A DNA stretch of 64,000 bases from Amphibalanus amphitrite. Taxonomy: Eukaryota; Arthropoda; Thecostraca; Balanomorpha; Balanidae. Made by a program: the position numbers and the translations under genes. Under the pieces are notes generated by a model. That model did no database searches. It was not told the DNA's origin and saw only the letters and a program-made list of their open reading frames with translations. This document shows positions 1 to 64,000 of the stretch, in pieces (position 1 is the stretch's first letter; every line of letters starts with the position of its first letter). The stretch covers positions 62,001-126,000 of the forward strand of contig NW_024882713.1 of the NCBI RefSeq assembly GCF_019059575.1, given 5' to 3'.

Positions 1-1507
1 CACCCTTACATATCAACCCCGCCTCATAACTAAGACCATACGTCTGGCGCTGGACGGAATTTGAATCACACGTACTCTCATCCTTACATATTACAGACAC
101 CGGCGCAACAAACCAACCATTTCACGCCTGACGTGCCAACTCTCTGTCTTTCTGTCTATCTGTCTCTGTCTCTGTGTCTTTCTGGCCGCTGGGGGCCGCT
201 AGGAGTCGCTCCACATCGCTCACCACTGTGCTCACAGTCCTCTGACTGACCGGACGGAGATATTGGACGTCCGTGTCCTGACGTGACGTTACAGCGTCAC
301 GGTGTGACGTAACGTCACTTCTCTCTGCGCCGCCGAGGAGTTCGGTGAGCAGTCAGGAGACCGGACATTGAAGAGCCGAAGACCTGGCGCTCGACGCTAC
401 TTCAGGTACCTGTCAAGGAAAACAATGGTTAGCGGTGGTCAGTTCGGCTGAGTCGGCGGTCAGCAGGTCAGTGTCGGGACCGCAGCGCTCAGCAGTCAGC
501 AGGGAGGGCGGCCAGCGGCCAGCACGGTCTGGTCACTCATCGGCGTTTAGCCACCGTCAACAATCGAGCACCGACTATCAACAGTCAACAGTTGAACAAA
601 CACACGGTCAGCCGGGCTGAGGGGCGCAAACAAAGGATGCACTGTTGACACTGGAAGTTGGCTTGGCAGGATGACCGGCAAGAACAAGGGCATCGTATGA
701 CACTCGGCTGGCCACGCTCGCGACCTGATGAAACCACAACAGACGACCGTCCGCGACCGCGAGACAACACTAACAGCTTCAGGTGTTCTGTCATGCAGGA
801 ATCTAGCCACGACAAGCTTACGGGTTGTGGTCAGAGGCTCCCAAACCGATCGACTTACTTTGCGGCCCAGTTGGTTCGGCCGTGCAGAGCCGCCTTGGAG
901 TTGGAGCCGCCCTGGCCAACCTGGGACCTGTACATGTTATACCTTGCGGCGGAACAGAAGCGAGCCGTGTCAGCGTGGGTGTCACACGGGTGTCGTACGG
1001 GTGTCGCTCACGGCACACGGTGTCACGGGGCGCCGAACGCAGCCCAGGGGCGTCACAAGGTGTCGGCAACAAGTGTTACAAGTGTTATCACAATATTGCA
1101 CGCACGCATCAGGCACTGCATACGGACAACACGGGCGATAAAATCGCCGAACCCCAGCCGCCACACGGCAGCAAAAATAATCTTACAACCATTTCTGGTG
1201 TACCATGCGAATCAAAAAGTGACAGATATCCAGTCTCATCCAATTGCAACGTCAAAACATCAAACCTCATGCAAAATACAACCAGTGAGTTGCGTTGGAA
1301 ATACTGTGACGATTAACCTCAACATCCCAAACGCATGCCTCGTGAACTCCTGTGTTGAACAATACAATCCAGCTGATAAACATCGCAATAACGAGTGATT
1401 ATCCACCAAATGCAAGGGTCGGGCCGGGACGAGAAGGGAGGAGAGAAAGGCTTGGACAAGCTGATGGGTCGGGTCGGGTCACAGGTCAAGTCAAGGGTCG
1501 GCGAACT
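1..1507. other. Gene-poor sequence downstream of the kinase gene
   Basis: No exon could be supported here. Overlapping open frames exist on both strands but lack family motifs or matching splice phases. At 281-320 there is a cluster of TGACGT/ACGTCA motifs (CRE-like) next to GC-rich sequence, which could be a promoter of a gene to the right or left; this is weak. Confidence 0.35.
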
Positions 1508-1661
1508 CACTTGGCCGCCCAGTCGGTCCTCCCGTGCAGACTGCCCGTCGATCCGGCGGCCACGCTGGCCCGGGTTCCCGACGCCCTCATCGCCACCTGG
1601 CTGTTGTAGTAGGAGCCGCGACCGGTAAGAGCGATACCGGACTCCGTGCCGGCTACACTGC
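1508..1661 (-). CDS. MAK-like kinase exon 10 (C-terminal RTDWAAK block)
   Basis: The acceptor CTGCAG gives two bases that complete the Gly codon from exon 9. The exon encodes about 49 residues ending HGRTDWAAK, the family's C-terminal signature. The next triplet is TGA, so the protein can stop at 1,508. Those bases also form GCCAA|GTGAGT, a perfect donor, so a small further exon (vertebrate MAK ends a few residues later) may lie outside the window. I found no convincing final exon between 1 and 1,500. Confidence 0.78.
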
Positions 1662-4600
1662 CTGCAGAGGAGTCAGGGAGGTTAGAGTTAGGGCGATACC
1701 CGACTCGGTGCCGGCGACACTCCCTTTGGGGGGACAGTCAAGTACATAGAGTCGCAAGTTAGTCAGGCAATGCATCTGAGTCGATTTCAGGGTGGTAGCA
1801 CAAATGGTGTCGCCAACCACACTGTCTGCGGTAGACGGTCAGTTCAAAACATAGTCAATGTCACTAATTCGAAGTCGGCAACAGCAGCTATGCGATACAC
1901 CACCCATGCCCGAGACCTAACGATCGCACCACCTGTCGGATGGGTCACTCATCACCAGTCACCAGCCAACACGACAGAGGTCGCCAATGACGAAATTCGT
2001 CGAGAACGCAACGGCATGACCGTTGGATACACAACACGCCGATAATCACCGTAGGACAAAACTTTTACCGGGGTTACATGAGCAAGTAAATGCGTATCAG
2101 GAACGGATTTTCATATTCGCTCACCATTGTAGTCCGTTTGTAATGCGTATTAACTCTGCTCATGTAACCCCGAGCTTTGACAAAAAGTGGCACCCTCCCC
2201 ACCGGGCCGCGACTCACCATACTGCGCGTTTCGTGTGTTCTGTCCGGCCACGTAGCGCGACTTGTTGAGGTAGACCTGTTTGGCGGTAACGGTCCGGGAG
2301 CTGGAGCGGGCCGCCATCTCGCCGCCGCCGACAGCTGAGGGCGCCGCCGCCACCGTCCGGCTCAGAGCCGGGTTCATACGCACCGCGCTCAGCCTGACGT
2401 TGGGGCGAGGATCAGTGAGATTCAATGATTCTTGACATAAAAACATTACCTACCGCATAAATCGTCATTGAAAAAGTTTTGTAGCATCACAATCTGATAG
2501 CTGATATGTGTTAATTAGCAATATGAACGATATCTTTTGGGCTTGTCCGTCCGTATCCTCATCACGCATGGTTTTCGAGTTAGGGACCTAAATGAACTTA
2601 AAATTTCCCTTCCTTCGCTCCCTCTGAGACGCAACCCATACCATCCCCAGCCCACTTAATCTCCTCCCTTTATCTCCCGCGCCGACTCACTCTTCTTTCG
2701 GCTCGTCGTCCATTTTGGAGAAGCGGCGCGCGGAGACTGCGTCTGTGACGGCGAACGAGCCGCGGCTGACCTTGGAGGAGACGGCGGGCAGCGTGGCGCC
2801 GCTGCCGCCGCCCAGCTTCTGGCCCACCTGGAAATACGGGTACCTGTCCGGACGGGACAGCCGGCATAGGTCAAACAGGGCCGGGTGCAGGTCATGAGGC
2901 GGTCATATGATACAGAGGGACGAGCCTAGCTTCTGACAAACCTGCCCCATTGGACAGGTCACATGTCACAAAAGAATCAAATAACACAGATGCGAGGTCA
3001 TCGGCTGCCTTCATTCATCCATCCCAAGACCTCCTACCCGCCCTCCCTCTCCCGTCAGACTCAGCGCCCCCTTTCCACTTCTCGTCCTTCCCATGTCAAT
3101 TTTACCATTCTCCCTCCCAGCCCCTTGAGCGCCCCTACCCGTCTCTACCCTTCAGTGCGCGGCTCAGCACCCCTCCCCCCGCCCACCTGAGCGCCTGCTG
3201 GGCGGTGGGCCGTTTGCCGGGGTTCCACCGCAGCATGTCGACGATGAGGGTGATCGCCTCGGCACTGGCGGTCGGGATCAGCTTCTCCAGCGAGGCCGGG
3301 CTGAACGGTGGGAACGTGAAGTTCATGGTGGACGCCAGCTGGTACCCCTCCGGCCAGTCGCGCTGTGGGAGGGGGGGGGGGCGTCATATTACACCATCGC
3401 ATGGTATGTGATGTTATGTCACGGAATGCTGAGGTCGCGGTACGGTCCGGTAACAGACGGTTCAATATAGCACGGTACGGTGTGACACATGCTTTTCGCC
3501 GTAGTTAGGCTTAAGCATCGATCAAATCAACACGGTCTTCAGGTGGTGACTTCACAGCGCTCTAGGTAATCGACAGTTGGGTGCAAACATAACACACCGC
3601 CGTCATGGGTTTTAATATGTGTTGTGTTACGGTATTCGCAGCCAGAAACGGGGCGGTTCCACAAAGTCAACTGCAGACGCCACGAATCCAGCACAAACAC
3701 AGCCATGTCATGTGAGTTTATAACACCCATCGAGTGCAGGTAAAGAGGTCAACAGTAGGGCGGCATCGAGCGACAAGAGTCGGGTCAAACGGTGTCACCA
3801 GGACAGCGACAACTCACTGGGGAGGCTCGCCACGGGCAAACAACGTAATGGGCGACAAAGTCGTCCTAGTGTATAGAAATGACGCAAATGAATGAATAAT
3901 TACGAGTGTAGGCAAACGAATGCTAGTCGCCGGTGGACATTCTTATAATGAATGGCTCTTCAAAAGAATAATCGAAGTACGCCAACCTATTCGTTGGGCT
4001 GTGGCAGATCTAGAAACTGTATAAAAGAACTTCTTTCCAAGTCTTGCATCAAAAATGTAGGCAAATAAATGCTACTGCCAAATGTATTCATGGGACTGAA
4101 CTTTCGTCTCACTACCCCATGTCTGTCATACCTTGTCTGGTGTGCCCAGGACGGAGCAGATTTTGAAGATTTCGTCGATCTCGGAGCTGCCTGGAAACAG
4201 CGGCCGGTAGGTGTAGAGCTCGGCCATGATGCAGCCCACCGCCCAGATGTCGATGGGGCTACTGTAGCTGGTCGAACGGAGCAGTACTTCAGGCGCGCGG
4301 TACCTGACGGAGGGTACAGGGGGGGGGGGGGATACGTGAGGAGTACGGTACCCGCGGCGCCCAGTAGCTGGAGTGTGGGGGGTAGGTAAGGAGTACTGTA
4401 GCTGGTGGAGCGGAGCAGTACCTCCGGAGCACGGTACCTGACGGGAGTACAGGGAGGAGTACGTGAGGAGTAATATAGCTGGTAGAGCGTTTAGAGGGAC
4501 ACAGCATGCAATGTAGAGGACGTAGGAGTTCAGAGGGAACCTGTGTAGAAAATACTCGGTAAACCAGGAACCATTCGATACACCACACTGGTGATTCAGG

Positions 4601-7600
4601 CGATCAATACTTAACATTACATTCGTATCAGTCCGAGGCAAAATGCCCGGGAGTTACCAACACAAAGTCATAAATTGTTACAAATGAATAGGTACAAATG
4701 ATTGATTGCCAGAAATTGAAGCACTTGACGTAATAACCGATATTCATTTCAAACGTAGCACTTAATCTACTTCATATGAAGCGGTGAATTATCTTTAATT
4801 GTTGCGACGAACGCGATGTTGCCATAATATTTACCATGGGGAGACACTAATCCATTTTCAAATTAACGTAAATGAATGATGCTATGCTGAATGCGATGCA
4901 TGACCCCACTGTGGGCTTTGCTCCGGGCCGTTACAGAGTGATGTACCGCCACCCCTGTGACCATATTCAGTGGATCGGGGCCGGGGTGACGGTGACAAGG
5001 CCTTTCCCGTGTATTCTGGCGCTGAAACGGGGCTTAGCGGACACGCACTCACGACACGACCCCAATCCAAAGTCGTGACCCCAATCACGAGATGGCCCAC
5101 ATCCCCGACAGAGCGTGTGCATAAATTTACCACAGGATCTACACTTACACATACGGCAAGCACGTGCTACGCGTGGAATCAGTGTGTGTTTCTATCGTGT
5201 GTGATTCAATAATTTAGGTGAGAAGCAAGCGGAGCTCGTTTGTTCAATTAATTTTTCAACACTATTTCAAAGAGGAATGTACACGAACTACGCACAAGCT
5301 GAAAACGGTGAAGAGGGAAGCCGACATACCTACCTACAATGTCGGTGACGCATAGTCTCATATTAAACAGCTTCGTTACGCAACTCATCACACTCCGCTG
5401 TGAAGAAATGAAAACTATCGTTGGTCCATCCGGTGATGAGAGCGCCGTTCGAACTGGCTGGGTGCTTGTAATATATTGCAGATACGGGTGAACTGCGGCC
5501 AGTGGCAAGGTGTTGAAAGGGACTGCACGGAAAAAAAGTAAACCGCCCCCCGAAAAAGCATCTTGGATCAAGTACTGCTTCAGAAGAGCCAACAGTCAAA
5601 TACAAGAAAAAAGCATCGTAATTAAAAATTGAAGCCAATCTCCTGACCGGCCTATTAGCCATTGAGCCGTCATTACCATGAAACTACCGGACAACCAGCC
5701 CACCAGCACATTTTAATGCCGCTGCCTAACGACTTTGTCGCAGCTCAGCCTCGAACGGTCGTTGACCGGACAAACCGCCCAACCATGCAATCACCAAAGT
5801 ATCTTCCTAATTCACTGTACGGCGGTATATTCCCTACCAGAGCTACATGCTACTGCGCCAGGTGACAAGACGACAACCAGAACATGAATCACAACCACCA
5901 TACCTCAATGCTGACAACGTTCTTGTTTTATTCAAAAGCAATTAACCAGCTAAAGACACCACCACACCTAACCAGCTGGTTTTACCCTCGCTGCAGACCC
6001 CCAGGAGGCCAGGTCAGCGGGTCATGCGGCTGGCACACTGCCCTTGAACCGGCGGCTATCACGTGACCCCCCCCCCCCCGCCCCCGCCTAGGACACGCCA
6101 GTCCTCGCTAATCAATGGTCCGATCGGCGGAACCCATTGATTAGCACAGTCATACGGCACCACCCAGCACGCCAAGCAAGGGAAGTCGAAATGAACGAGA
6201 CCGTTTAGAAGTTAGCATGAGCAGCCTGACCTTGAGGAACAGGCGGTGTTCATGCGTCCATCCTACCTCGCCCGACGCGCCCCTCGACAATGCGTAGTGA
6301 ACTGGCTGAAGACGTTGTCATGGTAACCAGACAATGGATTCAAAAACGCCAAGTGCTTGCTAGGCCTAAGGTGTTCATTTTATACTGTCATTTCGAATGT
6401 TCTCTGATGTATCAGATAACATCAGTTGGTTTGCCTGTGTGTTCAGAGTTGGTAACAGGGCCCACTCGATACGGCTAGGCATGGTTCGGGGAGTTACACT
6501 ATTTGGACTTAGTCGAGCACCTCACTGCGTACTGTGTAGCAGTTTGTGTAATAAGAGCTACAACTATTCCGATGGAAACTCGCCAGCACAAAAGGCTACA
6601 ACTATTCCGATGGGAAATATCGATGGGAACTGACTAGTGCGAAAGAGTATGACGACTGCCGTGGGAGAAGTCTGTGGGAAACTCACCAGCGCGTGGACAC
6701 GTAGTCGGCGTACGAGGGATGGGAGAGGGGTATGATAACTCCTATGGGAGGCGTAACTCACCAGCGCGTGGACACGTAGTCGGCGTACGGCGGACGGGAG
6801 AGGGGTACGGTAACTCCTATGGAAGGTGTAACTCACCAGCGCGTGGACACGTAGTCGGCGTACGAGGGATGGGAGAGGGGTATGATAACTCCTATGGGAG
6901 GCGTAACTCACCAGCGCGTGGACACGTAGTCGGCGTACGGCGGACGGGAGAGGGGTACGGTAACTCCTATGGAAGGTGTATGTAACTCACCAGCGCGTGG
7001 ACACAAGTCGGCGTACGAGGGATGGGAGAGGAGTATGATAACTCCTATGGGAGGTGTAACTCACCAGCGCGTGGACACGTAGTCGGTGTAGGGCGGACGG
7101 GAGCGGATCTCCCGGGCCAGGCCGAAGTCGGCAATCTTGATCAGGTCCGGACCCATACAGAGCAGGTTCTCAGGCTGCGAAGTGATATACATTCGTCACA
7201 ATCAGGATACTCGAGCTGTTCGACATTCAAAACATGCACCATGCATATTGTATATATCTTACATATATTCGAAGTTCAGCAGAAAAGAAAACAGGGAAAT
7301 GTCTCCCTTCAGTCCATCCCATTCCCGCTGAGAAATGGTTAAACACCAATGAAGATGTTTGACTTTAAGCCTACAAGACCGACCTCCTGCTGTCAGTCAT
7401 GTCACAGAGCACGCTGCCTTTCAACGTCCTGCCTATGCGCTGGCTAACCTTCATATCCCGGTGGAAGAAGCCGTGTTTGTGCATGAAGGCCAGTCCCTGC
7501 AGCACCTGGTACATGATGTTACGGATCACCGGCTCTGAGAGCACCTTGTCCCTGCGGACGGACCGGGGTCAGTCAGACGCACAATTTGACCGTCAGTCAG

Positions 7601-10600
7601 GTCAGTTCACCTTTAATTTTCTAAAACTGTACAAGTACTGCATACGGTAATGCACCATGAGTAAGGTCACAACTCACAAGCAATATAGTGTATGGCGATG
7701 GACCCATATTTATTTAAACATCCTCCCCTAGCATACGCATACTCAATGCCCATTGCCCATGTTCCTCCAAGACAGCATTCTACTAAAGAAAATTGCGCTT
7801 GCCGCATTACCAGACCCATCATCAGTCACACTCGACAGCAAAACACACATGCGAACCGTCAATGCCCGGGTAAATCAACACCTCGATACATCGTAACCAC
7901 CGCCACCCCGCCGTTCCCTAGGAGCACACACGGTATTGGCGACGGCGCGGGTTGACGAGGGGTGATTACCGACCACCAAGGTCACCCATCGACCCGACGG
8001 ACGACGGTCGGTGCCGGTCAGGGTCATATCGAGGCTGTCTTCAACAGACGGCAGTGTCCCCAAGGCTGATGGACATCCCCGTCCAACCCGTAGTCAGCGA
8101 CATCACTGTAAGCACTGCTGAGTTCTGATTCATTGGAGTCACGCACTCTGCATGGCCCACTGTGGGCCATATGGCGAAATAGGTTTTACAATACCTACTG
8201 AAGAGCCAAACACATGGGTTTGAGCAGATTAATCCCAGTCAGGAAATCGATTATTCCTAAGCAGTGTTTGTTTGTTATATAAGTTTGCAAGATTTCATCA
8301 GTGCCATAAGCTCCAATTCCTGGCAAAGCACTGCTACACAGACCCCGCACTTGTCTCTTGTCCGAGCAATGCTGATCAAATCGATACCAAAGCGCAGTCA
8401 TTGCCCCGGTACGATGACATCAAGGTCATGTACTATAAGAAGCCGGGTGCCGCGCCAGGGGTCATTAGTAATGCAGATATAACGGCAGTGACAAGGTCGA
8501 ACATGGCGCCTACTGCGCAGGCTATCAGTGGCTGTGGGGGCAACAACCCAGGATTGCCAGCCATCGGATATGCACGATGCATGTGACCATGACCGATTCA
8601 GGTAACGAATAATACAAACACACTGCGACGACAACGCACATATGTCGTCAATAGCGCGGTCTGGCCAGACATACCATTAGAGTCACAGGCTATCATATTT
8701 TTTTCCAAATATTGCTGAAGTGCATAAGGTGAAGTGCGTGTAAAGGCAGAGGTAAAAAGGCAGGCGCTGGGTCGGAAAAAAATTGAACACACGGATATCC
8801 CTCCAGCCAGCCTGAAAATCGTGCACAAAAGGGAACAAAAGGTGATCACACAACTTCAAACCGCTAAAAAGTTGTCGAATTCAGCGGGCAACCTATCACA
8901 AAAACGACGATCGTCTCCAATCAGACGCAAATGCCCATGCAATTTAATATGAACACGGAAAATGTTTCGTTTCGTCGTGTTGCAAAAGGTATGTCGTAAA
9001 CATGAAATCAATGTGCACTGCACTGCACAGTAGTTGATGCCCATGAATGCAGGCAGGATGATGCCTTGTTACAGTCCAGCCAACACAAGCACCACAGCCA
9101 TAAGCCGAGCCAGTCGGTGGACATTGAGGAATGCAATTCAGCACTGCGTAGACATACCTGTGGCCATCCCGTAACCGCTGTTGGCTAAGAATCCAGCGAT
9201 AGAGAGAAGGGCACACAACGGTAAGCTACGGTTGAAGGGTGTTTATAAGACCGAAGCGTTAATCTGATGGGCATAGAATAACTATGTAGAATACTGCAGT
9301 TCGGTAGAGAGAAAGGTGAGCGATGGTGCGAACTTTTAGAATACGAGTAGACAGTGTGATATGGCTATCTAACGCCCAATGATGTCTCCCACTTACCACA
9401 GAACTACTTAGCACCAGTAGACTGTTGGGACAGAACCGACTCCAAAAGCAGAGTACAGGGTGTCCCAATAAAATGTACCTCATTTGAAATGACGATATCT
9501 CAGTGTCTGAGCATACAATGATCCTAAATTTGGTGCCATATGAAAGCTCATTCCATAGCATTTTGTTTGATATTAACTATTTTACTGTACGTTACGTGAC
9601 AGCCGAGTGATAACGGAAGAGCAAAACCCTTGCAATTTCGCTCTTCAACTTTTCCCACCGGTGTTTCTGGGAAAAAGCTTTCAATTGTTTTCCCGATATT
9701 TTCAGCAGCTCAGAAGTAAACAATTAGAAATATTGAAACTAGGTTTCATTCATGCATTAATAACATAACAAACACACATCGCATCACATCGCAGTTAAGG
9801 GTTCAGCCGTGCTAACGCTCGAAGTGCCCTCCCTTTTGCTCGGCACACATGGCTTTAGGACTCTTCGGCTACGCGGGCACATGTTTCAAGCGGGATTTTC
9901 CGGATGCATGTCCTGGTTGAGTTCCTCAGCTGATCCAGAGTTTGAGGATTCTTTGCGTATACCACACTCTTGAGGAACCCCTACAGATAAAAGTCAAGAG
10001 GCGATTGGTCTGGGGAGTGTGGCGGCCAGCTAACTTTGACACGCTGGGATATGATCCGATCACCCATGCGCTCGTTGAGCCAGACCATCGTTGATCTCGG
10101 AAGTGTGTGGGCCCCGTCCTGCTGTAGCCATTGGAGGCTGATGGTGTTCACACACTTTTTGCACACTTGTGGAAGGAGCTTTTTTGTTTGTTTGTTTTGA
10201 AGTGGGCCTTTAATTTCCGCTGTGTTTGCACCACAGATCCGGTTTGGGGGTAGGATTGTGCGATGTGCAACTTGAATCCTTTCCTCTTTGCTCAGTTGCC
10301 CCATTGTGCAAAATGAAAGATGTGGAGTAGGTATTATTGCCATGAAATTAGCTTTAATAAAATATATGATAGCTATCATCACGTGCGTATTTTCTGAGAT
10401 GTCTTCAGTTGACATGAGACACAAATTTGAAAGACTTGTGGCAGTAATTCAAGCGCGAAATTGCAAGGGTTTTGCTCTTTCGTTATCACTCGGCTGTCAC
10501 GTAACGTACAGTAAAATAGTTTATATCAAACGAAATGCTATGGAATGAGCTTTCATATGGTACCAAATTTAGGATCATTGTTTGCTCAGACACTGAGATA

Positions 10601-13600
10601 TCTTAATTTCAAATGAGGTACATTTTTTGGGGACACCCTGTATTTACAGTGTTGTGTCGATGATCTCGCATCACATCAATGCCCTAAAGTATCTACTGAG
10701 CGCACGTCACAGCACACCACAGAACATCACTCTGACGGACTCACCTTTCCTTCATGAGCTGGTAGAGGTTTTCCTTCATGTACTCGAACACAAAGTAGAG
10801 GGTGTCGTTCTCCCGTATCACCTCCTTCAGTTTCACGACGTTGGCATGGCTCAGTTTCTTCAGTGACTGGAAGAGAGGAAGGTGAGGTTAGCAGGCACTT
10901 ATTCTGAGTTGCATTCATGAATCCTGCATCGCTGATTGACAGGGCGCTCTAGTCACTGGACCATTTCGCAACTTTGTCCTAGAATGATAATGTTGCGAGG
11001 GACAGGCAAATGACAACACCGAGCTGTTCAATATCTGCGGATCGTTACCCTGGCCATGAATTACGGAACATAAAGCGTTCGTTTCTCAGCTCCATCGACT
11101 ATCATTATGAGCATCTTCGAGCCAAGTTGCGGGCCGTCAAAGGGATCCATGAATTTAAGAATAACGGCTTGAAAAGAGCCGTGCGTGAGTAAAATGGCAT
11201 CACAAGAACACCATCCACGGTTATTGAAAACTCATAATCGCCGTAAAACTGCTTTCGAAATGCCAAGGTCACACTAAATTACACGGCAACTCCAACGGAA
11301 CTACGTCCCGGAAAAAGTCACCGATAAAACCATCCTTGTTAGAGTGAGGTGCACGATCAGCGATAACGGCTATCAGCCGGACGGCCACACGAACCGACAA
11401 ACAAGCCGCAACGAATCTCCGGTGGCGCAGCGAGCAGGTTACCATAGTAACCGAGTGGTAAGACACAATAACACAGGTACGGCATTGCCCCTCTTTGATG
11501 CCCTCTGATAGACACATCTAGTAAAGGAATACATATCCTCTCGTATAAATCATAAAAATGACAATAAACCCAGCTGTGAGCGCAGCTAGTCTCGGCGCTC
11601 TATTCAGACACCTACAGTGCGCACGTTCAAAGTTCGCGTGGTATCCCGGCCTGTAGCTGTCTCACCTTCACTTCCCGCAGGTTCATGGCCTCCTCCCAGG
11701 AGGTGTACTTGCGCTTCATCCTGAAACACATCGGTCAAAGGTCAAAGGTCAGTCCCCAACGACCGTCACATGGCCACCGCGCGATGACACGGCCAATTCA
11801 AGGTCGCCAAACTTCTCTATTGATCAAACCTCGGCGGTTCCAGCGGATGGTCGTAACGGTGCAGCCTGAAAATCAATCAACGAGTGCAGTTTACATGCAG
11901 CAGTGTACCTCCAGAGTGGGCTTTCAACGGGGCATGCTGGCTTCACATGCAGACAGGTGAAAATAGGTGGCGAACCATCAGAGGACACTTTGTATCCCAT
12001 ACCACACCTCCTTATGCAACACGTCACGTTATCAAACATAAGACGATGGCGCCCATTGCACGCTGTCGTATCACGCTAAATTATGCATGAAACTCATACA
12101 CCGGCACCCCTATAACACGGCCTGGTGCGGGGTTTTATGACACAATTGGAAGGAATCACTAGCGCCTTTTACCGACAGGGACGGGGCGGACGTTGGGCAT
12201 AGGCAAAGCCCAGGGCGAATTAAAGGACTAACACGAAGAGGACAAAGGCTAGAGCGGGGGAAGAACAAGATGTGAAAAGCGAGAGGCTCAGCGCACCTTT
12301 TGATGGCGACCTTTTCGCCCGTCTCCTTGTTAAGACCGAGGCTGACATCGCCATAGGTGCCGTCCCCGAGCACCTTGAGGATCGAGTAGCGGTGCATGCC
12401 GCCCGAGTCCCGCTCCTGCTGCTGACGCTGTTGCTGTTGCTGTCGTTGACGTTTCTCCCCCACCGGCGGCAGCGACGTGCTCATTGGACGGTGGGGGACG
12501 GGGAGAGGGGAAGGGAGGAGAGGAGAGAGTGGTGGGGGAGGGGAGAGGGTGGGAAGGAGAGGGGCTGGTTCTCACTGGACGCTGCCGGCAGGTCAGGAGG
12601 CACGGACGGGGTCAGGATAGGTCCGAGGAGGGTCACGATATGTCAGGTTGAGGTCAGGGTAGGTCACCGTAGGGTAGAGGTGGGGCCAGCTTGAGGTGCA
12701 TCAGGTCGAAGTGAACTTTATTCCAGACATCGATTACACGCAGTCAGGACAACTCACGTCAAGTAAAAGGTGCATGGTGCAGGATGTAAGGTGCAGGTGC
12801 GTGGGTGGGTGCGTGACAGACACAAGAGCGGTCCAGTAAGGGGCAGGGGTTCAGACAATAAAAAGAGCGTCTCCAAAGGCGTGCTGCCGCTGCGGAGCGC
12901 CTGGCTGGTGCTATCACTGGTGCAGTGGTGCAGTGTGTCGTCGAGAGTGCAGGTGTGCCTAGAAATAAACCAACAATGTTAGATTCGGTCAGATCAGGTC
13001 ACGCCGGATTAGACAGGGTAAGGTCAAGTCAGGTATGTAAGGTTGAATCAAATCAGCCTGAGTTATCCACACTAGACCAGCTCGGCATATCATGATGGAT
13101 TTTCTTTAACTTCGCGATGATTATTGATTTATATGCCTATAGTCACATTGACAATCAAACACCCAAGTTCGCTCAGATGTTACACCATCTCTCTTCGTCG
13201 TCCTAAAGCCAACCGCATTCGCCTACCATCCCATTCCCACCACAATAAACCCAGGCCGTCGTCCCACACCCCACCTACACTAAACTCAGCGCCTCCCCGA
13301 TCCGGCAGACGTCAATATTCCCTCTCCTTTTCCCTCCCCTCCCTTCACCCGTCCGATATACGTCAATACAGCCGGAATCACCCAGCGCGGGCACTGCAGC
13401 CAGCCACAGTTCGATAGCGTGGGCCACCTACACTGAACGATCATCAATGGACCCGTGAGAAGCGTAGTGCAGACTGTGAGACTGTGAGTGTCGTGGCTTA
13501 ACGGTTGTAATGGCGACCATATACGGAGCATCGTGACGCACTATGGGATACAGAGGCTAATGATACCAGACGCGCAGTACCCATGTCGCAGTGATCTATA

Positions 13601-14840
13601 TTTAGCCAAATGTTCATCTAATAGCTGACATTTAGACGGCTACGCACGATTGAGCAGGATCTATCCAGTACCTCTATAGGTATAATCATAGCCTCCCAGG
13701 TATTGATCACGCTGTTCTCGATATAAAAGGATAGCCAAATGCCATCCTGAAATTAACCCTACACATCAAAACACCAATCCGCCGACCGCCGCTACCGCAA
13801 CCGCCATCAATACGAGACAATCTCCGACCGCTATTCTGTCGTACCGCGAGTGTCACTCCCCCGACCTGTGCATAATTCAGCAGATAATTATGTCGTGCGG
13901 ACGGAGCTGCGGCCGCAGCGGGCGTCGAACACACCATTTCGAGCCAGCCGGGGGTACACCGCAACAAACAAGGCAGGCTCGAATCGAGCCGTCCGCGGCT
14001 GAAATTGGAGGCGGCGCGCTCATCAGACACCTGACACGCACGGTTCGAACCGACGAGCCCCCGACGAACGCTCGACGGACGCGCCACCGACGAGCCCCCG
14101 ACGCACGGCACGGGTCGCGGCACGTGATACGTGTCATCGCACGTGTCACGGGGCTGTGCAGAGCCCCGCGGCGACATGATGGAAAGATGGGTGCGGGTGG
14201 TGGTGGCGTGATCGACACGTGTTCATGGGGAGGGGAGGCGCGGCGGAGGGGCAGGGGAGGGTCTGTGTGGTCATTAGGAGCTGCACGGCCGGAAATGTCG
14301 ATACGAAAGGAAGGGGTAGGGAGCCAGAGCCGGTGATTGGGGGAATGGTGGTGGTGAGTGAGGGGAAACAGCAGGGACTTGGACAGCAACAGAAAAGCTG
14401 AACGTAAAACGAAGTCGTGCAGATAAACCACCAACACAATAACTAAAAGAGATAACTTTGGTTGGTGGGCTTTGAGCTCATAGCATTAAAATTATTCGTA
14501 GCGCCTGATGTTTAAATGAACTTAGTCGAGAACAAAAGGAACTGGATCGAAAATTTCACGAAGCTCATCAGAAGGCAGGAGCCACAGCTACAAAAAAAGT
14601 TACCCTACGAACGAAAATAAAGAAATAAATTACGAAAGGAACCGATATACATAGCAGGCCACATCAGTGTATTACAGCGTCCTCCCTCAGCAGCCAGCAC
14701 AAGGCCATGCCGTGGCTCTTCTCTCACCGTTTGATGGCGACCTTTTCGCCTGTGTCGAGTCTCTGTCCGAGCACCACGGAGCCGTAGGTGCCGTCTCCCA
14801 GCTGACTGAGCGTCACGTACCGGTCCATCGTCTCAATCAT
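1508..14840 (-). CDS. MAK/CILK1-like serine/threonine kinase (RCK family), whole gene
   Basis: Coding exons, in order: 14840-14728 or 12484-12297 (alternative first exons), 11720-11666, 10866-10745, 7551-7449, 7174-7065, 4303-4132, 3362-3187, 2843-2691, 2393-2218, 1661-1508. All junctions are GT-AG and all phases join. With the 12,484 start the protein is about 469 residues: glycine loop GDGTYG at 40-45, VAIK lysine 62, catalytic HRDMK 152-156, DFG 172-174, TDY activation motif 186-188, YRAPE, then a basic/Ser-rich tail ending RTDWAAK. A TDY motif plus this tail type is known for MAK and CILK1 (ICK), kinases that control intraflagellar transport and cilium length; MOK carries TEY. I cannot separate MAK from CILK1 orthology. 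The mammalian proteins are about 620-630 residues, so the tail here is short. The 3' end is uncertain: the last codon is followed by TGA, but that TGA overlaps a GTGAGT donor consensus. Confidence 0.9.
1692..1740 (-). repeat. Partial duplicate of kinase exon 10 5' end
   Basis: Lies about 62 bp upstream (minus-strand sense) of the same sequence in exon 10. It repeats the [17 protein letters not shown] stretch with synonymous differences, but its would-be acceptor is AAAG without a good pyrimidine tract. Confidence 0.7.
2218..2393 (-). CDS. MAK-like kinase exon 9 (C-terminal tail)
   Basis: It encodes Ala/Ser-rich tail with a [12 protein letters not shown] segment resembling the short conserved KSRYLPG-type block of MAK/CILK1 tails. 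Acceptor CGTCAG and donor GTGAGTC, ending in phase 1 (TAT G). Confidence 0.8.
2691..2843 (-). CDS. MAK-like kinase exon 8
   Basis: It encodes the kinase-domain exit [10 protein letters not shown] followed by Gly/Ser-rich linker sequence that is not conserved across the family. Acceptor GGACAG and donor GTGAGTC, phase 2. Confidence 0.85.
3187..3362 (-). CDS. MAK-like kinase exon 7 (C-lobe)
   Basis: It starts [15 protein letters not shown] and ends [13 protein letters not shown], i.e. the alpha-G to alpha-I helices closing the kinase domain. Acceptor CCACAG and donor GTGGGC, phase 2. The intron just upstream has a G11 run. Confidence 0.92.
4132..4303 (-). CDS. MAK-like kinase exon 6
   Basis: It encodes [29 protein letters not shown] and [16 protein letters not shown]: the P+1 loop, alpha-F and the CMGC insert region. 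Acceptor CGTCAG and donor GTATGA after a complete Lys codon. The 5' part of the exon with its acceptor is repeated upstream (about 4,395-4,445). Confidence 0.93.
4395..4490 (-). repeat. Partial duplicate of kinase exon 6 with its splice acceptor
   Basis: On the minus strand, a CCCGTCAG acceptor at 4,440-4,438 is followed by sequence still encoding [14 protein letters not shown], then diverges. A third, shorter remnant (TAGCTGGTAGAGCG) follows at about 4,477-4,490. The surrounding GTACGTGAGGAGTA-type sequence is shared with the intron next to the real exon 6. Confidence 0.8.
6680..7064 (-). repeat. 75-bp tandem array carrying the exon 5 donor site
   Basis: Copies start at 6,680, 6,755, 6,830, 6,905 and 6,984; the real exon 5 boundary at 7,058 is the sixth. 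Each contains the last ~37 bases of exon 5 (encoding [12 protein letters not shown] sequence), the GTGAGTTAC donor and ~35 bases of intron. Two copy types alternate, so the higher-order period is 150 bp. A 75-bp period keeps frame. Confidence 0.9.
7065..7174 (-). CDS. MAK-like kinase exon 5 (DFG and TDY activation loop)
   Basis: It starts [10 protein letters not shown], contains IADFGLARE (Mg-binding DFG) and [11 protein letters not shown] (dual-phosphorylation TDY motif of MAK/CILK1), and ends at GTGAGTT in phase 2. The last roughly 40 exon bases with the donor are repeated five more times immediately downstream (6,680-7,060). Confidence 0.93.
7449..7551 (-). CDS. MAK-like kinase exon 4 (catalytic loop)
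   Basis: It encodes the alpha-E helix and catalytic loop, ending FFHRDMK directly before a GTTAGC donor. The HRD aspartate is the catalytic base. The acceptor is CGCAG, and the exon joins exon 3 in phase and contains 34 full codons. Confidence 0.92.
9456..10640 (-). mobile_element. Mariner-like element with 186-bp terminal inverted repeats
   Basis: It begins CAGGGTGTCCC at both ends, is flanked by TA (9,454-9,455 and 10,641-10,642), and has near-identical inverted repeats 9,456-9,641 and 10,455-10,640. TA target duplication and the residual transposase place it in the IS630/Tc1/mariner superfamily. It sits in the kinase intron between exons 3 and 4. Confidence 0.92.
9855..10304 (-). pseudogene. 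Mariner-like transposase remnant
   Basis: The start [17 protein letters not shown] resembles the N-terminal helix-turn-helix of mariner transposases. It is then fused by a large internal deletion to the catalytic C-terminal half, with QQDGA (second Asp), [15 protein letters not shown] (third Asp) and a LKSVVY segment. The Trp normally following DFYL is a TAG stop, and the first catalytic Asp region is missing. It cannot be active, but the intact ends could still be mobilised in trans. Confidence 0.85.
10745..10866 (-). CDS. MAK-like kinase exon 3
   Basis: It encodes the [15 protein letters not shown] and [15 protein letters not shown] segments (beta 4-5, hinge and alpha-D), highly characteristic of MAK/CILK1. 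Acceptor TTCCAG and donor GTGAGTCC; the exon ends in phase 2. Confidence 0.92.
10918..10978 (-). repeat. tRNA-like (SINE-type) fragment
   Basis: On the minus strand, TGGTCCAGTGACTAGAGC resembles an RNA polymerase III A box, followed by an anticodon-arm-like stretch. No proper B box or closing acceptor stem follows. Probably the head of a decayed tRNA-derived SINE. Confidence 0.4.
11666..11720 (-). CDS. MAK-like kinase exon 2 (C-helix)
   Basis: The 55-bp exon encodes [18 protein letters not shown], the alpha-C helix region with the conserved Glu that pairs with the ATP-binding lysine. The acceptor is TTTCAG and the donor GTGAGA-type. The first base completes the Arg codon from either first exon. 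Confidence 0.9.
12297..12484 (-). CDS. MAK-like kinase, alternative first coding exon (proximal)
   Basis: It encodes a 29-residue Gln/Arg-rich leader followed by MHRYSILK, the glycine loop GDGTYGDV and VAIK, with a GTGCGC donor after two bases of an Arg codon. Translation may start at the first ATG (12,484) or at the internal ATG (12,397), which aligns with the usual MAK/CILK1 start. The Gln-rich leader is absent from the distal alternative exon. Confidence 0.85.
12485..14727. other. Intron or promoter interval between alternative first exons
   Basis: No further coding exon seen. Sequence upstream of the proximal first exon (12,485-12,700) is G/A-rich on the plus strand and contains many GGTCA motifs. 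The GC-rich block 13,890-14,290 is a plausible promoter of the proximal first exon, but I see no decisive motif. Confidence 0.35.
14728..14840 (-). CDS. MAK-like kinase, alternative first coding exon (distal)
   Basis: It encodes an N terminus with a DRY-type start, glycine loop GDGTYGSV and VAIK lysine, ending at a GTGAGAG donor after two bases of an Arg codon. It joins the exon at 11,720 in the same phase as the proximal alternative, so either exon supplies beta strands 1-3 of the kinase lobe. The ATG at 14,840 has a good initiation context (CGCACC before ATG). A CTGCAG acceptor lies 14 bases upstream, so the exon may start at 14,854. Confidence 0.82.
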
Positions 14841-14879
14841 GGTGCGGCGCCGGCCTGCAGCGGCAGAGAGGGAGCGTCA

Positions 14880-15150
14880 GACAAGGAGAGAGAGAACACA
14901 TCGCTCTGTGGGAGGTGCATCCGTGGGATGGAGACGTGCAGTTGCGAGGGGATGATTACGAAGGGGGCATCACAGTCGCGGGAGGAGGTGTCACAGGCAT
15001 GGAAGGAGTGTGATACAATCGCGGGAGGAGTGTCACAGTCCCTGAATGGAGATCACAGTCACAGGAGGGGCGTCACAAGCATGGAAAAAGTGCGCCACAG
15101 GTCGCGGGAGGAAGCGCCACCGCCATGGAGAGAGTGTCACAGTAAAACAG
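14880..15150. repeat. Degenerate short tandem repeats upstream of distal first exon
   Basis: Loose repeats of roughly 25-35 bp sharing GTCACAG and GCGGGAGGA words. No coding potential is supported. Confidence 0.5.
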
Positions 15151-17111
15151 ACCCTAAGTTGGTGTTGATGTCTGCAGAAGAGTTTCATAAAAAGCAATGG
15201 AGAAGAGGTTACGAAAAACGGAATACGGTGATCCTTTCACTATATCTTATCATTTACGGCGTGCAAAGCCAAAATGACGTTTGCTGATAAAATTTATATT
15301 GTACGAATGTAGACGCTAATGTGCAAAAACAGTCTGATGACGCTCACGTCAATATTTTGATAAATAGCAACGTCACCACCGGTCAAAGAAACGTGATTTA
15401 TTGGGAAAAAAGTTGTGGGTGTTGCTGCAACTATTTGGTACACGATCAACCCGCATACAACTGTGGCATTTCTGCAAAAACCAGCATCACAAAACACCAT
15501 CGAACGCTATTTTCCTGGTACGGCTCACGAAGGCCAACGACCCCGCATGGATAATGATTCACCGATGGTCCATTCACCATCATCGTATTGATCAACAGGC
15601 ATCGGCGGCCGATTCCGATAAAGGTACCCGACATTACCACATAACCTTTCAGTTGACACCCACGCATGCCAACAATGTCCCGGCTAGCACATGCTACCTC
15701 TCAGCAATCTTCGACAACCGTCATGAAATAGGCCACTCTCCCGTACATGATTAAATCCATGAGTAAACGTTCTCTCCGATCACCCAATGCACATCAAAGC
15801 CCACCTGTAGCTCTGTTGCATTCCCTGCCGCTCTCGGAAGGGACTGTCACTTCTCTCCGCCACCACAGCAGTCAGCTACATCACCCTCAGTTCCCGGGAA
15901 AACTCTCAGACACGTCAACGTCCTCTTCCAACCGACCCCGGTCCTACTGAGCACCTCCGTCTACAAGTAACGTCGCCGCCAACGTGAGTGGAATCGTAGC
16001 CGACGGGAGCGGCACCGGCGGAGTCGGAGTCGGGGTCGACAGCGCGTGGGGAGCCCGCCCGCCACCTGCGGCCTACCGACGGCGACTGGACCCTACCGTT
16101 CGACGGCTGTGCTCACCCCCTCTCCCCCTCCCCCTACCCGTACCCTCCGCAGCTCACCGGTCGCCAATATATCGACCGGCGCTGAGCCCGCGGTGGCCGC
16201 AGGTAGGCGGCCGCTGCTCATTCGGAGACCACTGACGAGTGCCCGCGGCTCGTTCGGAGACCACTGAGTGGGTTCGGGGAAACCGTCGACGATCATCGAG
16301 CTGCCCTTGGGGAACTTACGAGCCCGCAGGGGGGCGGCCATGCGACAGCGGGACAGGCACCGCGTGGTTTATCGATAACCCATAAATGTGGGAGCGTGAA
16401 CCGTCCGCGATTATTTTTCTACGGCATTTGGTACGTGCATTACAAAGTATTATTGCATGCCTAAGGCACGGTAGTCGGTAAATAATTGCGCATCCATAAT
16501 CCATATATTTACACACATCTCAGTCGATTCACAGTAAGTTCAGCTGCTCCAACTACACGTCTATGTGACCACAATACCGTTTTTCTCTACACCCGATGGG
16601 ACTTTATGCAATCGCTGACCGACTTATAAACCATATTTATGTCGGAGCTGCAACCTTCTGCCTGTCCATTTACCCTCCCTACAGACGTGGCTGGGTGCGC
16701 CACTGCGGCCCCGACCGGTCACGTGATGCCCGGAGGGCACCAACCGGCGTAGCGGGTCATTTGAAACGTGTGACCGGCGGGCGCCGGTTCGCGAGGTGGG
16801 ACGGGATGGTCTGCGGAACAGAAGATTAGCCAGAAGTCGAAGAGGAGCAATCATGGAGGTAACTATTTTGTCAGATTTTCACATATTATATCAAGGTAGA
16901 GTCCCCACATCATAAACAACAGATATATCTCAATCTCCTCTCCTCGGGCCATCCCTGGATAGAAAACCAGAGATCAGCCAAGGTATTATGTCTTTTGTTG
17001 GAGAAATCGACATCGACGGGACTTATTTAAGTCGACGGGAGGTATTCTGCAGTACCAGTAATATTGGTGAAACACTTATAACCTGAGGAGTCAAGATCCA
17101 GCCATATATCA
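15151..17111. other. Gene-poor sequence
   Basis: Apart from the candidate exon at 16,158-16,341, nothing could be supported. A 20-bp direct repeat (CGGAGACCACTGA-containing) occurs at about 16,220 and 16,255 inside that candidate exon. Confidence 0.3.
16158..16341 (-). CDS. Candidate upstream exon extending the MAK-like N terminus
   Basis: This open stretch starts with ATG at 16,341 and ends at a GTGAGC donor in phase 1. The first exon at 14,728-14,840 has a CTGCAG acceptor (exon would begin at 14,854) whose two leading bases would complete that codon in frame. Splicing would therefore add an N-terminal extension. The phase match has a one-in-three chance of being accidental, and the predicted residues match no domain I know. 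It could also be 5' UTR or part of another gene. Confidence 0.25.
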
Positions 17112-17115
17112 ATGT

Positions 17116-17961
17116 CAGTCGGGGGAGGTTTGGTCAATCGTTGTCATTTTTAGCCGTGCTATTTTTGTCACACGTGCTAAAAATGACAACGATTCTGCTA
17201 TTTTTGACAACGATGAGGCCGATTTCACTCCTCAGCGAGGAAATGAAGATTTTGGAAAGATAAACACTGATTTTGGAAAAGAAGTGCTGCCACCTGGTGC
17301 AAGACGAAGAATCCAGCTTTAATATGCCTGTTATTTGTATGGTAGTTTGTTTTGTGGCCTGAAGTTGGAACTTAAAATTGAAGCATCCGAAAATGATCGA
17401 TATTGATCGAAAACATGATGTTGATGAAAAAAATAATATTTTAAGTTGAGAGAGGAGGCCATTTTATCCAGATGCAGTAGTTTACTTCTTGAAATTATTT
17501 TTGCTAATGACGGCTGCTAATTATCCCTCATTACATGGCAGTCGTCGTAAGCAAAAATAATTTCAAGAAGTAAACCACCGCATCTGGATAAAATGGCCTC
17601 CTCTCTCAACTTAACATATTATTTTTTTCATCAACATCATGATTTCGATCAATATCGATCATTTTCGGATGCTTCAATTTAAAGTTCCAACTTCGGGCCA
17701 CAAAAAAGGGTATACTTCAACGTTGGACTACCATACAAACAACGGCCATATTAAAGCTGGTTTCTTCTTCTTGCACCAGGTGGCAGCACTTCTTTTCCAA
17801 AATCAGTGCTTGTATTTCCAAAATCGTGATTTCCTCGCTGAGGAGTGAAATCGGCTTCATCGTTGCTAAAAATAGCTGATAGCGTTGTCATTTTTAGCAC
17901 ATGGTTGCCAAAAATGGCATGTGCTAAAAATGACAACCATTGACCAAACCTCCCCCAACTG
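17116..17961. mobile_element. 846-bp fold-back (snap-back) DNA element
   Basis: Almost the whole element is one inverted repeat: left arm 17,116 to about 17,510 pairs with right arm about 17,555 to 17,961, leaving a loop of roughly 40 bases. The ends read CAGTCGGGGGAGGTTTGGTC and, on the other strand, CAGTTGGGGGAGGTTTGGTC. It is flanked by ATGT at 17,112-17,115 and 17,962-17,965, a likely 4-bp target duplication. No transposase. The superfamily is not assignable from this alone. Confidence 0.88.
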
Positions 17962-17965
17962 ATGT

Positions 17966-19575
17966 TTTGGTTCCAGCAATCCTGGAATGGACATCATTAA
18001 TTCTGGCTGTGGTGTCTACATAGAAGAAAAGGAAGGGTGGTAGGACTGGTAAGGATATTGACATGCATATTGCACACATTTAACCAATTATCCCACCATT
18101 TAAAATACAGGACTGGGGCTTCTGGTTGGCTAGGCTAGGCCAAGGCCTAGCTGGGAAAATCAGATCATTTATGGAGGAAAAAACAGAAGATCACTATTTA
18201 CTTTTCTTAGGATAAAGGGAAATCAGGTTTCTGCTAAGACTCAGAGCTAGAAGAAAACTTCAAATCAGGAGAGGTAATTAAGGCAGTTGCTTGATAGTTC
18301 TACTGTTTTCATGATCAAAAAGTGACTGAAGTTAGTCACAATTGATTGAAGAAAAAAACTGGTAAGATAAGCATGCTGATGTGTGCGTCTGAGGATAGGC
18401 ACAGCTACAGATGAGGATGGGGCAGCAGGGATGAGGATCAGACAGTTGCAGATGAGGATGGGGCAGCAGGGATGACGATAAGAAGAGGATGAGGGCAGCT
18501 CCAGCTGAAGAAGGCACCAGCTGAGGATTAACAGTTAACACATTCTACTTCAACTTGTGATATCCATCTCAATCTGTAAATAAGGTCTGAGTGTAATTTG
18601 TGAGCCCTTAGACTGTTCACTGTTCAGCTCAACATGGCAGCAAGAGCAACAAACCATAGCAGGTGGTTGAACAGTTAAAACAGGTGTTATAAACACTGTG
18701 CAGTCACACAATGCACATTTTTTAGGCTAATAACCAGCAGATAGGAACCCCACAATTATGCCTAATTTTCAGCAATCCTCAGAAGGGGTATCTTATCACT
18801 GAGGATTTCACAGTTAGCATCCAGATATGATTTTGGTTTACAAACTTAGCATTTTTGTCTCATATTCTGTTCCATCATATTCAATATTCTTTAATGGATA
18901 TCTACATATGTTACACTTCAATTAGAGAAAATATCAGTCTGAACAGTGAGTGCATTTGTCTGGCTGTAAATTGTAATTGCCCATTATCTATTTCAAATGC
19001 TATAGGCATAGTCCCATTCAGAAAAAAAAAATGTTTGGAAGGTTTACCATTGAGCAGCCTACCTTTGTATGTTGAAAACTGGTTAGATAGGTGAGTAGGT
19101 AGGCAGGTTTACAGGAGCAAATGCTGAATTAGAATGCTCAAGTGAAAACCAAGTGAAAAGACTTCAACTTTGGTCGTTTTTTTATAAGAAACGACCTCAA
19201 AACTGAAGCGAACTTCAATTTTACAATATAAGTGCAGAGACAGTGCTCACTGAATATTGAATTGGATTCATTTTGGATTCATTGAAGCTACGCAAGCGCA
19301 TAAATCGATATTCCATAACCTTGAGCACGTTTTGAGCATGTTCGCCGCCAAAACTTCCGAAACGAAACTTCTCAAATGTAAACAAAAGCCACACGACAGC
19401 ACTATGTACGGTTAAACATATTTCCCTTCAATCATTTTTCGAAGTACGACATATCACTCTAGCAAAGACAATAATGGTGATCTAATAATTGATCAGGATT
19501 TATTTTGTGAATTGCATTTCAATAACAAATAAATCTGCCAATTGAAATTTTTTTTTAGAGTAAACCTTAGAGTAA
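17966..19575. other. AT-rich intergenic sequence
   Basis: No gene supported. Contains a short duplicated G/A-rich stretch (GATGAGGATGGGGCAGCAGG at about 18,411 and 18,455) and a small hairpin GGTCGTTT...AAACGACC at 19,163-19,196. Confidence 0.35.
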
Positions 19576-19584
19576 ACCGTACTT
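19576..19584. repeat. Target site duplication, left copy (9 bp)
   Basis: ACCGTACTT immediately outside the left terminal inverted repeat; the identical 9 bp follow the right terminal repeat. Bases on either side differ, so the match is exactly 9 bp. Confidence 0.8.
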
Positions 19585-19670
19585 ACGTCTGTCAAACTAG
19601 CAGCGAGCAGCGAGCAGCGAGTCCAGCAGCGAGAAACGGGCCATCCCGATTTAGCTGAAATTTGGCTCAC
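19585..19670. repeat. Left terminal inverted repeat of the fold-back element
   Basis: Its reverse complement is found at 44,490-44,575 with a single difference (T versus C at the sixth base). Contains tandem AGCAGCG and the GAGTCCAGCAGCGAG end block. Confidence 0.88.
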
Positions 19671-21075
19671 AGAGCCTTCTCAGCACGCTGATTCCGAAAA
19701 TCATGGTCTCTAGGGTGGAAATATTGACCGTTCTCGAGATAGAACCCTCTAAAGTTCTTACCATCCATGACCGGGCCATCCCGATTTGGCTGAAAATTGG
19801 CTCACAGAGCCTTCTCAGCACGCTGATTCCGAAAATCATGGTCTCTAGGGTGGAAATATTGACCGTTCTCGAGATAGAACCCTCTAAAGTTCTTACCATC
19901 CATGACCGGGCCATCCCGATTTGGCTGAAAATTGGCTCACAGAGCCTTCTCAGCACGCTGATTCCGAAAATCATGGTCTCTAGGGTGGAAATATTGACCG
20001 TTCTCGAGATAGAACCCTCTAAAGTTCTTACCATCCATGACCGGGCCATCCCGATTTGGCTGAAATTTGGCTCACAGAGCCTTCTCAGCACGCTGATTCC
20101 GAAAATCATGGTCTCTAGGGTGGAAATATTGACCGTTCTCGAGATAGAACCCTCTAAAGTTCCTACCATCCATGACCGGGCCATCCCGATTTGGCTGAAA
20201 ATTGGCTCACAGAGCCTTCTCAGCACGCTGATTCCGAAAATCATGGTCTCTAGGGTGGAAATATTGACCGTTCTCGAGATAGAACCCTCTAAAGTTCTTA
20301 CCATCCATGACCGGGCCATCCCGATTTGGCTGAAAATTGGCTCACAGAGCCTTCTCAGCACGCTGATTCCGAAAATCATGGTCTCTAGAATGGAAATATT
20401 GACCGTTCTCGAGATAGAACCCTCTAAAGTTCTTACCATCCATGACCGGGCCATCCCGATTTGGCTGAAAATTGGCTCACAGGGCCTTCTCAGCACGCTG
20501 ATTCCGAAAATCATGGTCTCTAGGGTGGAAATATTGACCGGTCCCGAGATAGAACCCTCTAAAGTTCTTACCACCCATGACCGGGCCATCCCGATTTGGC
20601 TGAAAATTGGCTCACAGAGCCTTCGCAACACGGTGAATCCGAAAATCATGATCTCAAGGGTGGAAATATTGACCGTTCTCGAGATAGAACCCTCTAAAGT
20701 TCTTACCACCCATGACCGGGCCATCCCGATTTGGCTGTAAATTGGCTCACAGAGCCTTCTCAGCACGCTGATTCCGAAAATCATGGTCTCTAGAATGGAA
20801 ATATTGACCGTTCTCGAGATAGAACCCTCTAAAGTTCTTACCATCCATGACCGGGCCATCCCGATTTGGCTGAAAATTGGCTCACAGAGCCTTCTCAGCA
20901 CGCTGATTCCGAAAATCATGGTCTCTAGGGTGGAAATATTGACCGTTCTCGAGATAGAACCCTCTAAAGTTCTTACCACCCATGACCGGGCCATCCCGAT
21001 TTTGCTTAAAATTGGCTCACAGAGCCTTCTCCAGCACGCTGATTCCGAAAATCATGGTCTCTAGGGTGGAAATTT
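19640..21075. repeat. 135-bp satellite, left arm (inverted orientation)
   Basis: Roughly eleven monomers, each with GGCCATCCCGATTTGGCTGA, GGTCTCTAGGGTGGAAATAT and TTCTCGAGATAGAACCCTCT words. It is the reverse complement of the right-arm monomer. Divergence is higher near the centre of the element (20,380-21,075). Confidence 0.95.
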
Positions 21076-24000
21076 TGAGGGTTCTATCTCGAGAACGGTC
21101 AATATTTCCAACCTATAGACCATGATTTACGGAATCAGCGTGCTGAGAAGGCTCTGTGAGCCATTTTTCAGCCAAATCGGGATGGCCCGGTCATGGGTGG
21201 TAAGAACTTTAGAGGGTTCTATCTCGAGAACGGTCCATATTTCCACCCTAGAGACCATGATTTTCGGAATCAGCGTGCTGAGAAGGCTCTGTGAGCCAAT
21301 TTTCAGCCAAATCGGGATGGCCCGGTCATGGGTGGTAAGAACTTTAGAGGGTTCTATCTCGAGAACGGTCAATATTTCCACCCTAGAGACCATGATTTTC
21401 GGAATCAGCGTGCTGAGAAGGCTCTGTGAGCCAATTTTCAGCTAAATCGGGATGGCCCGGTCATGGGTGGTAAGAACTTTAGAGGGTTCTATCTCGAGAA
21501 CGGTCAATATTTCCACCCTAGAGACCATGATTTTCGGAGTCAGCGTGCTGAGAAGGCTCTGTGAGCCAAATTTCAGCTAAATCGAAATGGCCCGTTTCTC
21601 GCTGCTGGACTCGCTGCGAGGGTTCTATCTCGAGAACGGTCAATATTTCCACCCTAGAGACCATGATTTTCGGAATCAGCGTGCTGGGAAGGCTCTGTGA
21701 GCCAATTTTCAGCCAAATCGGGATGGCCCGGTCATGGGTGGTAAGAACTTTAGAGGGTTCTATCTCGAGAACGGTCAATATTTCCACCCTAGAGACCATG
21801 ATTTTCGGAATCAGCGTGTTGAGAAGGCTCTGTGAGCCAAATTTCAGCTAAATCGGGATGGCCCGTTTCTCGCTGCGAGGGTTCTATCTCGAGAACGGTC
21901 AATATTTCCACCCTAGAGACCATGATTTTCGGAATCAGCGTGCTGAGAAGGCTCTGTGAGCCAATTTTCAGCCAAATCGGGATGGCCCGGTCATTAATGG
22001 TAAGAACTTTAGAGGGTTCTATCTCGAGAACGGTCAATATTTCCACCCTAGAGACCATGATTTTCGGAATCAGCGTGCTGAGAAGGCTCTGTGAGCCAAT
22101 TTTCAGCCAAATCGGGATGGCCCGGTCATGGATGGTAAGAACTTTAGAGGGTTCTATCTCAAGAACGGTCAATATTTCCACCCTAGAGACCATGATTTTC
22201 GGAATCAGCGTGCTGGGAAGGCTCTGTGAGCCAATTTTCAGCCAAATCGGGATGGCCCGGTCATGGGTGGTAAGAACTTTAGAGGGTTCTATCTCGAGAA
22301 CGGTCAATATTTCCACCCTAGAGACCATGATTTTCGGAATCAGCGTGTTGAGAAGGCTCTGTGAGCCAAATTTCAGCTAAATCGGGATGGCTCGTTTCTC
22401 GCTGCGAGGGTTCTATCTCGAGAACGGTCAATATTTCCACCCTAGAGACCATGATTTTCGGAATCAGCGTGCTGAGAAGGCTCTGTGAGCCAATTTTCAG
22501 CCAAATCGGGATGGCCCGGTCATGGATGGTAAGAACTTTAGAGGGTTCTATCTCGAGAACGGTCAATATTTCCACCCTAGAGACCATGATTTTCGAAATC
22601 AGCGTGCTGAGAAGGCTCTGTGAGCCAAATTTCAGCTAAATCGGGATGGCCCGTTTCTCGCTGCTGGACTCGCTGCGAGGGTTCTATCTCGAGAACGGTC
22701 AATATTGCCACCCAAGAGACCATGATTTTCGGAATCAGCGTGCTGAGAAGGCTCTGTGAGCCAATTTTCAGCCAAATCGGGATGGCCCGGTCATGGGTGG
22801 TAAGAACTTTAGAGGGTTCTATCTCGAGAACGGTCAATATTTCCACCCTAGAGACCATGATTTTCGGAATCAGCGTGTTGAGAAGGCTCTGTGAGCCAAA
22901 TTTCAGCTAAATCGGGATGGCCCGTTTCTCGCTGCGAGGGTTCTATCTCGAGAACGGTCAATATTTCCACCCTAGAGACCATGATTTTCGGAATCAGCGT
23001 GCTGAGAAGGCTCTGTAAGCCAATTTTCAGCCAAATCGGGATGGCCCGGTCATGGATGGTAAGAACTTTAGAGGGTTCTATCTCGAGAACTGTCAATATT
23101 TCCACCCTAGAGACCATGATTTTCGGAATCAGCGTGCTGAGAAGGCTCTGTGAGCCAATTTTCAGCCAAATCGGGATGGCCCGTTTCTCGCTGCTGGACT
23201 CGCTGCGAGGGTTCTATCTCGAGAACGGTCAATATTTCCACCCAAGAGACCATGATTTTCGGAATCAGCGTGCTGAGAAGGCTCTGTGAGCCAATTTTCA
23301 GCCAAATCGGGATGGCCCGGTCATGGATGGTAAGAACTTTAGAGGGTTCTATCTCAAGAACGGTCAATATTTCCACCCTAGAGACCATGATTTTCGGAAT
23401 CAGCGTGCTGGGAAGGCTCTGTGAGCCAATTTTCAGCCAAATCGGGATGGCCCGGTCATGGGTGGTAAGAACTTTAGAGGGTTCTATCTCGAGAACGGTC
23501 AATATTTCCACCCTAGAGACCATGATTTTCGGAATCAGCGTGTTGAGAAGGCTCTGTGAGCCAAATTTCAGCTAAATCGGGATGGCCCGTTTCTCGCTGC
23601 GAGGGTTCTATCTCGAGAACGGTCAATATTTCCACCCTAGAGACCATGATTTTCGGAATCAGCGTGCTGAGAAGGCTCTGTGAGCCAATTTTCAGCCAAA
23701 TGGGGATGGCCCGGTCATGGGTGGTAAGAACTTTAGAGGGTTCTATCTCGAGAACGGTCAATATTTCCACCCTAGAGACCATGATTTTCGGAATCAGCGT
23801 GTTGAGAAGGCTCTGTGAGCCAAATTTCAGCTAAATCGGGATGGCCCGTTTCTCGCTGCGAGGGTTCTATCTCGAGAACGGTCAATATTTCCACCCTAGA
23901 GACCATGATTTTCGGAATCAGCGTGCTGAGAAGGCTCTGTGAGCCAATTTTCAGCCAAATCGGGATGGCCCGGTCATGGATGGTAAGAACTTTAGAGGGT

Positions 24001-27000
24001 TCTATCTCAAGAACGGTCAATATTTCCACCCTAGAGACCATGATTTTCGGAATCAGCGTGCTGAGAAGGCTCTGTGAGCCAATTTTCAGCCAAATCGGGA
24101 TGGCCCGGTCATGGATGGTAAGAACTTTAGAGGGTTCTATCTCGAGAACGGTCAATATTTCCACCCTAGAGACCATGATTTTCGGAATCAGCGTGCTGAG
24201 AAGGCTCTGTGAGCCAATTTTCAGCCAAATCGGGATGGCCCGGTCATGGATGGTAAGAACTTTAGAGGGTTCTATCTCGAGAACGGTCAATATTTCCACC
24301 CTAGAGACCATGATTTTCGGAATCAGCGTGCTGAGAAGGCTCTGTGAGCCAATTTTCAGCCAAATCGGGATTGCCCGGTCATGGGTGGTAAGAACTTTAG
24401 AGGGTTCTATCTCGAGAACGGTCAATATTTCCACCCTAGAGACCATGATTTTCGGAATCAGCGTGTTGAGAAGGCTCTGTGAGCCAAATTTCAGCTAAAT
24501 CGGGATGGCCCGTTTCTCGCTGCGAGGGTTCTATCTCGAGAACGGTCAATATTTCCACCCTAGAGACCATGATTTTCGGAATCAGCGTGCTGAGAAGGCT
24601 CTGTGAGCCAATTTTCAGCCAAATCGGGATGGCCCGGTCATGGATGGTAAGAACTTTAGAGGGTTCTATCTCGAGAACGGTCAATATTTCCACCCTAGAG
24701 ACCATGATTTTCGGAATCAGCGTGCTGAGAAGGCTCTGTGAGCCAATTTTCAGCCAAATCGGGATGGCCCGGTCATGGATGGTAAGAACTTTAGAGGGTT
24801 CTATCTCGAGAACGGTCAATATTTCCACCCTAGAGACCATGATTTTCGGAATCAGCGTGCTGAGAAGGCTCTGTGAGCCAATTTTCAGCCAAATCGGGTC
24901 ATGGGTGGTAAGAACTTTAGAGGGTTCTATCTCGAGAACGGTCAATATTTCCACCCTAGAGACCATGATTTTCGGAATCAGCGTGCTGAGAAGGCTCTGT
25001 AAGCCAATTTTCAGCCAAATCGGGATGGCCCGGTCATGGATGGTAAGAACTTTAGAGGGTTCTATATCGAGAACTGTCAATATTTCCACCCTAGAGACCA
25101 TGATTTTCGGAATCAGCGTGCTGAGAAGGCTCTGTGAGCCAATTTTCAGCCAAATCGGGATGGCCCGTTTCTCGCTGCTGGACTCGCTGCGAGGGTTCTA
25201 TCTCGAGAACGGTCAATATTTCCACCCAAGAGACCATGATTTTCGGAATCAGCGTGCTGAGAAGGCTCTGTGAGCCAATTTTCAGCCAAATCGGGATGGC
25301 CCGGTCATGGATGGTAAGAACTTTAGAGGGTTCTATCTCAAGAACGGTCAATATTTCCACCCTAGAGACCATGATTTTCGGAATCAGCGTGCTGGGAAGG
25401 CTCTGTGAGCCAATTTTCAGCCAAATCGGGATGGCCCGGTCATGGGTGGTAAGAACTTTAAAGGGTTCTATCTCGAGAACGGTCAATATTTCCACCCTAG
25501 AGACCATGATTTTCGGAATCAGCGTGTTGAGAAGGCTCTGTGAGCCAAATTTCAGCTAAATCGGGATGGCCCGTTTCTCGCTGCGAGGGTTCTATCTCGA
25601 GAACGGTCAATATTTCCACATTAGAGACCATGATTTTCGGAATCAGCGTGCTGAGAAGGCTCTGTGAGCCAATTTTCAGCCAAATCGGGATGGCCCGGTC
25701 ATGGATGGTAAGAACTTTAGAGGGTTCTATCTCGAGAACGGTCAATATTTCCACCCTAGAGACCATGATTTTCGCAATCAGCGTGCTGAGAAGGCTCTGT
25801 GAGCCAATTTTCAGCCAAATCGGGATGGCCCGGTCATGGATGGTAAGAACTTTAGAGGGTTCTATCTCGAGAACGGTCAATATTTCCACCCTAGAGACCA
25901 TGATTTTCGGAATCAGCGTGCTGAGAAGGCTCTGTGAGCCAAATTTCAGCCAAATCGGGATGGCCCGGTCATGGATGGTAAGAACTTTAGAGGGTTCTAT
26001 CTCAAGAACGGTCAATATTTCCACCCTAGAGACCATGATTTTCGGAATCAGCGTGCTGAGAAGGCTCTGTGAGCCAATTTTCAGCCAAATCGGGATGGCC
26101 CGGTCATGGATGGTAAGAACTTTAGAGGGTTCTATCTCGAGAACGGTCAATATTTCCACCCTAGAGACCATGATTTTCGGAATCAGCGTGCTGAGAAGGC
26201 TCTGTGAGCCAATTTTCAGCCAAATCGGGATGGCCCGGTCATGGATGGTAAGAACTTTAGAGGGTTCTATCTCGAGAACGGTCAATATTTCCACCCTAGA
26301 GACCATGATTTTCGGAATCAGCGTGCTGAGAAGGCTCTGTGAGCCAATTTTCAGCCAAATCGGGATGGCCCGGTCATGGGTGGTAAGAACTTTAGAGGGT
26401 TCTATCTCGAGAACGGTCAATATTTCCACCCTAGAGACCATGATTTTCGGAATCAGCGTGCTGAGAAGGCTCTGTGAGCCAATTTTCAGCCAAATCGGGA
26501 TGGCCCGTTTCTCGCTGCTGGACTCGCTGCGAGGGTTCTATCTCGAGAACGGTCAATATTTCCACCCAAGAGACCATGATTTTCGGAATCAGCGTGCTGA
26601 GAAGGCTCTGTGAGCCAATTTTCAGCCAAAGCGGGATGGCCCGGTCATGGATGGTAAGAACTTTAGAGGGTTCTATCTCGAGAACGGTCAATATTTCCAC
26701 CCTAGAGACCATGATTTTCGGAATCAGCGTGCTGAGAAGGCTCTGTGAGCCAATTTTCAGCCAAATCGGGATGGCCCGGTCATGGATGGTAAGAACTTTA
26801 GAGGGTTCTATCTCAAGAACGGTCAATATTTCCACCCTAGAGACCATGATTTTCGGAATCAGCGTGCTGGGAAGGCTCTGTGAGCCAATTTTCAGCCAAA
26901 TCGGGATGGCCCGGTCATGGGTGGTAAGAACTTTAGAGGGTTCTATCTCGAGAACGGTCAATATTTCCACCCTAGAGACCATGATTTTCGGAATCAGCGT

Positions 27001-30000
27001 GTTGAGAAGGCTCTGTGAGCCAAATTTCAGCTAAATCGGGATGGCTCGTTTCTCGCTGCGAGGGTTCTATCTCGAGAACGGTCAATATTTCCACCCTAGA
27101 GACCATGATTTTCGGAATCAGCGTGCTGAGAAGGCTCTGTGAGCCAATTTTCAGCCAAATCGGGATGGCCCGGTCATGGATGGTAAGAACTTTAGAGGGT
27201 TCTATCTCGAGAACGGTCAATATTTCCACCCTAGAGACCATGATTTTCGAAATCAGCGTGCTGAGAAGGCTCTGTGAGCCAAATTTCAGCTAAATCGGGA
27301 TGGCCCGTTTCTCGCTGCTGGACTCGCTGCGAGGGTTCTATCTCGAGAACGGTCAATATTGCCACCCAAGAGACCATGATTTTCGGAATCAGCGTGCTGA
27401 GAAGGCTCTGTGAGCCAATTTTCAGCCAAATCGGGATGGCCCGGTCATGGGTGGTAAGAACTTTAGAGGGTTCTATCTCGAGAACGGTCAATATTTCCAC
27501 CCTAGAGACCATGATTTTCGGAATCAGCGTGTTGAGAAGGCTCTGTGAGCCAAATTTCAGCTAAATCGGGATGGCCCGTTTCTCGCTGCGAGGGTTCTAT
27601 CTCGAGAACGGTCAATATTTCCACCCTAGAGACCATGATTTTCGGAATCAGCGTGCTGAGAAGGCTCTGTAAGCCAATTTTCAGCCAAATCGGGATGGCC
27701 CGGTCATGGATGGTAAGAACTTTAGAGGGTTCTATCTCGAGAACTGTCAATATTTCCACCCTAGAGACCATGATTTTCGGAATCAGCGTGCTGAGAAGGC
27801 TCTGTGAGCCAATTTTCAGCCAAATCGGGATGGCCCGTTTCTCGCTGCTGGACTCGCTGCGAGGGTTCTATCTCGAGAACGGTCAATATTTCCACCCAAG
27901 AGACCATGATTTTCGGAATCAGCGTGCTGAGAAGGCTCTGTGAGCCAATTTTCAGCCAAATCGGGATGGCCCGGTCATGGATGGTAAGAACTTTAGAGGG
28001 TTCTATCTCAAGAACGGTCAATATTTCCACCCTAGAGACCATGATTTTCGGAATCAGCGTGCTGGGAAGGCTCTGTGAGCCAATTTTCAGCCAAATCGGG
28101 ATGGCCCGGTCATGGGTGGTAAGAACTTTAGAGGGTTCTATCTCGAGAACGGTCAATATTTCCACCCTAGAGACCATGATTTTCGGAATCAGCGTGTTGA
28201 GAAGGCTCTGTGAGCCAAATTTCAGCTAAATCGGGATGGCCCGTTTCTCGCTGCGAGGGTTCTATCTCGAGAACGGTCAATATTTCCACCCTAGAGACCA
28301 TGATTTTCGGAATCAGCGTGCTGAGAAGGCTCTGTGAGCCAATTTTCAGCCAAATCGGGATGGCCCGGTCATGGATGGTAAGAACTTTAGAGGGTTCTAT
28401 CTCGAGAACGGTCAATATTTCCACCCTAGAGACCATGATTTTCGGAATCAGCGTGCTGAGAAGGCTCTGTGAGCCAATTTTCAGCCAAATCGGGATGGCC
28501 CGGTCATGGATGGTAAGAACTTTAGAGGGTTCTATCTCGAGAACGGTCAATATTTCCACCCTAGAGACCATGATTTTCGGAATCAGCGTGCTGAGAAGGC
28601 TCTGTGAGCCAAATTTCAGCCAAATCGGGATGGCCCGGTCATGGATGGTAAGAACTTTAGAGGGTTCTATCTCAAGAACGGTCAATATTTCCACCCTAGA
28701 GACCATGATTTTCGGAATCAGCGTGCTGAGAAGGCTCTGTGAGCCAATTTTCAGCCAAATCGGGATGGCCCGGTCATGGATGGTAAGAACTTTAGAGGGT
28801 TCTATCTCGAGAACGGTCAATATTTCCACCCTAGAGACCATGATTTTCGGAATCAGCGTGCTGAGAAGGCTCTGTGAGCCAAATTTCAGCCAAATCGGGA
28901 TGGCCCGGTCATGGATGGTAAGAACTTTAGAGGGTTCTATCTCAAGAACGGTCAATATTTCCACCCTAGAGACCATGATTTTCGGAATCAGCGTGCTGAG
29001 AAGGCTCTGTGAGCCAATTTTCAGCCAAATCGGGATGGGCCGGTCATGGGTGGTAAGAACTTTAGAGGGTTCTATCTCGAGAACGGTCAATATTTCCACC
29101 CAAGAGACCATGATTTTCGGAATCAGCGTGCTGAGAAGGCTCTGTAAGCCAATTTTCAGCCAAATCGGGATGGCCCGGTCATGGATGGTAAGAACTTTAG
29201 AGGGTTCTATCTCGAGAACTGTCAATATTTCCACCCTAGAGACCATGATTTTCGGAATCAGCGTGCTGAGAAGGCTCTGTGAGCCAATTTTCAGCCAAAT
29301 CGGGATGGCCCGTTTCTCGCTGCTGGACTCGCTGCGAGGGTTCTATCTCGAGAACGGTCAATATTTCCACCCAAGAGACCATGATTTTCGGAATCAGCGT
29401 GCTGAGAAGGCTCTGTGAGCCAATTTTCAGCCAAATCGGGATGGCCCGGTCATGGATGGTAAGAATTTTAGAGGGTTCTATCTCAAGAACGGTCAATATT
29501 TCCACCCTAGAGACCATGATTTTCGGAATCAGCGTGCTGGGAAGGCTCTGTGAGCCAATTTTCAGCCAAATGGGGATGGCCCGGTCATGGGTGGTAAGAA
29601 CTTTAGAGGGTTCTATCTCGAGAACGGTCAATATTTCCACCCTAGAGACCATGATTTTCGGAATCAGCGTGTTGAGAAGGCTCTGTGAGCCAAATTTCAG
29701 CTAAATCGGGATGGCCCGTTTCTCGCTGCGAGGGTTCTATCTCGAGAACGGTCAATATTTCCACCCTAGAGACCATGATTTTCGGAATCAGCGTGCTGAG
29801 AAGGCTCTGTGAGCCAATTTTCAGCCAAATCGGGATGGCCCGGTCATGGATGGTAAGAACTTTAGAGGGTTCTATCTCAAGAACGGTCAATATTTCCACC
29901 CTAGAGACCATGATTTTCGGAATCAGCGTGCTGAGAAGGCTCTGTGAGCCAATTTTCAGCCAAATCGGGATGGCCCGGTCATGGATGGTAAGAACTTTAG

Positions 30001-31716
30001 AGGGTTCTATCTCGAGAACGGTCAATATTTCCACCCTAGAGACCAGGATTTTCGGAATCAGCGTGCTGAGAAGGCTCTGTGAGCCAATTTTCAGCCAAAT
30101 CGGGATGGCCCGGTCATGGATGGTAAGAACTTTAGAGGGTTCTATCTCGAGAACGGTCAATATTTCCACCCTAGAGACCATGATTTTCGGAATCAGCGTG
30201 CTGAGAAGGCTCTGTGAGCCAATTTTCAGCCAAATCGGGATGGCCCGGTCATGGGTGGTAAGAACTTTAGAGGGTTCTATCTCGAGAACGGTCAATATTT
30301 CCACCCTAGAGACCATGATTTTCGGAATCAGCGTGCTGAGAAGGCTCTGTGAGCCAATTTTCAGCCAAATCGGGATGGCCCGTTTCTCGCTGCTGGACTC
30401 GCTGCGAGGGTTCTATCTCGAGAACGGTCAATATTTCCACCCAAGAGACCATGATTTTCGGAATCAGCGTGCTGAGAAGGCTCTGTGAGCCAATTTTCAG
30501 CCAAATCGGGATGGCCCGGTCATGGATGGTAAGAACTTTAGAGGGTTCTATCTCGAGAACGGTCAATATTTCCACCCTAGAGACCATGATTTTCGGAATC
30601 AGCGTGCTGAGAAGGCTCTGTGAGCCAATTTTCAGCCAAATCGGGATTGCCCGGTCATGGGTGGTAAGAACTTTAGAGGGTTCTATCTCGAGAACGGTCA
30701 ATATTTCCACCCTAGAGACCATGATTTTCGGAATCAGCGTGTTGAGAAGGCTCTGTGAGCCAAATTTCAGCTAAATCGGGATGGCCCGTTTCTCGCTGCG
30801 AGGGTTCTATCTCGAGAACGGTCAATATTTCCACCCTAGAGACCATGATTTTCGGAATCAGCGTGCTGAGAAGGCTCTGTGAGCCAATTTTCAGCCAAAT
30901 CGGGATGGCCCGGTCATGGATGGTAAGAACTTTAGAGGGTTCTATCTCGAGAACGGTCAATATTTCCACCCTAGAGACCATGATTTTCGGAATCAGCGTG
31001 CTGAGAAGGCTCTGTGAGCCAATTTTCAGCCAAATCGGGATGGCCCGGTCATGGATGGTAAGAACTTTAGAGGGTTCTATCTCGAGAACGGTCAATATTT
31101 CCACCCTAGAGACCATGATTTTCGGAATCAGCGTGCTGAGAAGGCTCTGTGAGCCAATTTTCAGCCAAATCGGGTCATGGGTGGTAAGAACTTTAGAGGG
31201 TTCTATCTCGAGAACGGTCAATATTTCCACCCTAGAGACCATGATTTTCGGAATCAGCGTGCTGAGAAGGCTCTGTAAGCCAATTTTCAGCTAAATCGGG
31301 ATGGCCCGGTCATGGATGGTAAGAACTTTAGAGGGTTCTATCTCGAGAACTGTCAATATTTCCACCCTAGAGACCATGATTTTCGGAATCAGCGTGCTGA
31401 GAAGGCTCTGTGAGCCAATTTTCAGCCAAATCGGGATGGCCCGTTTCTCGCTGCTGGACTCGCTGCGAGGGTTCTATCTCGAGAACGGTCAATATTTCCA
31501 CCCAAGAGACCATGATTTTCGGAATCAGCGTGCTGAGAAGGCTCTGTGAGCCAATTTTCAGCCAAATCGGGATGGCCCGGTCATGGATGGTAAGAACTTT
31601 AGAGGGTTCTATCTCAAGAACGGTCAATATTTCCACCCTAGAGACCATGATTTTCGGAATCAGCGTGCTGGGAAGGCTCTGTGAGCCAATTTTCAGCCAA
31701 ATCGGGATGGCCCGGT
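21076..31716. repeat. 135-bp satellite, right arm, left of gypsy
   Basis: About 79 monomers. Three classes alternate: the common 135-bp form; a 124-bp form in which GGTCATGGATGGTAAGAAC is replaced by TTTCTCGCTGCGAGG; and a 136-bp form with the longer TTTCTCGCTGCTGGACTCGC block, which is the same block found at the element's ends. Larger duplications are visible inside the array: diagnostic variants at 22,361-23,575 recur at 27,015-28,229 (shift 4,654), and those at about 24,370-25,440 recur at 30,645-31,716 (shift 6,276). Confidence 0.95.
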
Positions 31717-32679
31717 TGTAGGGATCATCTATGCGATTTGTCATTTCATATTGTCATTTTCATTTATATTGTCACCGCTTTATTAATCAATCTGTTACCT
31801 GTTGTCAATTGCGCGTCAAGTTTGTTTGCCATTTGTAAACCGGCCTGCCGCTGGCCTCAACCTTTCTAGTAACCGCTGTGCCATACGCTATGGAACGTGT
31901 CGTGCAAAGGTCACGGCGGCACCCCTGAGGCGGCCGCTGCCCGTACGTTTAGGAGCCCATTGTCGTGACGTCATGACTGTGAGCAAAGGTCGCGGTAGGG
32001 GCTCTCCCGGCAGCCGGACGGTGACTCATACGTTAAGCTTGTCTCTCGCCGCGCCTGCGGGCATATTGGTAGTACTAGGAACGGCCAGCATGTGACCGCG
32101 GTTTTCGGCGACATTGTCAATTCGTTTCTCGACTCTGCTGTTCGCTACAAGACAAATACACATAGAAAACGGCTCGGGCATTTGGAGAAGAGCGGCTACT
32201 CTGAGGCGAGGGAAGAACACGGAGATTCACACAAACGACCTGACTAGGTTGCACCGGCCACAGTCGACCGAGGTGGGCTTCCGCGCCCTTAAAGACGCCT
32301 CTGACTGGCCATTGCGCTGACACCCTGGTCGGACCACGGTCATTGATCGGACCCTGCCACTGGTTCGTGCTCAGGCTGCCTTAGCGGGTAGACCTGCTCG
32401 ACCAGACGCCCCACTGGTGGGCGAGTGCTCGGTTCCGACTTTCACCGCCGGTCCAACAGCGTTCTGCTGGTTCCCGCCGATCCGGTTACGACACCGCAAG
32501 TGCCGTACCGACTCGGGCGTCCCAGGTGGGCGTAACGGTTACCACACCAGTTCGCGACCCCCAGGCTCTGTCAGCCGTCGTACGGCTCTCGGACGGACAC
32601 TCTAATAGATCAGCCACAGATCAATAGGTTGTCACAGACCGTCCGTCCAGCCACGCGCTACCCACAGCGCAGTACGACA
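31717..32679 (+). repeat. 5' LTR of the gypsy element
   Basis: 963 bp, TG...CA ends, directly after CGGT within a satellite monomer. Every segment I compared with the second LTR was identical, which implies a recent insertion. Confidence 0.93.
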
Positions 32680-32681
32680 AT

Positions 32682-32700
32682 TGGTGACCCCGACGTGATC
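32682..32700 (+). other. Primer binding site, tRNA-Trp
   Basis: TGGTGACCCCGACGTGATC begins two bases after the LTR and is complementary to the CCA-ending 3' end of eukaryotic tRNA-Trp. tRNA-Trp priming is established for CsRn1-clade elements. Confidence 0.88.
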
Positions 32701-32727
32701 TCCGTTGTTCAACCTTAGCCTCTCGTC

Positions 32728-33648
32728 ATGCCGGCGGACAGCGCACAGTCCGGCGCCGCAGCTCAAGACCCAGCCAGCGTTCCAGCTTCAGCCTCCGAGT
32801 CAACTCATCGGCCCATGGCTAGCTTCCGGCTACCACCATACTCTCCGGAAGAGCCCGACCTGTGGCTACTGCAGGTGCAGTGCGCTTTCGACGTCAGCGG
32901 GGTCGACTCCGACGAGCTGAGGTTTAAGCTCCTCGTCGCAAACCTCCCCGCCAACATCGCCGTCCAGGTCAAGGACGTCATCCGGTCATCTCGGTCTTTT
33001 GACGTGCTGTGTGCAGCGCTCCAAGCCCGCCTGGCACAGTCACGCGCCGACCGACTACAAGCCCTGCTCGGCCGCCAACAGCTCGGCGATCAGAAGCCGA
33101 CGGCGCTGTTGCGCTCAATGCGCAACGAGCTAGCCGCAGCCGGGGACGCCCCGGTTGATACGGAGCTCTTCCGTACCCTATTTCAACAACGGCTACCGCA
33201 GCCCGTCCGTGCTGCCCTCGCCCTCCTGCCAGCCGACAGCACGCTTGACGCACTGGCAGAAGCGGCCGACCGGTACCTGGAAGCTAGCGGACCCGACCCA
33301 CGGCTATCAGCGATCGCGGCACAGCCGTACACACAGCCGGCACCGCCCATCGCTGCTGCAGTGACAGCCCCAGCGCCAGCTGCAACCCCTGCGCTGGACA
33401 CCGTCATCGCCTCCCTGGTCGCTAAGATGGAGCGCCTGGAGGCCAGCAACCGACGACTCGAGGACGCCGTGCGACGCGACCGCAGCCGTTCCCGGCCGCG
33501 CCAAGCGTCTCGCCAGTCACGCCGCCCGTCACCGGCTCGTCCTTCAACGCCGCCGCACGACGACACGCTGTGTTGGTACCACCAGCGATTCGGCGCCCAA
33601 GCGCGCCGATGCAAGTTGCCGTGCTCCTGGATCGCCTCGGAAAACTGA
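32728..33648 (+). CDS. Gag of the gypsy element
   Basis: 306 codons, intact. The N-terminal half has capsid-like sequence (F-LP-Y--E-P-LWL at about 30-50, typical of CsRn1/Kabuki-type Gag). The C terminus is basic and holds one zinc knuckle of the unusual form C-x3-H-x9-C-x3-C (CWYH...CKLPC, about residues 282-299) instead of CCHC. It overlaps pol by about 79 bases, pol being in the -1 frame, so Gag-Pol would need ribosomal frameshifting in 33,570-33,648. Ala- and Arg-rich, GC-rich codon use. Confidence 0.88.
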
Positions 33649-35813
33649 GGCGCCCCGTGCTAATGGCGCAAAGCACGGGCGCCCCTCCTGCCGCGCCACT
33701 ACTCTTCGTGAGGGACACGGAGACGGACCGGCAATTTCTAGTCGACACCGGGGCGCAGGTCAGCGTGCTGCCTCGCCGCTGCCTGCCCAACGGGTCTACG
33801 CTGACCCCTGCTCCTGTCGGCCAGCAGCTCGTCGCGGCAAACGGCTCACCGATCGCGGTGCACGGCACCTGCCTGCTGGACGTCACCTTGAGTCAGCAGC
33901 ACCGCCTGAAACATCGATTCTTCGTCACTGACGTCACCACACCCATCTTGGGCACCGACTTCCTGGCCGCACATCACCTCGTCGTGGACGTTGCCAACCA
34001 GCGTCTCCTGCGGAACGGCACCGTCTGCGCCAGCGCCGAGCGGTCAAGGCTGTGCTCCATCGGAGTGCGTCTCGTCCGGGAGCAGGCTGCTGCTCGCTTC
34101 GCAGCTGTCCTCGCCCGGTACCCGGATGTGACCTCACCAAAACCTGGACCAACACCGGTGAAGCACAACGTGACGCACCACATCGTCACCAAGGGTCCAC
34201 CGGTGTACCAGCGGCCACGACGCCTCCCGCCGGAGCGCCTTCAAATCGCACGTGCTGAGTTCAACAAGATGCTCCAGCAAGGCATCATTCGACCGTCGAG
34301 CAGCAGCTGGACAACTCCACTCCACATGGTGCCAAAGAAGAGACCCGGCGAGTGGCGTCCTTGCGGCGACTACAGAGCGCTGAACGCCCGCACCGTACCA
34401 GACCGCTACCCGCTGCCGTACCTGCGGGACTTTTCAGCCGACCTGCATGGGTGCACCGTCTTCAGCACCATTGACTTGGTGAAGGCCTACCACCAGATCC
34501 CGGTGGAACCTGCCGACGTCCCCAAGACAGCCATCACGACACCGTTCGGCCTCTACGAATACGTTCGGATGCCGTTCGGCCTCAGAAACGCCGGACAGAC
34601 CTTCCAGCGTTTCATGGATGAGGTCCTCCGCGGCATACCGGGCTGCTTCGTCTACCTGGACGACATTCTGCTGGCCAGCCCGACTGCCGAACACCACCTG
34701 CAGCTCCTGGACCAAGTGCTTCAGCGCCTCAACACCTACGGCGTCGTCGTCAACAGGCACAAGTGCGTCCTGGGACAGGAGCAGGTGGTGTTCCTCGGCC
34801 ACTCGGTAGACGCCGACGGCGTCCGCCCGCTGCCTGGACGAGTCGAGGCCATCAAAGACTTCCCGGAACCGACCACTCAGTCCCAGCTACGGAGGTTCCT
34901 GGGGATGGTAGCCTACTACCACCGCTTCATCCCCCAGGCAGCCGAGCTCCTGCAGCCTCTGCACGCCTTAATCACCCACAAGGCAAAACGCTCGAGAGCG
35001 CCTGTCACGTGGACAGACTCGGCGCGGCAGCGTTTCAAGAACGTCAAGGACGCCCTGGCCACGGCGACACATCTCGCACACCAAGTCCCGGACGCGCCGC
35101 TCGCCCTCTTCGTCGACGCCTCGGACTGCGGAGTGGGCGCCGTCCTCCAACAGCACGTAGCTGGCGAATGGCAGCCGCTAAGCTTCTTCTCCAAGACGCT
35201 TCAACCTGCAGAGAAGAAGTACAGCACCTTCGGGCGCGAGCTGCTCGCTATCTACCTGGCCGTCCGGCACTTCAAGCACGCCATCGAAGGCCGGTCGGCA
35301 ATCGTCTTTACAGACCACCGCCCGCTGGTAACGGCCATCGGCTCCTCGTCCGACCGCTACTCGCCACGAGAGGTCCGCCACCTGGACTACATCGGCCAGT
35401 TCGTGTCTGACATCCGCCATGTGCCTGGCAAGGACAACGTGGTCGCCGACACGCTGTCACGCACGGTCTCGATGGTGGCCCAGCCGCGACCCCCGCTCGC
35501 CGACTTCACTGCCATCGCCAAGGCCCAGTCCGAAGACGGCTCGCTGGAAGACCTCGAGGCCTTAGACACCTCACTGCGCCTGCGCCACATTCCGGTCGGC
35601 GATGGACTCCGTCTGCTCTGCGACGAGTCCACCGGATCGCCTCGGCCGGTCCTCCCAGAGGCGCTGCGCCGGCCCTTCGCCAAGGCTCTGCACGACCTGT
35701 CGCACCCTGGCGTCGAGGCCACCGTCAAGCTCGTCTCTAAGCGGTTCGTCTGGCCCGGTATGGATCGCGACGTGCGCCGCTGGACCCGAACCTGCCTCGC
35801 CTGTCAGCGCTGC
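33570..35813 (+). CDS. Pol of the gypsy element, N-terminal part (PR-RT-RH-integrase zinc finger)
   Basis: The open frame starts in the gag overlap; no ATG needs to be used if made by frameshift. Domains in order: aspartic protease with [12 protein letters not shown] (about residues 57-68); reverse transcriptase with YPLP, STIDL-KAYHQI, and catalytic VYLDD (about 361-365); RNase H with LFVDASD, Glu in STFGRELLA and FTDHRPLV; then the integrase HHCC zinc finger (H...H at SHPGV region, CLACQRC). The frame is cut after the Cys codon at 35,811-35,813 by the poly-T end of a minus-strand LINE. Broken copy; described only. Confidence 0.92.
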
Positions 35814-35814
35814 A

Positions 35815-38495
35815 TTTTTTTTTTTTTTTTTTTTTTTTGAATTTTGCTCCCGACAGGCCGAGGCCCTGGTCGGGGTAGGGGGAAGTTACTAGCTGGCAAT
35901 TAGCCAGATCTTCCGTTTTACTTTACTTTAATGCCGGCTATGTTATTCCGGCCCAAGACAATATTAAGAACAAAGTTTACGTTAGCCCGGCTCATGTGAC
36001 GTCCGGTGGAAGCAAGTGCAAGGGAAAGCCAGAAAGGGTGCCAGAGTGGCAGCGCCGAGAGGGATTTTGAGTACTTACATTTCTTGCTGCTGAATCTTGA
36101 TGCTGATATGTGGTAGTGTTGTAATGTGTGATGTTGTTGTGTTGTGAGTTCCACCAGGAAAGTCCTAACTAGAAAAACCTGGTGCCTATCTTAGAGGGCA
36201 AAACCTGTGCGCTTTTGCCAAATTGCACAGGAAAAATCCCTTTGCTTTGATATTACGTTACGTTATATCGCTAATGTGTAAGTGTGTTTGTGGAGCTATG
36301 TGTCTCGAGTGGGCCTCAACCTTTAAGAGGGATCCCTGTCGAGAACCGCGAGAGGGATGGGCAGTTGCCGATTGCCGCCGCCGCCGCCGGAGGGACGCAA
36401 ACGCGCGCGCTCGCAAACATAGACGAAATCACGGCACAACAAGAACAATGGAAACAAAAACAATTACGATGAAACCACGAGAGAAACCAAGAGAAACCAA
36501 GAAAAACCAAGAGAAAATCATGTGTCCAAGGAGTTGGGGGAGGAGCCCACCGCCGCGTGCTAATGGTCCCCGCGGCGGCGGCTGGTGCCCGTAAGCTCGG
36601 GGCTCCTACAAAACCCCCACCAAGTGCTGACTGGTATGATTAGAGAACTGACGTTTCAGTGCTGACTCCAGTGACGTAACAATCCATTAAACGGGTCGTT
36701 GCGGACGGCATAGTGCCGACACCTCTTTCTCCAAGCAGATGGGGGGCAGAGGAGCCCGCCGCCGCGTGCCAATGGTCCCCGCGGCGGCGGCTGGTGCCCG
36801 TAAGCTCGGGGCTCCTTAATTGACATGGCCAGTATCCAGGAAATCAAAAAGATTGAGTCCCGCGCCCAGAACCGCTATCGACGGCTGGCCGACCACGGAA
36901 CTGAGCGCGAGACTGTGCTATATGGATCGGTCTAGCCTGGAATTCTTTAGGAAAGAGAAAAGCAAGTCGAGTAGATCCGGGTGAGAATCGCCGAGGAGAG
37001 TAGGAATTGAAAGTGCAAGTTGGTTGTGGGTGATATATTGGATTATAGGTTGCCTCTCTGCTTGATATTGGGGACAGTGGATCAAGAAGTGTTCAATTGT
37101 GTATCTTATGTTACAACGTTGGCAGATTGGAGGGGGGCCTTGATCAAAGATATATTCATGTGTCAATTTAGTATGTCCGATTCTAAGTCTGGCTATAATT
37201 ACTTCTTTAAGCCGGGTATTTTGATAAGCAGTCGACCAGTGTCCGATAATTGGTTTGATTGGGTGAAAGTAGTAATGTGGATTTACGTCCCATTCAAACT
37301 GGACATACTTTTTGTAGGACGTGTAAATGACATTAAGATAATCTGATACCGGACATGGGAGGGAGTTATTGGGGGGATCTCGGAGGCTGGCTTTGGCCGC
37401 TTTGTCCGCGCGCTCATTCCCCACAATATTCGCGTGACCGGGTATCCAGATTATCTTAATTTCTCTGTTTTGGTCGGTGATTCGATTAATTTGTCTTTTA
37501 ATGTCTCGCGTGATTGGGTGCGAATCATTATGGGCCGCTGCGATTGATTGCACTGCTGCCTTGGAATCAGTACAAATCATTAGTTGTCTATCAGGTTTGT
37601 TGATTACGTGTCGAAGCGCTGCACTGATTGCGTAGAGTTCGGCCGAAAAGATGGAGTGGTTATCGGAGAGGCGGGTGGATTGTGCGAATCCTTTTATATA
37701 GAAGGCGGCTCCGGTCTTGTTGTCCGCCCGAGAGCCGTCTGTGTATATAAAAGTATGGTCTTTATGGTCGTTTTGGAATTCGAGGAAAAGTTGTTTCATT
37801 TCATCAGTGTTCATGTCTTTTTTGTTGTCATCGAAGAGGATGAGGGTTTGGATGGGGTGCCTAGTCCAGTACGGGCTCAGTGGAGGGTTATCTAGAACCT
37901 TTGGAGTTTCTATTTTATAGTCCCTAAGTATGTTTTTAAGGTGTCTTCTTATTGTTTGGTACTTGTATTCTCTATGTGTTATTATGTTATTTTCTGGTAG
38001 GTTACTGAGTATAGCGTATGGTATTGTATCTTTTCTTGCCATTACTTTCGTGTAATACCTTATAAGCTGGTATTCTCTTCTTCTTTCCAAAGGAGGAATG
38101 TTTGAATCAACACGGAGATTCGATGAAGGCGAAGTGCGGAGTGCGCCAGAAATAATGCGAAGAGCGGAATTCTGGATACTCTCGACCTTGTTACTGAGAG
38201 TAGTGGATATATTTGTTAGTAAAAAGGCATTATAATCCAAGATGGATCGAATCAGAGATGTATATAGAAGTGTCAGTGTTTTTCTGTCGGCGCCCCAGTG
38301 TGAACCAGAGATACATTTCATGATGTTGAGGCGCCGGGTGCACCTTCCTGTGATGTCTGCTATGTGTTGTGTGAAAGTGAGTCCCCTGTCCAGTGTGATG
38401 CCTAGATATTTAAAGGTATTTGTTTGCGGAATCTCAACCCGGCCCAAACGGAGCGGGCGTGGAGGTGTGGGGTGTCTGCGTTGTTTGGAAAAGGT
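35815..38495 (-). mobile_element. 5'-truncated Jockey-like LINE inside gypsy pol
   Basis: Minus-strand insertion with its poly-A tail appearing as T24 at 35,815-35,838. It carries the end of ORF2 (reverse transcriptase thumb, RNase H, CCHC) and a long 3' UTR. A 67-bp direct repeat occurs in the 3' UTR (36,541-36,607 and 36,750-36,816). The 5' boundary is approximate (38,490-38,496). No target site duplication is evident. Confidence 0.88.
36918..38494 (-). pseudogene. LINE ORF2 fragment (RT C-terminus, RNase H)
   Basis: Open from about 38,494 but lacking everything before the reverse-transcriptase thumb, so the endonuclease and the catalytic YADD are missing. Visible are the post-catalytic NTFKYLGITLD motif; an RNase H domain with FIYTDGS (first Asp), FSAELYAI (Glu), ICTDSKAA (Asp) and IPGHANIVGNERAD (His/Asp); and a terminal C-x2-C...H-x4-C knuckle in CQRCNIRYTIEHFLIHC. 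This architecture fits the Jockey superfamily. Truncated by incomplete reverse transcription. Confidence 0.88.
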
Positions 38496-39617
38496 ATCGG
38501 CCGGCACACCAAGTCTGACGTCGGCACCTTCCAGCCACCTCAGCAACGCTTCGACCACGTCCACGTGGACCTCGTCGGCCCGATGCCTCCGTCAAGAGGG
38601 CACTCGTACCTCCTGACGTGCGTCGACCGGTTCACTCGGTGGCCAGAAGCCATCCCTCTGCCGGACATCCGCACCACCACGGTCGCCCGCGCCTTCCTCG
38701 AGCACTGGGTCGCCCGATTCGGCGTTCCGTCCATCATCACGACGGACCGAGGCGCCCAGTTCGAGTCGGCCCTCTGGTCGGAGCTACAGCGATTCCTGGG
38801 CTGCCAGCGAACTCGGACGACGTCCTACCACCCGGCCTGCAACGGTATGGTGGAACGCCTGCATCGCCAGCTGAAGGCCAGCCTCCGTGCACACCAGGCT
38901 ACGTCATGGACGGACGTGCTGCCGCTGGTGCTCCTGGGCATACGCTCCACCATCAAGGCGGACCTGCAGGCGACGTCAGCCGAGCTGGTGTACGGCTCCT
39001 CACTGCGGCTTCCCGGCGAGTTCTTCACCAGCAGCCAAGCCTCACCAGCATCACCGGCCGGTTTCGTACAAGACCTGAAGCGCGCCATGTCTCAGGTGCG
39101 GCCGACACTCCCACGTCCGGTCCAGCGCGCCACGTACGTCCCGACGGCACTCCAGACGGCGACACACGTCTTCGTGCGCAGGGACTGTCACCGCTACCCG
39201 CTGGACGCTCCATACGACGGACCGTTCCCGGTTACCGAAAGGACCACCAAAACCATCACCATCGACCGTCGACAGAAAAAGGAGGTCATCAGCATCGACC
39301 GGTGTAAGGCCGCCTTCCTGGAGACACCAGACGAATCCGGTCATCGACAGTCTGACCTGCCGACTGTGCAGCCGCACGGTACTCAGTCCAGCGGCCCGCC
39401 GGCCGCGCCACCGCTCAGCAATGAGCCCAGCGGCCCGGAGCTTCTGATCTACGGTGACGCACCAACTCGCCCTGCAGCCGTCGCTCGGGCTGACGCTGCA
39501 CCATTGCAGCCTCAGCCGATACTACGGACGACCCGCTCCGGCCGCGTCGTACGACCTCCGGTGAGATATCGCCATGTCACTTTTGTCCGCGACATGTCTG
39601 GCGAGGGGGTACTGTAG
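38496..39617 (+). CDS. Pol of the gypsy element, C-terminal part (integrase core)
   Basis: The reading resumes at IGRHTKSDVGTF after the LINE. The integrase DDE core is visible: DLVGPMP (first Asp), TTDRGAQFE (second Asp), and Glu in NGMVERLHRQLK about 35 residues on. A C-terminal chromatin/DNA-binding region and Pro-rich tail follow. The TAG stop at 39,615-39,617 lies inside the first bases of the second LTR. Separated from the upstream part by about 2.7 kb of LINE. Confidence 0.9.
   Translation: MGRHTKSDVGTFQPPQQRFDHVHVDLVGPMPPSRGHSYLLTCVDRFTRWPEAIPLPDIRTTTVARAFLEHWVARFGVPSIITTDRGAQFESALWSELQRFLGCQRTRTTSYHPACNGMVERLHRQLKASLRAHQATSWTDVLPLVLLGIRSTIKADLQATSAELVYGSSLRLPGEFFTSSQASPASPAGFVQDLKRAMSQVRPTLPRPVQRATYVPTALQTATHVFVRRDCHRYPLDAPYDGPFPVTERTTKTITIDRRQKKEVISIDRCKAAFLETPDESGHRQSDLPTVQPHGTQSSGPPAAPPLSNEPSGPELLIYGDAPTRPAAVARADAAPLQPQPILRTTRSGRVVRPPVRYRHVTFVRDMSGEGVL
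39600..39612 (+). other. Polypurine tract of the gypsy element
   Basis: GGCGAGGGGGTAC directly before the second LTR; expected plus-strand primer site by position and composition. Confidence 0.65.
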
Positions 39618-39881
39618 GGATCATCTATGCGATTTGTCATTTCATATTGTCATTTTCATTTATATTGTCACCGCTTTATTAATCAATCTGTTACCTGTTG
39701 TCAATTGCGCGTCAAGTTTGTTTGCCATTTGTAAACCGGCCTGCCGCTGGCCTCAACCTTTCTAGTAACCGCTGTGCCATACGCTATGGAACGTGTCGTG
39801 CAAAGGTCACGGCGGCACCCCTGAGGCGGCCGCTGCCCGTACGTTTAGGAGCCCATTGTCGTGACGTCATGACTGTGAGCA

Positions 39882-42205
39882 TTTTTTTTTTTTTTTTTTT
39901 TTTTTTATTTTTTTTTTAATTTTGTCTTCCCGGCATGCCTAAGGCAACCGCCAGGGAAGGGGAAATTACTAAGGCTGGCAATGAGCCAGATCTTTCGTTT
40001 TACTTTACTTTACTGTCAGCTATTTAATTCTGACCCAAGCAAGAGAGAGAAGCAAACTTTACTTTAATTCGGCTCATGTGGCGTCCGATTAACAAGGCAA
40101 GGGTGTCCAGAAAGGGGTAGAATATTCATACTTGCTGCTGTAAATCTTGCTGCTGATGGTGTGAGGTGTTGCAATGTGTGATGTTTGTTGTGGGATGTAT
40201 TTACCAGGAAAAGTCCTAACTAGAAAAAACCTGGTGCCTAAGTCAAGGGGCAAAAACTGTCGAGTACAGTAAAAATCCCCGCAATAGTTACGTTACGTTA
40301 TATCTCTAATGTGGACAGTGAAAGTGTGATTGCGCAGGCTGTTCGCAGGGATCGGCCAAAATAAAAACCGGCCTACCGAGTGAGACAGCCAGCGGGTTAT
40401 GGCAGCCGGTGTGACCCGGGTGCCCCAGTCATGTCCCGCCCGTCTCAGGGGTACAACTTTGACTGGAATTTGGTGGCTCTGGAGGAGTAGCCGTGAGGCA
40501 TAGCTCGACTCCTAGGCAGCGATGTTGGTAGGGCTAGTGGTTACCCGTTGGAGGAATTCTCTGAAGGAAGATACGGCGTCCGTGGTGAGGGGGTCCGTCA
40601 AAATAGAAGCCAGCCACGGCTGCCCTGTACGCTTTGGATTCTGGGCGAAGGTCAAGGTCGTATAGTCGGATTTCATGGTCAAACCAGTAGAGGGTGGAGG
40701 GAGGGTAGGAAAGTCGCCTGCCGCTGGCGTACTCAAACTTCAGCGACCCGATGTCAGGTGGAGGGATCTCACCCCTGGGACGTCTCTTCGGGATCAGGTC
40801 TGGATCGGGATCGTCGGTGTCGTTTCGGGGGCTGTCAGGCTGGAAGCTCGCCGTGTAGCCTCGGGTGAACGGCCTGCTTCGAGAGCAGCCGAAGTCGTCG
40901 GGGTCCGTGGTTGGTGTCGGTGAGTCGGGGGTGTCAGTCTGGACTTCGGCAGAGACCAGTCGGGCGGGTCGAGTTTGAGAGGTCGAGTCGAAGGTGGTCA
41001 GTTTGGTCGTTTGGGTGCTGGCGTCGGTCGTCTGAGAGCTGGCTGTCTCGGTCTGGGTCTGAACAGGGACTGCGGTCGCCTTAGGGGCCATGACCTCACC
41101 ATCTGTCTGGACAGAGGCGTCTGTGCGAGCCGGAGGGGGCTGCATCGTTCGGTGCTGACTCTCAAGTGGAGGCCAAGCTGTGGAGTTGAGCGGCGGGGGT
41201 TGGAATGGCGCTCGCTCTCGAGTGTCTCGTTTGGTGGTTTTCCAGACGGGGCAGCTGTTTCGGTCCCATGCTGGGTGTGGACCAGAGCAGAGAGGGCACT
41301 TTGGGACCGAGGTACAGTCACCTGTGGGGTGGCTGTCCCTGGCAGAGCACTGCCCGCAGACTGTCTCTTTTCGTCGGCAAGAGCGCATGGAGTGGCCTAG
41401 CTTCCAGCACCTACGGCATTGCCTTGGCAGCTGGATCCAGGGTCGAACAGGGACGGAGAGGTACCCGCAGAGGAGCTTTCTTGGGAGATCGAGTCCTTTA
41501 AAGCGAAGTCGAATCAGGGGGTTTGGAGTTCGGTCCTTGGATTTGAGCCTCTGCACCTCGATAACACCCTGCGGGGCTAGTTCGGTGAGGAGCTCTTCGT
41601 CAGAGAGGTCGCTGAGGTCCGGACAGTGAATGAGACCCTGCGATGACATCAGGTTGGTTGCAAGAACAGCCGAAACAGGTTTTCCGAGCATGGTTTGGCA
41701 GGAGAGAAGGGCAGAGCTTTGGTCTTTGTTGAAGGTCGAGATGAGAATTTTGCCAGATCCGAGTTGTTTGGTTTTTTCGACTTCCGAGTCACAGATCGAG
41801 CGGATTTCCCTGATGATGGCGAACGGGTTCCCTCGCAGTGGAGTGCCATCAGGCCGGCTCATCAGGATGAGAGCGCGGCCTTCTGGTGGGTCAAGGTCGG
41901 GTGGGAGACGCGCCCCTGGAGGCGGTCCGGTCGAGTCCATGGCCATGATCGGGGTCTGTTACAGGCAAAGATAAATAGTCCGGTTCGTTATCACCGCTAG
42001 GTTTCCCCCGGACTGAGCAGTTATCCTAGATGACCTACCTACAGTCACATAGAGCAAAAAGAGCTGAAGGCTTACTCAAAGTTAGCGACCAAGGTCGTCC
42101 ATGGACGACCCTGGAGCTCAGTGAGGACACCGTGCGCTAACTGACGTGAAGCGTCGAACTGGTGCGTGAATATCGAAGAATCCAAGGTTTGCGCAGGAAG
42201 TCCTG
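39882..42205 (-). mobile_element. LINE-like element with ORF1 only, inside gypsy 3' LTR
   Basis: Poly-T at its plus-strand left end (39,882 onward) is the poly-A tail. It is flanked by a perfect 12-bp duplication TGACTGTGAGCA (39,870-39,881 and 42,206-42,217). It contains a 5' leader, one intact ORF1 and a 3' UTR whose last ~300 bp resemble those of the LINE at 35,815 (shared GCTGGCAAT, CCAGATCTTTCGTTTTACTT-type words). No ORF2 is present. Confidence 0.88.
40534..41946 (-). CDS. LINE ORF1 (Gag-like zinc-knuckle protein)
   Basis: 470 intact codons. N-terminal region (to about 170) without a named motif visible, probably RNA-recognition-like as in Jockey ORF1 (inference). Three zinc knuckles follow: C-x2-C-x4-H-x4-C at 177-190, C-x2-C-x5-H-x4-C at 197-211, and a CPLC...H...C at 217-232. 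The C-terminal half is Thr/Gln/Pro-rich and disordered-looking. Family role: nucleic-acid chaperone packaging the element RNA. The frame is intact although the element lacks its own reverse transcriptase. Confidence 0.85.
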   Translation of the reverse strand: MAMDSTGPPPGARLPPDLDPPEGRALILMSRPDGTPLRGNPFAIIREIRSICDSEVEKTKQLGSGKILISTFNKDQSSALLSCQTMLGKPVSAVLATNLMSSQGLIHCPDLSDLSDEELLTELAPQGVIEVQRLKSKDRTPNPLIRLRFKGLDLPRKLLCGYLSVPVRPWIQLPRQCRRCWKLGHSMRSCRRKETVCGQCSARDSHPTGDCTSVPKCPLCSGPHPAWDRNSCPVWKTTKRDTRERAPFQPPPLNSTAWPPLESQHRTMQPPPARTDASVQTDGEVMAPKATAVPVQTQTETASSQTTDASTQTTKLTTFDSTSQTRPARLVSAEVQTDTPDSPTPTTDPDDFGCSRSRPFTRGYTASFQPDSPRNDTDDPDPDLIPKRRPRGEIPPPDIGSLKFEYASGRRLSYPPSTLYWFDHEIRLYDLDLRPESKAYRAAVAGFYFDGPPHHGRRIFLQRIPPTGNH

Positions 42206-42915
42206 TGACTGTGAGCAAAGGTCGCGGTAGGGGCTCTCCCGGCAGCCGGACGGTGACTCATACGTTAAGCTTGTCTCTCGCCGCGCCTGCGGGCATATTG
42301 GTAGTACTAGGAACGGCCAGCATGTGACCGCGGTTTTCGGCGACATTGTCAATTCGTTTCTCGACTCTGCTGTTCGCTACAAGACAAATACACATAGAAA
42401 ACGGCTCGGGCATTTGGAGAAGAGCGGCTACTCTGAGGCGAGGGAAGAACACGGAGATTCACACAAACGACCTGACTAGGTTGCACCGGCCACAGTCGAC
42501 CGAGGTGGGCTTCCGCGCCCTTAAAGACGCCTCTGACTGGCCATTGCGCTGACACCCTGGTCGGACCACGGTCATTGATCGGACCCTGCCACTGGTTCGT
42601 GCTCAGGCTGCCTTAGCGGGTAGACCTGCTCGACCAGACGCCCCACTGGTGGGCGAGTGCTCGGTTCCGACTTTCACCGCCGGTCCAACAGCGTTCTGCT
42701 GGTTCCCGCCGATCCGGTTACGACACCGCAAGTGCCGTACCGACTCGGGCGTCCCAGGTGGGCGTAACGGTTACCACACCAGTTCGCGACCCCCAGGCTC
42801 TGTCAGCCGTCGTACGGCTCTCGGACGGACACTCTAATAGATCAGCCACAGATCAATAGGTTGTCACAGACCGTCCGTCCAGCCACGCGCTACCCACAGC
42901 GCAGTACGACACGGT

Positions 42916-44489
42916 CATGGGTGGTAAGAACTTTAGAGGGTTCTATCTCGAGAACGGTCAATATTTCCACCCTAGAGACCATGATTTTCGGAATCAGCGT
43001 GTTGAGAAGGCTCTGTGAGCCAAATTTCAGCTAAATCGGGATGGCCCGTTTCTCGCTGCGAGGGTTCTATCTCGAGAACGGTCAATATTTCCACATTAGA
43101 GACCATGATTTTCGGAATCAGCGTGCTGAGAAGGCTCTGTGAGCCAATTTTCAGCCAAATCGGGATGGCCCGGTCATGGATGGTAAGAACTTTAGAGGGT
43201 TCTATCTCGAGAACGGTCAATATTTCTACCCTAGAGACCATGATTTTCGGAATCAGCGTGCTGAGAAGGCTCTGTGAGCCAATTTTCAGCCAAATCGGGA
43301 TGGCCCGGTCATGGATGGTAAGAACTTTAGAGGGTTCTATCTCGAGAACGGTCAATATTTCCACCCTAGAGACCATGATTTTCGGAATCAGCGTGCTGAG
43401 AAGGCTCTGTGAGCCAAATTTCAGCCAAATCGGGATGGCCCGGTCATGGATGGTAAGAACTTTAGAGGGTTCTATCTCAAGAACGGTCAATATTTCCACC
43501 CTAGAGACCATGATTTTCGGAATCAGCGTGCTGAGAAGGCTCTGTGAGCCAATTTTCAGCCAAATCGGGATGGCCCGGTCATGGATGGTAAGAACTTTAG
43601 AGGGTTCTATCTCGAGAACGGTCAATATTTCCACCCTAGAGACCATGATTTTCGGAATCAGCGTGCTGAGAAGGCTCTGTGAGCCAATTTTCAGCCAAAT
43701 CGGGATGGCCCGGTCATGGATGGTAAGAACTTTAGAGGGTTCTATCTCGAGAACGGTCAATATTTCCACCCTAGAGACCATGATTTTCGGAATCAGCGTG
43801 CTGAGAAGGCTCTGTGAGCCAATTTTCAGCCAAATCGGGATGGCCCGGTCATGGGTGGTAAGAACTTTAGAGGGTTCTATCTCGAGAACGGTCAATATTT
43901 CCACCCTAGAGACCATGATTTTCGGAATCAGCGTGCTGAGAAGGCTCTGTGAGCCAATTTTCAGCCAAATCGGGATGGCCCGTTTCTCGCTGCTGGACTC
44001 GCTGCGAGGGTTCTATCTCGAGAACGGTCAATATTTCCACCCAAGAGACCATGATTTTCGGAATCAGCGTGCTGAGAAGGCTCTGTGAGCCAATTTTCAG
44101 CCAAAGCGGGATGGCCCGGTCATGGATGGTAAGAACTTTAGAGGGTTCTATCTCGAGAACGGTCAATATTTCCACCCTAGAGACCATGATTTTCGGAATC
44201 AGCGTGCTGAGAAGGCTCTGTGAGCCAATTTTCAGCCAAATCGGGATGGCCCGGTCATGGATGGTAAGAACTTTAGAGGGTTCTATCTCGAGAACGGTCA
44301 ATATTTCCACCCTAGAGACCATGATTTTCGGAATCAGCGTGCTGAGAAGGCTCTGTGAGCCAATTTTCAGCCAAATCGGGATGGCCCGGTCATGGATGGT
44401 AAGAACTTTAGAGGGTTCTATCTCGAGAACGGTCAATATTTCCACCCTAGAGACCATGATTTTCGGAATCAGCGTGCTGAGAAGGCTCT
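42916..44489. repeat. 135-bp satellite, right arm, right of gypsy
   Basis: Continuation of the array after the gypsy insertion, about twelve monomers in the same orientation as the left flank. It matches 25,441 onward at a constant shift of 17,475, including the rare CCACATTAGAGACC variant. Confidence 0.95.
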
Positions 44490-44575
44490 GTGAGCCAAAT
44501 TTCAGCTAAATCGGGATGGCCCGTTTCTCGCTGCTGGACTCGCTGCTCGCTGCTCGCTGCTAGTTTGACGGACGT
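44490..44575. repeat. Right terminal inverted repeat of the fold-back element
   Basis: Runs from the last satellite sequence through GCTGCTGGACTCGCTGCTCG to CTAGTTTGACGGACGT. Reverse complement of the left terminus with one mismatch. Confidence 0.88.
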
Positions 44576-44584
44576 ACCGTACTT
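44576..44584. repeat. Target site duplication, right copy (9 bp)
   Basis: ACCGTACTT, identical to 19,576-19,584. Confidence 0.8.
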
Positions 44585-46141
44585 TTAGCCCTGCCATCTA
44601 CTGCCAATTTTTGTAAGCACCAACGGACACATTCGTAGAAATTCAAGATGGCGTGGACCTTGTGATGAGATTTGTTGTTTTTTGCGATTGATGTTCAATA
44701 TCGTTTAATTTTAGCGATTGAAGTGGAGAGTCTTGTTTGGATGTGGTGTTTTTTTTTTGAAGCTGCAAGGGTGTCAAGACTGCTCATGTGAACTGTATCT
44801 CTTTGAAAAGGGATCATAATTGTATCAGCTGCGTTATAGAAATCCTGGTGCATGTGTTTCCAATTTGAGTGAAATTTTGATGATCGGAGTATAAGATGAA
44901 ATCTGAGGTATTACCTCAATAGACAGCCAGCATTTCAAGGTAATTGTTTATCCATGTTTTAGAAGCTAACAATTGTTTTGTTTTGTATTGCTAGCTTTGC
45001 CCAGGTTGAGGAAAACCGTACATTGAAAGCTATGAAACGGTTTATTAAATTTTCTACCATTATTCTATCCTGCAATTTTGTGTTATTTGTATGCTTTAAG
45101 ACACAATAATGTTTTCTCCCAATTTTATAAAATAAGATCTGCCAGTCAAGGTTATTTTTTTTTGTGTTGAGCTGTGTACATCTTATCCAGTCCGAGACTG
45201 AAACCTTAATGTCCTGATTATCCTTTCTTCACTGATGTTGTTGAGTCTTCACAGTTTTAGATATGCTGTATGATTTGTTTGTTTTGCCTATTGATGTACA
45301 CAAGCATGTTCATACCCATTCATACCTACTGGTATACACAAGCATGTTTATGCACTATGTAGACATTTTGGAAGGTGATGGTTTGTAGAACAATTATTGG
45401 GTGTGTATTTACAATAATCATTTCTTAAGTTCAGTGAACAATTAAGAAGACATTTTGGTATATGTCAAGTTTAGGTCCTAACTACAATTGTGACGCTGTT
45501 GATACGAATATGAAACAGCAAAAATTTTAGGTTTTAGGTTAGGTTAGGTTGTAGGTTTGTAGGTTTTAGGTTGTAGGTAGGTAGGTTTGTAGGTTAGGTT
45601 AGGTTAGGGTAGGTTTGTAGGTTGTAGGTTGGTAGGTTATAGGTAAGTAGGTAAGGTTAGGTCAGGTTTGATTATGTTGTTTTCTTTTATTTGCGAGACA
45701 TATGAGTATCATTTTTGGATTCAGGATGTCAAATAATGTAAAAATATGAAAAATTTATCAATGAAATCTTCTTAGGACTTAAACTTGACATTTACCGACA
45801 TTTTAAATGGAATTATATTATTTTTTCTTCTGATATAGCTCAAATACTTCATTAAAAGTGTTGTCATTGGTACCAAAATTATATTCAGGTTGTAATGAGA
45901 ATTTTAGTATAACTCAAATATTTACTCTGAAGAAGTTTTATTTTGATACCTATATAATTGGACATAAAAATGAAAGCTATGAAAATGATTCTACATGCCA
46001 TAAATCCTCTAACAGCTAGATTACCTAGTGAAGACTTATTGCATGTATATTGTGTACTGAATTTTGATACATTGCTTCCTAAGAATGGAATGTGTGGAAA
46101 TGGAATCTGTCATTGTCATCTGGGATCATGGATAGATAGGT
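44585..46141. other. AT-rich intergenic sequence
   Basis: No gene supported. Holds the TAGGTT-rich tract described separately. Confidence 0.4.
45527..45670. repeat. Degenerate TTAGG/GTAGGTT repeat tract
   Basis: About 140 bp of irregular TAGGTT, GTAGGTTT and TTAGGTTAGG units. TTAGG is the usual arthropod telomere repeat, so this may be an interstitial telomere-like tract or simply a microsatellite. Confidence 0.7.
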
Positions 46142-46319
46142 TTTTTGATCATGGGCGTAACCACCGCGCTGGAACGCTGGAAATTCCAGCCCATTTTTGG
46201 GATGCTGAAATGCCGCCCCCGGTAGAGGAAGTCTGCAATTGCGGGACTCGCGGACTTCAAAACCAAGAAAAAAACGGCACTGCTCGGTCCACCATACGCC
46301 TGACCTCAACGTGCCGCTC

Positions 46320-47030
46320 CTCACTAAAATAACTAGGTGCCCTCTACATGCCGCCCCTCCCAGATGTCCTTCCGCCCCTCCGCACCGACTTCCCCTCAAG
46401 TTCCTCGGAGCTCTCTATGTGCCGCCCCTCACAGAACCCCGCCGCACTCAATGTGCCGCCCTTCCGCATATAGCTCATCGCCGTCTGTGCCGCCCTCCCC
46501 AGAGTACCTCGGCGCTCTATGTGCTGCCCTCGCCACAACTTCCCGCCGCCCTCAATAAGCCGCCCCCCCCCCCAATGCTCTATCGCCATATGTGCCCCCA
46601 CCCCCCGAAGTGCCTTGGCGCCCTCTATGTGCCGCCCCTCACCACAAACCCCGCCGCTCCAATGTGCCGCCCCTCCCCACAACGCTTTACCACCGTCTGT
46701 GCCGCCCTCCATAAACGCCTTGCCGCCCTCCCCAGAGTATCTTGGCGCCCACTATGTGCCGCCCCTCGCCACAACACCCCGCCGCCCTCAACAAGCCGCC
46801 ACTCCCCACAATGCTCTATCGCAGTCGGCGCCACCCTCCCAAGGCACCTTGCCGCCGCTACGTGCCGCCCGTCCCCAGACGCCTTTCTGCCCTTACGCGC
46901 CTCCCCTTCCCAGAATGCGTCAAAACGTTTAATGATTCGCCCCTCCCTATAACGCTCCATCGCCGTCTGTGCTGCTCTCGTCAGGCGCTGTGCCACCTCT
47001 CCCCGGAATGCTAGCCCTCGCTGGCCCGGG
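46320..47030. repeat. Degenerate GCCGCCCCTC-type minisatellite
   Basis: Irregular units of about 25-60 bp containing TGTGCCGCCC, CCCCGCCGCC and TCCCCAGAGTA words. Long open frames on both strands result from base composition. Confidence 0.8.
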
Positions 47031-48142
47031 GGAGGGGGGCGTTTTCGCCCCTAACCCTGGCGAATATTTGCGATAGCTCAGTCAGGGGTGCTTAAATTGC
47101 TGCTGTTTACATATAATAACTACGCATTGACTTGGCGAATTGTGCTGAAACGTCTCCGATAGGTGAACAATGAACATCGTGCGGACCGGGGGATTCATAA
47201 TTCCATGGCAAGATATCACAGTTTGGTTGCTACTCTTAACGTGCGCAAATGAAGGACGTGCGCACGTTTTGGCGGGCTCTGTATGCTGCCCAACACAAAG
47301 TGTTACATTTTGGGCTCGATAAGTCTAAGGGATTCGCCTATGCGAATTCAGCCCATGAGAGCGTCAGGTGAGACGCTCTGATCGCAAACAACCATCGAAG
47401 TCGCGAAATGGCCCTGTGTGATTGCTTGATGTAAACATTCCGAGCCAACGAGTAGTGCCCTGAGCGCGCAGCAAGACTCAAGAGTAAAGCTGAGCACTTG
47501 AAAGAGTCCTCGGTCTACACTCTACTGTGGGGCCCTTGAGTGGGTGAGGTCTTTGGCTGGATCCCGTCCTGCAGGGTCACGCCTGGAATGGGTCCTCTTT
47601 AGGCAGGCTCGAAAGCTTAGGGGCCATCAGAGGCCGGTGTGGGGCTCTGAGAGTTAAGCGTGGCTGCTTAAAAGTTGCGTACTGCTTTCAGAAGGCCTGT
47701 GCGTTGGGCACCCAAAGACCAGCGTGGTGCCTTAAAATGCCAGTGTTACGCCCTCAGAGATGCACTGGTCAAGCCCTTTGAGGTTCTCAGAGGCGTCGGC
47801 GTGGTGCTCTCACAGGCGGGTGTGTGGTCCGTTGAGGTTTTGGCGTGATACCCTCAGAGGCCGGCGTCGCGTGGTGCTCTTAGAAGCTGGTGGGGGCTTC
47901 CAGACTCTTCAGTGTAGGACCCTCAGAGTCACCGGTGAGGACTCTCAGCATCACCGGTGAGTGGCCGGGCCGTGGGCAATGAGCCGGTATGGGACCCTCA
48001 GAGGAAGGCACCGGTGTGAGACTCAAGAGAGGTCAGTGTGAAGCCTTTACAGTTGCTCGTGTGGGGCAGTGAGTGCACTGGCGTGGTGCCTCCCGAAGGC
48101 CGGTATGGGATTGAAGCTTAGCGAGGTGATATTAGGACTTAA

Positions 48143-49526
48143 CCCTCGCCCATATTGGTGTTTTCCAGCCACGAACGTATAAGGGGGGGGGGTCCGTTGG
48201 CCCCCCCTTGCCGTTTCCCCCCTGATCGGCCTAGAGCTTCGCGGAAAAACGAGCGTGTTGCCCGTGACAAGAGAAAGCCGATGATACCCAATTTTAAGGT
48301 CCTAGGTCATCGGTTGACCTTCCAGGTCAGGTCAATGACCCAAAAGTCGGGAAAATCGGGACCAGTTAGAACGTCGTAAAACGTGGTTATTATGGGGTTT
48401 TTAGGGTGCTGATTACGAATATCATGTTAGTTATGATCATAGATGATGTCTTAATGCATTGAGGACAGGTCGAGTCAGGTTAGGTCAGGTCAACCAGTAA
48501 GGGTTTTGCCGGGTATTCGTAGTAGGTAGCAACCGCATCTGACAGCTTCGTAACATGTTACGAAGGCACCAAAACTACTTCGTAAATGTTCAAATGGTTG
48601 CTAAATTCGAATTCAGCTCCAAAAACCTAGCCTAGAAACATGTAAAACTCGAAAAAGTGAACCGAGGTCATCAAAGGTCAATGACCTGACCTGACCTTCC
48701 GGTGACCTTGACACCCACCCTAATGCATGGGAGCAACATCATATCCCATGTTTGAAAGTTTGAAGCCACGAAAAGACTGCAAACGCGCGGCTAATGCGAG
48801 CCGACATCAGTCGAATCGCGATTCCGGCCAAACATGGTCTCGAAAAGTAGGTCACAGGTCAAAGGTCATTAAAGGGACCCTCCCACCTTAACATTAGATT
48901 TGAGTTGAGATAGCCAAAATGGGGTCCCTGGCTCACAATTACCGGTTTCGGCACTCACAACATCGAGAAATGCCTTAAATCGGAAATATTGAATTTCAAA
49001 ATTGCAGCATTTTGATTCAGAGGGGCTAATGCATAGGAATACCCCTCTGAATGTGTGACGTCAGCGCAGATATCTAACGATTTTTAAATGTTTGACTAAA
49101 ACGTTTTGTAGCACGCGGTGGTATATGCTGCTTTGCGCGCAACAAGTGCCGCACTTTCAGCTGCCAAACTATTGCTTCCAAATAAAGTCGCTAGGAACAG
49201 CGGAGATCCCAAAAAGTAAACAAAAGTAAAAGTCTAATATCTTGAAAACCGGTGAATATTTTTCGGTGAAATTCGGTAGATATTCGTTTTCGCTCTTTCT
49301 GAACCGAGCGACATCACTTTCATGCCAATTCATAAACTTTTTTGAAGGTGGGAGGGTCCCTTTAAGGTCAGGGTCATGAAATTTTCAGGGTAGGTGTAAA
49401 ATTGATTAACGCGAGGGTACTGACAGTTTCATCACGATCCGCCGCTTTTTACGCGATTATTCGCGAAAAACCATGGGGGGGGGGCTCCGTTCGACCCCCC
49501 CCCCCCTATACTGATACGGGCGAGGG
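48143..49526. mobile_element. TTAA-flanked (piggyBac-like) non-autonomous element
   Basis: Flanked by TTAA (48,139-48,142 and 49,527-49,530), with inverted ends CCCTCGCCCATAT / CCCTCGCCCGTAT. TTAA duplication plus CCC-starting ends is the piggyBac pattern. Just inside each end is a C/G run (49,491-49,506 and 48,182-48,206). No transposase. Confidence 0.75.
48873..49361. mobile_element. Small TTAA-flanked MITE nested in the piggyBac-like element
   Basis: Inverted ends AGGGACCCTCCCACCTT, each next to TTAA (48,869-48,872 and 49,362-49,365). About 490 bp, AT-richer than its host. TA duplication with slightly longer ends is an alternative reading. Confidence 0.7.
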
Positions 49527-51388
49527 TTAAGTGGTGCCTTCGGTAGGACCGGTTCGGAAGCATTATTGTGGGGTCCTCAGAGGTATTATTGCTGACTGAG
49601 GCTAAAGAGGTGCCGGTGTGGACCCTCAGAAGTGCTAGTGTGAGGCCCTGAGAGACGCCAGTGAGGTTCCTCACAGGCGCCGTTGTGGGCCCTCAGAGAC
49701 ACTGGTGTGGGGCCGTCACAGACGAATGTGGGGCCCATAGAGGCTAGAGCTGCTGGTCTGAACCCCCTACAAGCCGGTAGGGGGCTCTCAGAGACCAACA
49801 AGGGGCCCTCAGGCCAGCAAAGGGCTCTCATAGGCCGGCGATACCTTCAGAAGCTCTGTGGGGTCCTTAGAGACCGGCACAATACTTTCAAACGCCGGTG
49901 GGGCCCTCAGAGGCGCCAATGTTGGGTCCTCAGAGCCGCTGATAAAGGTCCTAAAGAGGCACGGTGTGGGGCCCTCAGGAGTGCCAGCGTGGGGCCCTCA
50001 GAAGCACTGGTATGGGGCCCTCAGAGGTGGCAGTGTGGGGGCACTCAGAAGCGCCGGTGTAGGACCTGCACAGTCGCCGGTGAAGCCCTTCACAGGCGCC
50101 AATGTGGAGTCGCTCAGAGACACAGGGTCATCAGAGGCGCGAGCTGCTGTTGTGGACCCTTCATAAGCCGACAAGGGGATTTCAGAAGTCGGTGGTGCCT
50201 TGAGGAGCCCTGTGGGGTCCTTAAACACCGGCATGGTTTTCTCAGACGCTGCTGGTACCCTCCGAGTCACCAGTGTGAGGCCGTCAGAGCCACTGGTGTG
50301 GGGCCCGTAGGACCGCCGATACAGGGCCTTTAGAGACACTAGTGTAGGCCGTCAGAGTTGGGGGGTGGGGGTGGGGTGGGACCCTCAGATACGCCGGTTT
50401 GGGACCTCATAGGCGCCGGTGAGGGCCCTCAGAGTCGCCGTCATGGGGCCCTCAGAAATTTGTGAGGGGCTATCACAGGCGGGTTCGAGGCCACTAGAGG
50501 TGGCCCGTAATAGGCCGGTAAGGGCCCTCAGAAGCCAGCAAGGGACACTCAGACGCTGGCGTAGGGCCTTTATGGAGAACTTAGTGTGGCTACTCAGGGG
50601 CCCATGGGATGTCCTTACGAGCCCTGTGGGGCACTTCTGAGTCGAAATATGACCAGAAATATGGTCAGTAAACCCTCAACGGCCAATTGGCGCCACAGGG
50701 CCCCTCGTGCCCGTGTGGGGGACCTTCGGGACCTGTTTAGGCCCTCAGAGGCGCCGGTGAGGGCTATCAGTCGCCATTATGGGGCCCTCAAAGAAATTGG
50801 TGTGGGACCGTCACAGACGGGTGTGGCCTGGGGCCCCTAGAGCTGGCCCCTAACCTAATGGACCGGTAAGGCCCCTCAGGCTGGTTAGGACGCTCTGGCC
50901 GGTAAGGGCCCTGAGGCCGGTAAGGGCTCTTAGAGACCGCTGAGCCCCCCCCCCCCCCCGCTTTCGACGCCCATGGTCAGATCCCATTGCAATTGAACTC
51001 ACCTGAATGAAGTGAACTATTGAAGAGTGTGCCTATCATTTATCAATCCGGTGCGTAGTAGCAAAGTCAAACTGCTAGCAGCGGGCTGACCACCCATCTT
51101 ACGCATGCATATCTACCGCATAAAGTACCAATATCTCGAACACCAGAGCTGTGGCGTGTTATCTGCGTCTGCCCCTTATAACGTGTAGTCAGTTGACTGC
51201 TGATTATTGTTCGTATTTCACAAAGCGCAAGAATTTGACACACAACAGCGACACTGTAAATGCCCTCAAGTACTCACCTCTGGCTCTCGAAACATAAGTG
51301 CCGCCCTTCCCTTGGCATTTAATGCCGCCCCCGGAGGGAGTTATTTCCAGCCCATTTTTTTAGGAGTGATTACGCCCTTGTTTTTGAT

Positions 51389-52164
51389 AGTTTATTTACC
51401 TCAAGTATCTGTGTAAGGTAGAGTTCATTAGGCATACATTCAATGATAGAAGGGTTTATAGAATTTCAAGGATTTATAGAAGGTGGATATTGCCTAAAGA
51501 TCCAAAGGATGATTTTGGTTGATAACCAAATGTGATTTTTAGGGAGTATGTGTGTGGTAAGCACAGCCCATTTGTGAGTGTAAAATCCTAACATATTTGT
51601 CATGTATCCACTACATTCTATGCCATTCACTACTGTTGAAATTAACCAAAATGGCCCTAAATTGCTAAAAAGGAAGTTATTGCTACCTACCCACCAAATC
51701 TCAAGATCATCATGTTAACGTCTATTATTGATCAGTCCTTCCTCTCTGCAAGGTTTTAGCTGACAATGAGATACTTTTAAGTTTCAAGTGGTCATGTTGT
51801 GTGTGTTCTCCCTCACCAAAAGTACCACATAAAAATGGTCATAACTGACCATTTAGCATCAGATCACATTAGCATCACCTTTTGATTGCTCAGGATCACC
51901 CCCTATTCGGTGGTTGTTTTATCTGTTAGAATGTGTGATTGAGTTAATCTGTGCTGTTTGTTGTGTGCCCAAGTGTCCATTTGTGCTGTTCATTGTGCCC
52001 TGAGCGGCCGTTTGTGTCCTTAGCGGCCGTCTTTGCCTGTTTTTCCATGGCTGAGCGACCCCCTCTGTGCCTCTACTACAGAGACGGAGCCGCGACTGCC
52101 GGAGAAGGGGGCGGTCTGTGCTGTCACAGTGTGTGCTGAGCGTCCCCCTGTGCCCCTATTTCAG
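51389..52164. other. Sequence upstream of the first recognised Asx exon
   Basis: AT-rich up to about 51,900, then a tandemly repeated stretch leading into the exon. No HARE-HTH-coding exon and no clear promoter was recognised. Confidence 0.35.
52030..52164 (+). repeat. Partial duplicate of Asx exon at 52,165 with its acceptor
   Basis: Sequence from CTGAGCGACCCCCTCTGTGC through CTACAG and GAGACGGAGCCGCGACTGCC is repeated 89 bp downstream as CTGAGCGTCCCCCTGTGCCC, TTTCAG, and the true exon start. The upstream copy lacks the ATG and loses frame after about 30 exon-like bases. Confidence 0.8.
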
Positions 52165-52314
52165 AGATGGAGACGGAGCCGCGCCTGCCGGAGAAGCGGC
52201 GCCGGCGGGCCACCGGCCAGGAGCCGGTGTCGGCGCCGGCGCCGCTGTCTATGCGCCAGCTGCAGGTGGCGCCGCCGGCCGCACCCGCCGCGCCGGCCGC
52301 AGCCACCCACTCAG
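52165..52314 (+). CDS. Asx: Asx exon a (first recognised)
   Basis: The TTTCAG acceptor is followed by AG and ATG, so it may be the initiating exon (ATG 52,167) or an internal one. Encodes a basic segment [13 protein letters not shown] and an Ala/Pro stretch; donor GTGAGG, phase 1. Confidence 0.75.
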
Positions 52315-55300
52315 GTGAGGGATGCAGACACAGGTAGGCGCTCAGCTGAGAGCACTGTGAGCTACAGTTACTCCACAGGCAGATGATGCTCATTGCTCGC
52401 ACCAGCAGCCGCCACGCCATTGAGTGAGGGCCCGGAGTCGCCGTAGGTATAGCGGTGCTCGCAAGTGAGGCTCGCAGGCTGTAGTTAATAGCAATACATT
52501 CCAATGAGGATCGCATCAGCAGCCACCAAGTTATTTTCGACCAAAATACTGCGCGCTTTATGACTTATGTAGAGTTACTTGTGGATTGTGGAAGCATGAC
52601 CTTTGTTTTCCACAAAGGTCGTGATGCTAACTAGCGGCTCTCATCATCAGCACCGCCATAAATCGAGAGCCTCCGAAGCCAGGGGTCATTGCGGCTCACG
52701 CTGATCAGTCATTTATCTCTGCGAACTAGCGGTGATCGATTTGTGTAAAAACGACGTTACTGTCAGCGCGCTATGGAGCCCAATAAACATATGATTATTG
52801 CCGTGCAATTCGTTTAGCGTATTACTCAGCCAAATAAGTAGCTAATGATCTTTGTCTGCTGATGTGATGATGTGTTGCCATGACAGTTCGATGGTGAATA
52901 GTGGTCAATGATCATTGGTTGTATAACTATACAACGACGACACTAGACTGTATAGTGTATGTACGAACGGCAGTTAGGTACTTGTAATGCTGCCTGTGCC
53001 TCTGTTACGTAACATGTCAGTACCAGGGGTCCCAAGAGAAGATGTATTGGGAGACGGATGAATGTATCGGATGCAAGTCACGATACTTCGAGCTGACATC
53101 TGATGTAGAGGGCTAGGGGCGCCGTGAACAGTGTTTGGAAGATCACCTTAAGATGGGAGGCACCTTAGGATGCTTCATGGAAGCGTATTGGGAGGCTTCC
53201 GAATTGCGAAAGACGTAGGTATTGTTCCGTAAAATGATGAATGCCATTTTCCGTATTTGGTCCATTCTATCGCACGATCTTTATTCCACGAACGTCATGC
53301 AACTAATGAACCAAAACCACCGACTCTGGATGCTGTATGTCCGCCTCTCCCCCGCGCACCGGTATTCTAGTGGTCCGTGTACCAGCCGCCTCTGTGGCTC
53401 TTCTCTGACCACCCCGCCCCTCCCCCCCCCCCCCAGCGGCCGGCGGTGAGCCCCTGGTGATCCGTACCCCAGCCGGTACAGAGGCCACCAGCAAGATGCA
53501 GCAGATTCTGCGCGCGCTCGGCCGCCGGCCCCGCCAGAGACGTGCCCGAAAACTCTCCAACGCCGCTCAGCTGAAACAGACCCAGGAGGGGGTCATTGAC
53601 CTGGAGACGCCGGACAGCATCCTCACCAGAGTGCAGGTCAGTGACACGGCGACCGTCGATTCTTGGCTCTTTGGTTACGATCAGTATCTGTGGGATTTCC
53701 TCGCCTTGGGTTGTTATGGTTGGAAGCATAGCGCTGCCCGTTCCTGGGTTGTGTCGTAGATAATGTCCGTTATTTGTTTGCTGGTACTCTGGGAGGTTGT
53801 TAGTCTCAGCAGGGCCTCGCAGAGTAAATCATCCCGCCAGTAATGCAGGGCTGTTAATTACAGGAGTCATGTTTGTTGTCACGAAATGATTCAGTTGCTG
53901 GGTGATTATACTCTGCACTGTGTTCTAGAGTCTGCTCTTGCAGATATCAGACACGCCATGGTGTTCTGTCCATTACCGTTTGCACTTATACCATGTTATC
54001 AAGCGGCAGTTGTAATGCGTTTAATGCAGCCCTGCATCCAAGGCGTACGGGTTTTGTAAGAGTCGACCATGCCAGCTCCCTGTTTATCGCTGCGATTGAT
54101 CTCTAAATCCCTCTCATCTGGCCCGTCCCTCACTTCCATCCATGGCTCTCCGTCTCGCTACTTTGACCCCCTTTCCAACTGATCCGTCGCGTTCACCCGC
54201 GGCAGGTGAAGTATCTTCTGAGTCGGTGTGTTCTCTTCTCTCCCTGCATCCTCTCCGCTACTCTGACTCCCCACCTTACTTCACCTGCTTGTTCACTCGC
54301 AGGTGAAGTCTCTACTGAGCCGATCGGCGTTCTGCCGGCTGGCGTCGCTCTCCGTTACTCTGACTTTCTGTCTAACTGATCTGATTCGTTCACTCGCAGG
54401 TAAAGTCTCTGCTGAGCCGGTCGGCCTTCTGCCGGCTGCCGTCGCTGTACCAGCTGCAGCTGGCCAAGATGCTGCCAGACGCCGACGGGCCCAGCGGCTC
54501 AGACGGGACCATGAAGTGAGTTGGGATACGGGCGACGGTTCTTCCGAGATTATGTGTTGGATTCGGCAGCGACAGAGTGCTGCAAAGTGCTGAACACTGA
54601 GGGTTGGTGGTTGTAACGGTTCTTAGTACTGAAGCACCCCTTTAGTGCCAGCTTTGGCAACAAACATCGAAGATTTCGAAATATTCCCTATCGGGAAGTC
54701 GATGTCGGGAATGGGATGTTCCGATGGTTCTCATTGCCTGGGTCTGGATGCCCCATATTTGGATCTCCCAGGCAATAAAGCTAAGTGGTTTCACTGGATT
54801 ATCCAACAAAGCCCTTAACTTTCCCAATATGTCATGCTCTGTGTGGTGCAAACTGTGTGCATGCGATAAATTGTACCTCACTTTACCTTGGCCCAACACC
54901 GCTGCCGCTTCCTCCATTGTTGCTCGCCCCCATCATAGTTTGTTGGCAAACTCCAAACATCCATGGCCCCATAATTTCTAACTCTGTATTCTCCTTCCGG
55001 CAGACTGGGCGGCGCGAGCCTCAACAACGAGTTCCTGGCTCGCGCCTGTCAGCAGTGGCAGGAGCGACTGAGGCGGGGTGAGTTCACGCACGAGAACCAG
55101 CACAAGTACCGCGCAGACGTGGACATGATGCGGCGCCGGCTGGACCCCTGGAAGGTGAGAATTGCGCCGTCCCAGCGGAGACGGGGAATGGGGAGGGGTG
55201 GAGAGGAAAGGGGCAGGAGGGAAGGTTGGTGCTCTGTGGCGATGAGGTTTGCAGCTTGGTTGAGTATAGTGCGGAACGATTTGAGGAAAAGTGACAGTGC

Positions 55301-58300
55301 TTTTGGTGAGAGGTAAAGTGATTGTTTGTGAGACTATTTGAGCAAGTCGCCGGGAGCCTTGTGTGCTGACCGCGTAAATACTGAGTGCGTAATTTATCTG
55401 ACTTGGTCGCTGGTGCGTTCTCTATGACCCCCAGCGGGCATTCAAACGACTAATGATTTCTCTGGGACGAGCCCTGCCATTTGATAGCTGAATTTTCTGG
55501 GAATAGCCGAGCCACTAACGTCAGAAGTTAGGTCATATTGATGACGTGACGCGGAAAGTCTCCAACAGTTACGATGGCATAACTCCCGGATTGAAATTTA
55601 CCGAATCCGCTGAACTGCAAGGGAATGTCAGATGGTTTAATCATCCTGCTGGTTTTGTTTGGGCTTTTAGTAGCTGTCATTCGCATGCAACGTGCTCGAC
55701 CATCAGTTGTAACGCGTTGAAACTTGACATTGTTTTTGCTGATGCCACTGTCGCTTCTTTACCGTAGAGCGCTCTGCAATATGTTCCGCGTTGATTTCTG
55801 TTTATCCATCGTCGCACACTTCTCTGACTCTGTCCCTCTTTGTGCGTGTGCCACAGGCGCGGAACTTTGAGCCGGTTTGGGGCCGGCGGCCGCGCCGCTC
55901 CGGCAGTCCGGTGACGCGTGACGCCCAGTCGGTGCTCGGCACCGCCCTGCCGCCGGTGCCCGCCGCCGCCGCCGCCGCTGTCCTACCAGCCGCCGCCGCC
56001 ACCACCGCCCCGGCGGCCGTCCCCGTCTCGGCGGCGGCAGCAGCGAGCAGCGCCCCCAGCGGCTCGGCCGCCGCCCCGTCCGTACCTGAAGTGAAGCCAA
56101 AGAGGTCGTGGGCCACGCCGCCGCCAGAGTCAGCCGAGAGGACGGCTGGCGCCGAGGACGAAGGTGGGTTCAGGGGCGGCGGTAGGTGGGAGATGGGGAA
56201 ACAGATGCGTTATAGACGTGCTGTTCCATACTGTAATACCGTCTTTCATTGTTGCATCAAACCGATCGTCGCGTAACCAACTTTGTGTGGTAAGAGTCAA
56301 GAAGGCGTCTCTGGGAAGCATCCAAATAGATTGAGTAAGGGGAGTGCTAAGGAAGCATCGTAGCGTACAGACTTTTGCCGCCAACGTCATGAGCTTTCGC
56401 ATATGAGACGGCTCGCGCGATAAATGCGTCGTATGTCTTCGCAGAGTTGGAGCTGTGCGTATCGATTCAACTGCTCAAATTTACCATTACTCTGAATGCG
56501 TCAGCGGCATTTTACTCATTCTCTTCCCAGTGCGTATCTGATTTTCCCACGATAGTCCGCCGTGACAGAAAGTACATGATGTGCGACCTACCCTCCCTCC
56601 CTCTCCCCCCGCAGAATGGAGCTCCCCCAACGACGTGTCTCTCGAGTCTACCACGTGGTCTCCGACTGAGGAAGCGGACGACTCGGGTCGGACCGAGGAC
56701 GAGCTTCCTCCAGCCGAGGAGGACGAGGACGACGTCGGCGAGGAGGAGGAGCCCGAGGAGGAGGAACTGGAGAGGATGATGGAGCAGGTGGAGGAGGAGG
56801 AGGACGAGGAAGAGGAGCCGGAGGAGGCGGCCGCCGAGGTGGCCGTGTTTGTGGCCGGGTCGGTGTGCGGCACCCCGCCGGCGCCCGACAGTCCGCCGCG
56901 GGTGCAGCTGACTCCTCTGGCGGCCCCGCGCGCCGCCGGACGCAGGGACTCTCCGCCGCCGACCCCGCCGCCGGCCGATGTCGGCGTGTCCCTGCTGCCG
57001 GTCGGTGTGAGCTCCGCCGGGGGACCGAGCGGCGCGGAGAGGGCCGCGCCGGCTGACCCGCTCATCACCACCATCTCGATCACGACGGCCAACTCGGAGC
57101 CCTCCTCTCCGGCCAGCGAGATAGGCGGCGAACAGGGCACGGAGGAGGAGCCCCCGGCGGCGGCGGCGGCGGCCGAGCCCGTTACGGTGGAGCTGCAGAC
57201 CGCGGCGGGACGGCCGCCCGACCGGCCCACCTCCCCCACCGAGCAGGAGGACGGAGAGGAGGGAGAAGATGAGGACGAAGAGGAACAGCGGGTAACGATA
57301 GTGCCGGTGCCCGGTCCGGCGCCGGCTCCGGCCCTGGCCGTGCAGGCCCCAGCCGTGTCAGAGGCTGTGGATGGGATGGAGAGCGATACCCCGCCGTCAG
57401 TTACCCCAGCGGTGGTGTCTCCGGCTCGGCAGGAGGAGGTCACAGTGACGCCTCTGGTGACGCCGAGCACATCACCGGCCCCAGCGGCGGTCCCGGCCGC
57501 GCCGCACCGGTCGCCGCCGTCGCCGGCAGCGTCTGCCACCCCCTCCCCTGCCGCTGCTGCTGCCGCTGCCGCTGCCGTGGCGGTGTCGTCTGCCGCTCCA
57601 GCTCCGGTCGCCGCCTCAGTCCCGGCTCCGGCGGTCTCCACGGCGGTGACAGCGATGTCAGGTGTTGCCGCCCAGCAGCCGCAGCCGGTGGTCTCTGAGG
57701 CAGCACAGCAGCAGCCGGCGGCCGAGCAGCAGCTGGCGCCGGTGCCGCCCCCTGCCCAGCAGCAGCAACAGACACAGCAACCAGCCCAGTCCCAGCCGGC
57801 AGTTCCGCTGCAGCAGCAGCAGGTAAGAGGGCTCGGGTCCCTGCTGGTGTTTCGATTTAGTTTCTTTGCTTATTCGGCTGAATGAGACGAATGTTACTTT
57901 GTGTTTCTTAAATGGTATTACAGTTAGCGTCAACGCAGTGGCTCAACGTCTTCGGACTCCGCTTTCTTCTTCCCGTTTTGACGTCTCTGCCTGTCTTCTG
58001 TGTTTTTGCTTATGTGCTCGTGACCGTAGCACTCTAAGCTGAGTGTATGTCTCGTTTCCTTCAGGTGCGGCCGGCGCTGGCGGTGTCTGCCGGCCAGCCC
58101 CAGCCGGTGGCCCTGGCCGGTACCCTGCCTCTGCCGGCCACGGCGGGCGCTCAGCCCCGGCCCCAGACCTCGGCCGCGCCCGCCGCACAGCTGCGCACCA
58201 AGGGGAAGGGACGTGGGCAGGTCAGTGAAAGTGTCAGGTGTTATTTGTGTGTCGGGCTGGGGGTAATTGGCGTAATGCTGTGCTGTCGTAATTGCTCATT

Positions 58301-60875
58301 CTCGCATCTTCTCAATAATACTTAAGTTTTCTCTCAATAGTTAGGGACCCAACTAGGGCGTGTTCTCAGTTGTGTTCCCGTTGTGTTCCCTATGCAGTAA
58401 TGTGTGAATCTTCTAATGTGATGTTTTGGTCCCCGGATCTCTCTTAGACGCCACATTCTCTGCACCGGCAGGCCGGCAAAGCGGGTAAGGCGGCCCGTCC
58501 GCCGGCGGGTACGGTGAACCTGGAGCGCTCCTACCAGATCTGCCAGGCGGTCATCAACAAGTCGCAGAACCGCGCTCAGCTGCAGGCGCAGCTCAAACCG
58601 CTGCCGGCGCTGTTGGCGGAGCGCGGCGGCCCGGCCGGCCGGCGCTCGACCGCCCCCTCCGCGGCCGCCGCCGTATCGGCCGCGCCGCACGCCATGCAGG
58701 TCAAGTACGTCCAGGTGCCCGGCCAGAAGGTGTTCACGGCCACGCGCGTGGTGGCGATGCCGGCGGCCGGCGGCGGCGGCCACACGGCCACCCCGCCGCC
58801 GGCCGCGCCGCCCGGGACGGTGGCTGTCAGTCAGGAGCAGGCCGCGCCGCTGGTGCTCGGAGAACTGGGCGAGAACGGAACCGTGGTGCTGCGGAAGGAC
58901 CTGCTCGTCCGCGGCAAACAGAAGGTCTACCAGGTGAGATTACCGGCGGCGCGGGCTCACGCTGATCGATTGGGGTTTGGGGTATATGGGATTTGCTCGC
59001 ATCAGTCTTCCAGCTTCTGTCATTTTCCCCAATGTTCCTGAAAGAGCAACGAACACTCATCCCTAACATACAACTACTACCGTAATTGTAAACTGTGAAG
59101 ATGCACAGAAGTTTACCCTTCAATCCTCGATGCCAACCTTCGCCGCTTTTCCGGTCGCAATTCTGACCTGATCAACGAATATCGGTGGCGTCCTGCTGTC
59201 CAACTTTTGTTTTGTACCTGCCGTTTTTTCCGCGCTGACCTCCGTTTCTCGGTTTCTCTCTCCCTCCCCATTTCCACCCCACTCCCCTCCCTCTCCATCC
59301 GCACCGTCCCGTCAGCCGCCGCGCCGCTCGACCCGCCTCTCCCGGAAGCGGGCCCGCTCCCACTCGGCCTGGTCCTCGGATCCATGCCGACTCTGTGTCG
59401 GATGTCGCGCCTCCTTCCGACCGACTGAGCGCAAACGAAAACGCTAAGGTACGGCGAGCTGGTTAGGACGCAAACGAGATTATGAAGGCCGTCTTTAGGT
59501 CATTTCATGCTTGGTGTTGCGTAACCTGTCGAGAAACACAGTAAGTTTGTGTGCTGTCAATACAGTACAATGATCAAAAGTGCACGATCGTTGTGTGCTG
59601 TGACTGAAAACTGGGGTTCTGAGATTGCCAGTGGACGTTCCTTTTCCGTGAGGCCCTATGCTTTTGTGCCGAACGGCCTCATGAGTCTTGTGCTTTGAGT
59701 ATGTGCTAGTGCCTCACTTGAACCGCGTCTGTGTGTCCCCGTGTGACCTGTGTGTCCGTGTGTGACAGTGTCTGACATGTTTCCGTGTCCGTGCGCCCGC
59801 TCAGATGACTGACAGCAGCGGTAAGACGGTGCTGGTGATGCGACCTGTCCTCGAGTCACCACGGGCGTCCAGCGCCCCGCCCGACCGGCCGCCGACCGTG
59901 CTCCACCGACTGGCCCGGCCCAGCTCCACGGGCGGCGCCGTGCAGCTGACCCAGCTGACCTCCCAGCCGGCCGGGCAGCACCAGCTCCTACAGCACCAGC
60001 AGCACCAGCAGTTCATACAGCAGCAGCAGCAACAGCAACAGATGGTCACACACCAGCAGATGCTCCAGCAACAGCAACAGATGCAGGCGAGACAACAGCA
60101 GCAGCAGCAACAGCAGCAGGTTCAACAGCAGCAAATTCAGCAACAGCAACAACATGTACAGCAGCAACAGGTACAACAGCAGCAGCAGCAACAACATGTT
60201 CAGCATGTACAGCAGCAGCAGCAGCCACCACAACCACAACCACAACAGCAAGTACCGCAGCAACAGCAGCCTGTGCAACAGCAGCAGCAGCAGCAGCAGC
60301 AGCATCTCATGGTTCAGCAGCAACAGCAGCAGCACTTTATCAGTCAGCAGATGCAGCAGCAGCGGCAGCAGCAGATGCTGGCCGCCCAGCAGCAGCAGCA
60401 GCAGCTGTCTATGATGCAGCAGCAGCAGCAGCGGCCCGGTGTGCCGCAGCAGCGGTTCATGCTGGACCCGAATCAGAACGTGTCTGTGCGGCCGCGGCAG
60501 TGGACGCCGGCGGTAACCGCCTACCGGCCGGCGCAGTTGGACAATGGCGCCACGCAGTATGTCAGTCTGAACCAGCAGGTGGTGCAGATTCAGAACTCTC
60601 CGAACCCCACGGCGGCCGGGGCGGCGGCGGCGGCCGCAGCCGCAGCTGCAGCGGCAGCCGCCGCGGCCGCGCCCGTCTCGGCCGGCCAGTCCATGTTCCA
60701 CCTGCAGCCGGGCGGCCGGCCCATGGTGAAGGTGGTCTCGGGCGGCGGCGGCGACTGCGGCTGCAGCCTCAAGGCCATGGTGATGTGTCAGAAGTGCGGC
60801 GCGTTCTGCCATGACGACTGTATGCCGGGTCCGCCGCAGCCGGCCGTCTGCACCACCTGTCTGGCGTGCCGGTGA
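52167..60875 (+). CDS. Asx: Additional sex combs (ASXL family) Polycomb/PR-DUB protein, whole gene
   Basis: Exons: 52,167-52,314; 53,437-53,636; 54,400-54,515; 55,004-55,154; 55,857-56,163; 56,615-57,822; 58,065-58,220; 58,448-58,933; 59,805-60,875. All junctions are GT-AG and in phase; 1,280 residues. DEUBAD (ASXH) spans roughly residues 100-220 ([37 protein letters not shown]). A second conserved block starts [21 protein letters not shown] (near 780). The C terminus (1,240-1,280) is the atypical Asx PHD-like finger, CGCSLKAM...CGAFCHDDC...C-x2-C. Between them lie acidic, Ala-rich and long poly-Gln stretches. In the family, DEUBAD activates Calypso/BAP1 to remove ubiquitin from histone H2A in the nucleus. 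The N terminus may continue upstream: the first exon starts at an acceptor, and no HARE-HTH domain was found. Confidence 0.93.
53437..53636 (+). CDS. Asx: Asx exon b
   Basis: Preceded by a C14 tract and CAG. Encodes [18 protein letters not shown], a basic RRPRQRRAR patch and the start of [20 protein letters not shown]; donor GTCAGT, phase 0. Confidence 0.9.
54170..54399 (+). repeat. 97-bp tandem copies of the Asx exon c acceptor
   Basis: Acceptor-plus-exon copies begin at 54,206 and 54,303; the real exon begins at 54,400 (period exactly 97). The 54,303 copy still encodes [15 protein letters not shown]; the 54,206 copy is more decayed. Using either decoy would shift frame, since 97 is not a multiple of three. 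Confidence 0.9.
54400..54515 (+). CDS. Asx: Asx exon c (DEUBAD)
   Basis: CTCGCAG acceptor. Encodes [20 protein letters not shown] and [18 protein letters not shown], matching the DEUBAD helices and the D-x-x-x-G-x-DG loop; donor GTGAGT, phase 2. Confidence 0.93.
55004..55154 (+). CDS. Asx: Asx exon d (DEUBAD)
   Basis: CGGCAG acceptor. Encodes [20 protein letters not shown] and [14 protein letters not shown], the most conserved part of the domain, ending DPWK; donor GTGAGA, phase 0. Confidence 0.95.
55857..56163 (+). CDS. Asx: Asx exon e
   Basis: CCACAG acceptor. Starts [13 protein letters not shown], closing DEUBAD, then a long Ala/Pro-rich linker; donor GTGGGT, phase 1. Confidence 0.88.
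56615..57822 (+). CDS. Asx: Asx exon f (acidic and Ala/Pro-rich)
   Basis: CCGCAG acceptor completes a Glu codon. 402 codons: [15 protein letters not shown], then a very acidic Glu/Asp run, then Pro/Ala/Val-rich sequence ending in Gln repeats; donor GTAAGA, phase 0. Low-complexity composition gives a long antisense open frame that is not a gene. Confidence 0.88.
58065..58220 (+). CDS. Asx: Asx exon g
   Basis: CTTCAG acceptor, GTCAGT donor, 52 codons, phase 0 on both sides, so it could be skipped without changing frame. Ala/Pro-rich, ending TKGKGRGQ. Confidence 0.85.
58448..58933 (+). CDS. Asx: Asx exon h
   Basis: CTTAG acceptor, GTGAGA donor, 162 codons. Contains [20 protein letters not shown], a block conserved in Asx proteins, and later [16 protein letters not shown]. 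Confidence 0.9.
59316..59447 (+). CDS. Candidate alternative terminal exon of Asx
   Basis: A CCGTCAG acceptor follows a long pyrimidine tract. In the phase set by exon h it reads 43 residues, [15 protein letters not shown] through CRLCVGC to TERKRKR, then TAA. A possible GTACGG donor overlaps the stop region. If used it would give a short Asx of about 967 residues with a basic Cys-containing tail and no poly-Gln region or PHD-like finger. Could be chance; the main form skips it. Confidence 0.4.
   Translation, partial: PPRRSTRLSRKRARSHSAWSSDPCRLCVGCRASFRPTERKRKR
59805..60875 (+). CDS. Asx: Asx last exon (poly-Gln and PHD-like finger)
   Basis: CTCAG acceptor, in phase with exon h; 356 codons to TGA. 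Begins [14 protein letters not shown], then about 150 residues of Gln with interspersed His/Met/Val (60,000-60,445, mixed CAG/CAA), a poly-Ala run, and the C-terminal finger [21 protein letters not shown] ending CLACR, as in Asx/ASXL proteins. Confidence 0.93.
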
Positions 60876-62377
60876 TCGGCGCGCGGCGAGTCGACTGCCG
60901 ACGGCGGCGCGAGGCATCCCCGCGGCCGCCGGCGTGTGTGATAGTGCCTTCGCTGTGTGAGTGCGCGTGGTTTTAGCAGCGGTCGGCGCGTCAGCCGGCC
61001 GAGTGTACTGGCCCCCGAGTCCGGCGGCCCATTATCGCGCGGCGCGTTCCCATGCTTTCCAGTGCGGGCGTTGATCTTGTTCTTTTTTACCTAATGCAGT
61101 TAAGGGTATTTTGTTTATAGTGCACTGATATTTATTGTACTGCATTCACCGTCGGGAGATGTTCAACGCCATCTGTAAAATACATATGATGTGCGCAGAG
61201 GGTTGTGTTGACCTGACGTCGAGGAAACTCGAAATCGAGCTAGGGGAACCCTCAGTGCGGTGTGAGACAGTTCGTGCACTTAACGAGTCGTGCGTCGGTG
61301 GTGCAGCGCGAAACCACGTGAAGCAAGCGATCCAAGTACGCTGTACTGCGTCCCACAAACGGGACCACTCGCTGCGGATTGGCTGGTTCGTGTGACGGGC
61401 GCGTAACGCTCACCTAACGCTCCGGACATGGGCTTGGCCGTGGAATGTGGATAGTAGTTTCATTCATAGACCCGCCGGGAGATTTGAACCCGAGATATCG
61501 GCGTACAATGGCTATGGTGTCTAGCCGTGGCCGTGCACCATGACCGACCCAAAAGTCCGTTTAGCCAAACCACCGCTATTACCCGACACATCTGAGAGGC
61601 ACTCCATATCCTTCTAGAACAGCACCCCGATGGCAGACGCGATTGAACAGCGTATTCTGGTAGTGGTATGCTTTGAGCGCGCTGTGGGAAGACTCAGATT
61701 CGCGTGAAGAACTCCCTGGATACATAAGAATAGTATATATTGAATGCCACGACGGGCCGGCACGGGCCCACGATCAGATTACATCATGCACATTGTCACA
61801 CACCTTCAGCCGGCGGCAGCGGGCGGGGCGGCGGCGCTGCGCCCCTGCACCGGGCGCAGCGCCGCCCGCCCGACTAGATATGTATTGGGACACCGCGCGC
61901 GCGCAGTGCGCGGCGTCTGTACTACCGGTATGGCGCGGCGCGCAGATATATCACAAATTCTACACCTGACGGGGCGGACCGGCGCCGCCGTGAGCGGAGC
62001 TCCGTCCGTGCCCAACTGGAAAACGCTCCCAAAAAGACAGGACAGTACAAGAGATACACTTGTGATTACGGGTCGCTACAAAAGTTCAAACACATTTGAA
62101 TTCATGCTACCAAACACACCACATTCATACCGAAAGAGAACGGAGCGGCATCGCTCGGCAAAATTACTCAAACATCCTCCACTTCACAGCACCGACAAAG
62201 ACGTGTGCTGAGTGTGATGCCTGCTAGTTCAGCAAGCAGCTCGTTCTAGCAGTTACCCTGTGCCCGGCTGGCGGGCGGTGGCCCTAGAGGCGGTGGCGGG
62301 ATGCGCGCGCGGCGCGTGGAAAGACTGTGATGGGTGGGTGCGCTGTATGCCGCCCAGCGGCGGCGGCGGCGGCCTCA
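60876..62377. other. Convergent 3' flanks of Asx and the minus-strand gene
   Basis: Probable 3' UTRs. No AATAAA was seen near the Asx stop; TATTTATTGTACT at about 61,128 is a weak candidate 3'-end region. Otherwise only the tRNA-like fragment below. Confidence 0.4.
61470..61553 (-). repeat. tRNA-like sequence (SINE head or tRNA pseudogene)
   Basis: Minus strand has a B-box-like GGGTTCAAATCTCCC and an A-box-like TGGTGCACGGCCACGG upstream at tRNA-like spacing. The acceptor arms (GGGTCGG and GCGGGTC) do not pair, so it is not a functional tRNA. Confidence 0.5.
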
Positions 62378-63652
62378 CTACGCGTCCCAGTCGGCCAGCT
62401 GGGCCTCGACATCGCTCGGAATCCGAGCTGGAGCCGGCACCGGCCGCGCCACCGGCTTCGGCCTCGGCCGCGGCGGGTCCGGTTTGGAGTCCGAGTCGGC
62501 GGCGGTCGAGGTCGAGCTCTCACCTTCTCCCGGCGACCCCGCCGTCACCGTCACCGTCGCTGTCGTCACACCCGCGTCACTTTCACTAGCACCCGCTGCA
62601 CCACCGTTCGTCACATCTTTCGCCGATTTACTTGACGCGCTATCGGCTTTCTCTGAGTCCGAGATCGCGCCATCATCTTTGCGACTTGCCTCATCTTTGG
62701 GGGAGCTCTCAGTCTCCTTGGGGGGAGCCTCGAGCCTCGCCTTTGCCGAGTCGCTGGTGGCTGATGGGGGAGGTTCTGACACGTCAGTCGCCTTCTCCGC
62801 TGGCGCGGCCGGCGTTTGGGACGCCTCCTGACTGGCGTCTCCTCCCTCCTCCACGGCACAGGAGCGGATGACCTCCTCGATTACCCGGTCCAGATCCCCA
62901 TCATCCGTCACTGGTTTCTTGGGCCGCACTCGCTTGGTCGGCGAGCGGCGCTCCTTGGTCTCCGCTTTCTCCGTCTTCACCTCTGCACCCTCCCCTATCA
63001 CAGCCACCGGTGTAGAGATCGGAGTTGGCGTCGGTTCACCCACCTCACTCCCAAGCGTCATCGGTGCGGCGGGCATAGTCGGCTCGTTGAAGTTCTGCTT
63101 CATCGACTCCAGAATCTGGGTGGGTTTGGCGATATCCCTGCGGGGCGTCGGCGGCGTCCTGGTCACCGCCGCCGGTGTGGCGCTTTTGGCGCTGCTCGGC
63201 AGCCGACTGCGGGCGTACGTTCGCACCACGGCCGGTCGGCGGGGCTCCCCGTCCTCCGTGAACTGGTACGGGTCGGCCGGCGGGTCGTCCGGCTGCTCAG
63301 CGGCCACGCGCCGGCCCGGCCGACGCTCCACGCGCTGCAGCATGCTCATGATCTTCAGACTGGACGCGCGGTCGACGCGCTCCACGCGAGAGGAGCTGCC
63401 CTCGATGGTGCCGGAGCCGGTGCGGCGCGGCACGCGGGCGGTCGCCGGGCGCGACACGCCTCCTTTGCGCATCCGTGCGGTGAGCTGGAGGCACTTTTGG
63501 AGCTGCTCGTCGGAGAGCGGCTGGCGGCGGGAGCTCGGCGAGGCCAGCCGCTCCGCCTGTTTGAGTTGACGCGCCAGCTCGGCCAGCGCCGAGCCGTACG
63601 GATGGGCCTCCACCAGCTCGGACAGCAGCTTACTGTCCGAGTCCCCGTCCTC
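62378..63652 (-). CDS. Terminal exon of an unrecognised, disordered-looking protein
   Basis: A CCCCACAG acceptor, then 424 codons to TAG. Starts EDGDSDSKLLSELVEAHPYG, followed by a probable helical segment ALAELARQLKQAERL, and Arg/Ser-rich stretches. Later come YQFTEDGEPRRPAVVRTYAR, PTQILESMKQNFNEP, a basic patch TKRVRPKKP (possible nuclear signal), DLDRVIEEVIRSC, and a Ser/Glu/Asp/Ala-rich tail ending LADWDA. The ATG at 63,664 lies in the acceptor, so it is not the start. I do not recognise the family; coding status rests on the long open GC-rich frame, the splice-site match to the exon at the window edge, and non-random short motifs. Confidence 0.75.
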   Translation of the reverse strand, partial: EDGDSDSKLLSELVEAHPYGSALAELARQLKQAERLASPSSRRQPLSDEQLQKCLQLTARMRKGGVSRPATARVPRRTGSGTIEGSSSRVERVDRASSLKIMSMLQRVERRPGRRVAAEQPDDPPADPYQFTEDGEPRRPAVVRTYARSRLPSSAKSATPAAVTRTPPTPRRDIAKPTQILESMKQNFNEPTMPAAPMTLGSEVGEPTPTPISTPVAVIGEGAEVKTEKAETKERRSPTKRVRPKKPVTDDGDLDRVIEEVIRSCAVEEGGDASQEASQTPAAPAEKATDVSEPPPSATSDSAKARLEAPPKETESSPKDEASRKDDGAISDSEKADSASSKSAKDVTNGGAAGASESDAGVTTATVTVTAGSPGEGESSTSTAADSDSKPDPPRPRPKPVARPVPAPARIPSDVEAQLADWDA

Positions 63653-63978
63653 CTGTGGGGACATAGCACGGCCTTCAGGGAAGGGAACGAGATGGGAAGA
63701 AATATTCCAATCCTAGGGTTATCACAAAAAAAAAACAGCCGGAAGAGCGTCGCACTCAAGAAAGTAAGAACTTTAAGCAAAACCTCCAGATACCGCAAAC
63801 TTCTCACAATGGAATGCTTCGCTTCGTCAAATATTATGTCAAGCAATATAACGACCACAAAGTAAACTAAGCCAACCTTCATTCAAACCAACCGGTGGTT
63901 TGACACCACAACACCACAGTGTCACACCGATATCCACATTCCTCCCCACCTACATACTCCTTCCACCCCGAAACTAAC

Positions 63979-64000
63979 CTCGGATGCCTCCGACCGCGTA
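63979..64000 (-). CDS. 3' end of the preceding exon of the same unrecognised gene
   Basis: On the minus strand TRSEASE-coding sequence runs to GAG|GTTAGT; it joins the exon at 63,652 in phase 0, continuing an acidic Ser/Glu stretch. The rest lies beyond the window. Confidence 0.6.

What the first reader, a model, noticed from the sequence alone, without database searches (positions are those of the whole stretch)
19585..44575. A whole satellite array packaged as one giant fold-back transposon
Near-perfect ~90-bp terminal inverted repeats (19,585-19,670 and 44,490-44,575) bound about 100 copies of a 135-bp repeat arranged in two opposed arms, and the same 9 bp (ACCGTACTT) sits just outside both ends. 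So this satellite is not an ordinary head-to-tail array: it looks like a transposition unit. Drosophila FB elements, with repeat-built arms and 9-bp duplications, are the closest known design; the monomer size and arm length here are much larger. The arms are very unequal (~1.5 kb and ~12.3 kb without the gypsy).
Basis: partly seen in the sequence, partly recalled or inferred. Interest (0 to 1): 0.88.

Follow-up and report, generated by a model that had tools for sequence, protein, structure and literature searches.

The report
Satellite arrays moving as foldback transposons
A block of about a hundred tandem repeats, arranged as two facing halves between matching ends, turns out to be one copy of a mobile DNA family whose whole repeat array jumps as a unit into new places in this animal genome.

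Summary
Confirmed and extended. Window 19585-44575 is a TIR element with a 9-bp target duplication, ACCGTACTT. It holds ~13.8 kb of inverted 135-bp arrays plus an 11.2-kb gypsy inserted later. The window lies in an 807.6-Mb eukaryotic assembly. I fetched 28 more copies with the same ends. All 29 are a plus array facing a minus array, with under 30 bp between the arms in 28 of 29. Exact 8-9 bp duplications flank 24 of 29; of 812 mismatched flank pairs only the two of one duplicated locus agree. Contig C58 holds an empty site with one ACCGTACTT. Two 2,740-bp copies are identical at different sites with different duplications. Longer-ended relatives extend the TIR 80 bp outward and make their own 9-bp duplications; a satellite-free relative shares those ends. 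So the array is a non-autonomous foldback transposon, not an ordinary satellite. No transposase with these ends was found; a Mutator-like one is inferred from the 9-bp duplications. New variant of a known kind (FB, Tetris, Galileo), unusual in lacking a loop and being almost only satellite.

The parts
19576..19584 (.). left target-site duplication ACCGTACTT
   Evidence: single copy at the empty site C58
19585..19636 (+). left unique terminal inverted repeat, short form (ACGTCTGTCAAACTAG..., 52 bp)
19637..21085 (+). left arm, 10.7 copies of the 135-bp monomer
21069..21085 (.). loopless centre; type A junction GGAAATNTTG/AGGGTTC shared with 11 other fetched copies
21069..31716 (-). right arm, inner part; about 80 monomer copies in inverted orientation with higher-order blocks
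21589..44546 (-). 12 copies of the inner TIR piece (GCAGCGAGTCCAGCAGCGAGAAACGGGCC): 11 inside the right arm and one at the true right end
31717..42911 (+). gypsy-type LTR retrotransposon inserted into the right arm (duplication CGGT at 31713-31716 and 42912-42915), itself carrying nested non-LTR insertions; not part of the foldback unit
42912..44523 (-). right arm, outer part; about 11-12 monomers
44524..44575 (-). right unique terminal inverted repeat
44576..44584 (.). right target-site duplication ACCGTACTT

Best explanation
This is one copy of a multicopy, non-autonomous foldback DNA transposon. A transposase supplied in trans recognises the unique ~50-bp ends, cuts out the whole inverted satellite unit and inserts it elsewhere with a 9-bp target duplication. 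Between the ends the element is almost nothing but a 135-bp tandem repeat in two opposed arms without a loop. Arms change length by duplication of multi-monomer blocks. Shown: ends, duplications, an empty site, movement of identical whole units, shared centre junctions at different sites, longer-ended relatives with their own 9-bp duplications, and a satellite-free relative with the same outer ends. Inferred: that the transposase is Mutator-like, that it acts in trans, that the short form arose when a cryptic end 80 bp inside the longer TIR was used, and that arms grow by unequal exchange or replication slippage.
For: Paired inverted ends and exact 8-9 bp duplications in 24 of 29 fetched copies: 21 of 9 bp, 3 of 8 bp. 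By the same rule 2 of 812 cross-element flank pairs match, both from one duplicated locus, L026/L027. Empty allele-like site C58 with one ACCGTACTT, collinear with the window's right flank in four pieces over 1.7 kb. L010 and L036: 2,740 bp, 0 mismatches, different flanks and duplications. Centre junction A in 12 of 29 copies, B in 7, C in 3, other 7 (corrected). Long form: 17 of 19 further pairs extend outward as inverted sequence; its own 9-bp duplications in 7 of 9 pairs, plus C599. C435: 1,623 bp, no satellite, outer 72 bp of its two ends alike at 67 positions and of the same family, 9-bp duplication. 2,362 monomer cores in the assembly, 1,255 of them in the 29 fetched copies.
Against: No transposase gene with these ends was found (one search lists 111 MULE-domain matches, 150 of 204 candidates scored; none within 20 kb of a listed end, compared by eye). 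Five of 29 copies have no duplication: C1202, L024, L033, L034, L037 (L033 and L034 are explained by swapped halves). Four further long-form copies looked at also lack an exact one: L090/L091, L098/L099, C59, and C263 whose left end is incomplete. The joined flanks of L036 gave no spanning match, but only 40 of 896 candidates were scored there, most of them the repeat at L010. One unnamed assembly only; no reads. The 28 fetched copies were chosen by best match to the window's own end, so they over-represent the short form.
Confidence: 0.92

Rival explanations
1. An ordinary satellite array that inverted internally; the flanking 9 bp match by chance.
For: Tandem 135-bp monomers with higher-order blocks, as in satellites.
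Against: The same ends and two-arm plan in 29 of 29 fetched copies, exact duplications in 24 of 29, and an empty site. No free head-to-tail array among the 12 arrays behind the 100 listed monomer places.
Confidence: 0.02
2. The arrays are foldback transposons, but the moving transposase belongs to another superfamily (for example P/Galileo, hAT or Merlin) rather than Mutator-like.
For: Long repeat-built TIRs also occur in Galileo, a P-superfamily element (PMC4168063, PMC3573991, passages). Three of 24 duplications here measure 8 bp.
Against: 21 of 24 short-form duplications are exactly 9 bp, as are the 7 found among 9 long-form pairs. Galileo duplications in D. willistoni are 7-8 bp (PMC4168063, passages). 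Tm1, a foldback family with 9-bp duplications, has a Phantom/Mutator-like transposase (PMC3169594, abstract).
Confidence: 0.25
3. The two-arm centre is an assembly artefact: palindromic mis-joining of one array.
For: Inverted repeats are prone to misassembly; only one assembly was available.
Against: One centre junction recurs in 12 copies (at up to 2 edits) with different flanks and arm lengths, and others recur 7 and 3 times. Small copies (0.92 and 1.74 kb) show the same plan.
Confidence: 0.03
4. The short form is not a mobile element of its own; ACGTC ends arose by decay of long-form ends.
For: The long form contains the short-form end entirely.
Against: Exact target duplications abut ACGTC itself in 24 of 29 fetched copies plus C265, and the window's empty site breaks exactly there.
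Confidence: 0.03

Closest known systems
Tetris (Drosophila virilis), PMC4079207; abstract, introduction, one results section and part 1 of 2 of the discussion read
   Same: Non-autonomous foldback; TIRs built from tandem repeats (~220 bp); 8-10 bp duplications; repeats also amplified to satellite-size arrays; no transposase found.
   Different: Tetris TIRs reach 1,735 bp with distinct outer and inner domains and a middle domain; three structurally complete copies. Here arms reach 12.3 kb, there is no middle domain, and 24 of 29 fetched copies keep target duplications. In Tetris the authors suggest large arrays may have disrupted transposition; here array-filled units keep intact duplications, and a 2.7-kb unit moved unchanged.
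Galileo, longest copy in D. willistoni (PMC4168063) and D. mojavensis copies (PMC3573991); passages read
   Same: Copies made almost only of long TIRs with tandem repeats (~140 bp in the 9,021-bp copy), inserted transposons inside the TIRs, and (in D. buzzatii) inversions made by ectopic recombination.
   Different: P superfamily, 7-8 bp duplications; direct tandem repeats in a single D. willistoni copy. Here 9-bp duplications and arrays in every satellite-type copy read.
Tm1 (Mutator/Foldback, Meloidogyne), PMC3169594; abstract, introduction and TIR section read
   Same: Composite TIRs of variable tandem motif number, 9-bp duplications, several internal types sharing the ends.
   Different: Motif C is 8-21 bp in 1-9 units per TIR; a transposase-bearing member is known.
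Drosophila FB elements (recalled; seen only in mentions in the papers above)
   Same: Repeat-built inverted arms, 9-bp duplications (recalled).
   Different: Short subrepeats and usually a loop; no 135-bp satellite arms (recalled).
miDNA4 / tandem-repeat-bearing MITEs (named in PMC12628747 and PMC9659126, passages)
   Same: A satellite carried inside a TIR element.
   Different: The satellite is internal, in one orientation, in a Tc1/mariner MITE, not two opposed arms (orientation recalled).

Membership tests
Foldback-type TIR transposon | Long inverted arms built from tandem repeats, variable in length between arms and copies | tested here: met
   29 of 29 copies
Foldback-type TIR transposon | Target-site duplication of about 9 bp on insertion | tested here: met
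   24 of 29 exact 8-9 bp; empty site with one copy
Foldback-type TIR transposon | Moves as one unit | tested here: met
   Identical 2,740-bp units at two sites with different duplications
Mutator-like (MULE) superfamily | 8-10 bp, usually 9 bp, target duplications | tested here: met
   21 of 24 are 9 bp in the short form; the 7 found among 9 long-form pairs are 9 bp
Mutator-like (MULE) superfamily | Autonomous member with a MULE transposase and the same ends | tested here: inconclusive
   111 PF10551 matches, none within 20 kb of a listed end; only 100 of 214 outer ends listed
P superfamily (Galileo) | 7-8 bp duplications | tested here: not met
   21 of 24 are exactly 9 bp
P superfamily (Galileo) | P-type transposase with THAP domain | not tested
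   No search made
Classical satellite DNA | Long head-to-tail arrays independent of transposon ends | tested here: not met
   In a sample only: 12 of 12 arrays behind the 100 listed places (of 2,362) carry a family end; 11 of 12 hold both orientations. Collapsed heterochromatic arrays cannot be excluded

The most novel reading that the evidence does not exclude
The family carries nested, alternative transposition ends: an outer end (GCGTATATTC) and, 80 bp inside both arms, a look-alike (ACGTCTGTC) that has become a working end of its own. Shedding the outer TIR released a lineage whose arms then grew into satellites (up to 12 kb here) that still move. Chimeric monomers repeatedly carry the inner TIR piece through the arms and may act as extra transposase-binding sites. 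On this reading the satellite is maintained by transposition and lives only inside transposons.
Probability: 0.35. Interest if true: 0.75.

Novelty: new variant of a known kind. Interest (0 to 1): 0.6.

Why it matters
How satellites spread to scattered sites is an open question, and the Tetris case linking them to foldback elements rested on three complete copies. Here one genome shows family members from 0.92 kb to one with 13.8 kb of arrays with intact ends, whole-unit moves, an empty site, and a satellite-free relative with the same ends. That makes 'satellites as mobile cargo' directly testable. A pair of copies with swapped duplications suggests that the elements may also rearrange chromosomes.

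Tried and rejected
Ordinary satellite with chance flanking match: rejected. Nested insertion of a short element into a palindrome to explain the long form: rejected, since the outer sequence is inverted rather than directly repeated, and the long form has its own 9-bp duplications. Gypsy as the cargo or transposase source: rejected; it is a separate insertion with a CGGT duplication. Homogenisation between the arms of one element: not supported; within-element arm similarity (median 0.9785) is about that between elements (0.9733). A target-site motif: none above 0.13 bit per position in 27 sites. The coding potential of the inserts in C1746/C1285/C1202 (3.1-5.6 kb) was looked at only as open frames, with no clear transposase by eye; no domain search was made on them. 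Species: not identified; a barnacle was guessed from GC content and assembly size alone, and the passages read did not confirm it. The protein search of a neighbouring gene gave two unnamed hits. The flank control printed (0 of 812) was wrong: it compared 8-mers at an offset that cannot see 9-bp duplications; one search repeats it with the rule used for the copies themselves and replaces it. Type A in L034 was a false match and was dropped. A TIR length of 83 bp noted for C435 included flank letters; one search gives about 72 bp. A second empty-site search, an allele test of the C162 inversion and a search for satellite-free ends did not complete.

Full report
Observation. The unique TIR is 52 bp; beyond it each arm is satellite. 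The element is 24,991 bp, of which 11,195 bp is a gypsy-type element with a CGGT duplication, leaving about 13.8 kb. The arms meet with no loop at 21069-21085.

Family. The window is G000:C1216:62001-126000 of an 807.6-Mb eukaryotic assembly. The outer 23-bp pattern occurs 92 times forward and 91 reverse at up to 3 mismatches, against 3 and 0 for the reversed control. I fetched 28 further copies, those with best-scoring ends. With the window that is 29 copies, counting two contigs of one site (C1746/C1285) and one duplicated locus (L026/L027) twice. All 29 are a plus array followed by a minus array. The gap between the arms is under 30 bp in 28, and about 300 bp in L038. Sizes run from 2.2 kb upward; six copies other than the window carry inserted or non-satellite stretches in or between the arms. 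Monomer hits total 1,288.

Target duplications. Exact duplications of 8-9 bp abut the ends in 24 of 29 (21 of 9 bp, 3 of 8 bp); none in C1202, L024, L033, L034 or L037. By the same rule, among 812 wrong pairings of left and right flanks only L026 with L027 match (2 pairings), which are one duplicated locus. A first version of this control was faulty and is withdrawn.

Empty site. Joining the window flanks and searching the genome gave C58:902726-903047, 93% identical across the join. Its sequence has one ACCGTACTT and no element. The window's right flank matches C58 in four collinear pieces (96, 91, 89 and 95%) over about 1.7 kb, with other insertion differences, as an allele or an old duplicate would. 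In one search, 39 of 44 matches were copies of the repeat into which L010 inserted, spanning its join without the element. The third joined site in that query, L036, gave no spanning match; only 40 of 896 candidates were scored, so this says little.

Movement as one unit. L010 (C62) and L036 (C583) are 2,740 bp with no difference, in different surroundings, with duplications GTCTGAAGT and TCAATAAAT. Centre junctions are shared: type A in 12 copies including the window, B in 7, C in 3, other in 7 (corrected).

Inversion signature. L033 and L034, on C162 about 308 kb apart and inverted to each other, differ at one base in 8,190. Neither has a duplication, but their halves are swapped: CGGAATTTA and TGTAAAACT each match when the copies exchange halves. 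Among all left-left and right-right comparisons only this pair and the two contigs of one site matched. This is what recombination between two inverted copies leaves; a misassembly between identical repeats would look the same.

Long form. In 19 further pairs, one (C265) has a 9-bp duplication at ACGTC, one (C462) 6 bp, and 17 continue outward as inverted sequence. In C599 the outer TIR adds 80 bp, starts GCGTATATTCG and has its own duplication TACTGAAAT. In nine other long-form pairs, seven have 9-bp duplications and two do not; C263 lacks the first bases on one side, and C59 has no exact duplication. The outer pattern occurs at 112 + 102 places, control 0. The two termini resemble each other (RCGTMTRTY), which suggests a cryptic internal end; that is inference. 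Long copies can be tiny: C59 is 922 bp with six monomer hits including partial ones, and C599 1,740 bp with twelve.

Satellite-free relative. C435 is 1,623 bp, has no monomer hit, and its two ends agree at 67 of the outer 72 positions and carry the same outer sequence, with the duplication CTGCCGCCG. L101 (C43) carries the same type of internal sequence. So the ends mobilise different cargoes.

Where the satellite lives. The monomer core occurs 1,133 + 1,229 times (control 0), about 0.3 Mb; 1,255 of the 2,362 are in the 29 fetched copies. The 100 listed places fall in 12 arrays. Ten are bounded by known ends on both sides; C46 ends in a long-form TIR on its right (its left border was not reached); C19 is a broken remnant with one end. 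Places not listed were not examined, and heterochromatic arrays missing from the assembly cannot be excluded.

Array growth. The window's right arm has higher-order structure: an 11-unit block occurs twice, and chimeric monomers carrying the inner TIR piece recur. This points to duplication of multi-monomer blocks that once reached the terminus.

Transposase. PF10551 has 111 matches in the genome with 150 of 204 candidates scored; 13 of them lie in stop-free frames of 457-514 aa. By eye, none lies within 20 kb of a listed end, but only 100 of 214 outer ends and 100 of 183 inner ends were listed. The Mutator assignment therefore rests on duplication length and on the precedent of Tm1 (abstract read).

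Literature. Tetris, Galileo and Tm1 are the nearest relatives in design. Searches listed no paper whose title or abstract start describes loopless satellite-only foldbacks in two terminus forms; only open-licence papers are held and most listed papers were not opened, so this is weak evidence of novelty.

Noticed in passing
monomer motif GACCGGGCC; window 31713-31716, C1285, C1746, C1202, L025, L038: Several unrelated insertions into the arrays (gypsy, two TIR elements with apparent 8-9 bp duplications, the L025 insert, the start of the L038 centre) sit at the same GACCGGGCC stretch of the 135-bp monomer; the L014 insert lies elsewhere.
   Followed up: partly
G000:C162, copies at 407423-415612 and 723662-731851: Swapped target-duplication halves between two inverted, near-identical copies: a possible 308-kb inversion, or a misassembly.
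   Followed up: partly
C1285/C1746 insert a: An inserted element with 33-bp TIRs that itself contains about 371-bp tandem repeats: a second TIR element carrying a tandem array.
   Followed up: no
window 35815-38600 and 39882-42205: Two apparent non-LTR retrotransposon insertions (poly-T start, minus strand; one with an RNase H domain) inside the gypsy.
   Followed up: partly
window 59805-60875 (+): A glutamine-rich frame ending in a cysteine-rich stretch that looks like the PHD finger of Additional sex combs (recalled, not tested).
   Followed up: no
window 45525-45667 and 46398-46856; L029 flank: Other local tandem arrays beside the element, with TTAGG-like repeats at window 45525-45667 and in the joined flank of L029.
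   Followed up: no
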